Assembly: GCA_963662175.1 (NCBI GenBank)
Contig: OY759221.1
Location: forward strand, 31,432,045-31,496,044
DNA: 64,000 nucleotides
Source of the DNA: Aradus depressus
Taxonomy: Eukaryota > Arthropoda > Insecta > Hemiptera > Aradidae
Reading direction: 5' to 3'
Under the pieces are notes generated by a model. The model ran no database searches, was not told the origin of the DNA, and worked only from the letters and a program-made list of their open reading frames with translations. Positions 1 to 64,000 of the stretch are shown here, in pieces. The position numbers and the translations under genes were made by a program. The first letter of the stretch is position 1. Each line of letters opens with the position of its first letter.

Positions 1-92
1 CCTCTCGGGGCCATGGATGTCGTAAATAACTAGATATAACACATTGACATGGCTGATATGCACCATACATGAAGCTAAAAAAAAAAAAAGTT
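1..92 (+). repeat. SINE-B, 3' part
   Basis: The segment has the GGGGCCATGGATGTCGTAAA motif and ends in a poly-A run. It matches the 3' half of the copy at 27940-28104, which keeps a tRNA-like B box. The copy is cut off by the window start. Confidence 0.75.
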
Positions 93-946
93 CAAATCAC
101 GTTTGAAGTGTAACTTCCGTACCTAACTCTCTTCTAGTTCCAGTTTCTCTTTGTGTTAATAAACTATATTTTTATTTTAACTCTATTAACATTGGTAGAG
201 GGTAGGAAATAATTTAATTAAGGACTTTTTTTATGATATAATATGTTGGTAACAATTTTTATTTATAGTTAAGGTCAACATTATAACAACTATTTTCATT
301 TATTAACTTTTGGAATTGTAGAAAAGAATAACGGTTATAACTATTTACCATTTTTATTTCCATTTTCACTTTCTTTAATTTTAGCTCGATATCCTCTCAT
401 GTGCTCAGCCTTCGATTGTTTTTGTTTATTATCTAAAAGTGAAAATTATTGTAAAATCGTAAAATAGTTTTCGGAATTGTAGAATATAATAACTGTTATA
501 AAACAAAAATCAATTATTTACCATTTTCATCTCCATTTTCACTTGTTCTTTTTTCATTGTATTGTGGCCATTTTATGCGATACACAATATAAGTATAATA
601 AGTTATACTATGGACAATACGTAAATTTAAAGTGTTGCACACTTTTAAAAAAACTGCATTAATTCAAACATAAACAGATAAGAAATATACATGTTGTATT
701 AAAGCATCAAAAGTGAAAGGTGCGCACAAATATGCGCAGTCTGCTCAGTAGGCGTCAAAAATGTTACGATTTTTGGAGGGGGAAAACGCTGCATCTACCT
801 CAAAACCTCCTGCTATAACTAAGTAACAAAGCTACACTTCAAAAATTTGAGCACGTCGTCCTTCGGATGTCAGGTACTCCTACTATAATTAAACCTGGAT
901 AGGGTAAGTTTCGGTAAATATAACTATAGTTGGAATGTTATGACAG
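93..946. other. AT-rich intron upstream of tetraspanin exon A
   Basis: No gene is seen. Bases 838-905 carry a worn piece of SINE-A (the GAGCACGTCGTCCTTCGGATG and GTCAGGTACTC motifs). The last bases form the splice acceptor of exon A, TGACAG, with a weak pyrimidine tract. Confidence 0.5.
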
Positions 947-1119
947 GTAATCGGGTGTCTGGGAGCGTCTCGGCTCAACGAACGGCTCCTCAACATCTAC
1001 TGGCTTCTCATTCTGGCTCTTCTCATCGGAGACGTCCTTCTGGGGGTTGTCTGGATGTTCAGGTTCGACCGACTTGCCACTGAACTCAAACCTCTTCTCA
1101 AGTCATCACTCTCCAAAAG
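947..1119 (+). CDS. Tetraspanin, exon A (end of TM2 region, inner loop, TM3)
   Basis: This is an internal exon of a tetraspanin, a four-pass membrane protein that organises partner proteins in the plasma membrane. The 173 bases read as 57 codons plus two bases. They begin VIGCLGASRLNERLLN, matching the GCCGA-type motif and short inner loop that follow TM2. A hydrophobic TM3 follows (IYWLLILALLIGDVLLGVVW), then MFRFDRL and the start of the large extracellular loop. The exon is bounded by CAG at 944-946 and GTAACA at 1120. An in-frame TGA at 941-943 forces the start to this acceptor. It ends in phase 2, which fits the exon at 23364. TM1 and the start codon must lie before the window. The family call rests on motif and topology; which tetraspanin it is cannot be told. 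Confidence 0.85.
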
Positions 1120-1207
1120 GTAACATTTTTTTCACCACTTCTTCTTTTTAACCACTTTCGAGAGAAAGAAACATCAAACTATTCATTTAAGAAGGATTCT
1201 TACTTCC

Positions 1208-1335
1208 CTAGCTTCATATAGTATAGGGGAGATTATGGAATCGGGCAAAAAAAAATATATATATATCTGTCTGTCAAATCAGCCAAGGGAAAGTGAGGGA
1301 TAAGGGGCGAGGCTTACCACAAAAACTCTAATAAT
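1208..1335 (-). repeat. Rep-C fragment
   Basis: The segment has the end motif (TATAGTATAGGGGAGATTAT) and the phrases for the CTGTCTGTC and AAAAACTCTAATAA parts of Rep-C in reverse. It is old and shortened. Confidence 0.6.
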
Positions 1336-1560
1336 AATAATAATTTATTTCCGTTAAACCAATACATGGTAATAGGATACGTCAAATGAATTTATACATT
1401 AAGATAGCTTATATATTAGATATATAACTATTTGAGTCTAACACATCTATGATTAGTAGTAACAAAAAAACCATTAAAGAAAATAAAATTAAATTAATAA
1501 AAACTGTTCAAATAAATACTTAAAAATATATGAGTATATATATATATATATATATAAAAT
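1335..1560. repeat. AT-rich repeat with CCGTTAAACCAATACATGG motif
   Basis: It is shared with 56150-56345 and, more weakly, 27095-27190. All start near ATAATAATTTATT and share the CGTTAAACCA(A/T)ACATGGT phrase. It may be a LINE 3' tail in reverse; no coding part is seen. Confidence 0.55.
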
Positions 1561-1668
1561 AATAATAATACAAGATACGTTCATAATAAGTAGACACATT
1601 TTTCAATTTAATAAAAATTAAGATAACTATTTTTTAAGAAAAACTCTTCGGATGTGTCTTTATCCCAC

Positions 1669-1707
1669 AACGATGTTTCGGGACGTTCTTACGTCCCATC
1701 ATCAGGT
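1669..1707 (-). ncRNA. Hammerhead-like motif, family F4
   Basis: On the minus strand the order is CTGATGA, an extra T, helix II GGGACG paired with CGTCCC (loop TAAGAA), GAAA, then CATCGTT. A short helix III with cleavage triplet GTT is possible, but helix I is only about two pairs. Only a single arm is present here. The core matches the hammerhead consensus; activity is inferred. Confidence 0.5.
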
Positions 1708-1766
1708 CCCAATGTGGCGAGATATAGAAAAGAAAGAAAACAATGTAACTATAACAATAGATGAAA

Positions 1767-1770
<4 letters not shown>

Positions 1771-1808
<38 letters not shown>
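1771..1808. repeat. (TA)n microsatellite
   Basis: An uninterrupted TA run. Confidence 0.9.
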
Positions 1809-1811
<3 letters not shown>

Positions 1812-1937
1812 TCAATTATAAATGAATGTATAAAAATGTCTAAATAAAAAAATATATATAAATGAATAAATAAAATAATAACATACATTGGACTGACTTT
1901 TAAGGTGTATATAATATACAATAACTGCCGTTGTAAT

Positions 1938-2685
1938 TAGGGATTGCAATCTCCGGATTTGATCTTGAAATTTCGGGATTCAACTTTTTCAATCCCGGTA
2001 TTAACGGGATTTGCGGAATTGACTAAAATAACATCTAAAAAATGATTTATGAAGAAAAAACAAAAAAAAATTAATTTTAAAGTTTACATATTTATGCTGA
2101 AAAATATGCCCTTAAAAAGCATAATGTTTCCAAAGAGTTATCCCCCTAATCTTGACCTCAGCTTGGTACACAAGTACCCAGTCGCAGAAAAGGCCCTTTC
2201 GGCCTCTACACTGATCGGTGGAATTGTTAGCAATGATCTGTACACAATGTTTAAGTACAATCCTCTTTTACCATTGTTTTCGTAAACACTCATTTCTTTC
2301 TTCAGCTGGCTCTCCAGATCTCCTTTCATTCTCTTCGGTGAACTTTCGGTTGTAAATTTCTTTATTTCTTGTTTAAGTGCATTTCTCATTGATTATTCGT
2401 CATTACCGTGTCCGGTAAGTTCTTATTGGATTGTATTCGATGACGAAGGAAGAGTATACCCAGCTATTTCAAAAACCTTTCGGAGATCTACTGAAGTCTC
2501 TCAAATTTACATAAAATCCTTACTTGCCTTCTTTTAATATTCTACCTTATTGTTATTCCCTTAAAATATATAGATATTTTTTTTTAAAGATATGGATTAT
2601 TAAAAACATTTAAAAAAACAAAATAAAATAAATCCCGAGTTTGTGAAAAGTGAAAAATGCCGGGATTCCATGATTGCAATTCTTA
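1938..2685 (-). mobile_element. hAT transposon remnant with TIRs and 8-bp TSD
   Basis: The left end TAGGGATTGCAATC (1938-1951) is the inverted counterpart of GATTGCAATTCTTA (2672-2685), with 12 of 14 bases paired. The flanks are GTTGTAAT (1930-1937) and ATTGTAAT (2686-2693), an 8-bp target duplication with one change. An 8-bp duplication and TAGGG-type ends are hAT hallmarks. At 748 bp it is far shorter than an autonomous hAT element and keeps only the transposase tail. Confidence 0.85.
2092..2389 (-). pseudogene. hAT transposase C-terminal dimerisation domain, frameshifted
   Basis: This is the end of a cut-and-paste transposase of the hAT family. The minus-strand frame from 2389 contains IPPISVEAERAFSATGYL and TKLRSRLG, matching the hAT dimerisation motif (P-x-S-x-E-R-x-F-S, then R-x-x-L). 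Near 2137 one extra base breaks the frame. In the next frame the expected tail GDNSLETLCFLRAYFSA follows, ending at a stop at 2092-2094. The catalytic domain and BED finger are gone, so it cannot be active. It lies inside the TIR-bounded element 1938-2685. Confidence 0.85.
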
Positions 2686-2699
2686 ATTGTAATGTATTG

Positions 2700-3949
2700 G
2701 CACAAAATTTAATATGAGGAATCAGAAGCCCTTATGTAAGTCAACAATAATTGTTTATTGATCAATTATTATTGATTCTTAGCCCAAGCGAAAAAAGAAT
2801 TGATTAGTTACATTAGTGGGGAAGTACATTACTGATGATTTAGAGACGAATTTTTCAAGAAAGAAAATGTGAAACAACCGTAATGGTTAAAAAGATAAAA
2901 AAAAACTCCAAGAAATAAATGGGGGAGAAAAGTTATTTGTTGGATGTCTGAGAAGAGGAAATGTTTTAGGATTCTTAGAAGGAGCTTTAGGATTCTTGGG
3001 GAGACAGACACAAGAGAGGATTTCAAATTAGTCGTGCAACAGAAAAATAGTCCAAGTATGTCCTTATTTAAACAGAGCTTGACACAAATAATAACTTCTT
3101 GATAAAGGATTTAGGAAGCCAACAAGAAGTTCATTGAACCGAAGTAATTAACATATTTAACCCTCCAGTTCCTAAATAAAATCTAATGTAAAAAAATGAT
3201 TTTTTAAAATTGATTTTATTTATTCATTACCAAAATAATGCAAATATATTTTGTATAATAAAAGGTAAAAACAAATAAAACACATAATAGTTGACTGGGG
3301 GCCTAATGCACCCTACAGGTGACGCCAAACTTCAACTCACTTCTGAAACTTTGTTACTGACTAGAAATGAAAGATTTTTGGATTAATTGACACATAAACT
3401 ATCCTACTTATAAGATATGACAATATTGATTGATTACTTATCTTTTCGTTGACATGGTATAAAAAAAATGAACGATAACTCTTGTTGAAAACAAAACAAC
3501 GTGTAATGAAACCTTTGGATGGTTATAAATACTGCTGTGATGATGTGCAAATTTGTGTATAATCGTTGTCTAACTTCGCGCAACAATGGTACGATGTATG
3601 TTCAAGTCGCAGGATTTTATTTTGAATTATTTGACGTATCATACGTCTTCGTGTATCAGAGGGACATTACTGAGCGATACAGTTGGACAGTCACCATGCC
3701 TCAAGGCGAATGTGATATGGAGCGATTTGTTTTCATTTATTTTTACCTTCCACAGCCATCCCTCAAGGAGATGGTGCTCCTGCAGAGATTTAGAGGTGTT
3801 CGTAGCAGAAACATTAGGAGCTAGAATGACTGTCATCGGCGTAGGTTGCTAAGGCTGTCTCAGGGGATGCTGGATGTGCTTGCGATATAGAGGACTGCTC
3901 CCCTGAGGGAGCTAATATTTTTATGTTTAATCCTAATATTATCTAATAT
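2700..3949. other. No recognisable gene; unassigned ORFs near 3519-3852
   Basis: Bases 2700-3500 are AT-rich with nothing recognised. Around 3519-3852 two overlapping + frames (101 and 88 codons) and a - frame are open, but none shows a family I know. Bases 3841-3910 (CTCAGGGGATGCTGGATGTG, then CTCCCCTGAGGGAGCTAATA) have the feel of a LINE 3' end. I cannot prove it. Confidence 0.35.
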
Positions 3950-4036
3950 ATATCTAATATAGAGATATTGTGAAACACTTAATAAAAAGTAAATAAAAAA
4001 AGTATGTTTTTTAAAAATATTGTCTATTTCACAAAA
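3950..4036. repeat. AT-rich repeat, inverse of 14585-14685
   Basis: It runs from AGATATTGTGAAACA to ATTGTCTATTTCACAAAATA. The same unit occurs in reverse at 14585-14685, and one end recurs at 5045-5075. The last part resembles sequence flanking the F6 hammerhead-like repeats (AATTAGACAATATAA). Confidence 0.55.
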
Positions 4037-4051
4037 TATATACATATATAA

Positions 4052-4401
4052 AGGGCGCCGGTAGCTCAGTGGTATGCGTGCTTGACTTCTGAGCTCAAGG
4101 TCGTGGGTTCGTAGCCCGACCGAGGCCCTTAGTTTATTTTATCTGGGAGGTAAAATAAACTTAAGCACGCCGTCCTTCGGATGGGACGTTAAGCGATGGT
4201 CCCGAGCCTGTACGATGTCAGGTACTCGTTAAAGACCCCAACCCTAGATGAATAAAAATTTAGGGTAGGCAAAATTTAGGACTCCCACAGTAGAGTCGGG
4301 CTCATGTTCACCAGAGTGACGAAAGAGCGCTCTGGTAGTAGGCGATATGACCTCGTAGTTAAAGCCCGGGCATGAGTCATAAAACCTAACCTAACCTAAC
4401 C
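4052..4401 (+). mobile_element. SINE-A, complete copy with 13-bp TSD
   Basis: This is a tRNA-derived SINE of about 350 bp. The head has an A box (TAGCTCAGTGGTATGCGTG) and a B box (GGTTCGTAGCC), the internal RNA polymerase III promoter elements. The body carries GTCAGGTACTCGTTAAAGAC and the foldback GAGCGCTCTGG. The tail is AACCTAACCTAACCTAACC. The 13-bp flanks TATACATATATAA (4039-4051 and 4402-4414) are identical, which marks a recent insertion by target-primed integration. Confidence 0.9.
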
Positions 4402-4425
4402 TATACATATATAATAAGGGATTAC

Positions 4426-4510
4426 ATTCGGTATTGCTACCATCTTCAGCCACGACTTAACAAATACTGCATTTGTTAAGTCGTGGCTGAAGATGGTAGC
4501 AATATCGAAA
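4426..4510. repeat. Near-perfect hairpin, 40-bp arms
   Basis: Arms 4426-4465 and 4471-4510 are inverted copies with about two mismatches around a 5-base loop (ACTGC). The core arm is GCTACCATCTTCAGCCACGA. It sits between the SINE-A target duplication and the end of LINE-K. It could be a foldback remnant or a small-RNA precursor shape. Confidence 0.85.
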
Positions 4511-4511
4511 G

Positions 4512-5050
4512 TACTCCCACATTATACAATAGAATACTTAATGGCCTAGATTTTTGACGGCGTACAAGTGATTACATTAGATCGATGAGGTGACTAGTCT
4601 TCATTGAGGATAGGACGGCTTCTATAGACGAGTTGTCATCTCCTAGCATCTTATGTAGGTTTCTTGTTCGTAAACCCATGGTCATTAATATTTCCTCATA
4701 TTCAGGGCACTCCTCCAGGATGTGGCTTACTGTGAGACGCCAGGCCCCACACTTGCCACAGCCCGGGGCCGTCACCCTGTTGATGAGGTTGCCATGGGTA
4801 AGCCGAGTGTGGCCTACATGGAGTCACATCAGACATACCTCCTCCTGCCTAATCTGCCTTTCGGAGCTTTTCCATTTATCAATATTTGTTTTGATGGCTC
4901 TAAGTTTATTTGCTTGGTCCATGTTAGTCCACACAGAGGCCCTCTCCTCCAAGCTCTTTTTTATTTTGCGACGCAGGCAGTTCTTCAGGTCTGGTATTAT
5001 CGTGACTACCATTTCTTCACCAGGCAACGTTCTCATATTACATATATTTT
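4512..5050 (-). pseudogene. LINE-K relic: C-terminal region of a non-LTR retrotransposon
   Basis: One minus-strand frame from about 5063 to 4572 encodes the region after RNase H in I/jockey-like LINE proteins: WKSSERQIRQEEV, LHVGHTRLTHGNLINR, then the zinc-binding motif CGKCGAWRLTVSHILEEC and a tail ending DLM. The frame is broken by a single TGA near 4809, where an arginine codon (CGA) is expected. The rest is open, so decay is recent. The 3' UTR (AATCACTTGTACGCCGTC, then TCTAGGCCATT) runs to about 4512 and is shared with the + strand copy at 62085-62200. The 5' side is truncated near 5040, where the TTTTGTGAAATAGACAAT repeat starts. Confidence 0.75.
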
Positions 5051-5163
5051 GTGAAATAGACAATCATTTTAAAAAACATATTTTTTTTTCTTTAATTTTC
5101 ACAGTTGTAGGGTGTCATGTTTTGTGAAATATGATTATCCTCAGATTATCTCAGGTAGCTTCA

Positions 5164-5238
5164 CAGTAATATTTACGTTTTCTAGTCATATTTGTATAAT
5201 TATTATACAAATATGACTAAAAAACGTAAATATTACTG
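5164..5238. repeat. Near-perfect hairpin, 37-bp arms
   Basis: Arms 5164-5200 and 5202-5238 pair with one mismatch around a single T. The arm begins CAGTAATATTTACGTTTT. It is a second long hairpin within 700 bp of the one at 4426, with unrelated sequence. Confidence 0.85.
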
Positions 5239-5239
5239 T

Positions 5240-5335
5240 TGAACTTCGTGCTGTCTACAGCGTAAACCAAAACCTGCATTATATATTTTTTGTAAAATTA
5301 GACAATATAACTGTTAAACAAGTTCTTTGCTTTTA
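5240..5335 (+). repeat. F6-family repeat, worn
   Basis: It has the remnant GTGCTGTCTACAGCGTAAAC followed by TAAAATTAGACAATATAA and AAACAAGTTCT. This matches the order seen at 50610-50745. The hammerhead-like core is too damaged to pair. Confidence 0.5.
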
Positions 5336-5339
5336 TTTG

Positions 5340-6606
5340 TTAGGAGGTAGAGGGAGGAGGTAGAGGGAGGAGGTAGAAGGAGGAAGTAGAGGCAGGAGGT
5401 AGAGGCAGGAGGTAGAGGCAGGAGGCAAAGGCAGGAGGTAGAGGCAGGAGGTACAGGCAGAAGGTAGAGGCAGGAGGTAGAGGCAGGAGGTAGAGGGAGG
5501 AAGTAGAGGCAGGAGGTAGAGGCAGGAGGCATAGGCAGGAGGTACAGGCAGAAGGTAGAGGCAGGAGGTAGAGGCAGGAGGTAGAGGCAGGAGGTAGAGG
5601 CAGGAAGTAGAGGCAGGAGGTAGAGGCAGGAGGCATAGGCAGGAGGTAGAGGCAGGAGGTAGAGGCAGGAGGCATAGGCAGGAGGTAGAGGCAGAAGGTA
5701 GAGGCAGGAGGTAGAGGCAGGAGGTAGAGGGAGGAGGTAGAGGCAGGAGGTAGAGGGAGGAGGTAGAGGGAGGAGGTAGAGGCAGGAAGTAGAGGCAGGA
5801 GGTAGAGGCAGGAGGCATAGGCAGGAGGTAGAGGCAGGAGGTAGAGGGAGGAGGTAGAGGGAGGAGGTAGAAGGAGGAAGTAGAGGCAGGAGGTAGAGGC
5901 AGGAGGTAGAGGCAGGAGGTAGAGGCAGGAGGTACAGGCAGAAGGTAGAGGCAGGAGGTAGAGGGAGGAAGTAGAGGCAGGAGGTAGAGGCAGGAGGCAT
6001 AGGCAGGAGGTACAGGCAGAAGGTAGAGGCAGGAGGTAGAGGCAGGAGGTAGAGGCAGGAGGTAGAGGCAGGAAGTAGAGGCAGGAGGTAGAGGCAGGAG
6101 GCATAGGCAGGAGGTAGAGGCAGGAGGTAGAGGCAGGAGGCATAGGCAGGAGGTAGAGGGAGGAGGTAGAGGCAGGAGGTAGAGGGAGGAGGTAGAGGGA
6201 GGAGGTAGAGGCAGGAAGTAGAGGCAGGAGGCATAGGCAGGAGGTAGAGGCAGGAGGTAGAGGGAGGAGGTAGAGGGAGGAGGTAGAAGGAGGAAGTAGA
6301 GGCAGGAGGTAGAGGCAGGAGGCAAAGGCAGGAGGTAGAGGCAGGAGGTACAGGCAGAAGGTAGAGGCAGGAGGTAGAGGGAGGAAGTAGAGGCAGGAGG
6401 TAGAGGCAGGAGGCATAGGCAGGAGGTACAGGCAGAAGGTAGAGGCAGGAGGTAGAGGCAGGAGGTAGAGGCAGGAGGTAGAGGCAGGAAGTAGAGGCAG
6501 GAGGTAGAGGCAGGAGGCATAGGCAGGAGGTAGAGGCAGGAGGTAGAGGCAGGAGGCATAGGCAGGAGGTAGAGGCAGAAGGTAGAGGCAGGAGGTAGAG
6601 GCAGGA
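5340..6606. repeat. 13-bp minisatellite, about 97 copies, with higher-order repeats
   Basis: The unit is GGTAGAGGCAGGA with variants (GGCATAGGCAGGA, GGTACAGGCAGAA, GGTAGAGGGAGGA, AGTAGAGGCAGGA). The variant start GAGGGAGGAAG followed by the same variant order recurs at 5493, 5961 and 6377, spacings of 468 and 416 bases (36 and 32 units). All three minus frames stay open because the unit has no stop and 13 is not a multiple of 3. The long [17 protein letters not shown] frames are therefore artefacts. Confidence 0.97.
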
Positions 6607-6839
6607 GAAGAGCCAGAGATAAAGAGGATGGAGGGAGGATTGGAAAGGCGGAGGTAATTTGGATATGCAAATTTGTTGAGGGAAGGTGGCTTTAATGATG
6701 TGTTAATTTAGTGGGCTGCAGTGGGTCCGTCCGTTAGTGGCAGGGAATTTAAAATCGGGGCAAATCTCATTAATCTATGTGGATATATCTACCACTAAGC
6801 CATGTCTCGCCAAAATATTACAACAATATTCTGCTCTCA

Positions 6840-7386
6840 AAAAAAAAAAGTCGTCGGTAAATCACCGGCAATGTACTTCCCCAGAACGCATTTTGTGTCC
6901 TCATTGTGTTTTGACTCCAATCATGATGTTTATTGTCAATACATTTATTATATCGGCAGTTATTGAGGTTTTTGAGTTGAGCCCCCCCTCTGATTCCCCC
7001 TCCCTCTTCTGCCGATACCGCTGAAAATTAATAAGTGTTGTCCTTATGGGGGCCTAAATTCACATAGGACATTTTGTCGATACATTCACACACAATGGCA
7101 GTTACTAGAGTTATTGAGTTAAGCCTCTCCCCTAATTCCCGCCTTCCTTTTTTTCGATTTGGCTGAAAATCGATAGTTGTTATCCTTATGGGGTTTCGGT
7201 CACACATATAAAATTTCGTGTCGTTACATTCATACTATCGGGAATTATCGCGTTCACACAATTTTTTTTTTTTTCATATTTGGAATCTGGAGATTGGAAA
7301 ACATGAAAAACCATTGAAAACTCCACATTTAATTGTTGACCGATTACATAACTTCCCCTATACTTTGTATAGCTGGAGGAGTGAAA
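6840..7386 (+). repeat. Rep-C, nearly full length
   Basis: It starts with TCGTCGGTAAATCACCGGCA and TGTACTTCCCCAG. It carries the internal repeated units (TCGATACATTC, then GGCAGTTATT, then GGCTGAAAATCGATAG, then TCCTTATGGGG). It ends in the foldback CTTCCCCTATACTTTGTATA and AGCTGG. No open frame runs through it. Confidence 0.8.
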
Positions 7387-7437
7387 TTGATTTGAGCACT
7401 ACATAATTACTAATATCCACTGCATTTTTCACTCTCT

Positions 7438-7464
7438 CCCCCCCCCCCCCCCCCCCCCCCCCCC
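7438..7464 (+). repeat. Poly-C run, 27 bases
   Basis: A homopolymer; the true length is uncertain in any assembly. Confidence 0.9.
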
Positions 7465-7734
7465 ACTCTCTACACTCTCAAATGTATTTCCCCCTCATTT
7501 CATCTGCGGGATTATTTTTTCATTGTAGGTTCAGCGCAAATCTAAGAGTCACTACCTTACATCCGGCATCAGTAACGCCAGTTTGAAATGAGAAAGAAAT
7601 GAAATTGAGACGAGAGGGGGAAGTGTAAAAACGTGGTGGGTCAGATCAAGTCATGTCATGGTCACATCAGATCTATCATATGTTCCTCTAGAGATCAATA
7701 CCAAAAGGTACAGGTCTCTGTCGGAAGAAGTATG

Positions 7735-7958
7735 AAGATGAGAACATCAGTGGCTCAAAGGTAGCATGCTAATCTCAAGATTGCAGGTTCCAATTATCTG
7801 GGAAGTGAAAAAGCCGTGAGGACGCTGTCCTTTGGATGGGATGTCAAACGATAGTTCGGAGCCTGTGCGTTGTCAGGTACTCGTTAAAGAACCTCCATCC
7901 TAGGTGAATAAACGTAGGTAGGCAAAATTTAGGACTCCCTTAGTAGAGTCGGGCCCCT
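7735..7958 (+). repeat. SINE-A, old copy
   Basis: It has a degenerate head (GTGGCTCAAAGGTAGCATGC) and B box (TTGCAGGTTCCAATTATC), then GTTGTCAGGTACTCGTTAAA and GTAGAGTCGGGC. The tail is missing. Confidence 0.7.
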
Positions 7959-7959
7959 T

Positions 7960-8484
7960 CAAAAAAATTTATAAATCGTTCACTAATGGCAAGAAAAACT
8001 GAAATGAAATATTCAAGAAAAGTTTATTTTGTGAAATTGTGGTACACAGGAAATTTCATTTTCTCCCTTTAATGAAGACCGCGGGGTCTAGTTCATTATG
8101 ATACCACTATGCGGAACTACTCAATTTTAAGTAATCAATAAATACAAAACTTTGCATGGAGATAACGACAGGGAAAATCATTAATAGCCTCTCAACATAT
8201 TTTATGTAATAATCATTCAGGCAGTGAATTACTATTTATCATTTTTACTTGGAAATATTTTTGATTAGGTCATAAACATTCTATACATGGTATCTTGTAG
8301 AATATAATCTAGGCCCTGAAGTAAAGTGGTTTCAATTTTAGTCCGTTTTCAGCCAAAATCTAATCAGTACGTTACTACATGTGACATCTTCATTCCAAAT
8401 TTCAAGTTTATAGCTATAACAGTTTTTTTTGCGGTATAGCGCTCACAACTTTCCAATTACATACTCACACACACCAGCACACAT
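7960..8484. other. No feature seen
   Basis: AT-rich single-copy-looking sequence up to the foldback element. The ACAT at 8481-8484 is the left target duplication of that element. Confidence 0.4.
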
Positions 8485-9208
8485 CGTCGATACAAATGCT
8501 ATATATCGAATGTGAAAAAACGCATTTTTCGTTTTCGGTCTATAGCGATAGCTTTAGGATGGATGAATGTTGTAACGAAATCTCGAATCTGAATTAACGT
8601 TGTAAAGGGGAGGAATAACTCTGGCAAAGGGTCGAATATTCATACTATGTAATGATGTCCAAAATCAAAGTAACGAATAAGAAATTCGTTATTCTGCATT
8701 CGTTATTAACAAATTTTTTGAACTGGGATGTTTCAAAGTCTCGAATGTACCACATTCGCGTTTTTGATCTGATTCGAATAGGTACAAAATCAAATTCCCT
8801 GCATGGCAAAGTATTGAATATGTCATGTTCGTGTGTTTACTGTTGCAATTTTTTGTAAAAACAATGAGCTGTTTTAAAGCAGACTATCGATTGTGACATA
8901 TTCAATAGTTCAATTAAATATTATACAATGCAAACTAACGAAAATGCCACATTCGATAGTTTGCGTTTTAAATTATAGAAAAATAATCATCAATTATAGA
9001 TAATCAAACGAATGTGCGTTTTGACTAATTAAGATACATAATTCGATAAAATTCTTATAGAGTCATCTACAAGGCATAACACCACGTATAATGACAGGTA
9101 AAAAAGTTTTGACAATACGCACGGATTTAGAATGAACCTTGAAACAGTTTATTCACTCTCCTGAAAAGTGGTGTTTTTCACATTCGATATATAGCATTTG
9201 TATCGACG
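8485..9208. mobile_element. Non-autonomous foldback element (MITE-like) with perfect 35-bp TIRs
   Basis: Bases 8485-8519 and 9174-9208 are exact inverted repeats of 35 bp (starting CGTCGATACAAATGCTATAT). Both ends abut ACAT (8481-8484 and 9209-9212), a likely 4-bp target duplication. The inside is non-coding and carries many copies of ATTCG, CACATTCG and CGAATGT in both orientations (for example near 8697, 8740, 8948 and 9010), which look like sub-terminal transposase-binding repeats. The superfamily is not identified. Confidence 0.85.
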
Positions 9209-9213
9209 ACATC

Positions 9214-9822
9214 ATCGTGAAAATGGTCAAAACGTATTCAGGGAACCTTGAAACGTGAAAATATGTTGAACCCTCGATCTCGGATTTTCGCACGATTACA
9301 ATACTTCCTTATACTATTGGTATAAGAAAAATAAAATCTGGGTATGACTATCATCCTTTTCGCTTCAAGGCTGCTTGATAAACCAGAAAAACATTCGATT
9401 CTGATTTACTAATAAATTCATAAGAAAGGCATTGTAATTTACTATTAAAAATAGGGCTGATTAACTATTTTTAACTAAAGAGGTCTACTTGTGTTGTTAA
9501 TCCATCATAGTTCATTACAGGTTCTTTTTTATGGATGTGATGGGGCTTCCCGACACTAAATGTCTTTCCGTCAGGTAACTTGTCAGGTAATGAACCTCGT
9601 AAATAACTCATCGTTAGTCATCATGAAAATGTTTCTAGCAGCACGATAGCCGGAAACAGGTCCTTTCTTGTTTTTTTTTTTTTTGTTCTAATTACAATTT
9701 TTATTTTCTCAAGCACATAAGTTCGCAAGTACATAACTCTAATTTCATATTAAATCCGAAAATGAAAAAAAATGAAATTTATGTTCGTTAAAGCTCTTGT
9801 TTTGTTGACCAAATAGCAATTT
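9214..9822. other. No feature seen
   Basis: AT-rich sequence with short homopolymers (T run near 9670). No repeat shared with the rest of the window was recognised. Confidence 0.4.
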
Positions 9823-10540
9823 TTACAAACAGATACAACTGGATAAAGAACATTTACAACAAGCAAATATAAGAGAAGATGGTGACACGCCCGAGGCACT
9901 TAGTTGCACTCCTAGTCGCACTGTCACTGCTTGATCTAAGAAGGTCTCTAGGCCATTGGCGCTTAAGGCGTCGTTCGGTAAGTGTGGCAGAAGAGAGGGC
10001 ACGGAGTAGAGGATTAATGTGGGTACAAAAGGAGGAAAATAATTTTTTGTCGTGGATTTAGCTAATTTTGTGGCAAAGGGATTTCTTAAACTTCTCTGGG
10101 ATAATGAATTGTAGTTTTTCCGACATTTCTTCCAAAGGTGTCTTCTTTTTTCTGACAATATTTCGGGACACTTACACGTCCCTTCTTCTGGTCACTATGG
10201 TTCATCTCTGGAAGAAATGCCGGAAGAAACCGACAATATTGAGATCAGTGTGGAAGGTTTTCTTGGAGTTGTAATAACGAGTTCCGGCCTATTGTACGAA
10301 TTTTTTGGATTGATTAGAAGCTTTGGCAGAACCCCATAGTTCAAGTCCTTAATCCCATATAGGCTTGGAGTATTGCGTTATATATTAGTCGTTTTGTTCT
10401 CAGATTTAATTTTGATCCTTTGTCTAGAAGTTTTAGTAAGAGTTTGTATCGGCTGTTCATTTCTTGTGTTTTCAGTCTGATGTGAGAATTCCACGTCATT
10501 CTTTTGTCAAGTATAAAGCCTAGGTAGCGAACTTCGTGAA
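9823..10540 (-). pseudogene. LINE-J relic (jockey-like RT end), interrupted
   Basis: Read on the minus strand, the RT thumb region appears from about 10535: EVRYLGFILDKRMTWNSHIR, then LRTKRLIYNAIL and a frameshifted remnant of YGLELWGSAKASN. TFHTDLNI follows, as in jockey-like LINEs (TLHTDL motif). A 150-bp hammerhead-like repeat (10092-10240) then interrupts it. The C-terminal part resumes as FATKLAKSTTKNYFPPFVPT and ends near 9823. The same C-terminal DNA occurs on the + strand at 10975-11411, so both are copies of one family. Several frameshifts are present; it is not functional. Confidence 0.7.
10092..10240 (-). repeat. F5 hammerhead-like repeat inserted in LINE-J
   Basis: Short arms (TTTCTTCCAAAGGTG near 10124 and CTCTGGAAGAAATGCCGG near 10206) are inverted copies around a core at about 10156-10196. 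On the minus strand the core reads CAGAAGA, A, GGGAC paired with GTCCC, GAAA, and a GTC triplet. The core differs from the hammerhead consensus at position 4, so it is probably decayed. Confidence 0.5.
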
Positions 10541-10631
10541 CTAATCAGGTAATCAGATCGAATTCCAACCCCTTCCTTACCTCTCTGAGTTCTCTATTAG
10601 ACTTCGCACTCAGCAAACTTAGTCTTAGAAA

Positions 10632-10720
10632 CCTAACGATGATCTAATGCCGAAACCGGTAGTTCATGTATTTTTTTTTTTTTTGTGGAATACACAATAT
10701 TCAAAAAAATACGTTTATAT
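10632..10720 (+). repeat. F6-family repeat with hammerhead-like remnant
   Basis: It reads CTAACGATGATC, TAAT, GCCGAAACCGGTAG and then GTGGAATACACAAT. Helix III (ACCGGT) and the GTA triplet are kept. Position 5 of the core is changed, so activity is unlikely. Confidence 0.45.
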
Positions 10721-10974
10721 ATAATATATTACCACAACATCAATTCTCCCATTTACGTTTTGTCTTCTCAAAAAATAGTAATAAGAAATGTTTCTGTCAT
10801 TACTCCCAATCATCAGTGTAATATATGTGTTCTTTAGGTTAACTATTCCTTTTGTTACTCAGAATCTTCTTTTTGTGGAATCTGCGTATTATATTTTTTA
10901 TGTTATATGTTTATTTAGTTGTATTTCTCTTAAATTCCCAAAGTAATTATATTATATATTAAAAACTACTTACT

Positions 10975-11411
10975 GAAGTGGACTTACGGACTTGAACTCT
11001 AGGGTTCTGCCAAGGCTTCCAATCTCCAGCGCATCCAATCCCTTCAATCCAAAATCCTTCGTACAGTAACCAATGCTCTTTACTACATCTCGAACAAAAC
11101 TCTTCACACTGACCTTAACGTATCTTTTGTCACCAGTTGCTAAATCCAAAAATAAAAAATTATTTTCCTCTCTTAGTTCCCACAACAATCTTCTAGTGCG
11201 TGCACTCCATTCTGCCATACTTCCCAACGACGGCTTGATCAGCAGTGACAGTGATTAGTTACAAATGAGAATAACCCAGTGACTAGGGAGTGTTACCACT
11301 GGGTGATTTCTCCCCTCTTGACATTTTGACATTGTCATTATCTCTCTCTTAGCATATTTGCTTGTTGTATTTATTTTGTATAAAGTTGTAAATTTGGAAA
11401 ATAAAGAAAAA
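10975..11411 (+). mobile_element. LINE-J, 5'-truncated copy with 14-bp TSD
   Basis: It holds the last part of a jockey-like LINE ORF2 on the + strand: ELWGSAKASNLQRIQSLQSK, then LRTVTNALYYISNKTLHTDL, a frameshifted C-terminus and a short 3' UTR ending in AATAAAG plus poly-A. The flanks AAAAACTACTTACT (10961-10974 and 11412-11425) are identical, marking the target duplication. The copy entered the genome already truncated at its 5' end, as is usual for LINEs. Confidence 0.85.
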
Positions 11412-11419
11412 AAAAACTA

Positions 11420-12370
11420 CTTACTTTATGTAGGTAGAATTACAATGTAGTACGTTTCGTATCAGAAATGTCCATCCTTAAACTTTAAAAGATCGGGTCT
11501 ATCCAAGGAACTAACATTTTTTCGGTATTAACTCCCCTACCCCTCCTATAAGATTCTGATTTGGAAAATAAATAGTTAATCTAGGAAACACATATATTGT
11601 AAGTTGGTTAGTATTTTGTGATTTATTTATAATTGTTAAAATGAAATATGTACAATTTAATAATACTGACGAACGATTAAATGTGGCACTGGTGATGGGA
11701 TATAATGCCCAAAACGTTTGTAAATACTTTTTTTTTGAGAAGGCTAAAAATAAATGGGAAAACTGATGCTGTAATAATATATTTTATATAAATTAAAAAT
11801 ATTCTTATACAACCCAACAAAAAAAAAGTTTGTTTTATTTATTCATAATAATAATTAATCTCCTACATTGTGGAATAAATATAGCGGGGCTGGGGTTGCC
11901 GTTATCTGGAATATTTACATGTATTCCATGTTTACATATATTCCAAGAATGCCAAATCAGTTATTTCTTTTTTGAAAGATCTAAAAATAGTGGGTGTGAC
12001 CTTCGGAAGAGGCCCGTCTCTGTTGATGGAAGCTGTCTCCGTCTATTGATTCTGTGATGACCTTAACACCTGCCATCTAGTAACATACCAAACCCACCAT
12101 ACATTCTTAAAATCTGCTGTTTGTCATTTATCTCTGGCTTATCCATTCATTGTTTTTCTTGTAGCAAGTGAAGAGCGCAATATTTATTTTTTTTATTTTT
12201 TTTTTTACGGAGACAAAATTATATTGTAATGAAAAGAATTGTTCAATTTATAGATTACACTTTTTTCTGATAACTCTTTTTCTATCTAGACCTATGACGA
12301 AAGTTGTTCAAAAAATAAATCGCAGGGTTTACGAAAACTGGCTCTTGGGTTATCGTTGACGCTAATGTTC
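11420..12370. other. No gene recognised
   Basis: AT-rich sequence with short open frames only (75 and 63 codons on +) that show no family motif. Confidence 0.35.
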
Positions 12371-12375
12371 CGAAC

Positions 12376-12455
12376 AAGGGCTCCGGTAGCTCAGAGATAA
12401 CGTGCCTGCCTACTATACTCAAGATTGCGGATTCAAAAACGACTGGGGCTCCTTA
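12376..12455 (+). repeat. SINE head (tRNA-like), SINE-A-related
   Basis: It has GGGCTCCGGTAGCTCAGAGA (A box) and GCGGATTCAAAAACGA (B-box-like). The SINE-A body is absent. Not a tRNA gene: the arms do not fold into a tRNA. Confidence 0.5.
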
Positions 12456-12544
12456 TGAGAGAGATAACAAAATCCCAAATACATTTCTGCAATCTAAGTC
12501 CAGTGGAAAGCTAATAAAATAAATAAAAAACAAATAACTTGTCT

Positions 12545-12690
12545 AACTTTTATATTGAGTGATTCCACAAATATTTATACAGAAAATGTATCAGTTTTGG
12601 CTTACGTCATCGTCTGCACAAAGTTCAAAAGTGACATTTAAGTTTGCTAGGTTATCAGCATCATATCATATACAATCCTCAGGTTATCTG
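12545..12690 (-). repeat. F6-family repeat
   Basis: In reverse it carries CAGACGATGACGTAAGCCAA next to AACTTTGTG, as in the 50610 copy. The core has a changed position 4 and AAAA in place of GAAA, so the hammerhead-like motif is decayed. The outer part TCCTCAGGTTATCTGAGG is a short palindrome. Confidence 0.5.
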
Positions 12691-13231
12691 AGGTTACCTA
12701 AAATTGTGACACTGTCCCCTAAGAAAGTTTCTGGGGGAGGAAGGGTGGGGGGTCCTATCCTACCATAACATTTTTAAATATTTAAGTTGTCAATAATCTA
12801 AAAAATATATAGAAACTACAAAAAAAAAATATATTATGAAATTAAAAAAAAAAATAATAAACTAAAGAATGGGGTTTATAGTAGAATACATAGTATATAA
12901 AAGAAATAAGTGTTATTTGACATAACTTTATTTGGCAGAACAAGCTTTCAGTCACATTCCATTTTCAGAACTGTTACATCTCTCGTTTTTATTAGATCAG
13001 TTAGCATCGAAGATACTTCGATCTGAAAGCTGGCTCTGCAAAATAAGCTTGTGGACAACAACTCTGTGTTATTTTATTAAATACAGAACGCCTACAACAA
13101 CCTCCAAGGCAGTCTACAAAAAAAAAAAAGCTTCATTTAGTAAAAAACTACAAAATTGTAATTGCCAAGACAAGTTCATAGATATAGACTAAAAAATATA
13201 TACTCACATAGGTATACAAAATAAAAATAAT
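12691..13231. other. No gene recognised
   Basis: AT-rich sequence with poly-A stretches. An 86-codon + frame at 12932-13192 has no recognised motif. Confidence 0.35.
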
Positions 13232-13521
13232 TCGCGGGTTCGAAACCCGGCCGAGGCCTTTAGGTTTTTTATCTGGAAATTTATTTTTATCAGGAAAGTG
13301 AAAAAACCTTGGGCACGTCGTCCTTTGGATGGGACGTAAAGCCTGTACGATGTCAGGTACTCTTTAAAGACTCCTACTCTAGGTGAATAAACCTAGGCCG
13401 GAAAAATTTAAACTCCCACAGTAGAGTCGGGCTCATGTCCACCAGAGTGACGAAAGAGCGCTCTGGTAGTAGGAGATATGACTTAGTAGTTAAAGCCCGG
13501 GCATGAGTCACAATAACTAAC
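13232..13521 (+). mobile_element. SINE-A, 5'-truncated
   Basis: It starts inside the head at CGCGGGTTCGAAACCCGGCC (B box) and continues through the body to GGGCATGAGTCACAATAACT. The tail is TAACTAACTA rather than CCTAA repeats. Confidence 0.8.
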
Positions 13522-13957
13522 TACTAGTTTCCTCAATATATCTGTGTTGAACTGCCCTAATATGATTATTGTAAAATTTCCATTTAATTTTTTTGTTCAT
13601 TCAGGATATGAAGGACATTGTAATATTGACATTCGTGGTTGATGACACAATTGTCCAATATCAAAATTCAATTGCTCTCAAATGTTGATGCAATCACATT
13701 CACAAAATAGTACGTAGGATCAATTTACCCTATATTGTTCCCGAACAGCCATTGTACTCCGTTGCTGGCATCTCTCCAAGGCAAAACTCAATAAAGTTCA
13801 TATGAGGATCCGTAATAAATTCCGTTCAGAACCGGTACCGCTTGGTTATTTATCTTTTTTTGAAGAGAGATATAGTAGTTTTTCAAACCTAGATCATGCG
13901 TGGATTTCGTGAAAAGTCAACCTTCACAATGCAATGTGTATTTTTTTACTGTTCGCT
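13522..13957. other. No feature seen
   Basis: Unassigned AT-rich sequence. Confidence 0.35.
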
Positions 13958-14180
13958 GAAATTTAACAGATATTGTCCTCATTGGGTTTTGGCTTTAAAC
14001 AACAAATTTCATATCCATACATTCATTACATCAGCAGTTGAGGCCCTTCCCATTGGCCGATTTGGCTGAAAACCAAACGAGTCGATCCATTTTATCAAGA
14101 ATTATTGAGTTCACAGACACACAAGACAGTTTTGACCGATTACATAACTTCCCCTTTACTTCGTATAGCTGGGAAAGTAA
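13958..14180 (+). repeat. Rep-C, internally deleted
   Basis: It has one internal unit (CCATACATTCATTACATCAG, then GCCGATTTGGCTGAAAACCA) and an intact terminal foldback CTTCCCCTTTACTTCGTATA and GCTGGGAAAGTA. Confidence 0.75.
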
Positions 14181-14584
14181 AGAATTGAAACAATATTTAC
14201 AATTAAGATGAAAACATAGATTCCAACCAAATTTAATGCCCAGCAACGCTAAACACTCTATTCTTTATTGTGCTCACTTGCTATTGGTTCTGGTTCCTCT
14301 TGACTGACCATACTAGTGGGTTAAATCGATAAACTTAGTCACTTCAGTCATATAAGGGCGTTAATGAACCCCATTCAGAACTCTAACCCTTGTTCCTTGT
14401 TAACATAAAGCTACATTTCAGTTTAACAATGCCCTATTAACAGTTTTGACCAACTTCGTGGAATTAAACCAGACGAAACTTTGTTGGTCACTCAGGATTG
14501 CTTTTGGAGTAAAGTCTTTCTACAAAATAATTCCTAATAACCAGTAATTATCCAAAAATATTGCAATACCCTAAGTATTCCCAT

Positions 14585-14685
14585 ATATTTTGTGAAATAG
14601 ACAATATCTTTTTTAAAAAAACATACGTTTTTGTTTATATATTTTATTATGTTTCACAATATCTCTGCAAAAAATGTTAAGTATC
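14585..14685. repeat. AT-rich repeat, inverse of 3950-4036
   Basis: It runs from ATATTTTGTGAAATAGACAA to ATGTTTCACAATATCTCTG and pairs with 3950-4036 in reverse order. Confidence 0.55.
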
Positions 14686-14805
14686 AATAGTTATTCGATA
14701 GTATTTCAAATTTCTGTTTAAAAAAGCAGGACTGTCGCCATTTATTACCCGCGATGTTTGGAACCAAATTCTCGTACTTAAAATTGGTTCAATGGCAATT
14801 AAATT

Positions 14806-15636
14806 ATTTATTTATTTATTGATTACTATATTGAAGCCTATTTTAAGGCTTATTGTAGAGAGTTGGAGTACAATTTGAATATACATCCGATATAATAATA
14901 AAGTAAGAATTTCACAACTTAATAAATTTCTAAATATTATAATAAATGCGCACATTTACTTGTATACAAACAGACAAGAAAATGCAAAACAGAAAAAATA
15001 TATACTTTTATATACATACATACACATATACATATTATAATGACTTTAAATAAAACCAAAGTATTAAGTGAAACCACTTTGTACTTAAACTGTAAATAAC
15101 AAGTATTTAACAAAAACTTAATATGAAAATCTCAACTTTAATTCATTTTCCATTATCTTTATTATTTTTTTGTCCTCTATTCTTAATTTTAATTTAATTT
15201 TTATTGTGTTAGATTTTTTTTTTTAATGTTTGCTTTTTTAAATTAATAGCATTTAGAATATAGTAATATACATCATTAAATTGCTCTATAGAAACAATCC
15301 CTAATATTCTAATAATATTATTTTCATCTTCATCAGAATTTTTAATATATTTAGATAAATATCTTCCTCTAATATTATTATACAAAGGACAGTTTAATAA
15401 AAAATGAACAATATCTTCTTTGAGTTCTCTAGAACAACATCTACATTGGTCCTTTTCAAAAATAATTTTTTCTTTATTTATATACAAACTGATAGGTGTT
15501 TAGAAGCCAAACGTAACTGACTTACTGCTCTAATTTTATTGATGTGACAATTAAATAACATTTGGCAACTCACAGAACCAAAAGAGCACATATTTCTATA
15601 ATATAAGTTATATTTGGAGTTAAAGATTTTTTCAAC
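14806..15636 (-). pseudogene. LINE-A relic: C-terminal zinc-finger part and 3' UTR
   Basis: On the minus strand from 15636 the frame reads VEKIFNSKYNLYYRNMCSFG, then CQMLFNCHINKIRAVSQLRL, then ASKHLS. After a 1-base frameshift near 15487 it continues YINKEKIIFEKDQCRCC, then the HxxxC-type zinc motif (HFLLNCPLY), and ends near 15209. This arrangement is typical of the end of many non-LTR retrotransposon proteins. The 3' UTR is AT-rich and closes with TTTA repeats near 14806-14820. The copy is cut at 15637 by the LINE-B insertion. The clade is not certain. Confidence 0.6.
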
Positions 15637-15639
15637 ATA

Positions 15640-17245
15640 TTTTTTTTTTTTTTTTTCTATTCTTTAAGGCATTTCGACCACGAGGGTCATGGATGCCTGA
15701 TGGATGCAGGTCTGTGGGGATCCTTGCGGGTTAATTTGGATAGGCGTAGATTAATAATAATAAAAAAGATATGTACGGAATAGAAAGGCTATGTGATGAA
15801 GATAATTTTGTTTTATAATTTAGATAAGAGATTTGTGAATTGTAAGAAATTAAATAGTTGGGTAATTTGGAAGCTATTATTGGATAGAATTTCGGAAATA
15901 TCCACCGCAAGGTTGCAATTTTCATGCTGGGGACTATATGCCATGCATTCAGTCAGAATGTGTCTGACAGACAGTCCCACCCCGCAGCACTGACACAGAG
16001 GAGGGGGTTCCCGAGCCATCAGATATCCATGGGTCAGCCTCATGTGCCCTATACGTAACCGAGTTAAAATTACTTCTTCTTTCCTTTTTTCTCGTATTGA
16101 AGTGTTCCAGACGCGAGTGGAGCTTTTAATGGTCCTTAGCTTATTATCTGTCACACCGAGCCACCGAATCTGCCATTTGATCCAAACTCTTTCCTTGATG
16201 TAGGCAACGAAGTCACTTACAGGGACTTCGGATGTGGGTAGTCCTTCTAGAATGGCGCGCCTGGCATTCTTGTCTGCTGACTCATTACCTGCAATGCCGC
16301 AATGACCTGGGATCCAGAGGAAGGTAACTGAAGTCTGGTTTCTTCCTAATGACCATAGGGCCATCAATATATTTTGGACAAGGAGATCTTCTGAATACAG
16401 ATTCCCCATGGCCAATAGAGCCGACAGGGAGTCACTGCAGACTATCAGTTGGCTTCCATTGGGGACAGAGACGTTCAGACTCTTGCCAATAGCTACTAAT
16501 TCCGCTGTCACGTTGCTGCACAGTGAAGGAAGGGCAAATAGGTAGATCCTCTCATCGAAAACCACCGCAGCTCCTACTCCGTTAGGGTGTTTTGACCCGT
16601 CTGTATACATAAACGTTGCGTCGGGGAAATCATTTTTGATCTTCATAAACTCATGTTGATATACTATAGGAGGGGTGTCTTTCTTTAGTAATTTGGTCAG
16701 GTTGAGGCATATCTTTGGTGCGGGTATTAACCAGGGTTCAGTGCGCGTTAAGCCTAATCTTTGCAATCTGGGGGTGTCGATGTTATATTCTTCCAAAAGC
16801 AAAGCAACTCGTGTTGGGAAGGGTTTTTGACGACCAGGAAAGTCCATATTATTCCGGGGGTGTTGATCGTTCGGGAACAGCTTGCTAAGTGGATGGGTGA
16901 GTAGGGCTTGAATTTTTGCATAGTAGGTTAGTATTAATTGATCCCTTCTATATTGTAAAGGTAATTCTCCCGCGTCACACAAACTCTGATGGTAGGACTG
17001 GATCGAAACGCACCTGTAGCTATTCTGAGGCCTGTGTGATGGACACTGTCAACCATCTGTAATGTCCTTGGGCTGGCGGAACCATAAGCCAAGCACCCAT
17101 AGTCCAACTTGGATCGTATCAGGCTTTTGTATAGCATGAGAATACTAGTACGGTCAGCACCCCAGGAAGTGTTACCAACCGTTTTCAGCCAGTTTAGTGA
17201 TCGAAGACAGCTTGCACGAAGAGCCTTGATATTACTGAAGAGCCT
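15640..17245 (-). mobile_element. LINE-B, 5'-truncated non-LTR retrotransposon
   Basis: The element begins (3' end) at a T run at about 15640-15656, the complement of its poly-A tail. It extends to about 17245, where recognisable RT sequence stops. It lies against or inside LINE-A, interrupting that reading frame. No target duplication could be identified. Confidence 0.7.
15813..17240 (-). pseudogene. LINE-B ORF2 C-terminal half: RT thumb, RNase H, zinc motif
   Basis: The minus frame starts in the RT connection region (NIKALRASCLRSLNWLKTVG, NTSWGADRTSIL, then LIRSKLDYGCLAYGSA). A frameshift near 16985 joins it to a 389-codon frame, CDAGELPLQYRRDQLILTYY onward. That frame carries RNase H with all four acidic positions visible: YTDGSKHPNGVGAAVVF (D), TAELVAIGKSL (E), VCSDSLSALLAM (D) and HCGIAGNESADKNARRA (H, D). 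The tail has LRIGHMRLTHGYL and the zinc motif CQCCGVGLSVRHILTEC. The endonuclease and RT palm are lost. RNase H plus this C-terminus fits the I/jockey-related LINEs; it is related to but distinct from LINE-I next door. Confidence 0.85.
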
Positions 17246-17293
17246 TTACTGATGATATTATTTTGGAATGAAGTAATTAAATTATTAAATTCA

Positions 17294-17301
17294 TTTTCAA
17301 G

Positions 17302-17306
<5 letters not shown>
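17294..17306. repeat. LINE-I target duplication, 3' side
   Basis: TTTTCAAGCAATT, identical to 22222-22234, directly adjoins the T run of the element. Confidence 0.9.
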
Positions 17307-17366
<60 letters not shown>

Positions 17367-17749
17367 CTCGGCAGACACCACACTAGCCATTGCTCTTCTT
17401 AAAACTACACTATAAAAGATAATTATGCTAAAGACGGGATACTGGAGAGAGGAGCCCAGACAGAGGGCCCAAGCAAGCGGCCCCAGCCAAGCCGGGGGAC
17501 AGCCGGAGGCACCGCCGGACCACATCACCCAAAACAATATACATAGCGCCGACCAGTGACTGGAGTGGAGGCTCCTGAAGGAAGATCTGCATGTAGTGCC
17601 GGCCGTTCAGACCTTCGGAGCTCCTGGGTCTATAGACCAGTGCCCCGACAGTGCCCCCCACAGACCCCCAGCCAAGCCAGCAACCCCAAGCCCAGGCCCC
17701 CCACCGGAACCCGCCCCCCAGTCAGAGCTTACATTGGTTCAATTTATAG

Positions 17750-20700
17750 CTAAGGAATCTGGGGCTGATTTTGAATTTGCATTATAAATCTGTGAATGGA
17801 TTGGTAAATAAAAATGTTGCGGGTTATTAAAAGCTGGGGATAGTTAAAGGGGGCTTGGGTTAGCTTATACAGTTCAGTGAACATAAGTTCTCTCTGGGTA
17901 TGATATTTGGTACATGTAAGTACAATGTGCTCCAGGTTCTCCTCCACCCGACACACCCGGCACAGTGGGCTGTCTGCCTTGCCTATCCTAAAGAGATACG
18001 TCCCACAGATCCCGTGGTTCACCCTCAATCTATTGATATTAGTACATACAGACTTGGGGAGACAGGCCTCCCTGTACCAGGGTTCTGAGCCCACTCTCGG
18101 GTTCATCCTCTTATACCAACTTCCTTTGTCACTACTGGTATACATCTCTTGCCAAATGGACCGACAGTTCCTTTTAATTTGTCCACTAAGATCCTCTTTG
18201 GGTAGCCGGACTGGTAAGGGGGTCCCTTCTGATAACGCTTGTTTAGCAAAACCATCAACCACTTCGTTATATTTTATTCCTATATGAGCCTTAATCCAAC
18301 AGAACACTACAACTTTGCCTGACTCTTGTATGTTGTTTAAAGTCAATAGGAGGTCCAACTCGAAATTATTTAAGTGAACTCCAATTTTAATATTGCTAAG
18401 TTTTCTAATACAACTTTGACTGTCGGAAAAGATAACCACTCTATTGAAAGGTAACTTCTCTAAGTACTTTAAAGCCTCGAGAATGGCAACTAACTCGGCA
18501 GAATATATTGTTGTTAGCTCTGGCAACTTAAACAACTCAGATCTATCTAATTGTGGGTCAAAGAAGGCACAACCTACCTTACTGTCTTTTACAGAGCCAT
18601 CTGTAAAAATATAATGCCACTGTGGCCATAATAGCTGGATATCCATGGAGAAAGCAGAGTTGGTAAATAGCGATGGGATTGACGAATAGTCTCGCAAAAA
18701 GGCTGTAGAGATAGCAAGTTTATGCAAGAAGTACTGTGAGTTGTACACCGGTAATTTTGTGTTTACATAAATTTGGGTGTAATAATTGGTTATGGCTGTG
18801 AAATTATATGCTAAACTGGGTGACCTTTTTTTCTGCCAGAAGCTACTTGTTAGATCTAATTTTACTAATTGGGATATTTTATTAACTGTTGGAGATTCTA
18901 CAGAAATGAGTCGCAGCAAAAACCTTTGGGTTAAGATTTTTCGCCGAACTTCTAGCGGCGGTTCATTCGCTTCTGCATGAATAACATCTATCGGGGTGCT
19001 TCGTAGATATCCCTGGATTTGCCGCAAACAGCGATTCTGAACTAATTGTACCTTCTGGAGATTGGTTTTCGCTGCGTCGCCATAAAATAATGAGCCGAAG
19101 TCTATAATGGATCTTATGTTGGATCTGTAAAAGAGGAGGCCAATATTTGGATCAGAGCCCCACCTAAAATGGCTGAAACAGCGCAAGATGTTGATCCGGG
19201 ATTCTAACTGACCCAACAGATAGTTAATGTGCGCTTTCCAACTTAAAGTTTTATCTAAGTACAGACCCAAGAATTTAGCTTCCTTATTTACCCTATAGTT
19301 ATCATTACCAAGAGTGACTACTTCTCCCAAAGGTAACCTTCTCTGCCGAGAGAACGGACACAAAAAGGACTTACTAGAGGATATCGACAATCCGATCTGA
19401 AGGAACCATGCCTTGAGACTGGACATTGCCGTGTTAAGCGACTCTAAAGCCTTTTCAACGTTTTTATGTATTACATAAAGACAAATGTCGTCAGCATATT
19501 GCAGAATTCTCACACCAGGGGGTAAAACAGATTCAATACCAGAAACGTATAAGGCGTACAAAATGGGACTAAGTATATCACCCTGAGGGAGCCCGCTGTT
19601 AGCTACCCTAGGACCACACATAGTGTTACCAACTCTGAGATAAATATTTCTATCTGAAGCTAGATTTATAATACTTTTAGCCACTTTCCCTGGGATGCCA
19701 ATCTCAATCATTTTATTACCCAAAAGAGACAGATCTACGCTATCGTAAGCAGCTGAGATGTCTAAAAATACAGCCAAAGTGGATTTTTGTGTTGAAAATG
19801 CAAGGTGGATATCGGTTATCAGTTCAGAATGTGCATGATATATTGATTTGCCCTTTCGAAAACCAAATTGACTGGTTGGGAATTTATTATAATATTCTGC
19901 CCACCATTCGAGACGATACTTAATCATTCGTTGGAAGGTTTTTTTAACACAAGAGGAGAGGGAGATGGGACGGTAGGACTTGGCCTGGGATGGATCTTGG
20001 TTAGGTTTTAGGATGGGGATAACAAGATGCTCCCTCCAATCGTCCGGGAAGCAGCCTGAGCTCCACATCTCATTGAAAATGTGAAGTAATGCTATTTTAG
20101 CTTTGGGAGGTAGGTTAGAGAGCATAGAATAGTGAATATTGTCCATACCAGGAGCAGAATTGTTTACATTTTTTAATGCGGACTTCATTTCGGCTACTGT
20201 GAAGGGTTGTGAAAAGACGCTTTGGTCGGACTCATGGCTATCGAAGGTGTTCATAACAAAAGGAGGAGTAAGGTTTTCTAGGAACTCTTTTGTCCAGTCT
20301 CCTGTTTTGATGCAAGTAGGGATTTTTCCATTAATATTTTTTAATGATTTTAGTTTTTTCCAAATAACAGTTAATGGCGTATTTCGATTTAAGGACTCAC
20401 AAAATTCTGACCAATTTTTCTTTTTACTATCTTTTATGATTCTTTTCGTTTCTAATACTTTCCTTTGATAGTATAGAAAATTGTCTTTCGACGGATTCCT
20501 TTTGTATGTTAAGTAAGCCAGGTGTCGATCCCGGATATGTCTCTCACACTCCGAATTCCACCATGCTTTAGGTTTTCTCGAGTTGCTGTTAGACGGAAAA
20601 TTTGACGGAATGGCTTTTTCGCATGCCTCGTTAATGAGATTTATAAATTCATTGTATTTTACGTTTTTACAATTTTGATTGTTCATGTAGGATGAAAATG

Positions 20701-21430
20701 TAGTCCAGTCGGCTTTTTTAATGTTCCACTTATTTTTATGAGAGACCCAGGGATAATTAAATATTTTAGACGAAAAAATAATTGGCAAGTGGTTGGAGCC
20801 CATGGGATCCTGAAGAGTCGCCCATTGAAAACTATGGGCTATGTTCCGGGAAACAAAGGTCAGATCTATGGCAGATAGACGAGTTTGGTAAATATTGTTT
20901 ACATAAGTGGGTGAGCCATCGTTCAAAAATACAAGTTGGTTATCGTCTACAGCTTCCATTAAAGCTTCCCCTTTACTATTTGTAAAACTGGAACCGAAAG
21001 CTTGGTGGTGACAGTTAAAATCTCCCCCCAGGACGAGACCCTGGGAGCTGGGGATAGCCCCAATGAAGGTGTTCCACTGAAGGTGGGAAACGGAACTGTT
21101 GGGGTGATTGTACAGCGACACTATAGAGACGGACCTACCTGAGTTCTCTTCCAAGGACACTCCCACAGCCATCAAGCCCTCTAATCCTTCAAATAAACTA
21201 ATTCTGCTAAATGCTATATTGGACCTAATTAAAATAGCCACTCCTGCTCTTCCATCCTCTCGGTCTTCACGGACCACATTATACCCCCGGAAGTGAACCG
21301 GTCTATTGGGTTTAAACCATGTTTCCGATAAAAGAGCAATATCTATGTTTTCTCTAACTAGGCAATATTCTAGAGAACCCTTATTCGAGATAGCAGAACG
21401 GGCGTTCCATTGTAAAAATTTAAACTGCAT
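17750..21430 (-). CDS. LINE-I ORF2: endonuclease, reverse transcriptase, RNase H
   Basis: A 1226-residue polyprotein nicks target DNA and copies its own RNA there. The order is an APE-type endonuclease (about 1-220; N9, E36 in LLSETWF, GDFN 136-139, SNHLPI near 212), a linker, then reverse transcriptase (about 460-730; FLDISAAYDSVD with D557, PQG 615-617, YADD 645-648). RNase H follows (about 938-1065; D944 in FTDGS, E979, D1003 in FSDSQ, H1049 and D1059). The zinc motif is C1157, C1160, H1168, C1173. No stop or frameshift interrupts it, and the length is normal for the I clade. SNHLPI replaces the usual SDH at the endonuclease end, a change that may weaken it. ORF1 lies 29 bp upstream. The call is firm; the exact clade is inferred from the presence of RNase H. 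Confidence 0.95.
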   Translation of the reverse strand: MQFKFLQWNARSAISNKGSLEYCLVRENIDIALLSETWFKPNRPVHFRGYNVVREDREDGRAGVAILIRSNIAFSRISLFEGLEGLMAVGVSLEENSGRSVSIVSLYNHPNSSVSHLQWNTFIGAIPSSQGLVLGGDFNCHHQAFGSSFTNSKGEALMEAVDDNQLVFLNDGSPTYVNNIYQTRLSAIDLTFVSRNIAHSFQWATLQDPMGSNHLPIIFSSKIFNYPWVSHKNKWNIKKADWTTFSSYMNNQNCKNVKYNEFINLINEACEKAIPSNFPSNSNSRKPKAWWNSECERHIRDRHLAYLTYKRNPSKDNFLYYQRKVLETKRIIKDSKKKNWSEFCESLNRNTPLTVIWKKLKSLKNINGKIPTCIKTGDWTKEFLENLTPPFVMNTFDSHESDQSVFSQPFTVAEMKSALKNVNNSAPGMDNIHYSMLSNLPPKAKIALLHIFNEMWSSGCFPDDWREHLVIPILKPNQDPSQAKSYRPISLSSCVKKTFQRMIKYRLEWWAEYYNKFPTSQFGFRKGKSIYHAHSELITDIHLAFSTQKSTLAVFLDISAAYDSVDLSLLGNKMIEIGIPGKVAKSIINLASDRNIYLRVGNTMCGPRVANSGLPQGDILSPILYALYVSGIESVLPPGVRILQYADDICLYVIHKNVEKALESLNTAMSSLKAWFLQIGLSISSSKSFLCPFSRQRRLPLGEVVTLGNDNYRVNKEAKFLGLYLDKTLSWKAHINYLLGQLESRINILRCFSHFRWGSDPNIGLLFYRSNIRSIIDFGSLFYGDAAKTNLQKVQLVQNRCLRQIQGYLRSTPIDVIHAEANEPPLEVRRKILTQRFLLRLISVESPTVNKISQLVKLDLTSSFWQKKRSPSLAYNFTAITNYYTQIYVNTKLPVYNSQYFLHKLAISTAFLRDYSSIPSLFTNSAFSMDIQLLWPQWHYIFTDGSVKDSKVGCAFFDPQLDRSELFKLPELTTIYSAELVAILEALKYLEKLPFNRVVIFSDSQSCIRKLSNIKIGVHLNNFELDLLLTLNNIQESGKVVVFCWIKAHIGIKYNEVVDGFAKQALSEGTPLPVRLPKEDLSGQIKRNCRSIWQEMYTSSDKGSWYKRMNPRVGSEPWYREACLPKSVCTNINRLRVNHGICGTYLFRIGKADSPLCRVCRVEENLEHIVLTCTKYHTQRELMFTELYKLTQAPFNYPQLLITRNIFIYQSIHRFIMQIQNQPQIP

Positions 21431-21459
21431 TCTAAGTTACAAAAATTGGACACCCTCCC

Positions 21460-22220
21460 CTATGTATCCATAGGAGGGGGAGCGGTGTTATTGTGTACCT
21501 TATAATCAAGTAAAAATTTGTTCAATAGATCTCCTAAACGTACCAAGGCATGGTCACTCTCTGAATATGTTTTTGTATTTATTTCATTTATGAGTTGGGA
21601 AATTTGATTCATATGATTGTGAATATTCAAAGGAAGAGTAAGTTTTGTTGGAGGTACCTTTCTATCTATAGTGGGACGTGAGACGGGCGTAGGAGGTTTT
21701 AATTGGTGTATCGGTGAGGCTACTGGGATTGACTTCTGATAAGGGAGGGTGGCGCGGAACGTAGTGCGGGGTCTGGCCCTAGCTCTGAACGGGGCAGGGT
21801 CGACCCTGAGGGGACCAGCCCCTGTCGGGACAGAATCCAGCTGGGGGAAGTGCTCCTCAGACAATAAGGAAAACTGATTAAAAGATGCAACCTCGGAGTA
21901 AGAAGTATTATTAAGTATTGACTTTCGTTTATTTTCAATTTTCTGTAGATATACGGGCCCTCCACAGTGAAGACAGGTAGGGTTGGGGGCTGTGGAAGGA
22001 CATGGATCCGTCTCGTGCTCCCCACCGCAAATCTCACATCGCTTCTTACCCTTACATTGTATCTCAATGTGACCAAAACGTAAACACTGCTTGCACTGTC
22101 TAAGAGGAGGGATATACGGATCTACTCTGCATCTAGCTCCATAAATAGAGACATATTCCGGGATAGATTGGGAGTCAAAAGAAAGAATGCAAGTTCTGAG
22201 TTTAATTATTTTATCATTAT
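21460..22220 (-). CDS. LINE-I ORF1 (gag-like), 5'-truncated
   Basis: This is the nucleic-acid-binding ORF1 of the same element. The frame is open from the insertion junction at 22220 to the TAG at 21460, about 253 codons, without a native start. Near the beginning are RTCILSFDSQSIPEYVSIYG and then zinc knuckles: CKQCLRFGHIEIQC (CX2CX4HX4C), CEICGGEHETDPC (CX2CX3HX4C) and a third, degenerate CLHCGGPV. The rest is proline- and basic-rich with a helical end. I-type LINEs carry such CCHC knuckles in ORF1. The N-terminal half was lost by 5' truncation at integration. Confidence 0.85.
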
Positions 22221-22221
22221 T

Positions 22222-22234
22222 TTTTCAAGCAATT
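22222..22234. repeat. LINE-I target duplication, 5' side
   Basis: TTTTCAAGCAATT, the partner of 17294-17306. Confidence 0.9.
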
Positions 22235-22399
22235 AAATAATAACGAGAAGCCGTTAACAAGTTTCTTATAAATAATAATATCCATCGAGGTGCTAAGAAT
22301 CCCAATGGGAGGTCACTTGCGGATTTTGAATTATACTTACAGGAGTTAACTCAAAGGAGATATGGATGAGGAGCTCAGAAAGGCGGGTCATGCAGTAGG

Positions 22400-22520
22400 T
22401 GGTCGTCCTTATGGGGTTCTGGACACACATGTTAATTAATGTGTGTCGTTCTTATGGGACTTTGAATTTACATATGATATTTTGTTTTGATAGATTCATT
22501 ACAACAGCAGTTACTAGTAA
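22400..22520 (+). repeat. Rep-C fragment
   Basis: It holds TCGTCCTTATGGGGTTCTGG, then a second partial unit ending in CATTACAACAGCAGTTACTA. Confidence 0.6.
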
Positions 22521-22582
22521 GACAGATCCTGAAGGAGTGCCCCGGATACAGGGATGTAATAACGGCCAAATTTAAGGTAGGA

Positions 22583-22682
22583 ATCGCGTAATAGAGTCGC
22601 GCTCATGTCCGCGAAGAAAGAGCACTCTGGTAGTAGGCGTTTTGACCTAGTAGTTAAAGCCCGGGCACGAGTTACAATAACT
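22583..22682 (+). repeat. SINE-A body and tail fragment
   Basis: It covers TAGAGTCGCGCTCATGTCCG to CCGGGCACGAGTTACAATAA; the head is absent. Confidence 0.65.
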
Positions 22683-22789
22683 AATTTAACCATCAAAATA
22701 ACGCAAATTTGAATGACACCAATTGATTTCTCGAACGCCTGTTGTCCTTCCTCTTATCTTAGCGCGTTTCCGATCCACTTCCACTTTCG

Positions 22790-22897
22790 ATGGAATCCGC
22801 AAGACTACAGAAGATGAGAGTCCCAGGGTCACCTGGAGGAGACCGGTGGAGAGAATGGGGAAGTCCTGGAAGGCACTGGCAAGGATCGACAGCTAAA
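22790..22897 (+). pseudogene. Possible RTE-like LINE C-terminus
   Basis: The + frame reads RVTWRRPVERMGKSWKALAR followed by IDS and a stop. Basic RP-x-TWRR tails like this end many endonuclease-RT LINE proteins. Only about 35 codons remain, so the call is tentative. Confidence 0.4.
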
Positions 22898-22899
22898 TT

Positions 22900-23363
22900 G
22901 ATTTGCAAGACCAAAATCCCTAAATAATTTATGAAATAAATTGTTTCGAATCGCCATATAGAAACGGCACGAGAAGTTTTTCAGTGCAACGAGATCTCTA
23001 AGTAAGTTATTTTCAAAATGGGGCAGTCTCTCAACTTGGCTGAAAATGGTAATGTTACATACTTTGGAAACTCTTCAAACACTCCCGCGTTCTAGTTTTT
23101 TGTCAAATATACAAAAAATGGCGAGCAGGCAGGACGCGGCATTAGTCCAAAACCCATAATTAAAATTTGCCGGTGATACTTGGTTAGGCGAACTTCGGAC
23201 ATTCATTATGAAAAATTCCACTAATTACGCTTCCTTCTAAATACATGATTAATTATAGCTATATTTTACGGAATTACATTTTAATGAACCAATTTAAGTG
23301 GAGCCACTTAATATTTAATTAATTTCAAAGTATCCAATATATTAATGAGTTTTCATGTTCCAG
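22900..23363. other. Intron sequence before exon B
   Basis: No repeat of this window was recognised. It ends in TTTTCATGTTCCAG, a good acceptor. Confidence 0.5.
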
Positions 23364-23482
23364 GTATGGCGTGGACTCGCAATGGACGAGTCTATGGGAC
23401 GCTATTCAGAGCCAGTACCGATGTTGCGGCGTACAGGGGTACAATGATTTTGCACAGTACAACGCCACCAATTTTGAATCAG
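23364..23482 (+). CDS. Tetraspanin, exon B (large extracellular loop with CCG)
   Basis: This is an internal exon of the same tetraspanin. It begins with one base that completes the split arginine codon from exon A. Then follow 39 codons starting YGVDSQWTSLWDAIQSQYRC and continuing CGVQGYNDFAQYNATNFES, ending with one base (phase 1) before GTAAGT. The W-x-x-L-W-x-x-I-Q-x-x-x-x-C-C-G pattern is the first half of the large extracellular loop. Its CCG cysteines form the disulfides that define the family. NAT is a possible N-glycosylation site. The second half of the loop (PxxC and later cysteines) and TM4 were not found downstream in the window. Confidence 0.9.
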
Positions 23483-23563
23483 GTAAGTCAATTTAGTTTA
23501 CTGGACAACAATAACCTATTGTTCTAGTAATAAAATACGTTGTCTTCCCATTGTTTTATTTTA

Positions 23564-23606
23564 GACCAGAACCGGTTTTCGACGCAACAGCGTCATCATC
23601 AGTGGT
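23564..23606 (-). ncRNA. Hammerhead-like ribozyme motif, family F2, left arm
   Basis: Minus strand: helix I strand ACCA, CTGATGA, extra T, helix II GACGC/GCGTC with loop TGTT, GAAA, helix III AACCGGTT, triplet TTC, then helix I strand TGGT, which pairs with ACCA. All core positions match the hammerhead consensus apart from the extra T after A9. Confidence 0.65.
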
Positions 23607-23855
23607 TCATCTATGATATAATAATAAAATATACAAATAATGAAAAGTATAAATAACTCTTAGAGCATCAGGGTATAGAGTTACAAGATAAAAATTATAA
23701 ACTTACTTACCTCACCCCCACAGCACAGCGGTTAAAGGACGACTGGCATAGCTCTAAGGGGTGGAGATAGCTAGGTTCACTCACTCTCTCTACATATAAA
23801 ACCATTCATTCTAATATACACAATAACTAAAACAAGTCTCTACATAATAGTAACA

Positions 23856-24201
23856 GAGGGCGCCGGTAGCTCAGCGGTATGCGTGCTTGACTTCTGAGCT
23901 CAAGGACGTAGGTTCGAAACCCGACCGAGGCCCTTAGTTTATTTTATCTGGGAGGTAAAATAAACTTAAGCACGCCGTCCTTTGGATGGGACGTTAAGCG
24001 ATGGTCCCGAGCCTGTACAATGTCAGGTACTCGTTAAAGACCCCTACCCTAGATTAATAAAAATTTAGGGTAGACAAAATTTAGGACTCTCACAGTAGAG
24101 TCGGGCTCATGTCCACCAGAGTGACGAAAGAGCACTCTAGTAGTAGGCGATATGACCTCGTAATTAAAGCCCGGGCATGAGTCATAAAACCTTACCTAAG
24201 C
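23856..24201 (+). mobile_element. SINE-A, complete copy inside the F2 palindrome
   Basis: The flanks TAATAGTAACA (23845-23855 and 24202-24212) form an exact 11-bp target duplication. Head A and B boxes are intact (GGTTCGAAACC). The tail is worn (CCTTACCTAAG). Confidence 0.9.
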
Positions 24202-24404
24202 TAATAGTAACATAATATAAAATTCTGTGGCTGTATGGTGAATTTTATATTATGTCCCCACCCCTTAGAGCTATGCCAGTTGTCCTTTAACCGCTGTGCT
24301 GTAAGTAAGTTTATAATTTTTATCTTGTTACTCTGTATCCTGATGCTTTAAGAGTTATTTAAACTTTTCATTATTTGTATATTTTATTATTATATCATAG
24401 ATGA

Positions 24405-24446
24405 ACCACTGATGATGATGCTGTTGCGTTGAAAACCGGTTTTGGT
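24405..24446 (+). ncRNA. Hammerhead-like ribozyme motif, family F2, right arm
   Basis: Same order as the left arm. Helix II is GATGC/GCGTT, still fully pairable through G-T wobbles, and the cleavage triplet is TTT. Two changes relative to the left arm keep the helix intact. Confidence 0.6.
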
Positions 24447-24578
24447 CTAAAATAAAACAGTGGGAAGACAACGTCTTTTATTTCTATGAGAAATCTCGTC
24501 CCACAACATCTTACTATCCCATACGGATAACCTATTCTACCCTGGTGTGGGGGTGGGTGGGGGGTAATGCCTCCACTA

Positions 24579-24940
24579 ACTTCCAAGTCTGTCGGAAAAG
24601 ATAAAAAGGAAGATGTTCAAAGAGTTTATTACAAAACAAATTAGAGCCTTTAGATTTAGAAACCACCTTCCCTGAGGGACCTCAGTCAGTGTCAGATTGG
24701 GAAGTGAACCAGAGGCGGATCTCGGATAGGATGAGGTAATTCCATCCAACAACTTCCAAGACTGCCAGAAAAGATAAAAGAAAAGAACTTAAAAAGAGTT
24801 CATAACAAAACAAATTAGAGTTTTCCGATGTAGAAACATTACGGAATATACCTTGCTCTTTCTTCATCGAGAGACCCCAGTCTCAGGTTGTTTAGTGGAC
24901 CAAAGGCGAATCGCCTCCTCCTCCCTTATCTCTCAGTTTC
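24579..24940. repeat. Diverged tandem duplication, about 175-bp unit
   Basis: Two copies start with ACTTCCAAGTCTGTCGGAAA (24579) and ACTTCCAAGACTGCCAGAAA (about 24758). They share AAAACAAATTAGAG, GTAGAAAC/TTAGAAAC and a later CC(C)CAGTC part. Confidence 0.6.
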
Positions 24941-25044
24941 TCAACTAGGACAGGTGAATATATATTATTTTTTATTATAACACATTATTTCATTAACTCC
25001 TCCCACGCCAAAATTTCAAAATAGGAGAAACACGATAAAAATGA

Positions 25045-25770
25045 CGCAGTGTTAAGCCGAAAATTAATATTTCTTACTTATTGTGACTCGTTACGCTGCT
25101 GCAGGTTGGTGGCATCGCCCCACGAATCGGCAGCGTACGATTCTGACGCAAGCCCAGAGAGCAGCCCTTTTAAGAGTTACAAGGGCTTATCGTACTGTCT
25201 CTACGGCTGCGCTACAGGTACTAGCGGGAGCCGCCCCCATTGACTTGATCTCGGATGGGGCTGTCGCTTCGTATTTATGTAGACGCAACATGCCCTTAGG
25301 AGCAGATATTGATGAGCCCTTACGTCTAGCCCTAGAGGAAGAGATGCGCGGACAGTCCAGACCAGTGCGCTGCAAGGACATCGTCCAGAATTGGATTGTG
25401 GAAAAATGGCAACAACGTTGGTCACGATGCCCGGATGGCCGAACGACATACGCATACTTCCCGGACGTCCGAGTACGCCTTGACTCAACATGGGTACAGC
25501 CTAATCACTGGACGTCTCAAATATTATCAGGTCATGGTGATTTCAACTCCAAGCTGTTCTTCTTTCATAGGAAGAACACCCCGAACTGTTCGTGCGGCGG
25601 TATCGAGACTGCAGAACATGTGGTCCTCGAATGCCCGCTGTACGACCAAGCTAGAGTGGAGTTGATTCATGGGACAAGATCATATTTGGGACTAGATCTA
25701 CGGCAGATGGTGACGGAAACTGACTACCCGATGTTCTGCCGATGTTCTGGCGGGAGCAGAAACAGGCAAT
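25045..25770 (+). pseudogene. R1-like LINE, C-terminal part
   Basis: This is the end of an R1/jockey-clade non-LTR retrotransposon ORF2. The + frame from 25083 reads ILTQAQRAALLRVTRAYRTV, STAALQVLAGAAPIDLI, then a linker with LALEEEMRGQ. WTSQILSGHGDFNSKLFF and the zinc motif CSCGGIETAEHVVLECPLYD follow. A 12-base duplication of GATGTTCTGCC(G) near 25731 shifts the frame. In the other frame the natural end FWREQKQAM and a stop appear at about 25770. The upstream RT and endonuclease are missing. Downstream codons to 26003 run into a SINE and are not part of the protein. Worn copies of the same segment lie at 43330, 52790 and 55000. Confidence 0.8.
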
Positions 25771-25861
25771 GTAATGATCCCCGAGCTTTGCCTAAACGTA
25801 GACTGGGTGATGTTGCTGCAACGCAAGGCGCACCCTCTTTTAAAACCAACTTAAAAAAAAA

Positions 25862-26152
25862 AAGTTATTGTGACTCATGCCCGCGCTTTAACTACAACGT
25901 CATATCGCCTACTATTAGAGCGCTCTTTCATCGCTCTGGTAGATATGAGCCCGACTCTACTGTGAGAGTTTTAAATTTTGCCTACCCACGTCTAGTTACC
26001 TAAGCTATGGGTCTTTAACGAGTATCAGACATCATACAGGCTTGGGACGATTACACCTCATCCGTAGGACGACGTGTTCACGCTTTTTTCACCTCCCAGA
26101 TAAAAAAAGTCTAAGTAGACAAACTTGCTATCTCTGAGCTACCAGCGCTTTC
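25862..26152 (-). mobile_element. SINE-A, older copy
   Basis: It runs from TGACTCATGCCCGCGCTTTA to the head GAGCTACCAGCGC. Many substitutions; no tail repeats. Confidence 0.75.
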
Positions 26153-26200
26153 ATTTTAAAAAAACACTATACTCCACGTTATATACCGCTCTATACTCTA

Positions 26201-26481
26201 GGTTAGGTTAGGTTTTATGACTCATGCCCGGGTTTTTACTACGAAGTCATATCGCCTACTACCAGAGCGCTCTTTCGTCACTATGAGCCCGACTCTACTG
26301 TGGGAGTCCTAAATTTTTATTCACAGGATAGTCTTTAACGAGTACCTGACATCGTACAGGCTCGGGACCATTGCTTAGCATCCCATCCGAAGGACGGCAT
26401 GCTTAAGTTTATTTTACCTCCCAGATAAAATAAACTAAGGGCCTCGTTCGGTTTTCGAACCCACGATCTTGAGCTCAGAAG
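26201..26481 (-). mobile_element. SINE-A, head-truncated
   Basis: It starts with the complement of the CCTAA tail (GGTTAGGTTAGG) and stops in the head at TTGAGCTCAGAA. A small internal deletion follows CGCTCTTTCGTCACT. Confidence 0.85.
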
Positions 26482-27236
26482 ACAATATATGAGTATAATA
26501 CTATTCCTTTTCCGTGCAAATCATATCAAAAATTTTCAAATATAGTTCTATTCACATCAAGCCTTTGAAACTTTTATGAATAAAAACCGACCAACAAACA
26601 AAAATGAAATAAGAGTTGTGTAAAACTTATCCATACAAGAGTTTCTTCAAGGAAAAAAAAAAAAAAATGGAACATTCAACTTTGACAAACAAACTTCGGT
26701 TGTTAAATTAATCTAAGTTTATTTATGAGCGTTCAAACAGGAAAATGAAAATATAAATAAAAAAATTAAACAAGGCAGAGAGAAATGGTCTGATCGATAA
26801 GGCACTTTGAAGAGAACGGAGGTTGAGTCAAGTAAATCTAACTGTTTCAAGATTTACAGATAAGATCTACCCAGATAAGTAGTGTCACAAATCACCCATA
26901 ATAATGGGTACATAAATATCAATTTTAATAAAGGTGAGGTACTTCTCACAGAGTTTTTACAGTTTTCAACAGATAAACTACAAATTCATGTTATTACGAA
27001 AGTTTTTTTTTAACAATATTTCTGAGCCGTATTTCATTAGTTTTATTAAGAAAACTTAGGGAACTTCAAGCATACATTATTATTTTAATAATAATATTTA
27101 TTATTATTCCGTTAAACCATAACATGGTAACTGCATATGCCATTCAATTTTGTACAAATTATATGCTTCAAGCAAAATTAAATTTTAGAAAACAAACACA
27201 TATAACGTGAATAATATTTATTACTTTCGGACCATG
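26482..27236. other. No gene; AT-rich repeat near 27095-27190
   Basis: It contains the third, worn copy of the CCGTTAAACCATAACATGGT repeat (compare 1335 and 56150). The rest is unassigned. Confidence 0.4.
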
Positions 27237-27395
27237 GTTTGGCGTTTGGGCTAGAGCACATGGCTTTGGTAGCTTGGACCCACCACGGTTGCGGATCCGA
27301 GGCCATGGAGGTTGTGTAAAAAACGAATCATGGTACCTATATTGTCATGGTTAATACGCATTGTTCCTAAGAACAAGAAAAATTAAAAAAATATT
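27237..27395 (+). repeat. SINE-B relative, diverged
   Basis: It has GGTTGCGGATCCGAGGCCAT (B-box-like, then GGCCATGGA) and ATTGTCATGGTTAATACGCA, parallel to CATGGCTAATATGCAT in SINE-B, with a poly-A end. Confidence 0.55.
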
Positions 27396-27488
27396 CTAAA
27401 ATAAAATAAATACCTATTAAAAGATATAGAAATTTAAAATTCTTATTAATGAATAAAATATATAACTTTTCTTTTTTAAATTAAGAGA

Positions 27489-27822
27489 TTAGGTTAGGTT
27501 AGGTTTTATGACTCATGCCCGGGCTTTAACTACGAGGTCATATCGCCTACTACCAGAGCGCTCTTTCGTCACTCAGGTGGACATGAGCCCGACTCTACTG
27601 TGGGAGTCCTAAATTTTGCCTACCCTAAATTTTTATTCACCTAGGATAGGGGTCTTTAACGAGTACCTGACATTGTACAGGCTCGGGACCATCGCTTAAC
27701 GTCCCATCAGAAGGACGGCGTGCTTAAGTTTATTTTACCTCCCAGATAAAATAAACTAAGGGCCTCGGTCGGGTTACGAACAGAAGTCAAGCACGCTTAC
27801 CACTGAGCTACCGGCGCCCTCC
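27489..27822 (-). mobile_element. SINE-A
   Basis: A nearly full copy from GGTTAGGTTAGG to CCGGCGCCCTCC, with part of the head lost around 27780. The flanks AATTAAGA(GA)TT on both sides suggest the target duplication. Confidence 0.88.
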
Positions 27823-27939
27823 AATTAAGATTATAATGTAAATAGAAAACAACTAATAAAATAATGATGAAAATAAAAAAGGTGAAAGATTTATTCGTTT
27901 TGAAGAGAGACCAGAGTTTTGTTGAGTTTTATTCGCATG

Positions 27940-28077
27940 GTCTCATCATGGTTTGCGGGTTCGAATCCCGTCCGGGAGTGAGTTTTATTTCGTAGATAGA
28001 ACTCCCTCCCGGGGCCATGGATGTCGTAAATAATTATATAACACAGTGGACATGGCTAATATGCATCGAACATAAGG

Positions 28078-28104
<27 letters not shown>
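27940..28104 (+). mobile_element. SINE-B
   Basis: The B box GGTTCGAATCCCG at 27958 is preceded by a weak A-box region. GGGGCCATGGATGTCGTAAA and CATGGCTAATATGCATCGAA follow, then a 24-base poly-A tail. Confidence 0.75.
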
Positions 28105-28108
<4 letters not shown>

Positions 28109-29512
28109 AATAAAAATATTTAAAAAAAGTAATTTATAGGATATTGGTGGCGGTTCTGTAAAAAAATGCTAGTAAAATATATAGAACACGACTTTTATAT
28201 TATGATTATTTTTACTTATTTATTTGTTGAAGAATGAGAAAATAAATATATATATATATTTTCCAAATGGAAAGGTTTATTCAAATATGAACATTTTTAT
28301 ATGAATTAAAATTTTTTTATTGTATCAGTTTAATTTAAAAAAATTAATTCTTATTATTCGAAAATAAAAAAATAAAATAATAAAAAAGTCAAGTAAATAA
28401 AAGCTTTAATTCATACTTTGCTTTCATTTTTATTTTCTTGGCAGTGGGTCCTCCACTAATATTTTATTCTACTAAAGAAATTAATGTTGTAACAAAGCAA
28501 TCTCCAGAGTAATATTTCACAATTATATTACTTAGAATAAAACAGAAAGATAAATGATAATATTTGTTAATTAATAATGCTTCAAAGAAGAGAACATCCA
28601 AAGGAATCACATTTTCCAGTCGGAAGGTTCCTTCTCTCCAAGTCAAAGTGTTTAGATTAATTTTATAAAATAAACTGTTTTAAGAGGAAAAGGATGGGAG
28701 GATTTATACCTAAGATTGTTTTGAAAGGTCCTGGAAGAGTGAGAGTACTGAGGAATCTTACCTTGGTGAGAAATGTTTGAAAGAGGAGAGAGAGGAAGGT
28801 AGAGAGAGTGAAGAACAAAGGAAGGAGGTTCCTAAAGGAATGGGAATGCCTCCTACCGTAAAGGAAGCCCCCTCCCTCCAGGAGATGCCTCCCCCCAGGA
28901 GATGCCTCCCCTCCCCTCCAAATGAATACTTGACAAAACAGTTTGTAATTGAGAAAGTTTTCAGGTAAACGAGAGGAAAGTTTAAGGAAAAATTGATTTT
29001 AACTCACACAGAAGATATGATGAAAACACTTGAGTCAAGTCTGATAACTGAAGAAACAATATATATATTTTTTTATTTCCTTAGCTAAACGAAGTATAAG
29101 GGATGTTATGTATACGTTCAGAAATTCGATGCGGAGTTTTTCGACCTCTTAAGTTAAAAAAAAATACAAATAAATTTATGTTTGTGTCAGTGCCGTTTTA
29201 CAACTGCACTAAGGCAGACTTCATCCGGGGGCCCTTGAATTATTTTTTTACAATTATCCTCAACTTTATTTTTAATAATTTATATAATACACCAGAACAT
29301 TCTAGAATCTTATAGAATGTCTAGAAATTTTCCAGCATGTTTCTTGAAATTGCAAGAAGTTTCCAGAAAAATCCTATCCTCCAATGTTCTCAGCAATTGT
29401 AAAAGATGGCTTAATTTTTATTATTCCAAATCTTGAAATTATTCCCCGAATTTATTTGCCATTGTTTTGCACGAATGTTTAGAATGAGAGATCTTTTTCA
29501 AAATTGAAATAT
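28105..29512. other. No gene recognised
   Basis: Very AT-rich to 28640. A purine-rich tract at 28680-28830 and a duplicated GGAGATGCCTCCCC near 28880 follow. The 63-codon + frame at 28777 is low-complexity. Near 29290-29380 the run of ...AGAA(T/A)... motifs looks like simple decay. Confidence 0.35.
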
Positions 29513-29770
29513 AGGTTAGGTTAGGTTTTATGACTCATGCCCGGGCTTTAACTACGAGGTCATATCGCCTACTACCAGAGCGCTCTTTCGTCACTCTGGT
29601 GGACATGAGCCCGACTCTACTGTGGGAGTCCTAAATTTTGCCTACCCTAAATTTTTATTCATCTAGGGTAGGGGTCTTTAACGAGTACCTGACATCGTAC
29701 AGGCTCGAGACCATCGCTTAACTTCCCATCCGAAGGACGGCGTGCTTAAGTTTATTTTACCTCCCAGATA
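29513..29770 (-). mobile_element. SINE-A, head lost
   Basis: It runs from AGGTTAGGTT to TTTACCTCCCAGATA and joins Rep-C directly. Confidence 0.85.
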
Positions 29771-30305
29771 TATGTGAATCCAGAACCCTCTAAGGACAAC
29801 ACGTTTTGATTATATCCCACATCAGCCACAGGGGAAGGGGAAAATTAGGGTGGAACCTTAACACAAAAACTCTAATATGTCGTTTTAAATGTATTTACAT
29901 GAAATTTCATATATATATATTCAAAGCTCTCCAAGGATAACGCCTATTGATTTTGAGCCAAATTGGCCAAAAATGAGGGAGGATAAAATAACGAGGAGCT
30001 CAATTCAAAAATCCCAATAACTACCGATCTAAAGAATGTATTGAGATGAAATTTTATATTTAAATTCAAATATAATGGCACCTTTAACGGGAAACGTGAA
30101 ATTTCATTGAAAACTTAACACAAAAACTCTTAATAACTCCTGTCATAATGAATGTGTTGACATGAAATTTCATATGTTTATTCAAAGCCCTTATAAGAAC
30201 AACACCTATTAGTTTTCAGCGGAATCGGCCAAAGGGGAGGAAGGATTAGGGGGAGCTAAATTCAAAAATCCCAAAAAACTACCGATGTTATGAATGTATC
30301 GCCAG
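29771..30305 (-). repeat. Rep-C with three internal units
   Basis: In reverse it shows three successive units (AATTTCAT near 29900, 30040 and 30160, each followed by TTCAAA..CCT and AATCGGCC). This displays the roughly 130-bp internal periodicity of Rep-C. Both terminal foldbacks are missing. Confidence 0.75.
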
Positions 30306-30894
30306 GGAAGGCAGCATTTCGGCTTTTATTAAATGTTTAGGCCCCTAGGTGTCAACACTACCACACCAAAGGTCCTCAATGCCAGAGGAGGATTTTAGAA
30401 GATCATGAATTAAGTTTCTTCATACTGGGATTTATCTTCTCATTCAAATTTTAAAAAAAGTTAATATACATCTAAAAATCCACAAAAAAACATTTACAGG
30501 ATATTTAAAAATTTAATATTTAATTTAGAGGGTCTCATATTCAACTTAAATATTACTTAAACATTTGATATTGAATGAATAGAAATATTATTCAAATAAA
30601 TTGAAGATTTATCATATTTCAAATAACAAAGTGAAGAGGGCTGCAAATCGATAGGTTTCTGATGATATACCAATGAAAACAGGACAGTGATCATTTTTCC
30701 ATTTCGTTTTTCTTTTCCTTATTTTCAAGTTACTGAATTTATATTCTTTGGCATTCAGGAAAAAGTTCAGAATAGCTAAGAAAATTCTTACCAATATTTG
30801 TAGATGTGACTGACTTATTCATGTAAAATTATTTCGAACAAAATCGGAGCGAGTTGAATGCCAATATTTATATTGATAGCGTGATGAGGTAATT
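30306..30894. other. No feature seen
   Basis: AT-rich sequence; a 60-codon minus frame has no recognised motif. Confidence 0.35.
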
Positions 30895-31216
30895 AGTTAA
30901 TATGACTCATGCTCAGGCTTTAACTACGAGGTCATATCGCCTACTACCAGAGCGCTCATTCGTCGCACTGGTGGACATGAGCCCGACTTCAACTATAGGA
31001 GTTCCAAATTTTCCCTATCCTAAATTTGTATTCACCTAGGATAGGGGTCTTTAACGAGTACCTGACATCGTACAGACTAGGGACCATCGCTTAACGTCCC
31101 ATCCGAAGGACGGCGTGCTTAAGTTTATTTTACTTCCTTGATAAAATAAACTAAGGGACTCGGCCCGGTCTTGAACCCGCGACCTTGAGCTCAATAAGCA
31201 AGCACGCCGCGCCCTC
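30895..31216 (-). mobile_element. SINE-A, lacking tail repeats
   Basis: It has ATGACTCATGCTCAGGCTTT at the 3' side and a head ending GCCGCGCCCTCGG. Confidence 0.82.
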
Positions 31217-31351
31217 GGCTAGCCATTGATGCTAGTTTCTTGATAATAATATGATTCAACAAGTTGTTACTGAGCAATGCTAACCCCTCTGAGGTATTTA
31301 AAAGAAACATAACGGCTTTAGGTTCTCTCCTGCAGATAAGAGGAACATGTT

Positions 31352-31515
31352 AAGAACGACACTTATTAATTTTCAGCGGAATCAGCAGAAGGGAAGGCTC
31401 AACCCGATGTAATAAATGTCTCAAAAAAAAAAAATTTCATAATTAATGTCAAAACCTATAACCTGTCAATTTTCCGAGGTATTGGCTGAAGGAAATGAGG
31501 GGTTCAGAGAATTAG
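31352..31515 (-). repeat. Rep-C fragment
   Basis: It has ACACTTATTAATTTTCAGCG, then CCGATGTAATAAATGTCTC, then a second partial unit. Confidence 0.6.
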
Positions 31516-32989
31516 TCTAAATTTTTCTTTTAGTTTTTTATTTATTCAATAAATGACTTTATATTCCTCAATATACCTTTTTCAGTGTTCTCATTGCAGA
31601 ATTAACATGAATTAATAGTTTTAAAAGATGTATTATTATTTTTTAAATAAATGGTAATTATATACTGGATTTGAATTAGCAAAGGTTCCCGCCATAACGA
31701 CGTTTAGTTCATGCTGGTACATTGGGGCGCTGAAACTTGCAACAACTATTATAACCTCAAGTTTACCTTCTGTTCATTTTAATTTATTCTGTGATTTCAT
31801 CCTGGAAAACTCTATAGCCTAGCCAGGATTGGGGGACCACCGCATATATAAGATGAAATGTGTGTATAATTGTATTATCATTGTTTCTTTAGTATACCAT
31901 AATATAAGTAAATAACTTTTTGATATATAATTATATAAGTTTTAATTCTCTATTTTTATAGCCATTTAATTTAAAGAAGTAATTTATGAAATGGACTGTA
32001 ACTAAGAAGATAGGTACTTGAACAGCGAGATGAAGTTTCTCATTAAAAAATGTGATTACTTTTTTTCCCGCCTTTCAGATTTCAGATGGAAAAGAAATAA
32101 CGGAAGAAAAAAAATTATCAAAAGCCTTTATTTTAATAATAACTTTTAATGGACCGATTTCTGCGTCATTCATGAAATGTCTGCTCTGCCGAGGCCACAT
32201 TCCTGCTCTCTCTTTCTATTAATAATTTTTTGGGTGTATTTTATTGACAAATTCCATTATTATATTTACGAATGTTATAATATATAACTCAAAATCGATA
32301 TTTTAGATGTTACCACACTCTTTTTTAATATATTTCAGTGACATTATTAGCTTGTTCTGTATATATGGATACATTCAGGAAAGTACCACAGAAAGTAGAA
32401 CAAACTGATAAGAGAGGAAAATCATTTATATGAAGTAGACAAACTAGAAGAATTAGGTTATCTGGAGAGAGGGGGCCCTTTCAGAGATGTGACCTGGTTC
32501 TAGGTATCTAGATGGACCTAGTCGGAGCATACGACGGCTCCAACGACATACATGAACATCTAGCGCAAGGGAAGAAACATCGTTTTGAACTATGTTTACA
32601 GACCGAAAATCGAGGGTTCGGCTCGCATGTTTTCGACTGTTTCTTTGTTGCCTTAGCTAGTGTTTTTGAGGCTCTCGTGAAAAAAAAAATATACCAATGT
32701 TGTTGAGGCCTGGCATCTCCCTATTCTTTCTACCCCTCCCCCTTATTGATGTGGTGAGTGAATCTATCGCAGCGCCAAAACTAGGCCCGCTGCACCTAGC
32801 GCTACCTACATGATGACGAGCGAATCAACCTCATTCAGTCTGCAGTCTACAGTGTGTGACCCAAGTTTCCCAATGACCTTGTACCTATCACCCAGCCCCG
32901 TTAGTACGCTTAATTTTCCATGCCAAAATTTATTTCCTTTTTTTTATTTTTATTTTATTTAATAATACATCCTTGAATGTACAAATGTA
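31516..32989. other. No gene recognised
   Basis: AT-rich to 32440. A more complex, GC-richer stretch at 32440-32900 follows, with a 64-codon + frame (32512-32706) that matches no family I know. It may be an old transposon body. Confidence 0.35.
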
Positions 32990-33350
32990 TTATGTTTTCG
33001 CACTGCCTCCAAAATCAATCGACCGTTTTGGGCTAAAAATTAGAAGTTGATTTACTTCTGAATCTTCATATTAAATGTTGTGGCGATACATTCATTACAT
33101 CGGCAGTTATTGGGATTTTTGTGAAAATGTGTTAGGTGCCTTTATTATGGAAGTATTGAATTTACATATGAAATTTTGAGTCAATAGAGTTTTTGTGTTA
33201 AAACCCTACTCCCCTTTGGACGATTTCGCTTAAAATTCGCTGAGTCATTTTGGAATCTGAGGCTTAGAAAACATTTCAAAATATCCGATGAAAATTTACA
33301 ACAATAAATTACCGATTTCATAACTTCCTTTAAAAGAAAGTAACTACTTT
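32990..33350 (+). repeat. Rep-C, diverged
   Basis: It has the entry segment CCAAAATCAATCGACCGTTT, one clear unit (GGCGATACATTCATTACATC) and the end ACCGATTTCATAACTTCC. Confidence 0.7.
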
Positions 33351-33609
33351 ACGCAATTTAGTAAGAAAGTATCAAGTAACAGATTCGAGTTAGCGAAAGT
33401 AATAATATCACATTTCATGTCTTACGTAAGCCCCAACGCTTTTTCCATTTTCACTGTTTTCATTTATCCAGTTTAGTTTTTATTCCTTATGAAATACGTA
33501 AGCAAAGCAAGAAAAAACATGTTAAGTAAAAAAAGTAATGTATACCTGGTTAGAGAGGGCTCTGATGTGTACACCTAGGGACCTAAGCATCCTTCGCTCT
33601 TATTCCTTC

Positions 33610-33774
33610 CCTTTTAGCTCTGCTGTAGGAGTCTTAAATGTTGCCTATTCAGGCTTAGTTACCTAAGGTAGGGGTCTTTAACGAGTACAGGCTCGGAACC
33701 ATCGCTTAACGTCTCATCCGAAGGTCGACGTGCTCAAGATTCTCACACCCCAGATAAAAAACGCTAAGGGCCAC
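33610..33774 (-). repeat. SINE-A body fragment
   Basis: It runs from AGCTCTGCTGTAGGAGTCTT to CACCCCAGATAAAAAACGCT. Confidence 0.65.
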
Positions 33775-34446
33775 TTCACACTAAACAAATCTGAATCAAT
33801 CCGAATCAAGGTGAATCTGAGTCGTGATCTCCTTCACACCACCTGAGTCAAACCAAGTCAATCCGAATCAAATCCTCTCTTTTTTCCTATCGTCTCAGTT
33901 GCTTTTGAGTAGTTTTGAGCTTCCAGCATGAATGTCGTTATAATAACCACAATTATTATTATAATTAATAGTGTGCTCTGGAGGGGAGGATACCTCATTG
34001 AAATGAATGGAGCTGCAATGCGATGTTGATGAACCAAGAGAGGTTAAATTCCTCTCCGACCACTGATGATATTGATGTTGGTTTTGATACGTTGATATAC
34101 ATACGAGATGGTTGAGGTTGTAACCAACCCCGAAGGAGGGTGTCCTGACATGTGTTGAAGGGAAAGGAAGTTCTTACCAAAATATGAGATCGAAAAAGAG
34201 GGGAAGAGAAGGGACCCCCAAAGGAGGGTGTGCTCATCGGGTTTTCAGGAAAACGAAATTCTCACCTAAATGTGACATCGATGAAGGAGGGAAGAGGAGG
34301 GGACCCCGAAGGAGGGTGTGCTCATAGGGTTTAGAGGTCCATTGTGTCTGTTTGTTGATTCATGACTGAAGAAGATTCTGACCTGCCGAATCATGTAGGA
34401 ACTTGAATCAAGGCGGATTGAACTGGATTCGACTGGTATGAAGGCG
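33775..34446. mobile_element. Non-autonomous element with imperfect 45-bp TIRs
   Basis: The left end GGGCCACTTCACACTAAACA, then ATCAATCCGAATCA, is the imperfect inverse of the right end (GGCGGATTGAACTGGATTCG, then TGGTATGAAGGCGGC). Inside, a 93-bp segment with CCCCGAAGGAGGGTGT and AAATGTGACATCGA is present in about two and a half tandem copies (34130-34340). It is non-coding and the superfamily is unknown. Confidence 0.6.
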
Positions 34447-34481
34447 GCAACTGAGTCTAGGCGTATTTCAGTGGTGGACCA

Positions 34482-34847
34482 CTAAAGCCGCGTTTACACT
34501 ATGTAGCAAAACAGTTATATAGCTGTAGCAGCTTTATGAGTGTGTACTTCATGAAATCAACCAGTTTACTTCGAGATGGCAAGCAAGAAACATGTAGTTG
34601 TTGCCGTCTTCGGGCGACAGCTATATAGCTGTGCTACAATAAAAAACGCGCTTCCAAGACGGCTATATAGCTCAGCTGAATAGTTCCCTTTGATCTTACC
34701 GACAACCGATGGGAAACTCATTTCCAGCTATATAGCTCTTGAATTGAACTATATAGCTGTTTTCGGGGGGCGTTTTCAAAAACTTGTAGCACAGCTCATA
34801 GCTCGGCTATATAGCTATTTTGCTACATAGTGTAAAAGCGGCATTAG
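34482..34847. mobile_element. MITE-like element, about 43-bp TIRs, CTATATAGCT repeats
   Basis: Ends 34482-34525 and 34805-34847 are inverted copies (GCCGCGTTTACACTATGTAG on one side, GCCGCTTTTACACTATGTAG on the other). The 366-bp body carries six copies of the near-palindrome CTATATAGCT (or TTATATAGCT) at about 34512, 34623, 34663, 34723, 34747 and 34807, each next to GTAGC, GTGC or CAGC. No coding. GC-rich CCGCGTTTACAC ends occur in several DNA transposon groups, so I do not assign one. Confidence 0.85.
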
Positions 34848-34879
34848 CTGAATCATGAAGGAACTTGAATTCCTTGGTA

Positions 34880-34950
34880 CCCTATGAGCCTTGGCCGAGT
34901 TTCGAATTAGGCAAGTAGGCTACCTCTGAACTACCAGCGCCCTCTCGGAT
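34880..34950 (-). repeat. SINE-A head fragment
   Basis: It has GGCCGAGTTTCGAATTAGGC and GAACTACCAGCGCCCTC, the complement of a tRNA-like head. Confidence 0.55.
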
Positions 34951-35246
34951 GAGACAGCAAAACTCTTGAGAATAAGTCTCAACAGAAAATAAGAAAAAAT
35001 AAAAATAGAAGAGAATACAAAAGAACAGAACCCTGGAAAGAAGTTAGCTAATGGAAAAAAGTTCTTTCCCATGAGTGCCATTGGTAAAAAACCTGAGGCA
35101 GTCGTGGAGCCGATAGCAGATAGAACAGTATACTGAGAAAACTCAGGATTGTTGTCTGTACAGACTCACAGTGAAACAACAATCTGTATTTCGCAGGATG
35201 TCAAAAATAAGGTAGTCTGACCTCTCACAGATTTTTTATTAAGTAA

Positions 35247-35282
35247 GCTAGCCGGCTTTCGAGGTTTCCCTCATCATCAGGC
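35247..35282 (-). ncRNA. Hammerhead-like ribozyme motif, family F1, left arm
   Basis: Minus strand: CTGATGA, extra T, helix II GAGG/CCTC closed by GAAA, then core GAAA, self-complementary helix III AGCCGGCT and triplet CTA. Helix I is short (GC/GC). Confidence 0.6.
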
Positions 35283-35423
35283 AGTCTGATAAAAATTTGA
35301 ATAAACTAAATAATAAAAATAACTCGTCTGTCCCCATCCATGATATTTTAAATTGTTAATGTTTGTTGTAGATTTTTATTTATTTATTTTTATTATTTAG
35401 TTTATTCAAATTTTTATCAGACT

Positions 35424-35459
35424 GCCTGATGATGAGGGAAACCTCGAAAGCCGGCTAGC
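35424..35459 (+). ncRNA. Hammerhead-like ribozyme motif, family F1, right arm
   Basis: Exact inverse partner of the motif at 35247-35282. Also readable as the peptide CLMMRETSKAG and TAG, matching the end of the Penelope frame at 50983. Confidence 0.6.
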
Positions 35460-35704
35460 TTACTTAATAAAAAATCTGTGAGAGGTCAGACTACCTTATT
35501 TTTGACATCCTGCGAAATAATCACTTCTCACTACATCAGCCATCTTCATATTAACAATCTGTATTTGTAAACTTAGAGAGTAGTAGAGAAGAATAGGGCA
35601 AATTCAACTGCGAGCTTCAAAAATGTTCACCCGGTAGAATGTTTCCTCCGGATCTCAGGGTCCGATCTAGGCTTCTAGAGAAGAACTAAAATGCCATTTT
35701 AAGT

Positions 35705-35706
<2 letters not shown>

Positions 35707-35749
<43 letters not shown>
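35707..35749. repeat. (TA)n microsatellite
   Basis: A pure TA run of about 43 bases. Confidence 0.9.
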
Positions 35750-35752
<3 letters not shown>

Positions 35753-35950
35753 CCATAGCCTTATTTTTCGTCCAATTGGTTTTTACAATCTAGGAAATAG
35801 ACGTTTCGGGAATAACTCCCATTAAAAATCATTAATTGACTCACATAGGGGATGCTGAATCCTTTTACTAAATTTTGGTTGTTGATTAGCGACTGTAGAT
35901 TCTAATTGTAGGCATATTGAGTCAAAGATAGAAGAAAACACTATTCAAAC

Positions 35951-35987
35951 GCCAACGTTTCGATATATTTTATATCATCATCAGGGC
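35951..35987 (-). ncRNA. Hammerhead-like ribozyme motif, family F3, left arm
   Basis: Minus strand: helix I GCC, CTGATGA, extra T, helix II GATATA/TATATC with loop AAA, GAAA, helix III ACGT, triplet GTT, helix I GGC. Helix I pairs perfectly over three positions. Confidence 0.6.
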
Positions 35988-36524
35988 CTACAAACATGGG
36001 TGGGGAGGGGGGGGGGGGGGGAGGGGGGAGAGGAATCAAGATTAGAATCACAAATAAACAAAAGTGTGTTGATAAACATTACTGAAAGTTAAAATAGACA
36101 TTATAACAAGTTAAAAATTGAACCTGACTTACTATGAATACATTAATCAACATTAAAATTACATATAGATACAATGTTAACCATAAACATGAACGTACAT
36201 TAATACAAATTAAAATTAACTATGAATACATTACTAAACATAAACATTAATAATGGAAATAGACAAATAGGTGGAACATAATAATCATTTTAGTTTTTAC
36301 TCTTTATTATGTTCCACCATATTTAATTTTAATTTGTATTAGTGTAAGTTCATCTTTATGGTTAACAATAAATCTATATTTAATTTTAACGTTGAGTAAT
36401 GTATCCATAGTAAGTCAGTTTCAAATTTTAACTTGTTATAATTTCTATTTTAACGTTCAGTAATGTTTATCAACACACTTTTGTTTATTTGTGATTCTAA
36501 TCTTGATTCCCCCCATGTTTGTAG

Positions 36525-36561
36525 GCCCTGATGATGATATAAAATATATCGAAACGTTGGC
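36525..36561 (+). ncRNA. Hammerhead-like ribozyme motif, family F3, right arm
   Basis: Inverse partner of 35951-35987 with the identical core and helices. Confidence 0.6.
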
Positions 36562-36607
36562 ATTTGAATAGTGTTTTCTTCCATCTTTAACTGACCCTCA
36601 ACATTCC

Positions 36608-37140
36608 TACAACTAAATTTTGTGTCGATACATTCATTACATCGGCAGTTATTGGGGTTTTTGAGTTGAGCCCCCTCTAATCCCCCTTCCCTTCGTCCGA
36701 TTCTGCTGAAAATTGATGTGTCGTTCTTATGAGGTTCAGAATTCAAATATAAAATGTCATGTCGATACATTCATTACATCGGCAGTTATTAGGGTTTTTC
36801 AGTTGAGCTCTCTCTGTCCTTCCCTTTGGTCGATTACAATTGATAAGGTTTTGAATTTACATATAAAATTTGGTGTCGATACATTCTTTACAACGGCAGA
36901 TTCTTTTGGCAGATTCGGCTGAAAATCAATAGATGTCGTCCTCAGCGATTTCTGGATACAAATATAAAATTTTGTGTATATGTACATTCATTCTATCGAG
37001 AGTCATCGTGTTAACTGACAGACACACACAGACAAAATTTTTTTTTTTTTAATTTTTGGAATCAGGTTGACAGAAAATATCGAATTTCTGTCCGATTACA
37101 TAACTTCATCTATACAACTTCGTATAGCTGGGAAAGTAAA
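36608..37140 (+). repeat. Rep-C, nearly full length
   Basis: It has three internal units, each starting GTCGATACATTCATTACATC or a variant. The TGTGTTAACTGACAGACACA segment, a T run and GATTACATAACTTC follow, then the foldback ending GTATAGCTGGGAAAGTA. It abuts the F3 palindrome. Confidence 0.82.
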
Positions 37141-37281
37141 AACATTTAATCAAAGATTCTTGAAGATCAAAAGGTCACAGAAGAAAAAAACCTCACGTTG
37201 ATTGATTAAATGGCTAATGTGTGTATGGAGGGAGGACGTTGTCCTGTTGGAGAGAGGATAAAGAATGATAAAATAATGCGT

Positions 37282-37300
37282 GGGGGGGGGGGGGGGGGGG
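37282..37300 (+). repeat. Poly-G run
   Basis: A homopolymer of 19 G. Confidence 0.9.
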
Positions 37301-38108
37301 AAGGATTGATGGTTCCAATCCGGATGACAGGAGGCTCAGCTATAGGACATCACCTTAACATTGATCCCGATAGAAGCCTCCTTCAGCCAGTCTCCCACTT
37401 TGTCAAGCCCTCATAGGGCAATAATCTACAATGGCAGCAAATCACGATTGTCGCTGCTGCCTTCACGCATGTACCCTCTTTTTCAAGCATGATGCCCCTC
37501 ATATTAAAATTTACTGAAATACAAGGGAAAACAGTTGTCGGTAAATCATCGGCAATGTACACCCCCAGTACAAATTAATTAATTCAGTCTTCCAAAATGA
37601 ATCGACAGTTTTGGCTAAAAATCAATAGATGAATAGGAACTTCGAAATCCTTGTACTTTGTGTCGATAGATTTTTTATATCGTTAGTTATTAAGGTTTTT
37701 GAATTGAGCCACCCACGTTGAATCAATGAATATATGCTTTATTTACATATATATTTACAAAACATTCTAATATCGAGTATACAATACTGACAATGGCCAG
37801 GGCCGTCTGTCAGGTGAGAGGGTCATAAGAAGCAAAAATAAATAATGAAAGTTCATGCTAAACAAAGAAACTTCCTGTACAATTGTACCCATAAAGACAT
37901 GTATAAATAAAATAAAGAAAGTAAAAAGGAAAATAATAATAATAATAATAAGGAAAATAAATAGAAATAGAAATAAGAATTGTAATAAAATGAAAGAATA
38001 AACTAGGTACTGTAATAAGAAAAACAAAACAACATGAATGTAACTGTAAAGGGTTTTTTAAATATATTATTTAATAATTAAATTGTTCAACAAGAAAGTT
38101 GCTGTAGG

Positions 38109-38720
38109 TAAACATTGTCTGAAAAGTATCTGTACATTGTTAGTCAAACCGGATGTTTAGTCTGCAGTCAGCTGTCAAAGGGGTTATATGTGTTTTGGTA
38201 CGGTCGGCGATTATTTATTTGTTTACAAAATGGATCTGATGCCCTGCTCACTGTACTACCTACAAGTGGAACGTTGTTTGCGTGAAGATATCCGAGAAAA
38301 AAAACGCCCCGGATTTGTGGCGAAACAATTCATGGCTTTTGCACCAAGATAATGCACCTGCTCACACTTCATTGCTTGTTCGTGAATTTTTGGCAAAACA
38401 ACAACACTGTAATGATGCTCCAGCCTTCATCTTCGCCAGACATGGCTCCGGGTGACTTTTTTCTGTTCCCAACAATAAAGAGAACCTTAAAGGGTCGTCG
38501 TTTCACAAGCATAGATGAGATTAAAAGCGCATCGCTGATAGAGCTAAATGCTATCCCAAAGATCGAGTTCCAGAAGTGTTTCGGGGATTGGAAGAAGCGC
38601 TGGCATAAGTGTATAACATCTAATGGGGACTATTTTGAAGGGAATAACATTCATGTAGATGATTAATAAAATTCTTTTCAAAAACCGACAATTCCCGTTA
38701 TTTTTTGGACACACCTCATA
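38109..38720 (+). mobile_element. Mariner element, internally deleted
   Basis: The right end ATTCCCGTTATTTTTTGGAC, then ACACCTCATA, is a typical mariner terminal repeat. The left end is a worn inverse (TGTCTGAAAAGTATCTGTAC near 38116). TA at 38109-38110 and 38719-38720 fits the TA target duplication. At about 0.6 kb, half of a normal 1.3 kb mariner, it lost the N-terminal half of its gene. Confidence 0.8.
38230..38666 (+). pseudogene. Mariner transposase, C-terminal half, frameshifted
   Basis: This is a cut-and-paste transposase relic. After a short start the frame shows YYLQVERCLREDIREKKRP. A first frameshift leads to DLWRNNSWLLHQDNAPAHTS, then LLVREFLAK, holding the second catalytic Asp of the D,D34D triad in HQDNAPAH. 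A second frameshift near 38400 leads to SSSPDMAPGDFFLFPTIKRT, where SPDMAPGDFF holds the third Asp. LKGRRFTSIDEIK, CFGDWKKRWHKCITSNGDYF and EGNNIHVDD follow at the end. DNA-binding domains and the first catalytic Asp are missing. Confidence 0.88.
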
Positions 38721-38909
38721 TGTAAGCTATTGGTTTTTAGCCAAAACATTCCATTAGTTTTAGAAGTAAAGTGGAAACCTAATCGGCGAATTATTATTTT
38801 TTAATTTTTTTTTTTATGGAATCAGGTGGTCGGAAAACATGAAATTCCGTTTCATAAATTGAAAACTCATTAAACTTGTGACCGACTACACTACACATGT
38901 ATAGTAAAA

Positions 38910-39108
38910 TAAAAATAAAATATATATTTGAGTTTGGAGAAGAAAAATTTAATGTATGTGGCAATGATGTTTGCAGGGTCGGCCATATTGAGATGTTGGG
39001 GGACGCTATGGACAGAAAGATCTAGATGCCATAGCGTGGCTTGCAGTTGTTTGGCTTGTCCCTCCCCAGGAGTCCCCGTGTTTGTGAAGTGAAGTAAAGT
39101 TTTGAGTT
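38910..39108. other. Unassigned sequence before the 39109 frame
   Basis: It contains CTATGGACAGAAAGATCTAG, then GCCATAGCG, and a CCTCCCCAGGAGTC stretch. No feature assigned. Confidence 0.3.
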
Positions 39109-39456
39109 GTGATGTTTTGTCCCCCTTATTGGACTGGCTTTACCAAACTTTTATATCCTGTACTAATAAGCAAGAGCGAGGAAAAAGGCATCCCATTAAT
39201 ATTTTATTTTAGCAACAATCAGCGATCTGGCATCCCATTAATATTTTATTTTAGCAACAATCAGCGATCTGGCATCCCATTAATATTTTATTTTAGCAAC
39301 AATCAGCGATCTGGCATCCCATTAATATTTCATTATAGTAACAATCAGTTATACAGTTTGAGAAAATCTCCACGTATTAGAAGAAAATTAAAAGAAAATA
39401 TTATTTTTAATAAGAACGCGAACAGTAGTTATATTACAATAGCTAGAAAAGTATAG
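39109..39456 (+). CDS. Unknown ORF with an in-frame 42-bp tandem repeat
   Basis: A 115-codon open frame of unknown function. From 39187 a 42-bp unit (14 codons, GIPLIFYFSNNQRS) repeats three times exactly in frame, plus a partial fourth copy with changes. A basic segment follows (LRKSPRIRRKLKENI) and the frame ends RKV. There are no signal peptide, membrane segment or family motifs I recognise. Because 42 is a multiple of 3, duplication keeps the frame open and does not by itself prove coding. No splice sites or RNA evidence are visible. It could be part of a retroelement or a chance frame; I favour non-coding or unknown. Confidence 0.3.
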   Translation: MMFCPPYWTGFTKLLYPVLISKSEEKGIPLIFYFSNNQRSGIPLIFYFSNNQRSGIPLIFYFSNNQRSGIPLIFHYSNNQLYSLRKSPRIRRKLKENIIFNKNANSSYITIARKV

Positions 39457-39747
39457 AGAGGGATACCCTTCTGAGTGGAATCCTGAACCAGGTGCCCCAG
39501 AGTCCAAACCTAAACCTACAGATCAATTATTAAAGCGGCTCCCTTTAAGGGATTAGTAAACCTTCCCTGAACCCTGCCTCTACTTTAATCCTACCTTCTT
39601 TCGAAAGTAGAAATTAATTATTAATTTTATTGACACGTCACGGTTTATCTTCCTCATACTCGTACATGCCTCCAAATTAATATTTTATATAATTTATCTT
39701 GTTAAATAAATAAAAAACACTACTTTTTTTTTTTTTTTTTTTTCCGA
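39457..39747. other. Unassigned sequence with T run
   Basis: It contains a CTCCCTTTAAGGGATTAGTA foldback and a T run at 39725-39743 next to Rep-C. Confidence 0.3.
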
Positions 39748-39885
39748 GCTATATGAAGTATAGGGGAAGGTATGTAATATATAGATTTTCAGCCTAATCG
39801 GCGGAAGGGAAAGGGAGAATTAGGAGGTTCAACACAAAAACTTTATTAACTACCGTTGTAATGAATGTATTGACACGAAATTTTA
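39748..39885 (-). repeat. Rep-C terminal fragment
   Basis: It has the end foldback part (GCTATATGAAGTATAGGGGA), then CCTAATCGGCGGAAGGGAAA and CCGTTGTAATGAATGTATTG. Confidence 0.7.
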
Positions 39886-40089
39886 TCAGGAGACACAGCA
39901 GTGTCTCTGGCCAAGCCCGAAAAAAATGTCGAAAGACACCGCTGTGTTACTTTTCTCGTGACACCTAATGCCACTTTTTGCAACGAAAAAAGTATATTAT
40001 TCATTAACAAAATGATGTTTTTTCCGACATAGCCGTCTGGAGGACTCGGGCTGAACAAAATTTAAAAAAAAGTAGCCAAAAAAATCATT

Positions 40090-40654
40090 TTTGATCAAGT
40101 TTCGAAGGGTCCAAATTGGCAAAAAATAACTTTTTTTCTTTTTCCTTTTTCAGTGTCCGGGCGTCCGGATGACGTCATCAATGTTAATATATGAATTTTG
40201 TTTTATGTAAAATAAATATCATGTGATCTATATATGCAAAGATATAATAAAAAAAAAAACAATATTATAACAATAACAAAAAAAAAGACAGCAACGATAA
40301 AATACATTCAAGAAATTGATAATAATAAGAAAAAAGTGAAAAAAGTTTGTGTTTATTATTACGTGTTCAAACCGTCGTACTTGGCCGTGCTTTTCAGTTT
40401 TACTGAATTTTTTTTTATATAATAAATTCAGCAATCAACATACAAGTCACAAAAAAAAATAAAAATCCTTTAGTGAATCACTAATAATGTATTTCCCCTC
40501 AACAATCTCAATTACTGTCGATGTAATAAATGTATCGACATGAAATTTTATATTATTATATTTGGTGAACTGTGTCAGCTTGTTAGTTCAGTGGGAGTGT
40601 AGGCCACTCAATTGTATAAATGGCAAAAATCACAAAAAAATCGTTTAATATCAT
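40090..40654. other. AT-rich, short Rep-C scraps
   Basis: A 40228-40434 frame exists on both strands in low-complexity A/T sequence. Bases 40475-40560 carry two small Rep-C pieces in opposite orientation (AATGTATTTCCCCTC, and GTCGATGTAATAAATGTATC). Confidence 0.4.
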
Positions 40655-40915
40655 CATATTAGTAGGAACCTAAATAAATTCAAAACCCTATAAGGACGAT
40701 GCATATTAATTTTAAGCGGAATCGTTTGAAGGGAAAAGGGGGAGAGAAGGACCCTAATAATTGCCGATGTAGTGAATGCATCAACACAAAATTTAGTTTG
40801 TGAATTCTGAAGCCATTATGTAAATCAAATATTGAATTTTAGCACAAATGATCAAATTGGTTTTGGAGGGAGAGCGAAAACTAATTGATTAATTAGTGCT
40901 GAGAAAGTACATGAA
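40655..40915 (-). repeat. Rep-C, 5' half
   Basis: In reverse it runs from CCTATAAGGACGATGCATAT through CCGATGTAGTGAATGCATCA to AATTGATTAATTAGTGCTG and AAAGTAC, the entry end. Confidence 0.75.
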
Positions 40916-41042
40916 TGTTTTTTTTTACATTACCTCAACTTACATTAAGTATTGGCTAAGTTATGTATTGCCATGATTATTGAGGAAATATTGTACGTTC
41001 AGAACCACAAAAGGGCCACCAATCCAATTTCAGTTAAATCAG

Positions 41043-41600
41043 TCAACTTCTTCTTCTTCTCCCTGCGGAGCTACGGCCCGTCACAATCCTCCTCCATTCT
41101 TCTTGATCCAAAACCTTGTCCCTCCATCTTATGATGCCCAACACTCCGAGGTCCGCCTCGACGTCGTCCAGCCAACGGAGTCTGGGTCTTCCTCTTCTGG
41201 CACCTCCTGGCCTACCGTAGAGGGCCTGTTTAGGGAGTCTTCCTCTTTCCATTCTTTCTAAGTGGCCCAACTAACATAATCTCGCCTGCTTGATCACGGA
41301 CATTACCACAGTAGCTATTTATTTTCGTATTTTCTTTTGTCAACGCTCAAGTTTCACCAGTGTAAGTTACAATGGGACGGACAATAGTTTTATAGACAAG
41401 CTCGGCCCTCCACGTTAATGTGCGGAACTTGCGTATTTTTTGGACAGCAAAGAGACATCTGTTCCCTGCCGCAATGCGTGCTCTTATTTCATGGCTAACG
41501 TCATTATCTTCTGTGATCAGAGTCCCAAGATATTTCAATTCCCCGACTACTGAAAATTGATGCTCATTGATAGAAATTACTTCAGGATCAAAATATTTTA
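41043..41600 (-). pseudogene. RTE-like LINE relic: RT end and C-terminus
   Basis: Minus frames show ELKYLGTLITEDNDVSHEIR, ARIAAGNRCLFAVQKIRKF and YKTIVRPIVTYTGET, the thumb region of an RTE-type endonuclease-RT protein. A gap with shifted frame follows, then GHLERMERGRLPKQALYG and GRPRLRWLDDVEADL, and DQEEWRRIVT near 41060. The G-H-x-x-R-M and RGRPRLRWLDD motifs are standard for this LINE group. The upstream RT is replaced by Rep-C at about 41600. Frameshifts make it non-functional. Confidence 0.82.
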
Positions 41601-41925
41601 TATTTAAATTCAAAACCTCATTCTCGCGAAATCGACTGAAGGAAATGAGGATAAGAGAAAGAACCCGACTCAAAAACGCTAATAACTGCCGATGTAATGA
41701 ATGTATCGATACACAATTTTGTATGAGGATTCAAAAACCCTTATGTAAGGCAACTATTGATTTTTAGTCCAAACTGTCGATTGGTTTCGGACACATATAA
41801 AATTTCGTTTAGATACATTCAACCTATCGTCTTCACAGACACACATATAGACAAATGTTTTCCTTTTTCATTTTTGGAATCATTACATCACTTTTTCTAC
41901 ACTTCGTATAACTGGAGAAGTAATT
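41590..41925. repeat. Rep-C, two halves in opposite orientation
   Basis: Bases 41590-41785 read in reverse (GAAATCGACTGAAGGAAATG, then CCGATGTAATGAATGTATCG). Bases 41790-41925 read forward (ACACATATAAAATTTCGTTT, then ACAGACACACATATAGAC and a final CTTCGTATAACTGG). Confidence 0.7.
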
Positions 41926-41929
41926 TTAA

Positions 41930-42394
41930 AATTTTAAGTTAATTTGTGTTTACAGGAAAAACTCTTCATAGAAACGAAGTGTGGAAAACAGTCCATCAAT
42001 CTTGTGAGACACGATATATTTAATTAATTATTTCTTAATACATTAAAAACTAATTTGAATTAATTCACACTTAAAATAAATAAAAAAAAGTGTTTCGTGC
42101 CGCTCTGAATAAAGATATTAGATGAATTACAAGGAAAAACTTCATTTACATTATTAAAAAGTCCAAACACGCAACCGTTCGTCGAGAATGTATCACAGTT
42201 CCTTTTTTTACAACGTCGTTAAAGTCGATTAAATACATTTACTAGGGTAGATCGTAAATTTAAATTTCATTGCTACATTTCATTATCGATAAATAACCAT
42301 TTTGTAGTGTTCACTAGTGAACTAGTGAGGCCGAGGTAGCACGATGGCCTACTGTGTTTAAGATCGCAGGTTCATTTTTTTTAAATAGAAAATA
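41930..42394. other. AT-rich, SINE head scrap
   Basis: Mostly unassigned. Bases 42331-42375 (GGCCGAGGTAGCACGATGGC, then AGATCGCAGGTTCA) look like a tRNA-like SINE head. Confidence 0.35.
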
Positions 42395-42960
42395 AAGGAA
42401 TAAATTCGGTGAATGGCTACTACTTGAATTGAGCCCCTTTAATCCCCCCTTCCGTTTAGCCGATTTGGCTGAAAATCAATAGTTGTTGCCCTTAGAGGAT
42501 GATGGGTACAATTTTAGAATTTCATATCAATAAGTTTATTCAGGACGAATAATATGAAATTTTGTTGAAAATAATGCATCGAATTTCTGACCGATTACAT
42601 GACTTCCCCTAAATAGTCTTCTATTGGGGCTAGAATTTTACTTTCCCAGCTATACAAATATAGGGAAAGTTGTATTATCAGTCAGAAACTCAATTTTGAG
42701 TTTCCACAGGAAAATCATATTTTCCGACCCCCTGATTCCAAAATAAAAAAAAAACAAAAAACATAACTTTCTTTATATGTAAAATTTCTGTCTGTTTGTG
42801 ATTATGTCTCTCTGTGAACACGACAAGACACGATAAGATGACTGTATCTACACGAAATCGTATATGTGTATGCAGAACCCATGTATGGGGGGAATTTATA
42901 TATGAAATTTTGTGTCGATAAATTCAATACAACGGCAGTTATTGTATTAACCCTAGTAGT
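42395..42960. repeat. Two Rep-C copies tail to tail
   Basis: A forward copy at 42395-42620 ends CCGATTACATGACTTCCCCT. A reverse copy at 42640-42960 begins TTTACTTTCCCAGCTATACA and runs to GATAAATTCAATACAACGGC. Together they make a 560-bp imperfect inverted repeat. Confidence 0.75.
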
Positions 42961-43054
42961 AGTATAGGAGGCAGTTGGGCCAGACAGACATAGACAGCCT
43001 CTCCACCTTCGTACCTCCCCACGCACAAATCACCGGCTTTGTACTGGTACTATT

Positions 43055-43760
43055 AACCCTACACCCTATCCCTTGACCTATATGGCTGGAAATCAATAGG
43101 TGTAGTCCTCATGGAGTCCTGCAAAGATGTATCACATGCCGATTTTTTTTTTTTTTGTTATTAGGTTGTAAAGGAGCCTTGCATTGTAGCAATATCAGTA
43201 TTACCATAGTCAGCGTGAGAAGAGCTCGGGGAACAAAGGGTTAATGAGGGACTGGGATTGACCATCGGCGGAACAATTGCGCTGATCGTCCCCAGCCAAT
43301 CTTACAATGCCAATTTACAATGCCTGTTTCTGCTCCCGCCATCGCAGGAACATCGGATAGACTGTTTCCGTCATCATCTGCCATAGATCCACTCCCCAAA
43401 TACGATCTTGTCCCATGAATCAACTCCACCCTAGCTTGGTCGTACAGCGGACATTCGAGGACCACCTGTGAAAGAAGAACAACTTGCGAGTTAAAATTAC
43501 CATGAATCCCCTGATTCATTTATTATATCGGGAGTTATCGTGGATCACAGACACACACACACAGACATAACTTTTTTTTCATTTTCGGAATCAGGAAACA
43601 TGAAATTACATTAGAAACTCAACATATAATTTCAAACCGATTACATAACTTCTCTATACATTGTACATTAATGAAAGTAAAAACTCTACTAATTGCCAAA
43701 TAATGAGTAATGAATGTATCGACACAAAATTTAGTATTGAGATTTTGGAGGGAGAAAGAA
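43055..43760. repeat. Rep-C pieces around an R1-like relic
   Basis: Forward pieces lie at 43055-43140 and 43500-43680 (TATCGGGAGTTATCGTGGAT, then CGATTACATAACTTCTC). A reverse piece lies at 43680-43760 (GAATGTATCGACACAAAATT). Confidence 0.65.
43330..43480 (-). pseudogene. R1-like LINE relic
   Basis: The minus frame shows QVVLECPLYDQARVELIHGT then RSYLG, identical to the 25.6 kb copy. Divergent codons and a stop follow. It extends no further than about 150 bp. Confidence 0.75.
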
Positions 43761-43769
43761 AAATTTGGG

Positions 43770-44457
43770 GCCTCGAACCAAGGAAAATATGAAACAATAA
43801 AATGTAAATTTATAGACGGAATTGATAAATATAGAAACAAAATGAAAGTGAGGGTAAACATTTTTTGTTTTTTGAAAACAAATTAATATGGGGGTGGGGG
43901 GGGGGGGGGGGGTGGTAGTTTTGTTGTAATATGGACATGGTTGGTCGTCCACTTAAAACGACCCCTGGGGCAACAAATCAACAAATGAACATCATCCAGA
44001 GTACACCAGTTATCATGTTTAATTTTCGACAAGTTTTTCCTCCTTAAAAAGCCACATCATCCGTCCGTTTAATGTGCATACAATCAATTCTACATTAATT
44101 TCGAGTACAAAAGGAAAAAAAATTTGAAAAAGTTAAGCCGTTTAGCCAAAATACCTACGTTTAATACTTTTCATTAAATTTAGAGCGCAACGTGGTGGCC
44201 GAGCTGAGAACTAAAACAGGGACACTTAACCTTAAGGAGGAAAAACGTCTCGAAAATTTAACATGAAAACTATATATATGCATATACGAGTATATATATA
44301 TATATATACGAGTATATATATATACACTTTTAGGCCAAATTAAAGGATCACGTTATCATGAAATTTAAAAAATGAATTAGAATAAATTTACATATGTAAT
44401 ATCACAGAGGTGAAAAAGCATAACATATGTATATCTATAATGGTAACAAATAATATA
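43770..44457. other. No gene; G run and TA repeats
   Basis: A G run at 43896-43912, (TA/CG)-rich microsatellite at 44275-44325, the rest unassigned. ACAAATAATATA at 44446-44457 is the left SINE-A target duplication. Confidence 0.4.
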
Positions 44458-44802
44458 GGTTTAGGTTTAGGTTTTATGACTCATGCCCGGGCTTTAACTA
44501 CGAGGTCATATCGCCTACTGGCGCTCTGTCATGTCACTCTGGTGGACATGAGCCCGACTCTACTGTGGGAGTCCTAAATTTTGCTTACCCTAAATTTTTA
44601 TTCACCTAGGGTAGGGGTCTTTAACGAGTACCTGACATCGTACAGGCTCGGGACCATCGCTTAACGTCCCATCCGAAGGACGGCGTGCTTAAGTTTATTT
44701 TACCTCCCAGATAAAATAAACTAAGGGCCTCGATCGGGTTACGAACCCACATCCTTGAGCTCAGAAGTCAAGCACGCATACCACTGAGCTACCGGCGCCC
44801 TC
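44458..44802 (-). mobile_element. SINE-A, complete copy with 12-bp TSD
   Basis: The flanks ACAAATAATATA (44446-44457 and 44803-44814) are identical. The tail is degenerate (GGTTTAGGTTTAGG), with TTTAGG rather than TTAGG. A and B boxes are present in the complement. Confidence 0.9.
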
Positions 44803-44914
44803 ACAAATAATATATAACAACCAGCCGAGTAACTATCTACAATACATGAGCTATTGGACGGCTACTTCTCTTAGTCTGCAAGCAATCTTTCAAGACCAGG
44901 TAGTACAGTATAGG

Positions 44915-45360
44915 GAAAGTTATGTAGTAGTAGTATTTGGGTTTTTGTTTGGCACGCAACAGCCAGGGTCATAGCGCCAATCTAGCGTATTTTACGGGAA
45001 AGTTATGTAATCTGTCAGAAATTTCAAGACTTCCAACCTCCTGATTCCAAAAATGGAAAAAAAAAAATTGCTCTGTGTGTGTGTCTGTAAGCGCAATAAC
45101 TCTCAGTAGAATGAATGTATCGACACCAAATTATATATGTGTATACAGCACACTCTAAGGACAACATATATTGATTTTCAGCTAAATCGGACAATGGGAT
45201 GGGCGGTGGCTTAACAAAAAAACTCTAATAACAATGGATTGATTGACACCATTCAAAAGGACAAAATATTGTGTTTTAGCACGTACGGTCGATTTGGAGA
45301 GAGAGGAGAGAGCAAAAACGTAATTGATTAATTCTTGCTGGGGAAGTACATAGTCGGTGA
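44915..45360 (-). repeat. Rep-C, nearly full length
   Basis: It runs from TATAGGGAAAGTTATGTAGT through GTAGAATGAATGTATCGACA and CTAAATCGGACAATGGGATG to TAATTGATTAATTCTTGCTG and GGGGAAGTACA, the entry end. An extra GGGAAAGTTATGTAAT near 45000 suggests a small duplication. Confidence 0.72.
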
Positions 45361-45560
45361 TACACTTTTTTTTTGTTAAGGTTTTTAAAGGAAGCCGGAT
45401 CCTCAAGCCTTCCAAGATATCCATACGTCTTCTTTTGGTACCCTCCTGCAAGAGTGCCACTATGGTTTTCATTATGGCCCTCGTTTTGACAATAAATAAA
45501 GTCTGTGTGACTCGAGTCAGTACTACTAGAGATGTAAAAGCAGAAGTGACTGCTGTATCA
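45360..45560 (-). pseudogene. Possible Penelope-like GIY-YIG C-terminal fragment
   Basis: The minus frame reads VALLQEGTKRRRMDILEGLR then IRLPLKT. It parallels SLLQHIQKSRKMDILESIKI in the GIY-YIG frame at 50983. The catalytic start is missing. Similarity is short, so the call is moderate. Confidence 0.45.
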
Positions 45561-45928
45561 AGAGATAAACACTTCAACATAAGTTGTCCTCCATATCGAC
45601 TATATACCTGGAGGACTTATATTGTTGACATATTGTCGTGTTGTCTTGAGGTATGTATAGGAGAGTATGCCACTTAGTTGTCCTCAATTCTCCTTGCTAA
45701 TTGTCAGTCTATCAACCAAGAACAATATTGACAAGTCCGAGGAGGGTTTCGGATATTGGCAAATATGTAGTCGATCGTATACGTGGATTGTTGAGTTGAG
45801 GTAATGCTTGGCGACCAAACAGCTTGTGGGAGAACAATGAAGTGGTGCGGGGACCCCAAACCCTCGAGATGATAACTGATATCATTAATCAACTAACAAT
45901 AAAACAAAGGCTCCTTCACAACGGAGTT
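45561..45928. other. Unassigned sequence
   Basis: A 62-codon minus frame (45704-45892) contains STYTIDYIFAN, which loosely recalls LINE endonuclease ends (TIDxxF). Too little is present for a call. Confidence 0.3.
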
Positions 45929-46174
45929 GGAGGAGATAGACAAAACACAGAGCGTCCAAGGTCAGAGGGACATACAGTAGAGGACATACATTTGTCTAAC
46001 TTCTAGTAGGAGGAGATAGACAAAACACATCAGAGCGACCAAGGTCAGTCGGACATACAGAGGAGGACATACACTTGTCTCCTTCTAGTAAGGAGGAGAT
46101 AGACAAAACACATCAGAACGACCAAGGTCAGTCGGACATACAGAGGAGGACATACACTTGTCTCCTTCTAGTAG
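45929..46174. repeat. Tandem repeat, 80-83-bp unit, three copies
   Basis: Copies start GGAGGAGATAGACAAAACAC at 45929, 46009 and 46092. The last two are nearly identical. The first lacks three bases and has several changes. Confidence 0.92.
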
Positions 46175-46184
46175 GATGACCGAC

Positions 46185-46490
46185 TTCGTATAGCTGTGGA
46201 AGTGATATGTCATGTCTGTCTGTGTGAACACGATAACTGCCGATAGAATGAATTCATCGACATGAAATTGTATATGTGTATCAAGAACCCCAAAAGGATG
46301 CCGCCTATTGATTTTCAGTCAAATCGGTCAAATGGAAGGGGAGATTAGGTGGCCTCAACCCAAAAACTCTATTAACGCCAAAGTAATGAATGTCTCGATA
46401 TGACTTTTTTTTATATGTAAATTCAAAACCCCATGAGGACGAAACTTATCACCTTTCCGCAAAATCGGCTGAAGAAAGGCAGGATCAGAG
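46185..46490 (-). repeat. Rep-C, 3' half
   Basis: It runs from CTTCGTATAGCTGTGGAAGT through GATAACTGCCGATAGAATGA and TTGATTTTCAGTCAAATCGG to a second unit near 46440. Confidence 0.72.
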
Positions 46491-46769
46491 GTTTCAGAAG
46501 TCCCTGAGACAACTTTTTTAAATGTTCATTCAAATTTCATAACGTTGATTCCATAGGTTGCAGACTCTTGAGTTTGTACATTACCTAATAAGTTTGTGAA
46601 AATTGTTAACGTGTATTGATGTGGAGAAACATCAGCTGGTTACGTTCATTGCCCGTATTTTTTTGTGACTAGGTTCCCCGAGGGAAATCACGTCGTCTCA
46701 AGCTGGAAACAGAACCTCCCACTGAGAATACCAGAGAGAAAATTGTAAGAATGTTCTCAATACATTTTT

Positions 46770-47322
46770 TAAAAAAAAGTCGCCGGTGAATTACTGGCTA
46801 TGTACTTCCCCAGGGACCGTTTAGCTAAACTTTTTTATTTAATTAAATAATATTTGACCACTATGGTGGTATTTGAATCCTCAAACTAAATTTTATGTCA
46901 ATACATTCATTGCATTTGCATTTATTAGGGTATTTGAATCGAATCCCCCTTCGGCTGATTCCACTGAAAATTAATAGGAGTCGTGCTTATGGAGCTTTGA
47001 ATTTATATATGAAATTTCGTGTCAATACATTCATTAAAATTATTAGAGTTTTTGTATTAAGCCTCCACCCCTAATCTCCCCCTTCTCTTTGGCAAAATTG
47101 GTTGAAAATAAATACGTGTCGTCCTTAAATACTTCTGGATACATAAAATTTTGTGTCGATATTCATACTATCGGGAGTTCACAAACTCACAGACAGATAG
47201 ATTTTTTTTTCTTTATTGTGGAATAAGGGGTCGGAAAACATGAAACTCCGTTGAAAACTCCGCATCTAATTTTAGACCGATTACATTACTTCCTCTATAC
47301 TTCGTATAGCTGGAGAAGACGT
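46770..47322 (+). repeat. Rep-C, nearly full length
   Basis: It has the entry AAGTCGCCGGTGAATTACTG, then GTACTTCCCCAG. Three internal units follow, then the end segment ACCGATTACATTACTTCC and CTATACTTCGTATAGCTGGA. Confidence 0.82.
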
Positions 47323-47529
47323 CCGATGAGTCCGAACCCGCGATCTTGAGCTCATTAAGCTCACGCTACCCCAGGAGCCATTGGCGCGCAGCTTCCTTGT
47401 GTGCAATATTAATTGAAAAACTTTTCTTTTTTTTTTATACATGATAATGTTTGAGTAAAATGGTCGTAACAGTTAAATGATACAAACTAAAACGCAAATG
47501 GCAAGATAAAATGTTGTTAAATAGTATTA

Positions 47530-47811
47530 TAGCTCAAGTTCGCGGGTTCGAAACCCGGCCGTAAGCCCTTAGTTTATTTTATCTGGGAGGTAAAATAAAC
47601 ATTAAGCGATGGTCCCGAGCCTGTACGATGTCAGGTACTCGTTAAAGACCCCTTCCCTAAGTGAATAAAAATTTAGGGTAGGCAAAATTAATACTCTCAT
47701 AATAGAGTCAGCCCACCGGTCATGTCCACCAGAGCGACGAAAAGAGCGCTCTGATTGTAGGCGATATGACCTTGTACATTAGTTAAAGCCAGAGCGTGAG
47801 TCATAATAACT
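47530..47811 (+). mobile_element. SINE-A, 5'-truncated
   Basis: It starts at AGCTCAAGTTCGCGGGTTCG, lacks about 30 bases including CGCCGTCCTTCGGATG, and ends GTGAGTCATAATAACTAA. Confidence 0.82.
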
Positions 47812-48150
47812 AATAACATAACAGTTCTATTAAAAATACGTTCTATGAGTGGAAAAGGCAGACACAAAAATAAAAATTGCGCACTGTAGTAAACTTATGG
47901 AACGGTGGCGAAAAGGCGCAGCAAAGACAGTGTACACCCGAGCTAACTTGTGGAGGGGATATGTGATATTCTCTGTAGAGTGATTGTGACTGCCTCTAGC
48001 TCTGACGGCGTATTTACTTCGTTGTCGTGTTACATTACTGGTATTACACGAGATAATATGAAGATGGCTGATGTAATGAGAAGTGATTATTTCACAGGAT
48101 GTCAAATATAAGATAGTCTGACCTCTCACCGATTTTTATTGGTAGTAATA

Positions 48151-48186
48151 GCTAGCCGGCTTTCGAGGTTTCCCTCATCATCAGGC
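48151..48186 (-). ncRNA. Hammerhead-like ribozyme motif, family F1
   Basis: Same core as 35247-35282; predicted triplet CTA. Confidence 0.6.
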
Positions 48187-48391
48187 AGTCTGATAAAAAA
48201 TTAAAAAGTTTGAATAGAACTTTTGAATAATATAATGTCCACCATCTCAAGCAGTTGTGACTCAGATGGTGGACAGGGATAACTCGTCTGTCCCCATCCA
48301 TATTTTAAATTGTTAATGTTTTAGATTGTTATTTATTTATTTTTATTATATTATTTAGTTCTATTCAAAATTTTAAATTTTTTATCGGACT

Positions 48392-48427
48392 GCCTGATGA
48401 TGAGGGAAACCTCGAAAGCCGGCTAGC
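48392..48427 (+). ncRNA. Hammerhead-like ribozyme motif, family F1
   Basis: Right-arm partner of 48151-48186, identical core. Confidence 0.6.
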
Positions 48428-48489
48428 TATTACTACTAATAAAAATCTGTGAGAGGTCAGACTATCTTATATTTGACATCCTGTGACAC

Positions 48490-48904
48490 GAGATAATCTA
48501 TCAAGTGTGCAAAATTTTATTCTGAATTATTGTCAACAATTTTCATATAATAAGTGAACCGTAACGTTGGTAATTTAATATTTCCGAAATTAATCCGGAT
48601 TTATTATACTCGTATTGTGTTATTATACTCGTATTGTAATTAAGACTATCGTATTGGCGAAATATTAATTGTAATAAATGAATTATAAATGAATAAATGC
48701 TGGATTTGGAGGATTATTAATATTTAATAGAATATAAAATTACACAACGTGATATTATCAAATAAGAGAATAGAATAGAACAAATGAAATATTATATTAA
48801 AAATGTTTCTACTGAAATGTCATTCCTTTTTTCTCTTCCATTGAACATACACAGACGATGTTTATACAGAGTAAATAATTGGACTTTTCTAGGAAAACAG
48901 GCTA
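48490..48904. other. No feature seen
   Basis: AT-rich sequence with a small tandem (TTATACTCGTATTG twice near 48605). Confidence 0.4.
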
Positions 48905-49885
48905 AAAACGACGTTGGTAAATCACTGGTGTATGTACTTCCCCAGCAAGGGAACTTAACCTTCGCTTAGCCTCTTAACCTACTAAACATTATTCTTAACC
49001 TTCGCTCTCCCTCCAAAGCCAACCGTTTGGATTAAAATTCAATATTTGACTTACATAGCGGCTTATGAATCCTCATACTAAATTTTTTATCGATACATCC
49101 ATTATATTGGCAGTTACAGTGGAGTGTCGTTAATCTGGATCGATCAGGACCGGGACCCATCCGGATTACTGAATTGTCCGGATTTTCAAATGTGCTTTCA
49201 ATAACTGTATACATACGTATATGTATCGGACTAGAGAATATATGACGCTCGGGAGTCTACTGGATTGCAAAATAGAGGCTGAACATGTACATTATGTAAT
49301 TTAGATTAGTAACTCTACAATACTTTTTAGAAAAAAAAAACAAGAATCTACAGTAATTAATGGAAACTTACAAGAGTTGACGTACGTTTCTTTGCCGTCA
49401 TGTCTCTCAGTCTTTAAAGAAGTACGAGTTGTGTCGCCGTCCCCTCAGGTTGCCTCTCTAACCACACACCTCCCACATCCCACCTGCTCTCACCGCCAAG
49501 CCGGTCCGGATTTGCGACGCTCCAGATTTTTGACGTCCGGATTTCCGACGCTCTACTGTATTAGACTATTTGTGTCGAGATCCCCCCTTCCCTTTGACGG
49601 ATTAATATATGCAATATTTAAGGTTTTTTGAATTTAAATATAAAATTTTTGTCTAAACATTCATTACATCGGTAGTTCTTTGAATTTTTAATTTAAACAC
49701 TCCTCTGATCCCCCCCACCCCTTGGGCTGATTCCGCTGAAACTTAATAGGTGACGTCCTTAGAGAGATCTGGAAACAAATATAAAATTTCGTGTCGATTT
49801 ATTCATTCTATCGAGATTTTATCGTGAGATTCCGTTGAAAACTCCGCATCGAATTTCTGGTCGATTAGATAACTTCCCCTATACT
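48905..49885 (+). repeat. Rep-C interrupted by a Tigger-like element
   Basis: It has the entry GACGTTGGTAAATCACTGGT, then GTACTTCCCCAGC. The first unit breaks at GGCAGT|TA (49116) and resumes at TA|TTAGACTATTTGTGTCGAG (49561). The remaining units run to ACTTCCCCTATACTTC near 49885. Confidence 0.78.
49117..49558. mobile_element. Tigger/pogo-like non-autonomous DNA element, TA duplication
   Basis: The left end CAGTGGAGTGTCGTTAATCT and the complement of the right end, CAGTAGAGCGTCGGAAATCC, are matching terminal repeats of the CAGT type. TA flanks both sides (49115-49116 and 49559-49560). The 442-bp inside has no transposase. CAGT-A-GxxxCGT...TCCGGA ends plus TA duplication are typical of pogo/Tigger elements. 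Confidence 0.85.
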
Positions 49886-50314
49886 TCAGGGATGAAAGAG
49901 ATTGATTAGGACTGCATTAACAGTGAGACCAATATATGGGATCATACATCACAGATAGATGACATATCTATATGTACGTATCTGAAGAAGTCACAAGAAG
50001 AGGCGAGGCAGAAGTGGAACAGACGAAATGGAGGATTTGATCAATCTTCACAGAAACATCCATATTACATCTTCACAAGTTCTATAAATCGGCTGACTCA
50101 ATGTAATCTTCTGAAGAAATATGATTTATATCGGCCATTTGTAAAAGTCTCTTTCAGTTACATCTGCAAGATCGCATTCGAGATACTCTCCATTCTTCAA
50201 TGTAGAACGGGAGAACGAGAATACGTTCTGGTGACAAGAGTTGGCTGGTGCTTTTTGGAGCATGAAGAATGACCACAACGCTCAGAGGAGGCCGACATCT
50301 TTAAAAGTGCCCAA
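49886..50314. other. Unassigned sequence
   Basis: Moderately complex DNA without open frames or known repeats. Confidence 0.35.
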
Positions 50315-50535
50315 AAGACCGAAATCACCGGCAATGTACTTCCCCAGCACGAATTAATCAATTAATTTTCAGCTCTTCCTCCAAAACCTCCAATCCGTTT
50401 GGGTTAAAAATCATACTAAATTTTGTGTCAATAGATTCAATACATCGTTATTCGAGTGTTTGTATCGAGGCTCCCTTCTCAGATCTACCCCTTCCCTTCA
50501 GCCAATTCCGCTCAAAATTAATAAATGTCTATTAT
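50315..50535 (+). repeat. Rep-C, 5' half
   Basis: It has the entry CACCGGCAATGTACTTCCCC, then AGCACGAATTAATCAATTAA, and one internal unit ending CAAAATTAATAAATGTC. Confidence 0.78.
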
Positions 50536-50609
50536 TGTCGTCTACTATGTTATTATAGTACTTTCTTCACTATATTATTGACACCTCAAATATTTGTAAT
50601 GCCTTAGGT

Positions 50610-50745
50610 ATCCTGAGGATTGTATAAATATGACAACTTAGCAAACTTTTGAAATTTGTGCTGATAGCGTAAGCCGAAACCGATATAATTTATGTATATA
50701 TGTTAGTGGAATTAGACAATATAAAACTTAAACAAGTTCTGTTTT
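50610..50745 (+). repeat. F6-family repeat
   Basis: It has TATCCTGAGGATTGTATAAA, then TTTGTG, CTGATA, GCGTAAGC, CGAAACCGAT and GAATTAGACAATATAAAAC. A GUAA-type loop closes a short helix II. Two bases of the core (GA) are deleted. Confidence 0.55.
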
Positions 50746-50981
50746 AATTTATTTTCTTTACTTTAATAGAAAATAATTATAAGAATAAGCGGTCCATTCT
50801 TCTTCAAATCTGTAGAAGATTTTAATGATCTGACTCAGCCAATTTCATGAATTTTAGTAGATTCATAGATAAACCGACTTTAGTGAAAATAATGTATAAT
50901 ATGAAGATGTAGTGAGAGTGATTATTTCACAGGTTGTAAAACAAAATATAGTCTGAAATCTCACAGATTTTATTTATATTT

Positions 50982-51018
50982 GCTAGCCGGCTTTCGAGGT
51001 TGCCCTCGTCATCAGGCA
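50982..51018 (-). ncRNA. Hammerhead-like ribozyme motif overlapping the GIY-YIG stop codon
   Basis: Minus strand: helix I TGC, CTGATGA, extra C, helix II GAGG/CCTC with GCAA tetraloop, GAAA, helix III AGCCGGCT, triplet CTA, helix I GCA. Helix I pairs over three positions. This is the best-preserved F1 motif. The predicted cut lies between 50984 and 50983, inside TAG. Confidence 0.65.
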
Positions 51019-51358
51019 GCCTACAAAGAAACAGGTTTTGTTGGTTACAGGTACTATCCTCTCTATAGAGTTGAGGAGGGGGGACTCTCCCTTTCTCCTA
51101 TCCAATATAATTTTTATACTTTCTAGGATATCCATCTTCCTACTTTTTTGGATATGTTGTAGCAACGAGGCTGAGCAGGCCTCAAGTTCTGTGTTTTGGA
51201 GGCGTTGGAAGAAGAATTCAGAGTCTCCCCTCCTCAATTGTTCCCCCACTCTAGTCCTCAGCTTCCGGCCTGTCTGCCCAAGATAAAAACAATTACAATC
51301 TTTACAATTAATCCTATACATACCGGATTTGTCAGAGAGTTTCTTTGTTGCTTAATGA
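50983..51358 (-). pseudogene. Penelope-like GIY-YIG endonuclease domain
   Basis: This nicking nuclease domain primes integration in Penelope-like retroelements. The minus frame is open from about 51358: KKLSDKSGMYRINCKDCNCF, then YLGQTGRKLRTRVGEQL. These carry the GIY-equivalent (MYRI), the YIG-equivalent (YLG), the catalytic Arg region (GRKLRTR) and the CxxC pair typical of the Penelope GIY-YIG variant. The second part reads ACSASLLQHIQKSRKMDILE, then SIKIILDRRKGESPLLNSIE. The frame ends GCLMTRATSKAG and TAG. The RT domain and start are missing, cut by the inverted arm. The last 11 codons also encode the hammerhead-like motif. Confidence 0.85.
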
Positions 51359-51479
51359 TTTTTTTTTATGCCCTATGATGAGGGCAACCTCAAAAGCCGG
51401 CTAGAAAATATAAGTAAAATTTGTGAGAGGTCAGACAGAATTTTGTTTTACAACCTGTGAAAAAATAACGCATGTCCTT

Positions 51480-52074
51480 CTCTGTCTATGGTATTCCAAG
51501 GCAGGGCCAAAAATTGCACGAAAAATTCATAAATCGAGCTAGTTTTTACTAAATCTATATCAATTCCCTTAGTTCTTTGTCTATAAACTGAAATAAATAA
51601 AAGGTCCCGACTATTAAGGTCCTGGAACTACGAGACTTTACAGTGTTATTAGTTAAATATTTGAATAGCCTAATCTTACATGGATTAATTAGCACCAATG
51701 AAATATGAAGACAGGAGTTACGTAGCGTCAAAAGAGGCTCTGAGAGATTAATTAACAGAAGGAGCTTAAATGGGAGGTCTTTGATGGTGTAGGAGAGCAA
51801 GGGATGTAGTGGGCACACATGAACTAGGAATTAATGGCACACAAAAGACAAATATTTAGTAAAAGGGGTCTGTGTGTAATCATGAACCATATCAAAAAGG
51901 GTAGAGAGGAAAGATGGAGGTCAGGGCAAATGTAGTTTGTTCAAGGATTTTGGGAGGTTGACTGTAGTAGGCGTACATTTATTTAGCTTCAGCAGGGAGT
52001 TTAGGAAGGAAATATAATCATTACTCATCTGGTGAAGGCTCAGTGATAAAGGCAAGATCCATCCTGGTTTAGGC
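51480..52074. other. Unassigned; an 87-codon minus frame
   Basis: The frame 51555-51818 (leucine-rich, LRNSCLHISLVLINPCKIRL) may be a retroelement relic. I recognise no firm motif. A T run and AT-rich DNA surround it. Confidence 0.3.
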
Positions 52075-52575
52075 AGAGTTCGGGATGAACCCTGGAGTTC
52101 GGAAGTGTGTCTTTTGTTCATTTGGAGTTTGGGATTAACTCTAGAGTTCGGAAGTGTGTCTTTTGTTCATATGGAGTTTGGGATGAACCCTGGAGTTCGG
52201 AAGTGTGTCCTTTGTTCATATGGAGTTTGGGATGAACCCTGGAGTTCGGAAGTGTGTCCTTTGTTCATATGGAGTTTGGGATGAACCCTGGAGTTCGGAA
52301 GTGTGTCTTTTGTTCATATGGAGTTTGGGATGAACCCTGGAGTTCGGAAGTGTGTCCTTTGTTCATATGGAGTTTGGGATGAACCCTGGAGTTCGGAAGT
52401 GTGTCCTTTGTTCATATGGAGTTTGGGATGAACCCTGGAGTTCGGAAGTGTGTCTTTTGTTCATATGGAGTTTGGGATGAACTCTAGAGTTCGGAAGTGT
52501 GTCTTTTGTTCATATGGAGTTTGGGATGAACCCTGGAGTTCGGAAGTGAGTCCTTTGTACATATGGAGTTCGGGA
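52075..52575. repeat. 49-bp tandem repeat, about ten copies
   Basis: The unit (TTCGGAAGTGTGTCCTTTGT, then TCATATGGAG, then TTTGGGATGAACCCTGGAG) starts at 52098, 52147, 52196, 52245, 52294, 52343, 52392, 52441, 52490 and 52539. Middle copies are identical or differ by one base; end copies are more worn. Just outside, 52586-52612 holds an inverted partial unit (ACAAAGGACACACTTCTCAC). Confidence 0.95.
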
Positions 52576-52789
52576 TGAACTCTGGAAATACAAAGGACAC
52601 ACTTCTCACTTGGAGAAACGAATCCTGAAATGAACAACTGTTCTATGTATGAAACACTCTATGGGGGGAGACAGTGTGTAATCTGTGGAGACAAGCAGGA
52701 AAGGAATAATGGAGGAAAAGATGTTTAAGCAGTGCATACAAAGGTTATACAAGAGGCAATGACAGAGGTACAGATGGCAGTAGCAAGGT

Positions 52790-53225
52790 ATGCTGCTCCC
52801 GGCTGATGGCATCGCCCCACGAAAGGCCAGCGCAGGATTGGTAAAAACTCAAAGAGTAGCCCTTTTAAGGGCCTATCGAACTGCCTCAACGGTCGCACTA
52901 AGGGCGCCTCTCCCTCCTCCCCCTAGTCCTGGTCTTGGGTCCGTTGTGTTGCCTTGAACTTCAGAAGACACAATATGCCTTTCAGATTCTATTGTCCTTA
53001 TGCCTAGGCCTGGAAGAAGAGATGCGCAGACAGTCCATACCAGAGCGTTGCAAGGACACTGTCCAAGGACGGATAGTGGGAAAATGGCTTCAACGTTGGT
53101 TACAAAGTTCGAATGACCTGATGATTTGATCTCCCAAATATTATCAGGTCATGGAGATTTTAACTCCAAACTCTTCTTCTTAATAATCCGAACTCTTCAT
53201 GCAGGGGCATTGAGAACACCAGCCG
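52790..53225 (+). pseudogene. R1-like LINE relic
   Basis: DNA matches 25095-25610: GGCATCGCCCCACGAAAGGC, then CCCTTTTAAGGGCCTATCGA, then GAAGAGATGCGCAGACAGTC, and ATTATCAGGTCATGGAGATT. Many indels; no open frame. Confidence 0.75.
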
Positions 53226-53409
53226 GTCAATCTGTGACGATCGGTGATCGCTCCAAACTCGACATAGCCTCACTTAATCAACACTCTGATTAATAGCTCT
53301 CTCGACATAATATGTCGTAATATAATAATAATCATCATATGATGAGTCCGGGTTGCACACATTCAAGGTGCACCCAAAAATAGTTAGTTATAAATAAAAA
53401 GTTCATAGA
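53226..53409. other. Unassigned sequence
   Basis: It contains a small inverted motif CGACATAATATGTCG near 53304. Nothing else seen. Confidence 0.35.
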
Positions 53410-53560
53410 AATAAAAGATGTCTTCGCACTGTTTTATTTCCGACCGCAACCAGCTTTCAACAGCGTCATCAGTGGTAGATCCCACCCACACAGCGTAGTG
53501 GTTAGAGTTCTCCAGTTCTCCTCTGTGTGAAATAAAAATCTATATAATAGTAGGTAAATG
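53410..53560 (-). repeat. F2 arm, single and worn
   Basis: It has GTCTTCGCACTGTTTTATTT, then CAGCTTTCAACAGCGTCATC, then CCCACCCACACAGCGTAGTG. Part of helix II of the hammerhead-like core is deleted. Confidence 0.6.
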
Positions 53561-54002
53561 AAACAGAAAATTAAAACAGTATCTAATAAGGACAAACTCT
53601 CTCCAAAACGAATCCCCAACAGCTGGATGAAGTGACTGTTTATTAAGGATAATTTTTTTACAAAAGGACTTTAAAGGGTTGAAGGATGTCTATTGTCCTG
53701 TCTTCGGAAAGTCAATTTGAGGCTCTAAATGCCACAGAGCTCCCCAGTCTCATTAGATCCCTCTGTTTTTTCACTGGGATTTTTTACTGACATCAGCCCT
53801 TTACCTTGCCTTAGAAAAAACCTTTCACCTCGACAAGAAAGTCCACGAGATTTCCTCAACCAGTCACTTAGAAAAAAAAATAACAAAAAAATTGTTCTTT
53901 CTCATTAACTTGCTATTTCTTTCTTTAACTCAAGTGAGTGAGGAAGACAAGTGTGATGGACGTGGTCTTTGGTAATATTAGTAATTCATGTTTTACGGGT
54001 TT
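53561..54002. other. No feature seen
   Basis: Unassigned sequence. Confidence 0.35.
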
Positions 54003-54193
54003 TACCGGGGTTCTTAGGTTTTTTTTATCAGGGAAGGTACTTCAGATGGGATGATAAGCGATGATCCTAAACCTGTGTGATGTCAGGTAATCGTTAAAGA
54101 TCCCCTACCCTAGTAGAATAAACCTAGGTAGCCAACCTTTAGGACTCCCATAGTAGAGTCGGGCTCATGTCCACAAGAGTGACAAAAGAGCGA
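54003..54193 (+). repeat. SINE-A body fragment
   Basis: It has CTTCAGATGGGATGATAAGC, then GATGTCAGGTAATCGTTAAA, then GTAGAGTCGGGCTCATGTCC; the head and tail are lost. Confidence 0.7.
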
Positions 54194-54999
54194 TATTAAT
54201 AAAATTCAATATATTTTATTTTTACTGCCTCATAAGTATCGTGTTAAGTATTCACCGTTTTTTTATGTTTTTCGACCGTGTTTCTATCTGTCTTTGAACA
54301 CGATAACTCCCGATAGAATGAATATATCGATATAAAATTGTTTATTGTATCCAGAAACACAATTGCTATCGACCAAATACCTACTAATCAGCAAATTATG
54401 ACTCACATGAATAAATACAAATTAAATCTGATTTTCATCAGCTGGATCATAGCTGCATGAGTGCATTTCAAAAACATAATAGCTTTAATAATAGAGTATT
54501 AAATTAAACTGCCATTAAATCCATTATTAGACATTTGAAATTAAATTGCCAGTTGACTTAGCGACTTAGCTTCAACTTTACTAATCCAAGGGGGGGGGGG
54601 GGGGGGGGGGGGGTCATAAATTTCAATTTAATTATTTTGCAGTTACCATCTCATCCAAGTAGCCTGAATGGTTTAGTGGTTTAGGTAGGAAATATATATC
54701 CTATTGAATAATTTCTGCCAGTAGTCATTTAGCATCTATGCTGTACGGGTTCTCTACGCTCTAGCTCCTCTAAGGGGGTGAACATAAGAGGATATAATAT
54801 AGTCTATTTTGTATATACTATACTATAATACTATCTATTACATATATACTCCGTTTTATACATACTATATTAAAATAGGGTGACAACTTGTAGTATGACT
54901 AGAGACTACCGTATAGCTTGTAGGGGGTGAACATAATACAATACAATTAAGTCTATTTCAGGGTTGGGCAACGTTTTTTAGGTGCTGGCCTAATGGATA
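54194..54999. other. No gene; G run
   Basis: Bases 54290-54350 hold a Rep-C scrap (GATAACTCCCGATAGAATGA). A G run lies at 54590-54613. TATAATA-rich sequence with an imperfect direct repeat of GGGGGTGAACATAA follows (about 54774 and 54921). Confidence 0.4.
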
Positions 55000-55240
55000 G
55001 TGGGGGAATGGCAACAACAGTCACAAATTTCGGATGGCTGAACGACGTACACATACTTTCCGGACATTCGGGTACGCCTCGAGTCTTATGTGGAAACAGT
55101 CTGATCATTGGATGTCTCAGGTGTATTAGGTCACTGAGATTTTGACTTCTTTGAGAAGAAGAACAATCCAAACTGTTCATGAAGTGCCCTCGAAATTGCA
55201 GAACATGTAATCCTCGGATGGCCACTGATTTGGGGGGCCG
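55000..55240 (+). pseudogene. R1-like LINE relic
   Basis: DNA matches 25395-25640: GGATGGCTGAACGACGTACA, then ACATTCGGGTACGCCTCGAG, then CAGAACATGTAATCCTCGGA. Heavily shortened, no open frame. Confidence 0.7.
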
Positions 55241-56029
55241 AACCTGCGGCTGCTGGTGACGGAGGTCGGCTAAGGGCTGGAGGCGGCAAGCAATCGCCAC
55301 ATATTGATTGGCCGATGGAAAAAAAATCCCATTATTGCGAGGACCTATACAATTGATTCCAGTGTTAAAAGGTTTGGTTGATCCTTGTCTGAAAGAGCGC
55401 TATGCAGTAGACAAGAGACTCCACACGTGAGTTAGATCCAGGAGATGTTCCAACAAGATCCGCCAACTCAGCTGGAAGGAAGAAAAGAGTTATTCTATAG
55501 AAGTTAATTGCTTTCTGCCACTCTTCTGAAAGTCCTGGTTACACAGGTTACAAGACCCTCAAGTCAAGTAGCTCTGACTCACCGCAGTCTGTCCCATTAC
55601 AGCCAGTCTGTCCCATTACTTAATGTTCACAAAGTGAAATATTTACAATTTTCTGCTAATAGCTAATTTTAAACACTAGCCAACAATTTTTAAAACTAAA
55701 CAGGGACCCAGTAGAGTTCAACTTTTTTGTTAGGTTCCTAAGAACTGATTCTCACATTCAGGATGGCTCAAAAGTCTAACTAAACCATTACGTTAGAACT
55801 AACAAAAGCTATTAACAGAAGTTAACTTAATATTTCAAAATTATAGAGTACAGGGTGAATAATTAAATATCGCTATTTGATTCCCAGAGTCCTTTCAACT
55901 GAAATATCTTCTACCATTATTTCAGAAGTTGATGAGTTCTTGAGTTTACTTGTTCTTTGAAACGAAACACTTCCAATATGATCCAAACTTTTCGTAATAA
56001 TTCCAACATCGTAGGGTATCGTAGGTCAA
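55241..56029. other. No gene recognised
   Basis: A short tandem CAGTCTGTCCCATTAC (55590 and 55605) is present; otherwise unassigned. Confidence 0.35.
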
Positions 56030-56490
56030 AGAATAAAACAGGTGTCGGTGAATCATATCGGTTAACCAGCACGAGCTAATTAATTAAGTGAAGCTCTCTC
56101 TTTAAAACCAATCGACGGTTCAGCTAAAAATCAACCATTTGACTTACATAACAATAATATTTATTTACGTTAAACCAATACATGGTGGATACGTCATAAG
56201 AATTTATATATTAAGAAAGCTTATAAATTAGATATATAAACAGATATTAACTCTTAGAGTTTGTGATTAGTAATAATAAAACTACTAAAAAAATGAAATG
56301 AAATGAATAAATAAATACTTGAGTGCAAAAATAATAATATTATACAGTAGATATATAGGAGGCTTTTGAATTTATCACAATTGCAATTATTAGATCTTTG
56401 AGTCGAGCCCACCTCCTTTGATCCCTCCTTTTCACTTCGACTGATTTTGCTGAAAATTAATAGGTGTGGTCCTTATAAAAATAAAATAGT
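56030..56490 (+). repeat. Rep-C split by an AT-rich repeat
   Basis: Entry part 56030-56155 (CAATCGACGGTTCAGCTAAA, then CATTTGACTTACATAA) and internal part 56370-56490 (CGACTGATTTTGCTGAAAAT) are separated by the repeat at 56150-56345, which also occurs at 1335-1560. This suggests insertion of that repeat into Rep-C. Confidence 0.65.
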
Positions 56491-56726
56491 TTTATTGACA
56501 TTCTTTTAGAACAAAAGCCTCTCCTTTTGGAGGTTTTGAGTCTACTGCTCTTTCAACAGAAGAAATCAGAAAAGCAATCCGAAAAAAAATCAGAAAAGAA
56601 ATTCTAAAATTAATGAAAAAAAAAATTGAAAAAAAGGAAAATGACAACTTCTTGAATAAAGATAAATTAAAAATTAAAATAAAACAAGATAAAATAAAAA
56701 CAAAAGTAAAAAGTAAAAATGAAAGT

Positions 56727-56890
56727 TATTTCTTAAATAGTACTGTTACACATTTGTTCCATGTTTCTCTGTTGCTGGCCACTGTGCACCATCCATCCCC
56801 TATTCTCTCCACTATCTCGTCCCTCCACCGCAGTCCTGGTCTTCCTTTTCCTCTTCTTATGTCTCCAGGAATCCTCTCCGTGCAGACTTA
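56727..56890 (-). pseudogene. RTE-like LINE C-terminus
   Basis: Minus frame: PGDIRRGKGRPGLRWRDEIV, then ERIGDGWCTVASNRETWNKC and VTVLFKK ending at a stop at 56727-56729. The GRPGLRWRDE motif and the N-R-x-x-W ending match the C-terminal tail of endonuclease-RT LINEs (compare 41043 and 58188). About 50 codons remain, open to the stop. Confidence 0.75.
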
Positions 56891-56959
56891 ATTCGTCCAA
56901 TATTTAGACTGACCTAGGTTACCTTCTCAAATTTTATTGTTACAATCTTTCTGACTTGT

Positions 56960-57055
56960 TTAACGTTTACGTTGTCTAATTGCAAAAAAATATATACATT
57001 AAAGTGTACGGGTTTCAACTTACGTCATCGTCAGAACAAAGTTCAAAAGTGAAAA
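56960..57055 (-). repeat. F6-family repeat
   Basis: It is in reverse orientation to 50610-50745. It shares AACTTTGTT, the core and TACACTTTAATGTATA, then the GACAACG end. Confidence 0.6.
57004..57036 (-). ncRNA. Hammerhead-like ribozyme motif, family F6
   Basis: Minus strand: CTGACGA, extra T, helix II GAC/GTT with GTAA tetraloop, GAAA, helix III AC/GT around CC, triplet GTA. Position 7 is C, which the consensus allows. Helix I is weak in this copy (GUU against CAC). Confidence 0.5.
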
Positions 57056-57559
57056 AATATTTGTCGTCAGTAAATCACCGGAATTGTACTTCCCAAGCAC
57101 GAATTAATCAAATAAATAAAAATAAAAAACTTGTTTAATTTGTATGTTGTCTGATTCCAAAAAAAAAAAATGTATGGAAACGTGAAACTTAATTGAAAAT
57201 TAGTAAAAAAAAAATTAAGAACATTTGAATTACTAAGAAGTCATTAATTAAATTATAACAAAAGTAATTAATGTAATTATTACAAAAGTCATTAATTTAA
57301 TTGTTGAGGAACAGATGCCTTTAGGAGCAGAGAGGGAAGGGTAGTTCTTGAAAAGCTCCAATCTTGTTTGGCTTAATTGAATTTTACTTAAAACAAGATG
57401 CAGGCCATCTTAAGTTTGTATCTACAATGAACCAACTAACAGAATTGCCAGGTCTCTGATCTTTAACATCCGTTCTATCCTCTGTCCTAAAATAGTCAAA
57501 TTTATAGGAAAACATATGAATTACTAAATAATATGAAATGGGTGAATTAAAATTTAGGG

Positions 57560-57656
57560 TTCGCAACTCCCATAGTAGAGTCAGGCTCAAGTCCACCAGA
57601 GCGACGAAAGAACGCTCTGGTAGTAGGCGATATGACCTCATAGTTGAAGCCCGGGT
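57560..57656 (+). repeat. SINE-A body fragment
   Basis: It covers CTCCCATAGTAGAGTCAGGC to GTTGAAGCCCGGG, joined directly to Rep-C. Confidence 0.7.
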
Positions 57657-58160
57657 ACTTCCCCAATACGAATTAATCAGTAATGTTTGGGCTGAAACTC
57701 AATATTTGACAATTGTTCTGAATCCTCATACTAAATTTTGTGTTGATTACGTCAGCAGTTATTAGGGAATTTGAGTCGAGCCTCCCTTCCACTCCACCGA
57801 TCTCGCGTAAAATTAATAGGTGTCATCCATATAGGGTTTTGAAATTAAATATAAAAATTCATGTCAATACATTGATTACAACTGCAATTATTGGAATTTT
57901 TGAGTTGAGCCCCCCTCTGCCCCCCCTTTCTCCTGCTTCCGCTGACAATTAATAAGTGTCGAACTTAAGTTGCTTAGGGCTTTGAATTTACGTATGAAAT
58001 TTCGTGTCGATAAATTCATTACAACGGCAGCTATTAGAGTTTTTGTGTTACCTTCCCCCCTAATCTCTCCCTTCCCATTGGCCGATTTGACTGAAAATCA
58101 ATAGGTGTCCTCCCTTATGGGGTTCTGTCAATTCAACCTGTCAGCAGATATCGTGTTCAC
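57655..58160 (+). repeat. Rep-C, entry part lost
   Basis: It has GTACTTCCCCAATACGAATT, then three internal units (57740, 57870 and 58000) and GATATCGTGTTCACAGAT at the far end. Confidence 0.78.
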
Positions 58161-58169
58161 AGATATTTT

Positions 58170-58580
58170 ACTTTACTTTCCCTGGCGCTACGGTCCTTGC
58201 AGAACCTGGGCCTCCGCAACGATCTTCCGCCATTCTTCTCTATCCTCGGCCTCCCGTCTCCATCTTCTCACACCCATCCTTCTGAGGTCGTCCTCCAGCC
58301 AACGTAAGCGGGGTCTACCTCTTCTTCTTTGTCCTCCCGGGTGTCCCTCCAATATCCGCCTCGGCAATCTGTCTGACTCCATCCTTTGTAAATGCCCCAG
58401 CCATCGTAGCCGCCCCCTGCTTCACGAAGGTCACCAGGTCCGTATCCCTCTATCTATCCCCCTCTGGAGTAGGGCCCTATACCTTCCTCTCCCACGTATT
58501 GAGCACGACCGTCCCTCACAGTCAGGTTTCACTCGCATATGTGACGACCGGTCTCAGGACTGTTCGTGTTGTACACAGAC
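58170..58580 (-). pseudogene. RTE-like LINE relic
   Basis: Minus strand: TVLRPVVTYASET remnants near 58560, then VLNTWERK. These lead into a frame reading MESDRLPRRILEGHPGGQRR, then GRPRLRWLEDDLRRMGVRRW and EDREEWRKIVAEAQ, ending at 58188. This is the same LINE group as 41043 but a different family, and is worn by frameshifts upstream. It lies inside Rep-C-derived DNA. Confidence 0.8.
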
Positions 58581-58589
58581 AGACATTTT

Positions 58590-58735
58590 TACTTTCCCAA
58601 CTATACGAAGTATAGATGAAGTTATGTAATCGATCCGAAATTAAATATTAAGTTTTCATAGGATTTCATGTTTCCCGGCTCCCTCATTCTGTCTGTCTAT
58701 ATATGTGCCTGTGAACTTCCGATAGAATATGAATG
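58590..58735 (-). repeat. Rep-C 3' end
   Basis: It has TTTACTTTCCCAACTATACG and AAGTATAGATGAAGTTATGT (terminal foldback in reverse), then CTTCCGATAGAATATGAATG. Confidence 0.75.
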
Positions 58736-59288
58736 AAAAGTTGCTCGAAGGGCGCATAACGAGTATGTGAGTACTGCAGGTAGCTATGCAAATGAGAAAG
58801 TCTGGAGTTGATGGGTGGGATCTAGTAGACAGTTCTGTTATAAGCCGAAGAACGTGACCTGAACTCCAATAGGAGTAACTAGATGCTCAGAATTTCCTCC
58901 TGATGTCACTCAACTCAAGAAGATCAATCTCCCTTGTTTGTGCAGTCTTATTAATTTGAAGAAATTTTTACATTCATATATAAAGCTTAGTAGTCTATAC
59001 AGGTGTATAAGGTGTGTTTTGCGGCTCTGTCGTTACAGTAAAGTTCAATTATACTGTCGAGGCTATGAGAATGCCCTCCTTATTATGTGGCGCCCTCTGT
59101 GGCTGCTCCCAGATCGCAGGGGATGTGCCTCCAATTACATGTGTCCATATAATAGAGATAGTCTATGAGTTTCCCTTAATGAAACTACGCACAGTGTTGT
59201 TGATACTGCTTGTTTGTTAATTTTTTTCCTTTATCATTGTTATATATTATTTACCTAATGTTATAATCTAGGGATTATTAAATATGTA
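58736..59288. other. Unassigned; two short overlapping + frames near 58938-59220
   Basis: A GC-richer stretch at 59010-59165 (GGCGCCCTCTGTGGCTGCTC) has 76- and 68-codon frames without a recognised motif. I checked it as a possible tetraspanin exon and found no fit. Confidence 0.3.
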
Positions 59289-59455
59289 CTATTCTTGCCT
59301 TTTTTTGGCGAACGTATTTATTATATCATCCATAGCTGAAGAAGATTTAGTTTCTCAGGTTCTTCTTTTTCTATGGACAGTATTGATAAGTCCGATAGCC
59401 GTTCTTGTCCCATAAAAGTTCTAAGATCATTTTTAATAAGTTTTAATTTAGAAAT
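59289..59455 (-). pseudogene. hAT-like transposase C-terminal tail
   Basis: Minus frame from about 59455: ISKLKLIKNDLRTFMGQERL, then SDLSILSIEKEEPEKLN. A frameshift and then SSSAMDDIINTFAKKRQE with a stop at 59289-59291 follow. R-L-x-x-L-x-x-L-S-I-E followed by a short D/K-rich end is the typical tail of zinc-finger MYM/hAT-type transposases. Upstream, 59534-59548 (GTAGCTACGCCCCTG) looks like the TAG/CAG-type terminal repeat of such an element, so this may be an internally deleted copy of about 0.3-0.4 kb. Only about 55 codons remain. Confidence 0.65.
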
Positions 59456-59548
59456 TTAGGCTTGGCTTTTATCAATATGACTATGAAAAACATTTTACGA
59501 TTTTTACATACGCATGTATCATTGCTACAGCGGTAGCTACGCCCCTGA

Positions 59549-60099
59549 ATGGAACTATATTGTGGGGGGGGGGCATACATTTAATATTCTTAAGTAAGAA
59601 GGTTCAACATTGTCCTGATCTTATGGGCCACATTCATGAGTTTTATGGAGAACAGTAAATATTTACCTGTCTCTTTATTAAAGATCTGGTAAAGAGTCTC
59701 CACAGTCTTTAATAAAGTAGAAAGGTTTTATGATAGGTCAGTAAACTCCGAATAGCCTGAGAAAAAGGATGCTCTCCACAAAACGGAACCCATATAACAA
59801 ATTTATGACGTTCGTCTATCACATAATGAATTTCTACATTCTTATACATAAAGTATAAGAATGTATTCTAATAGTGTGAAAATCTGAGATCGTGTTTTCA
59901 ACGGATTTACAGGTTTCAAGATCCCCTAAACATGTGACATGAAGTCTATCTGTATGTGGGTTCATGAGTAGGCCGAAAAATACCACTTAACAACTGGGCC
60001 TTACTACATTTTATAAGATGCCCTCATAATTTATAACCAAATCAAATATTTCTACAAATAAAACATGAGATACACATATGTGATAGAAAGATGTTGAGG
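59549..60099. other. No gene; G run near 59569
   Basis: Unassigned; includes a small foldback CTACATTCTTATACATAAAG and TATAAGAATGTA near 59835. Confidence 0.4.
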
Positions 60100-60340
60100 G
60101 ACGAGATTTCTCGTAAAAATAAAAGATGTTGTCTTCCCACTGTTTTATTTTAGACCAAAAACGGTTTTCGACGCAACAGCGTCATCATCAGTGGTTTATC
60201 TATCATAGAATAACAAAATATACAAAGAATAAAAATTATAAATAACTCTTAAAGCATCCGGGTACAGAGTAAGAAGATAAAAATTAGAAAACTTAACTTA
60301 CCCCACCCACCACTGTGCTGTGAGGGTGGGGTAAGTTAAT
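60100..60340 (-). repeat. F2 arm, single
   Basis: It matches the left arm at 23.5 kb from TGTTGTCTTCCCACTGTTTT to AACTTACCCCACCC. A small hairpin (TAACTTACCCCACCC against GGGTGGGGTAAGTTA) at 60297-60336 ends the arm, where the other arm would begin. Confidence 0.75.
60153..60195 (-). ncRNA. Hammerhead-like ribozyme motif, family F2
   Basis: Core and helix II (GACGC/GCGTC) are as at 23564. Helix III is AACCGTTT with one weaker pair; helix I ACCA/TGGT is kept. Confidence 0.55.
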
Positions 60341-60408
60341 TTTATAAATTTCATTTTTCTAGATGATTTCATTTTAATTTACTGTATTTTACAAAGTTTC
60401 TATATATA

Positions 60409-60670
60409 CGACCGAGACCCTAAGTTTATTTTATCTGGAAGGTAAATCTTCGGATGGGACGTTAAGCGATGGTACCGAGCCTGTACGATGTCAAGTACTC
60501 GTTAAAGACCCCTGCCTTAGGTGAATAAAAATTTAGGGTAGGCAAAATTTAGGACTCCCCCAGTAGACTCGAACTAATGTCCACCAGAGTGACGAAAGAG
60601 CGCTCTGGTAGTAGGCAATATGACCTAGTAGTTAAAGCCCGGGCGTGAGTCATAAAACCTAACCTAACCT
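60409..60670 (+). mobile_element. SINE-A, 5'-truncated
   Basis: It starts in the head at CGACCGAGACCCTAAG, lacks about 20 bases around the AAGCACGCCG segment, and ends AAAACCTAACCTAACCT. Confidence 0.85.
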
Positions 60671-60674
60671 GTAA

Positions 60675-62084
60675 TAAAGGAAGAAAAATTACTTAGTTTC
60701 AAGATAAATCTGAAAAAAAAATAATAGTTTACATCAAAATTTACTAATGAGCGACGTGAAAAATATGGCGTCACAAAACGTGAGTTTTCAAACAGATAAT
60801 TATTAAGATTTATGCATCTCAATGCAATTGAGATTGGAATGAAGTTACAATGTAAAAAGGAGATGAAAGAATGGTATGGAAGAAATAAAACAAGACACAA
60901 GATATTTAATAAAGAATCAACAAAAATTAAAAAAATACGATATAATAAAATCCAGTCAATGAAAATTTGTAAGAAGCTACAATAAATTATTTAAAGAGTT
61001 TCGATAAAGAAAATTAAGGAATTTAATTGAAGTTAAGGGTATAAAGATAAAAGGTGATAAATAATCGATGTTAAGTATGATAATCGATTTATTATATCAA
61101 AATAACTTGTTAATAAAAGTATTTTTATTTAAACAGACATTTTTATCGATAACAAATGACGTAGAAAGATAGAATATAAGTTATAATAACAAAAGATAAA
61201 AAGAAACAGTCAAGGAAAGGGATAGAAAAGCCAAATTAATAAGTGAGGCAGTGGAACAGGGAATTGAAGGGGTTATTAGACCATTTTAGTCGGCATCAAG
61301 ACTGTTCAGAACACATGCACTTTGTGCTGCTTTATATTTAAATAGCTATCTCCAGTCAGTGTGAAGTTTGACGGTGCCTAGAACGTACATTGTTGATTGC
61401 TCTGTTTTTTATTTTAAAGTTGAACTATGAAAGGTGTGTCAAATAAACTATGTGAGGGAGGAATGAAGAGAGGAAAATGTGAGATGCAGGGAAGGTGGAA
61501 CGAAAATAAAAAATGAATATAAATTAAATTTCAGTGTAAATATCTGACGTTAGAGGGTGAATATTCAACTTTATTTACTTTATATTATTCTTTTATTTTT
61601 TTACCTAGGTATAATTAATATTCAATTTTTTAGTATTGCCTTCCCAATTTTCTTAAGATATCAGTAACTTCTCACCTTGTATGTTCTTTATGAATATATT
61701 AATACTTTAAATAGATTTCAATTGAATTCAATGGATTTTTTCTAGCCTTTTTGTAGACAACAGTGAATATTTTTATCGAAAAAAAAGTCGAAGTTTGTAC
61801 GTAGGAACACAGAAAAAAACGGCTCAAAAAAAGTTGTGTCCGATGGTAAACCGGAAAGGGCTTCGCCCGGATTTTTACATTTGAAATAGAAAAATTCTAT
61901 TTTGCGCGAGAATTTTGTCTCTCTGTCTGCATTTCATTTTTCGGTGATTATTCCTCCTTGGTATGTTCGATTTCAGATTTTTTTAGTACTAAACCATCGT
62001 CACCATGTCCACTTCCATCGTGGCAAATTTCAATGTGATCGGTAAAGGGGTTTAGGAGGAGTACGAGTACAACGAAATACATGA
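60675..62084. other. No gene recognised; old repeat-like DNA
   Basis: Mostly AT-rich. Bases 61848-61873 hold the foldback CCGGAAAGGGCTTCGCCCGG. A 78-codon minus frame at 60664-60900 has no motif. Confidence 0.35.
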
Positions 62085-62200
62085 GTCGCCTAAGAAAGAG
62101 CTTCGTAAACTCAGCTCAATAATTTAATCACTTGTACGGCGTCAAAAATCTTGGTCATTGAACGCCAACAAATAAAATTATTCTATTCTATTATCTACCC
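62085..62200 (+). repeat. LINE-K 3' end, short copy
   Basis: It shares AATCACTTGTACGGCGTCAA, then AATCTTGGTCATT, with the LINE-K 3' UTR at 4512-4575 (opposite strand). It ends in AATAAAATTATTCTATTCTA, a simple repeat tail. Upstream GAAAGAGCTTCGTAAACTCA may be the last of the coding part. Confidence 0.65.
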
Positions 62201-62256
62201 AAGTCGGTTTAGTTTTCAAGATTACCTCATGCACCCAAACAAACTTTCTCTATATA

Positions 62257-62597
62257 GGTTAGGTTTTATGACTCATGCCCGGGCTTTAACTACGAGGTCA
62301 TATCGCCTACTACCAGAGCGCTCTTTCGTCACTCTGGTGGACATGAGCCCGACTCTACTGTGGGAGTCCTAAATTTTGCCTACCCTAAATTTTTATTCAT
62401 CTAGGTTAGGGGTCTTTAACGAGTACCTGACATGGTACAGGCTCGGGACCATCGCTTAACGTCCCATCCGAAGGACGGCGTGCTTAAGTTTATTTTACCT
62501 CCCAGATAAAATAAACTAAGGGCCTCGGTCGGGCTACGAACCCACGACCTTGAGCTCAGAAGTCAAGCACGCTTACCACTGAGCTACCGGCGCCCTC
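62257..62597 (-). mobile_element. SINE-A, complete copy with 16-bp TSD
   Basis: The flanks AAACTTTCTCTATATA (62241-62256 and 62598-62613) are identical. All parts of the family are present: tail AGGTTAGG, the GCTCTTTCG foldback, A and B boxes. The longest target duplication in the window. Confidence 0.93.
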
Positions 62598-62613
62598 AAA
62601 CTTTCTCTATATA

Positions 62614-63844
62614 TTAGTATTGATGAAAAATTATTTTTGAAACAAAAGATTCACCCTCAAGTAGCTATACTTAGTTGGGAATGTAGAAAACTGTCAGTTG
62701 AAACTCAGCCAATTTACTAGAGGGAAAAAATGAATGGAACTCAGACAACATACAAGAATGTTGTGAGAAGTGGAAATGCGCGGAGTCTCTGCTAGAGATG
62801 TAAAAAAATAAAAAATGCTAAGCAGAATGCAACATTTTAACCAAAAATGAATTGAATAATTAAATGGTACGTTAAAAATTTTGCCAATGAAATTTAATTT
62901 CTTCCTTCTTTTTCAGTGAACACATGTTTACACATGGAAATACATAAATAGCATAGTTAGAGACTTCTGAATTCTCATAATAAATTTCACGTCGATAGAT
63001 TCATTACGTCGGCAAATTATCTTCTTTTTCTTAACTTCTTTTTGAGAAAAATATATATAACTCATAAAGGAATTAATTTATTTAATGCCCTTCCCCACTT
63101 CTTGAAGTCAATAGATACAATAAAAAATTTAAATTTCAACTAAAAATGTTCATGTTATAGGGAACAAAAGTTTCACTTCAATTATTGAAATTTTGAGGAT
63201 ATTTTTTGTGTTAATTTAATTTCTTAAAAAGAGGAATATCCACAATTCAAATGAGCTTACATGCATGAGGATCTAGGATGAAACCTTAGCTTAATTTCAA
63301 GTTTAATCCTAAATAGGACAACGTGGGGCTTAGGGCTTCTTCGTGAAGAGAACTTCAACATTTTGACTTAAAGTTCAACTGTTTACTTAACCATACCAGC
63401 CAGAGTTATGAATACATTTCGTGTCTTCTCATAATTCAAGAAGTGTTGTACCTATTTCCATCAAATCAACGGCAATGTTCGTTCATAATTTATCTGGAAT
63501 AATTTTAAGTTAATAAAAAAACTCCATCTTAAAATTTAACAAAATAGCGAACATAGATTTCCGTTGAAAACTCTTCATTGATTTTTTTTTCTTATTTAAA
63601 CAATATACTATAGAAGGATGATGAAGGAGAACGGTTGAGCAGAAATGGGCCGAGGCAGCCAGAAAGTGTCAACGTTTTATCACTGTTTGCCCTAAAAGGT
63701 TGTCCTGGAGTTTTATGGCCCAACCAGAGTACAGAAGTAATAGACTGGCAAAGTGTCTGTTTACACAATAACTCAACTCAGCTTTATTACCTTCAAAGAC
63801 ACCCAGTTCAATTTTTTTTTTGTTTTTAGTGCAATGGAAATTAA
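62614..63844. other. No gene; Rep-C scrap at 62960-63030
   Basis: The scrap reads CACGTCGATAGATTCATTAC, then GTCGGCAAATTATC. The rest is AT-rich and unassigned, with a T run near 63810. Confidence 0.4.
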
Positions 63845-64000
63845 AAAGTTGTCGGTGAATCACCGGCAATGTACTTCCCCAGAACGAATTAATCAATTAA
63901 TATTTATATAAGTGTCGCCCTTTTGGGATTTTGCATTTACATATGAAATTGCAAGTCAGTACATTCATTACAATGCCAGTTATTAAAGTTTCTAAGGTGC
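63845..64000 (+). repeat. Rep-C, running off the window
   Basis: It has the entry GTTGTCGGTGAATCACCGGC, then AATGTACTTCCCCAG, then one unit beginning AGTACATTCATTACAATGCC. CGGTGAATCACCG is a perfect small palindrome at the entry end. Confidence 0.82.

Follow-up and report, generated by a model that had tools for sequence, protein, structure and literature searches.

Hammerhead-like cores of Penelope-like retroelements in Aradus depressus and the unequal ends of their paired copies

The window analyzed here, a 64-kb stretch of the Aradus depressus genome, holds copies of several repeat families carrying hammerhead-like cores. Some of these copies are insertions with two cores on opposite strands, flanked by target-site duplications (TSDs). 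The F2a insertion (23521..24526) is made of two F2 ends, truncated on their 5' sides and arranged head-to-head, whose cores lie at 23602(-) and 24409(+); it is bounded by ATAACCTATT at 23511-23520 and 24527-24536, its left end is short and its right end long, and a SINE-like insert lies within it (23856-24205). F1a (35192..35552; cores at 35280(-) and 35426(+)) is bounded by AACAATCTGTATTT at 35178-35191 and 35553-35566 and is likewise short on the left and long on the right. A long left and a short right end are found in the F3 insertion (35878..36611; cores at 35984(-) and 36528(+); TSD ACTAAATTTTG at 35867-35877 and 36612-36622) and in F1b (48058..48485; cores at 48184(-) and 48394(+); TSD ACACGAGATAAT at 48046-48057 and 48486-48497). 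Positions 48254-48310 of F1b match the last 20 residues of the ORF of a Penelope-like retroelement (PLE), the F1 PLE.

A remnant of this PLE, F1c, occupies 50896..51462 on the minus strand (ends approximate), with a core at 51015(-) and a degenerate partner core near 51373(+); it includes a remnant of the GIY-YIG endonuclease of the F1 PLE (51023..51351, minus strand). The F4 core (1663..1710, at 1705(-)) has the helix II GGGACG/CGTCCC. Other minus-strand features are a degenerate F2 copy, F2c (53401..53475), a decayed F6 core (57004..57042, at 57034(-)) with a GAC/GTT stem and a GTAA loop, and a further F2 copy, F2b (60077..60313, core at 60191(-)). F7, found at 4425..4520 as an outward pair of CTGAAGA cores, one at 4449(-), where GAAT replaces GAAA, and one at 4487(+), which has GAAA, is a further family, absent from the preliminary description of this DNA because its N7 is A; its plus-strand core has the helix I GTGG/CCAC and the palindrome AGTACT. 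ARAGORN found no tRNA in the window.

The preliminary description had named individual cores of F1, F2, F3, F4 and F6, all of which were recovered by a motif scan of the window. Leaving F6 aside, the window has 11 CTGAYGA...GAAA cores whose helix II reaches 4 bp or more, whereas 200 dinucleotide-shuffled versions of it average 0.115 such cores and never exceed 2; each of 629 permuted 7-mers yielded at most one such core in the same window, against the 11 of CTGATGA. Being copies of four families, the 11 cores are not 11 independent events. They contain the hammerhead consensus C3-U-G-A-N-G-A and GAAA and depart from the usual hammerhead in that helix II does not directly follow A9: the extra pyrimidine noticed earlier intervenes in all 11 (T, except for C at 51015). 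The helix II pairings proposed across the families were found as described, that of F4 measuring 7 bp, and so was helix I pairing in F1c, F2 and F3. Self-complementarity of helix III, attributed to every core, holds for F1, F2 and F3, and fails for F4 and for the F6 relative tested. The F6 core itself does exist, with a weak stem of 3 bp including a G.T pair; two other window copies have broken cores, and an intact relative with GGC-GTAA-GCC is found elsewhere in the genome (locus L091).

Genome-wide, exact cores number 2879 for F1, 1896 for F2, 2144 for F3, 656 for F4 and 3227 for F7 (any base being allowed at N7), 10,802 in the five families together; reversed-pattern controls gave zero matches for each of them. 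The extra U is near-obligatory in F1, where only one copy lacks it against the 2879 that carry it. In 12 sampled variants, whose helices were scored by script because a MAFFT alignment of 14 cores had misplaced GAAA between families, helix pairing is well above swapped and shuffled controls: helix II reaches at least 4 bp in 11 of the 12, compared with 17 of 132 combinations of swapped halves, and helix III is palindromic in nine (4 to 8 nt), six of which have a helix I of at least 3 bp, the other three less. The comparison of helix II with shuffled sequence that the preliminary description had named as one possible refutation was carried out on a subset: the first 100 genome matches listed for CTGATGATN{9,24}GAAA include 56 distinct inserts, 18 of which form a helix II of 4 bp or more, and shuffling the inserts gives 1.3 on average and 4 at most. 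The selected hammerhead RNA fold claimed for these repeats is well supported. The families had also been called unrelated. For F1, F2 and F3 this is wrong, as their coding homology makes them lineages of one retroelement class. Their helix II variation is divergence within homologous elements, and therefore still valid covariation.

The F1 PLE protein (locus L073) is 841 aa long, with matches to RVT_1 (E=1.7e-12) and GIY-YIG (E=1.7e-6); its C-terminal GIY-YIG domain scores 28.7 bits with PF01541, above the cutoff of 22.6, and the fragment within F1c scores 17.4 bits, under it. Identical F1 units lie in tandem 2819 bp apart, and an F3 tandem run comprises 7 cores about 3.1 kb apart. By tblastn, the coding sequences of F2 and F3 are 36-47% and about 26% identical, respectively, to the F1 PLE. 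The cores of F1, F2 and F3 adjoin PLE coding sequence and, judging from these domains and this homology, the three families belong to PLEs; inverted pseudo-LTRs (pLTRs), a tail and TSDs are all present in them. No PLE homology was detected by tblastn (E=0.01) at ten loci representing ten other core copies (L091-L100, with F6, F7 and F4 as L091, L092 and L093, and F8 to F11 also among them), one copy each and about 900 nt upstream being searched. The PLE link is therefore established for F1, F2 and F3 only; for F4, F6 and F7 the negative is weak, since F1 itself has many non-coding copies. The extra U creates, in F1 to F4, an AUG (A9-U-G10.1) overlapping the putative ribozyme. Counted by eye, 26 nt separate the A of this AUG from the predicted cut in F1, and in L073 the AUG opens, again by eye, a reading frame of 8 codons and is not the ORF start.

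Paired cores tend to face outward. Among the first 100 matches listed per family, this orientation was found in 22 of 22 core pairs within 3.5 kb for F1, 22 of 23 for F2 and 23 of 31 for F3; in 21 close pairs of endonuclease matches, 13 are outward, none inward and 8 on the same strand. The layout of F4 is different: its first 100 listed matches contain, by eye, only 2 pairs spaced 3.5 kb or less. Measured downstream of the predicted cut, the 3' ends are of two lengths, about 97 and 59 nt in F1 and about 82 and 45 nt in F2, and one long and one short end are combined in 51 of the 52 measured pairs from three PLE lineages, namely 21 of 22 F1 pairs, 21 of 21 F2 pairs, 7 further F1 pairs and both F3 pairs, the last two placed solely by their TSDs, of which one is a low-complexity, AT-rich sequence. 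This count derives from a non-random sample, mostly from the start of contig C1, and from thresholds chosen for F1 and F2 after the pattern had been noticed. The sole F1 exception, L080, was classed as short/short.

TSDs of at least 11 bp flank 18 of 21 F1 pairs (a set omitting L081, which is included in the 22 classed as long or short); in 17 of the 18 the ends measure 93-100 and 54-62 nt, and in L078 98 and 69 nt. No convincing TSD was found for the F1 pairs L008, L080 and L084. F2 ends measure 77-84 and 42-50 nt at 18 of 20 loci, including L118 with its TSD of 9 bp, while L116 and L120 deviate. Since mismatched loci gave TSD scores as high as 12, the length of a TSD is not significant by itself. 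Another 20 F1 loci comprise the 7 further pairs, 12 single copies, five of which carry the short end, and L029, whose second end is unreadable. Of the 22 F1 pairs, 10 have the long end on the longer arm and 12 have the short end there, and there is thus no bias. A possible F8/F1 chimaera (L007), which would have shown two templates, was set aside because by eye it resembled a lone F1 lying within an F8 copy.

Rfam hammerhead models matched nothing in the whole window at the gathering threshold or at E=10, nor did they match at E=10 when two stretches of 121 bases, one centred on an F2 core and one on an F3 core, were scanned separately. Minimum free energy (MFE) folds of five window cores as lone strands did not yield the full hammerhead, with modest z-scores of -2.1 to +0.3. 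Folded as a double hammerhead, the dimers have the following energies, each followed by the cofold optimum (kcal/mol): -31.1/-31.6 in F2, -27.3/-31.9 in F1, -13.3/-21.5 in F3, -15.2/-16.9 in F7 and -22.6/-28.6 in F8b. In all of these families but F3 the dimer lies lower than the doubled monomer MFE, and energy therefore gives weak support to a double hammerhead.

We consider the cores to be minimal hammerhead ribozymes, and give this, taken as a single explanation with the PLE insertion scheme proposed below, a probability of roughly 0.85. That AT-rich palindromic repeats, in which hairpins are common, should look like hammerheads by chance is countered by the shuffled, permuted and swapped-arm controls and by the absence of reversed-pattern matches in five families, and has a negligible probability. 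The conserved hairpin might instead serve the PLE enzyme as a signal for packaging or protein binding, on RNA or DNA, its hammerhead likeness being ancestral. Such a signal would agree with the lone-strand folds, with the position of the hairpin in F1 and F2, some 42-100 nt away from the element ends where RT presumably starts, and with ribozyme mutants of an anole PLE that still insert in vitro (PMC11167929). A binding hairpin need not, however, keep both CTGATGA and GAAA while its helix sequences vary, as these cores do, even if the search patterns for the loci already required those letters, and we regard this role as improbable. Still less probable is that we are dealing with animal retrozymes, which are small, do not code for protein, carry classical type I hammerheads and spread via circular RNA: many copies are indeed short and non-coding (F1a and F1b are under 430 bp), and no coding sequence turned up for F4, F6 and F7 in the one copy examined of each, but retrozymes are described as short tandem repeats of 150-450 bp (PMC7229834), the cores of F1, F2 and F3 adjoin RT-EN coding sequence, and the final part of the PLE ORF persists in F1b. 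For F1 to F3 the retrozyme reading is disfavoured.

The 51 long/short head-to-head pairs out of 52 suggest that reverse transcription is primed by each of the two target strands, one per RNA start site. Inverted copies could also arise by self-priming on an antisense template, which Arkhipova and colleagues proposed for rotifer Penelope from head-to-head copies with junction palindromes (PMC3846280). In one of four F2 pairs compared, L101, both arms differ from the other pairs by the same one base, as in a copied arm. Self-priming alone does not predict one long and one short end in nearly every pair, short ends occur also on copies with no visible partner, and the anole enzyme is described as cutting and extending both strands in vitro (PMC11167929); we consider self-priming to be the unlikelier route, although a more serious contender than the alternatives above. 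The base difference common to the arms of L101 is equally expected from two RNAs of one source, and neither junction shape nor unequal arm lengths discriminate self-priming from two-strand priming.

In the scheme we propose, two PLE RNAs, or the two ends of one tandem transcript, would pair via the palindrome into a double hammerhead, and cleavage at H17 would free unit RNAs or trim the mRNA 5' end. The element protein would then nick both target strands and prime one cDNA from each, one per RNA start site, and the two truncated cDNAs would become joined head-to-head. We lean, by a small margin over even odds, towards each paired insertion being two coupled priming events, one per target strand, with each RNA start site used once. 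The division of labour between the start sites would be fixed, and an RT-EN dimer may bring it about, sitting either on a single RNA or on two RNAs held by the palindromic hammerhead helix III. Coupled two-strand priming, if true, would account jointly for head-to-head copies, a tail on one end and outward ribozymes; it would also settle a point that work on rotifer Penelope elements had left unanswered. A 2020 review calls the ribozyme role in Penelope elements "still a mystery" (PMC7761336). The exact cores, intact elements and young insertions of this genome provide counts for testing how PLEs insert, and the long/short rule limits the possible insertion mechanisms sharply and in quantitative terms, as single copies cannot.

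The ribozyme class is already known in PLEs; the strict two-end rule of paired copies goes beyond the preliminary description. Cervera and de la Pena in 2014 and Lunse et al. in 2017 reportedly described minimal type I hammerhead ribozymes in PLE pseudo-LTRs. Known PLE hammerheads, including that of anole PAc, share with the present ones a minimal core, a weak helix III, a position at the pLTR-ORF junction and tandem PLE units. Unlike them, the present cores have helix III palindromes in most of the sampled variants, which published PLE hammerheads may have too, and many helix II variants occur in one genome. De la Pena and Flores are said to have found in 2001 that a viroid hammerhead tolerates one extra residue, an A, by A9; here too one extra core residue lies next to A9, but it is a pyrimidine, and the setting is not a viroid.

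In anole PAc, the ORF starts at stem II, the cut lies 26 bp past the start codon, there are two RT start sites, and the ribozyme cut only with protein present (PMC11167929). F1 resembles it in having an AUG at the start of stem II and a predicted cut 26 nt further on, and differs in that this AUG is not the ORF start. Metazoan retrozymes also have hammerheads in mobile repeats and possible dimeric cleavage; they are short, non-autonomous tandem repeats, whereas F1, F2 and F3 belong to RT-EN elements (PMC7229834). Head-to-head inverted copies and short target-site duplications are shared with rotifer Penelope, for which a 31-bp tail on one inverted pLTR is described as optionally present (PMC3846280, PMC8969392). 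In the measured pairs of A. depressus, unlike that optional tail, a long and a short end are combined almost without exception, in three lineages.

The window contains 11 cores of the form CTGATGA-Y-helix-GAAA whose helix II has 4 bp or more. In 200 dinucleotide shuffles such cores averaged 0.115 and never exceeded 2, and 629 permuted 7-mers tried as a control gave at most one core each; the hammerhead-like cores claimed for these repeats in the preliminary description are thus present. All 11 are copies of families F1 to F4. Five or more families had been proposed: these four stand, F6 is a weak fifth, and F7, an inverted pair at 4425-4520 with a CTGAAGA core, had been overlooked and is newly added. 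Inverted pairs with outward cores are found in the copies F1a, F1b, F1c, F2a, F3 and F7, one core being damaged in both the F1c and the F7 pair; F2b, F2c, F4 and F6 have single cores.

The window was placed in contig C7 of the 697.7-Mb genome (G000), where exact core copies number 2879 for F1, 1896 for F2, 2144 for F3, 656 for F4 and 3227 for F7, each reversed pattern giving 0 matches. A loose core pattern matches 23287 times versus 2501 for its reversed control, an excess partly due to a satellite-like repeat without helix II (CTGATGATAAAATG..GAAA; G000:C1:113333-749118), which swells the loose counts.

Fold statistics were computed on 12 helix II variants sampled from window and genome, some of them sister variants and hence not all independent. 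Helix II reaches at least 4 bp in 11 of the 12; exchanging halves between variants yields pairing in 17 of 132 combinations. F8 and F8b, as judged by eye, have common flanks and different helices II, paired in both. The covariation proposed for this helix is borne out. A helix III palindrome of 4 to 8 nt is found in 9 of 12 (shuffled mean 1.6, maximum 7) and is missing in 3, and helix I reaches 3 bp or more in 6 of the 9 palindromic variants (5 of 72 with swapped arms), the other 3 falling short. Rfam models gave no hammerhead match, and the full hammerhead is absent from lone-strand MFE folds. A double hammerhead joined through the palindrome comes close in energy to the best cofold for F2; for the other four tried it comes less close. 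In the lone-strand fold of F1 at 35415-35465 (+), the core pairs with the 5' flank (AUCAG/CUGAU), possibly an inactive alternative fold. The hammerhead motifs are genuine, have been selected as RNA folds and belong to an already known kind; we infer that they self-cleave.

Inside F1c lies a GIY-YIG coding remnant that scores below the Pfam cutoff and whose genome relatives led to a coding Penelope-like retroelement (PLE) at locus L073, with three identical F1 cores, units spaced 2819 bp and an open 841-aa ORF bearing RVT_1 and GIY-YIG. PF00078 is present in about 112 (counted by eye) of the best 120 of 359 homologues found, and named proteins among these 120 include those of locust, tick, psyllid, butterfly and ant. 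Homologous coding sequence flanks F2 cores (36-47% identity) and F3 cores (about 26%), and the short window copy F1b retains coding sequence for the final 20 residues of the F1 ORF. PLE homology is absent within about 900 nt upstream at ten loci of other core copies (F4, F6, F7 and F8-F11 among them), and the PLE link is therefore established for F1, F2 and F3 only. A fragment at 45365-45460 (-) has 64% identity across 36 aligned residues with the F2 PLE endonuclease region. Seven F3 cores on one strand, spaced about 3.1 kb, form a tandem PLE array at G000:C1:10704408-10723185, a product that copying of circular or tandem RNA could make.

Other repeats also populate the window. A LINE-type retroelement at 17750-21864 (-) has a 1226-aa ORF encoding endonuclease, RVT_1 and RNase H, and a second ORF alongside; an RNase H-domain ORF at 15813-16982 (-) is probably another LINE remnant. 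A SINE-like repeat at 23856-24205, inside F2a, is flanked by the target-site duplication (TSD) TAATAGTAACA (by eye), has related copies at 4052-4351, 27495-27781, 29517-29803, 44460-44746 and 62255-62541, and gave no tRNA match with ARAGORN. Minisatellites lie at 5342-6607 (a 13-bp unit repeated about 97 times, with three open minus-strand frames) and 52076-52586 (a 49-bp unit repeated about 10 times), and a frame at 2100-2500 (-) resembles, as judged by eye, the C-terminal region of a hAT transposase.

Core pairs less than 3.5 kb apart, in the first 100 listed places of each family, are mostly outward: 22 of 22 in F1, 22 of 23 in F2 (1 same-strand), 23 of 31 in F3 (7 same-strand, 1 inward) and, by eye, 12 in F7 (plus 2 same-strand) and both F4 pairs. 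Endonuclease matches (150 scored of 3569 candidates) gave 21 close pairs, 13 outward, none inward and 8 same-strand. In 16 of 22 F1 pairs the summed length of the two arms matches the core spacing with a difference of at most 10 nt; the arms are often unequal. In 16 of the 22 close outward F2 pairs (loci L101-L119, for example) core starts are 57-135 bp apart, as if cDNA synthesis had ended soon beyond the ribozyme.

The two 3' ends differ in nearly every pair. As delimited by TSDs, F1 ends lie 93-100 and 54-62 nt past the predicted cut in 17 of 18 pairs (TSD of at least 11 bp), F2 ends 77-84 and 42-50 nt past it at 18 of 20 genome loci, and those of the window F2 pair at 84 and 48 nt. A TSD-independent test found one long and one short end in 21 of 22 F1 pairs (the other being short/short) and 21 of 21 F2 pairs; all seven additional F1 pairs in which the partner core is damaged agree, the long arm being slightly shortened at one locus (L027), as do, by TSD alone, the F3 window pair and one autonomous F3 pair. 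The total, 51 of 52, has a chance of about 3e-15 under independent ends, taking the long fraction (7/12) from single copies; L073, also long/short by eye from printed flanks, was left out. Single copies, whose partner could sit beyond the 3-kb loci, have 7 long and 5 short ends, so each reverse transcription start site appears usable alone. Self-priming is a possible source of paired insertions, compatible with the pairing taken alone, and its antisense form was put forward, and left open, for rotifer PLEs in the relevant passages of PMC3846280; two coupled priming events are the best explanation of the near-invariant long/short pairing. A literature search of partial coverage, with several main PLE papers outside it, found no earlier statement of this rule, the part most worth following up.

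The extra T of families F1 to F4 forms an ATG with A9 and G10.1; the F1 pattern lacking the extra U has 1 genome copy versus 2879 having it. At L073 the core ATG shares the ORF frame, but a stop follows 8 codons on (by eye) and the assumed initial methionine is 118 nt past the predicted cut; the conserved AUG is thus not the ORF start in this element. An anole PLE, as portrayed in parts of PMC11167929, has its ORF start at stem II and its cut 26 bp past the start codon, matching the 26 nt from the A of the core ATG to the predicted cut in F1 (counted by eye). The same account has two reverse transcription start sites bounding a 30-40 bp tail, and both strands cut and extended in vitro, the start site showing no strand difference. 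In rotifer PLEs the tail is described, in the sections of PMC3846280 dealing with it, as optional at one inverted pseudo-LTR, whereas here the long/short arrangement is nearly invariant (51/52). The PLE link of F1, F2 and F3 cores agrees with that reported for minimal hammerheads in portions of PMC6155905, PMC7761336 and PMC11167929.
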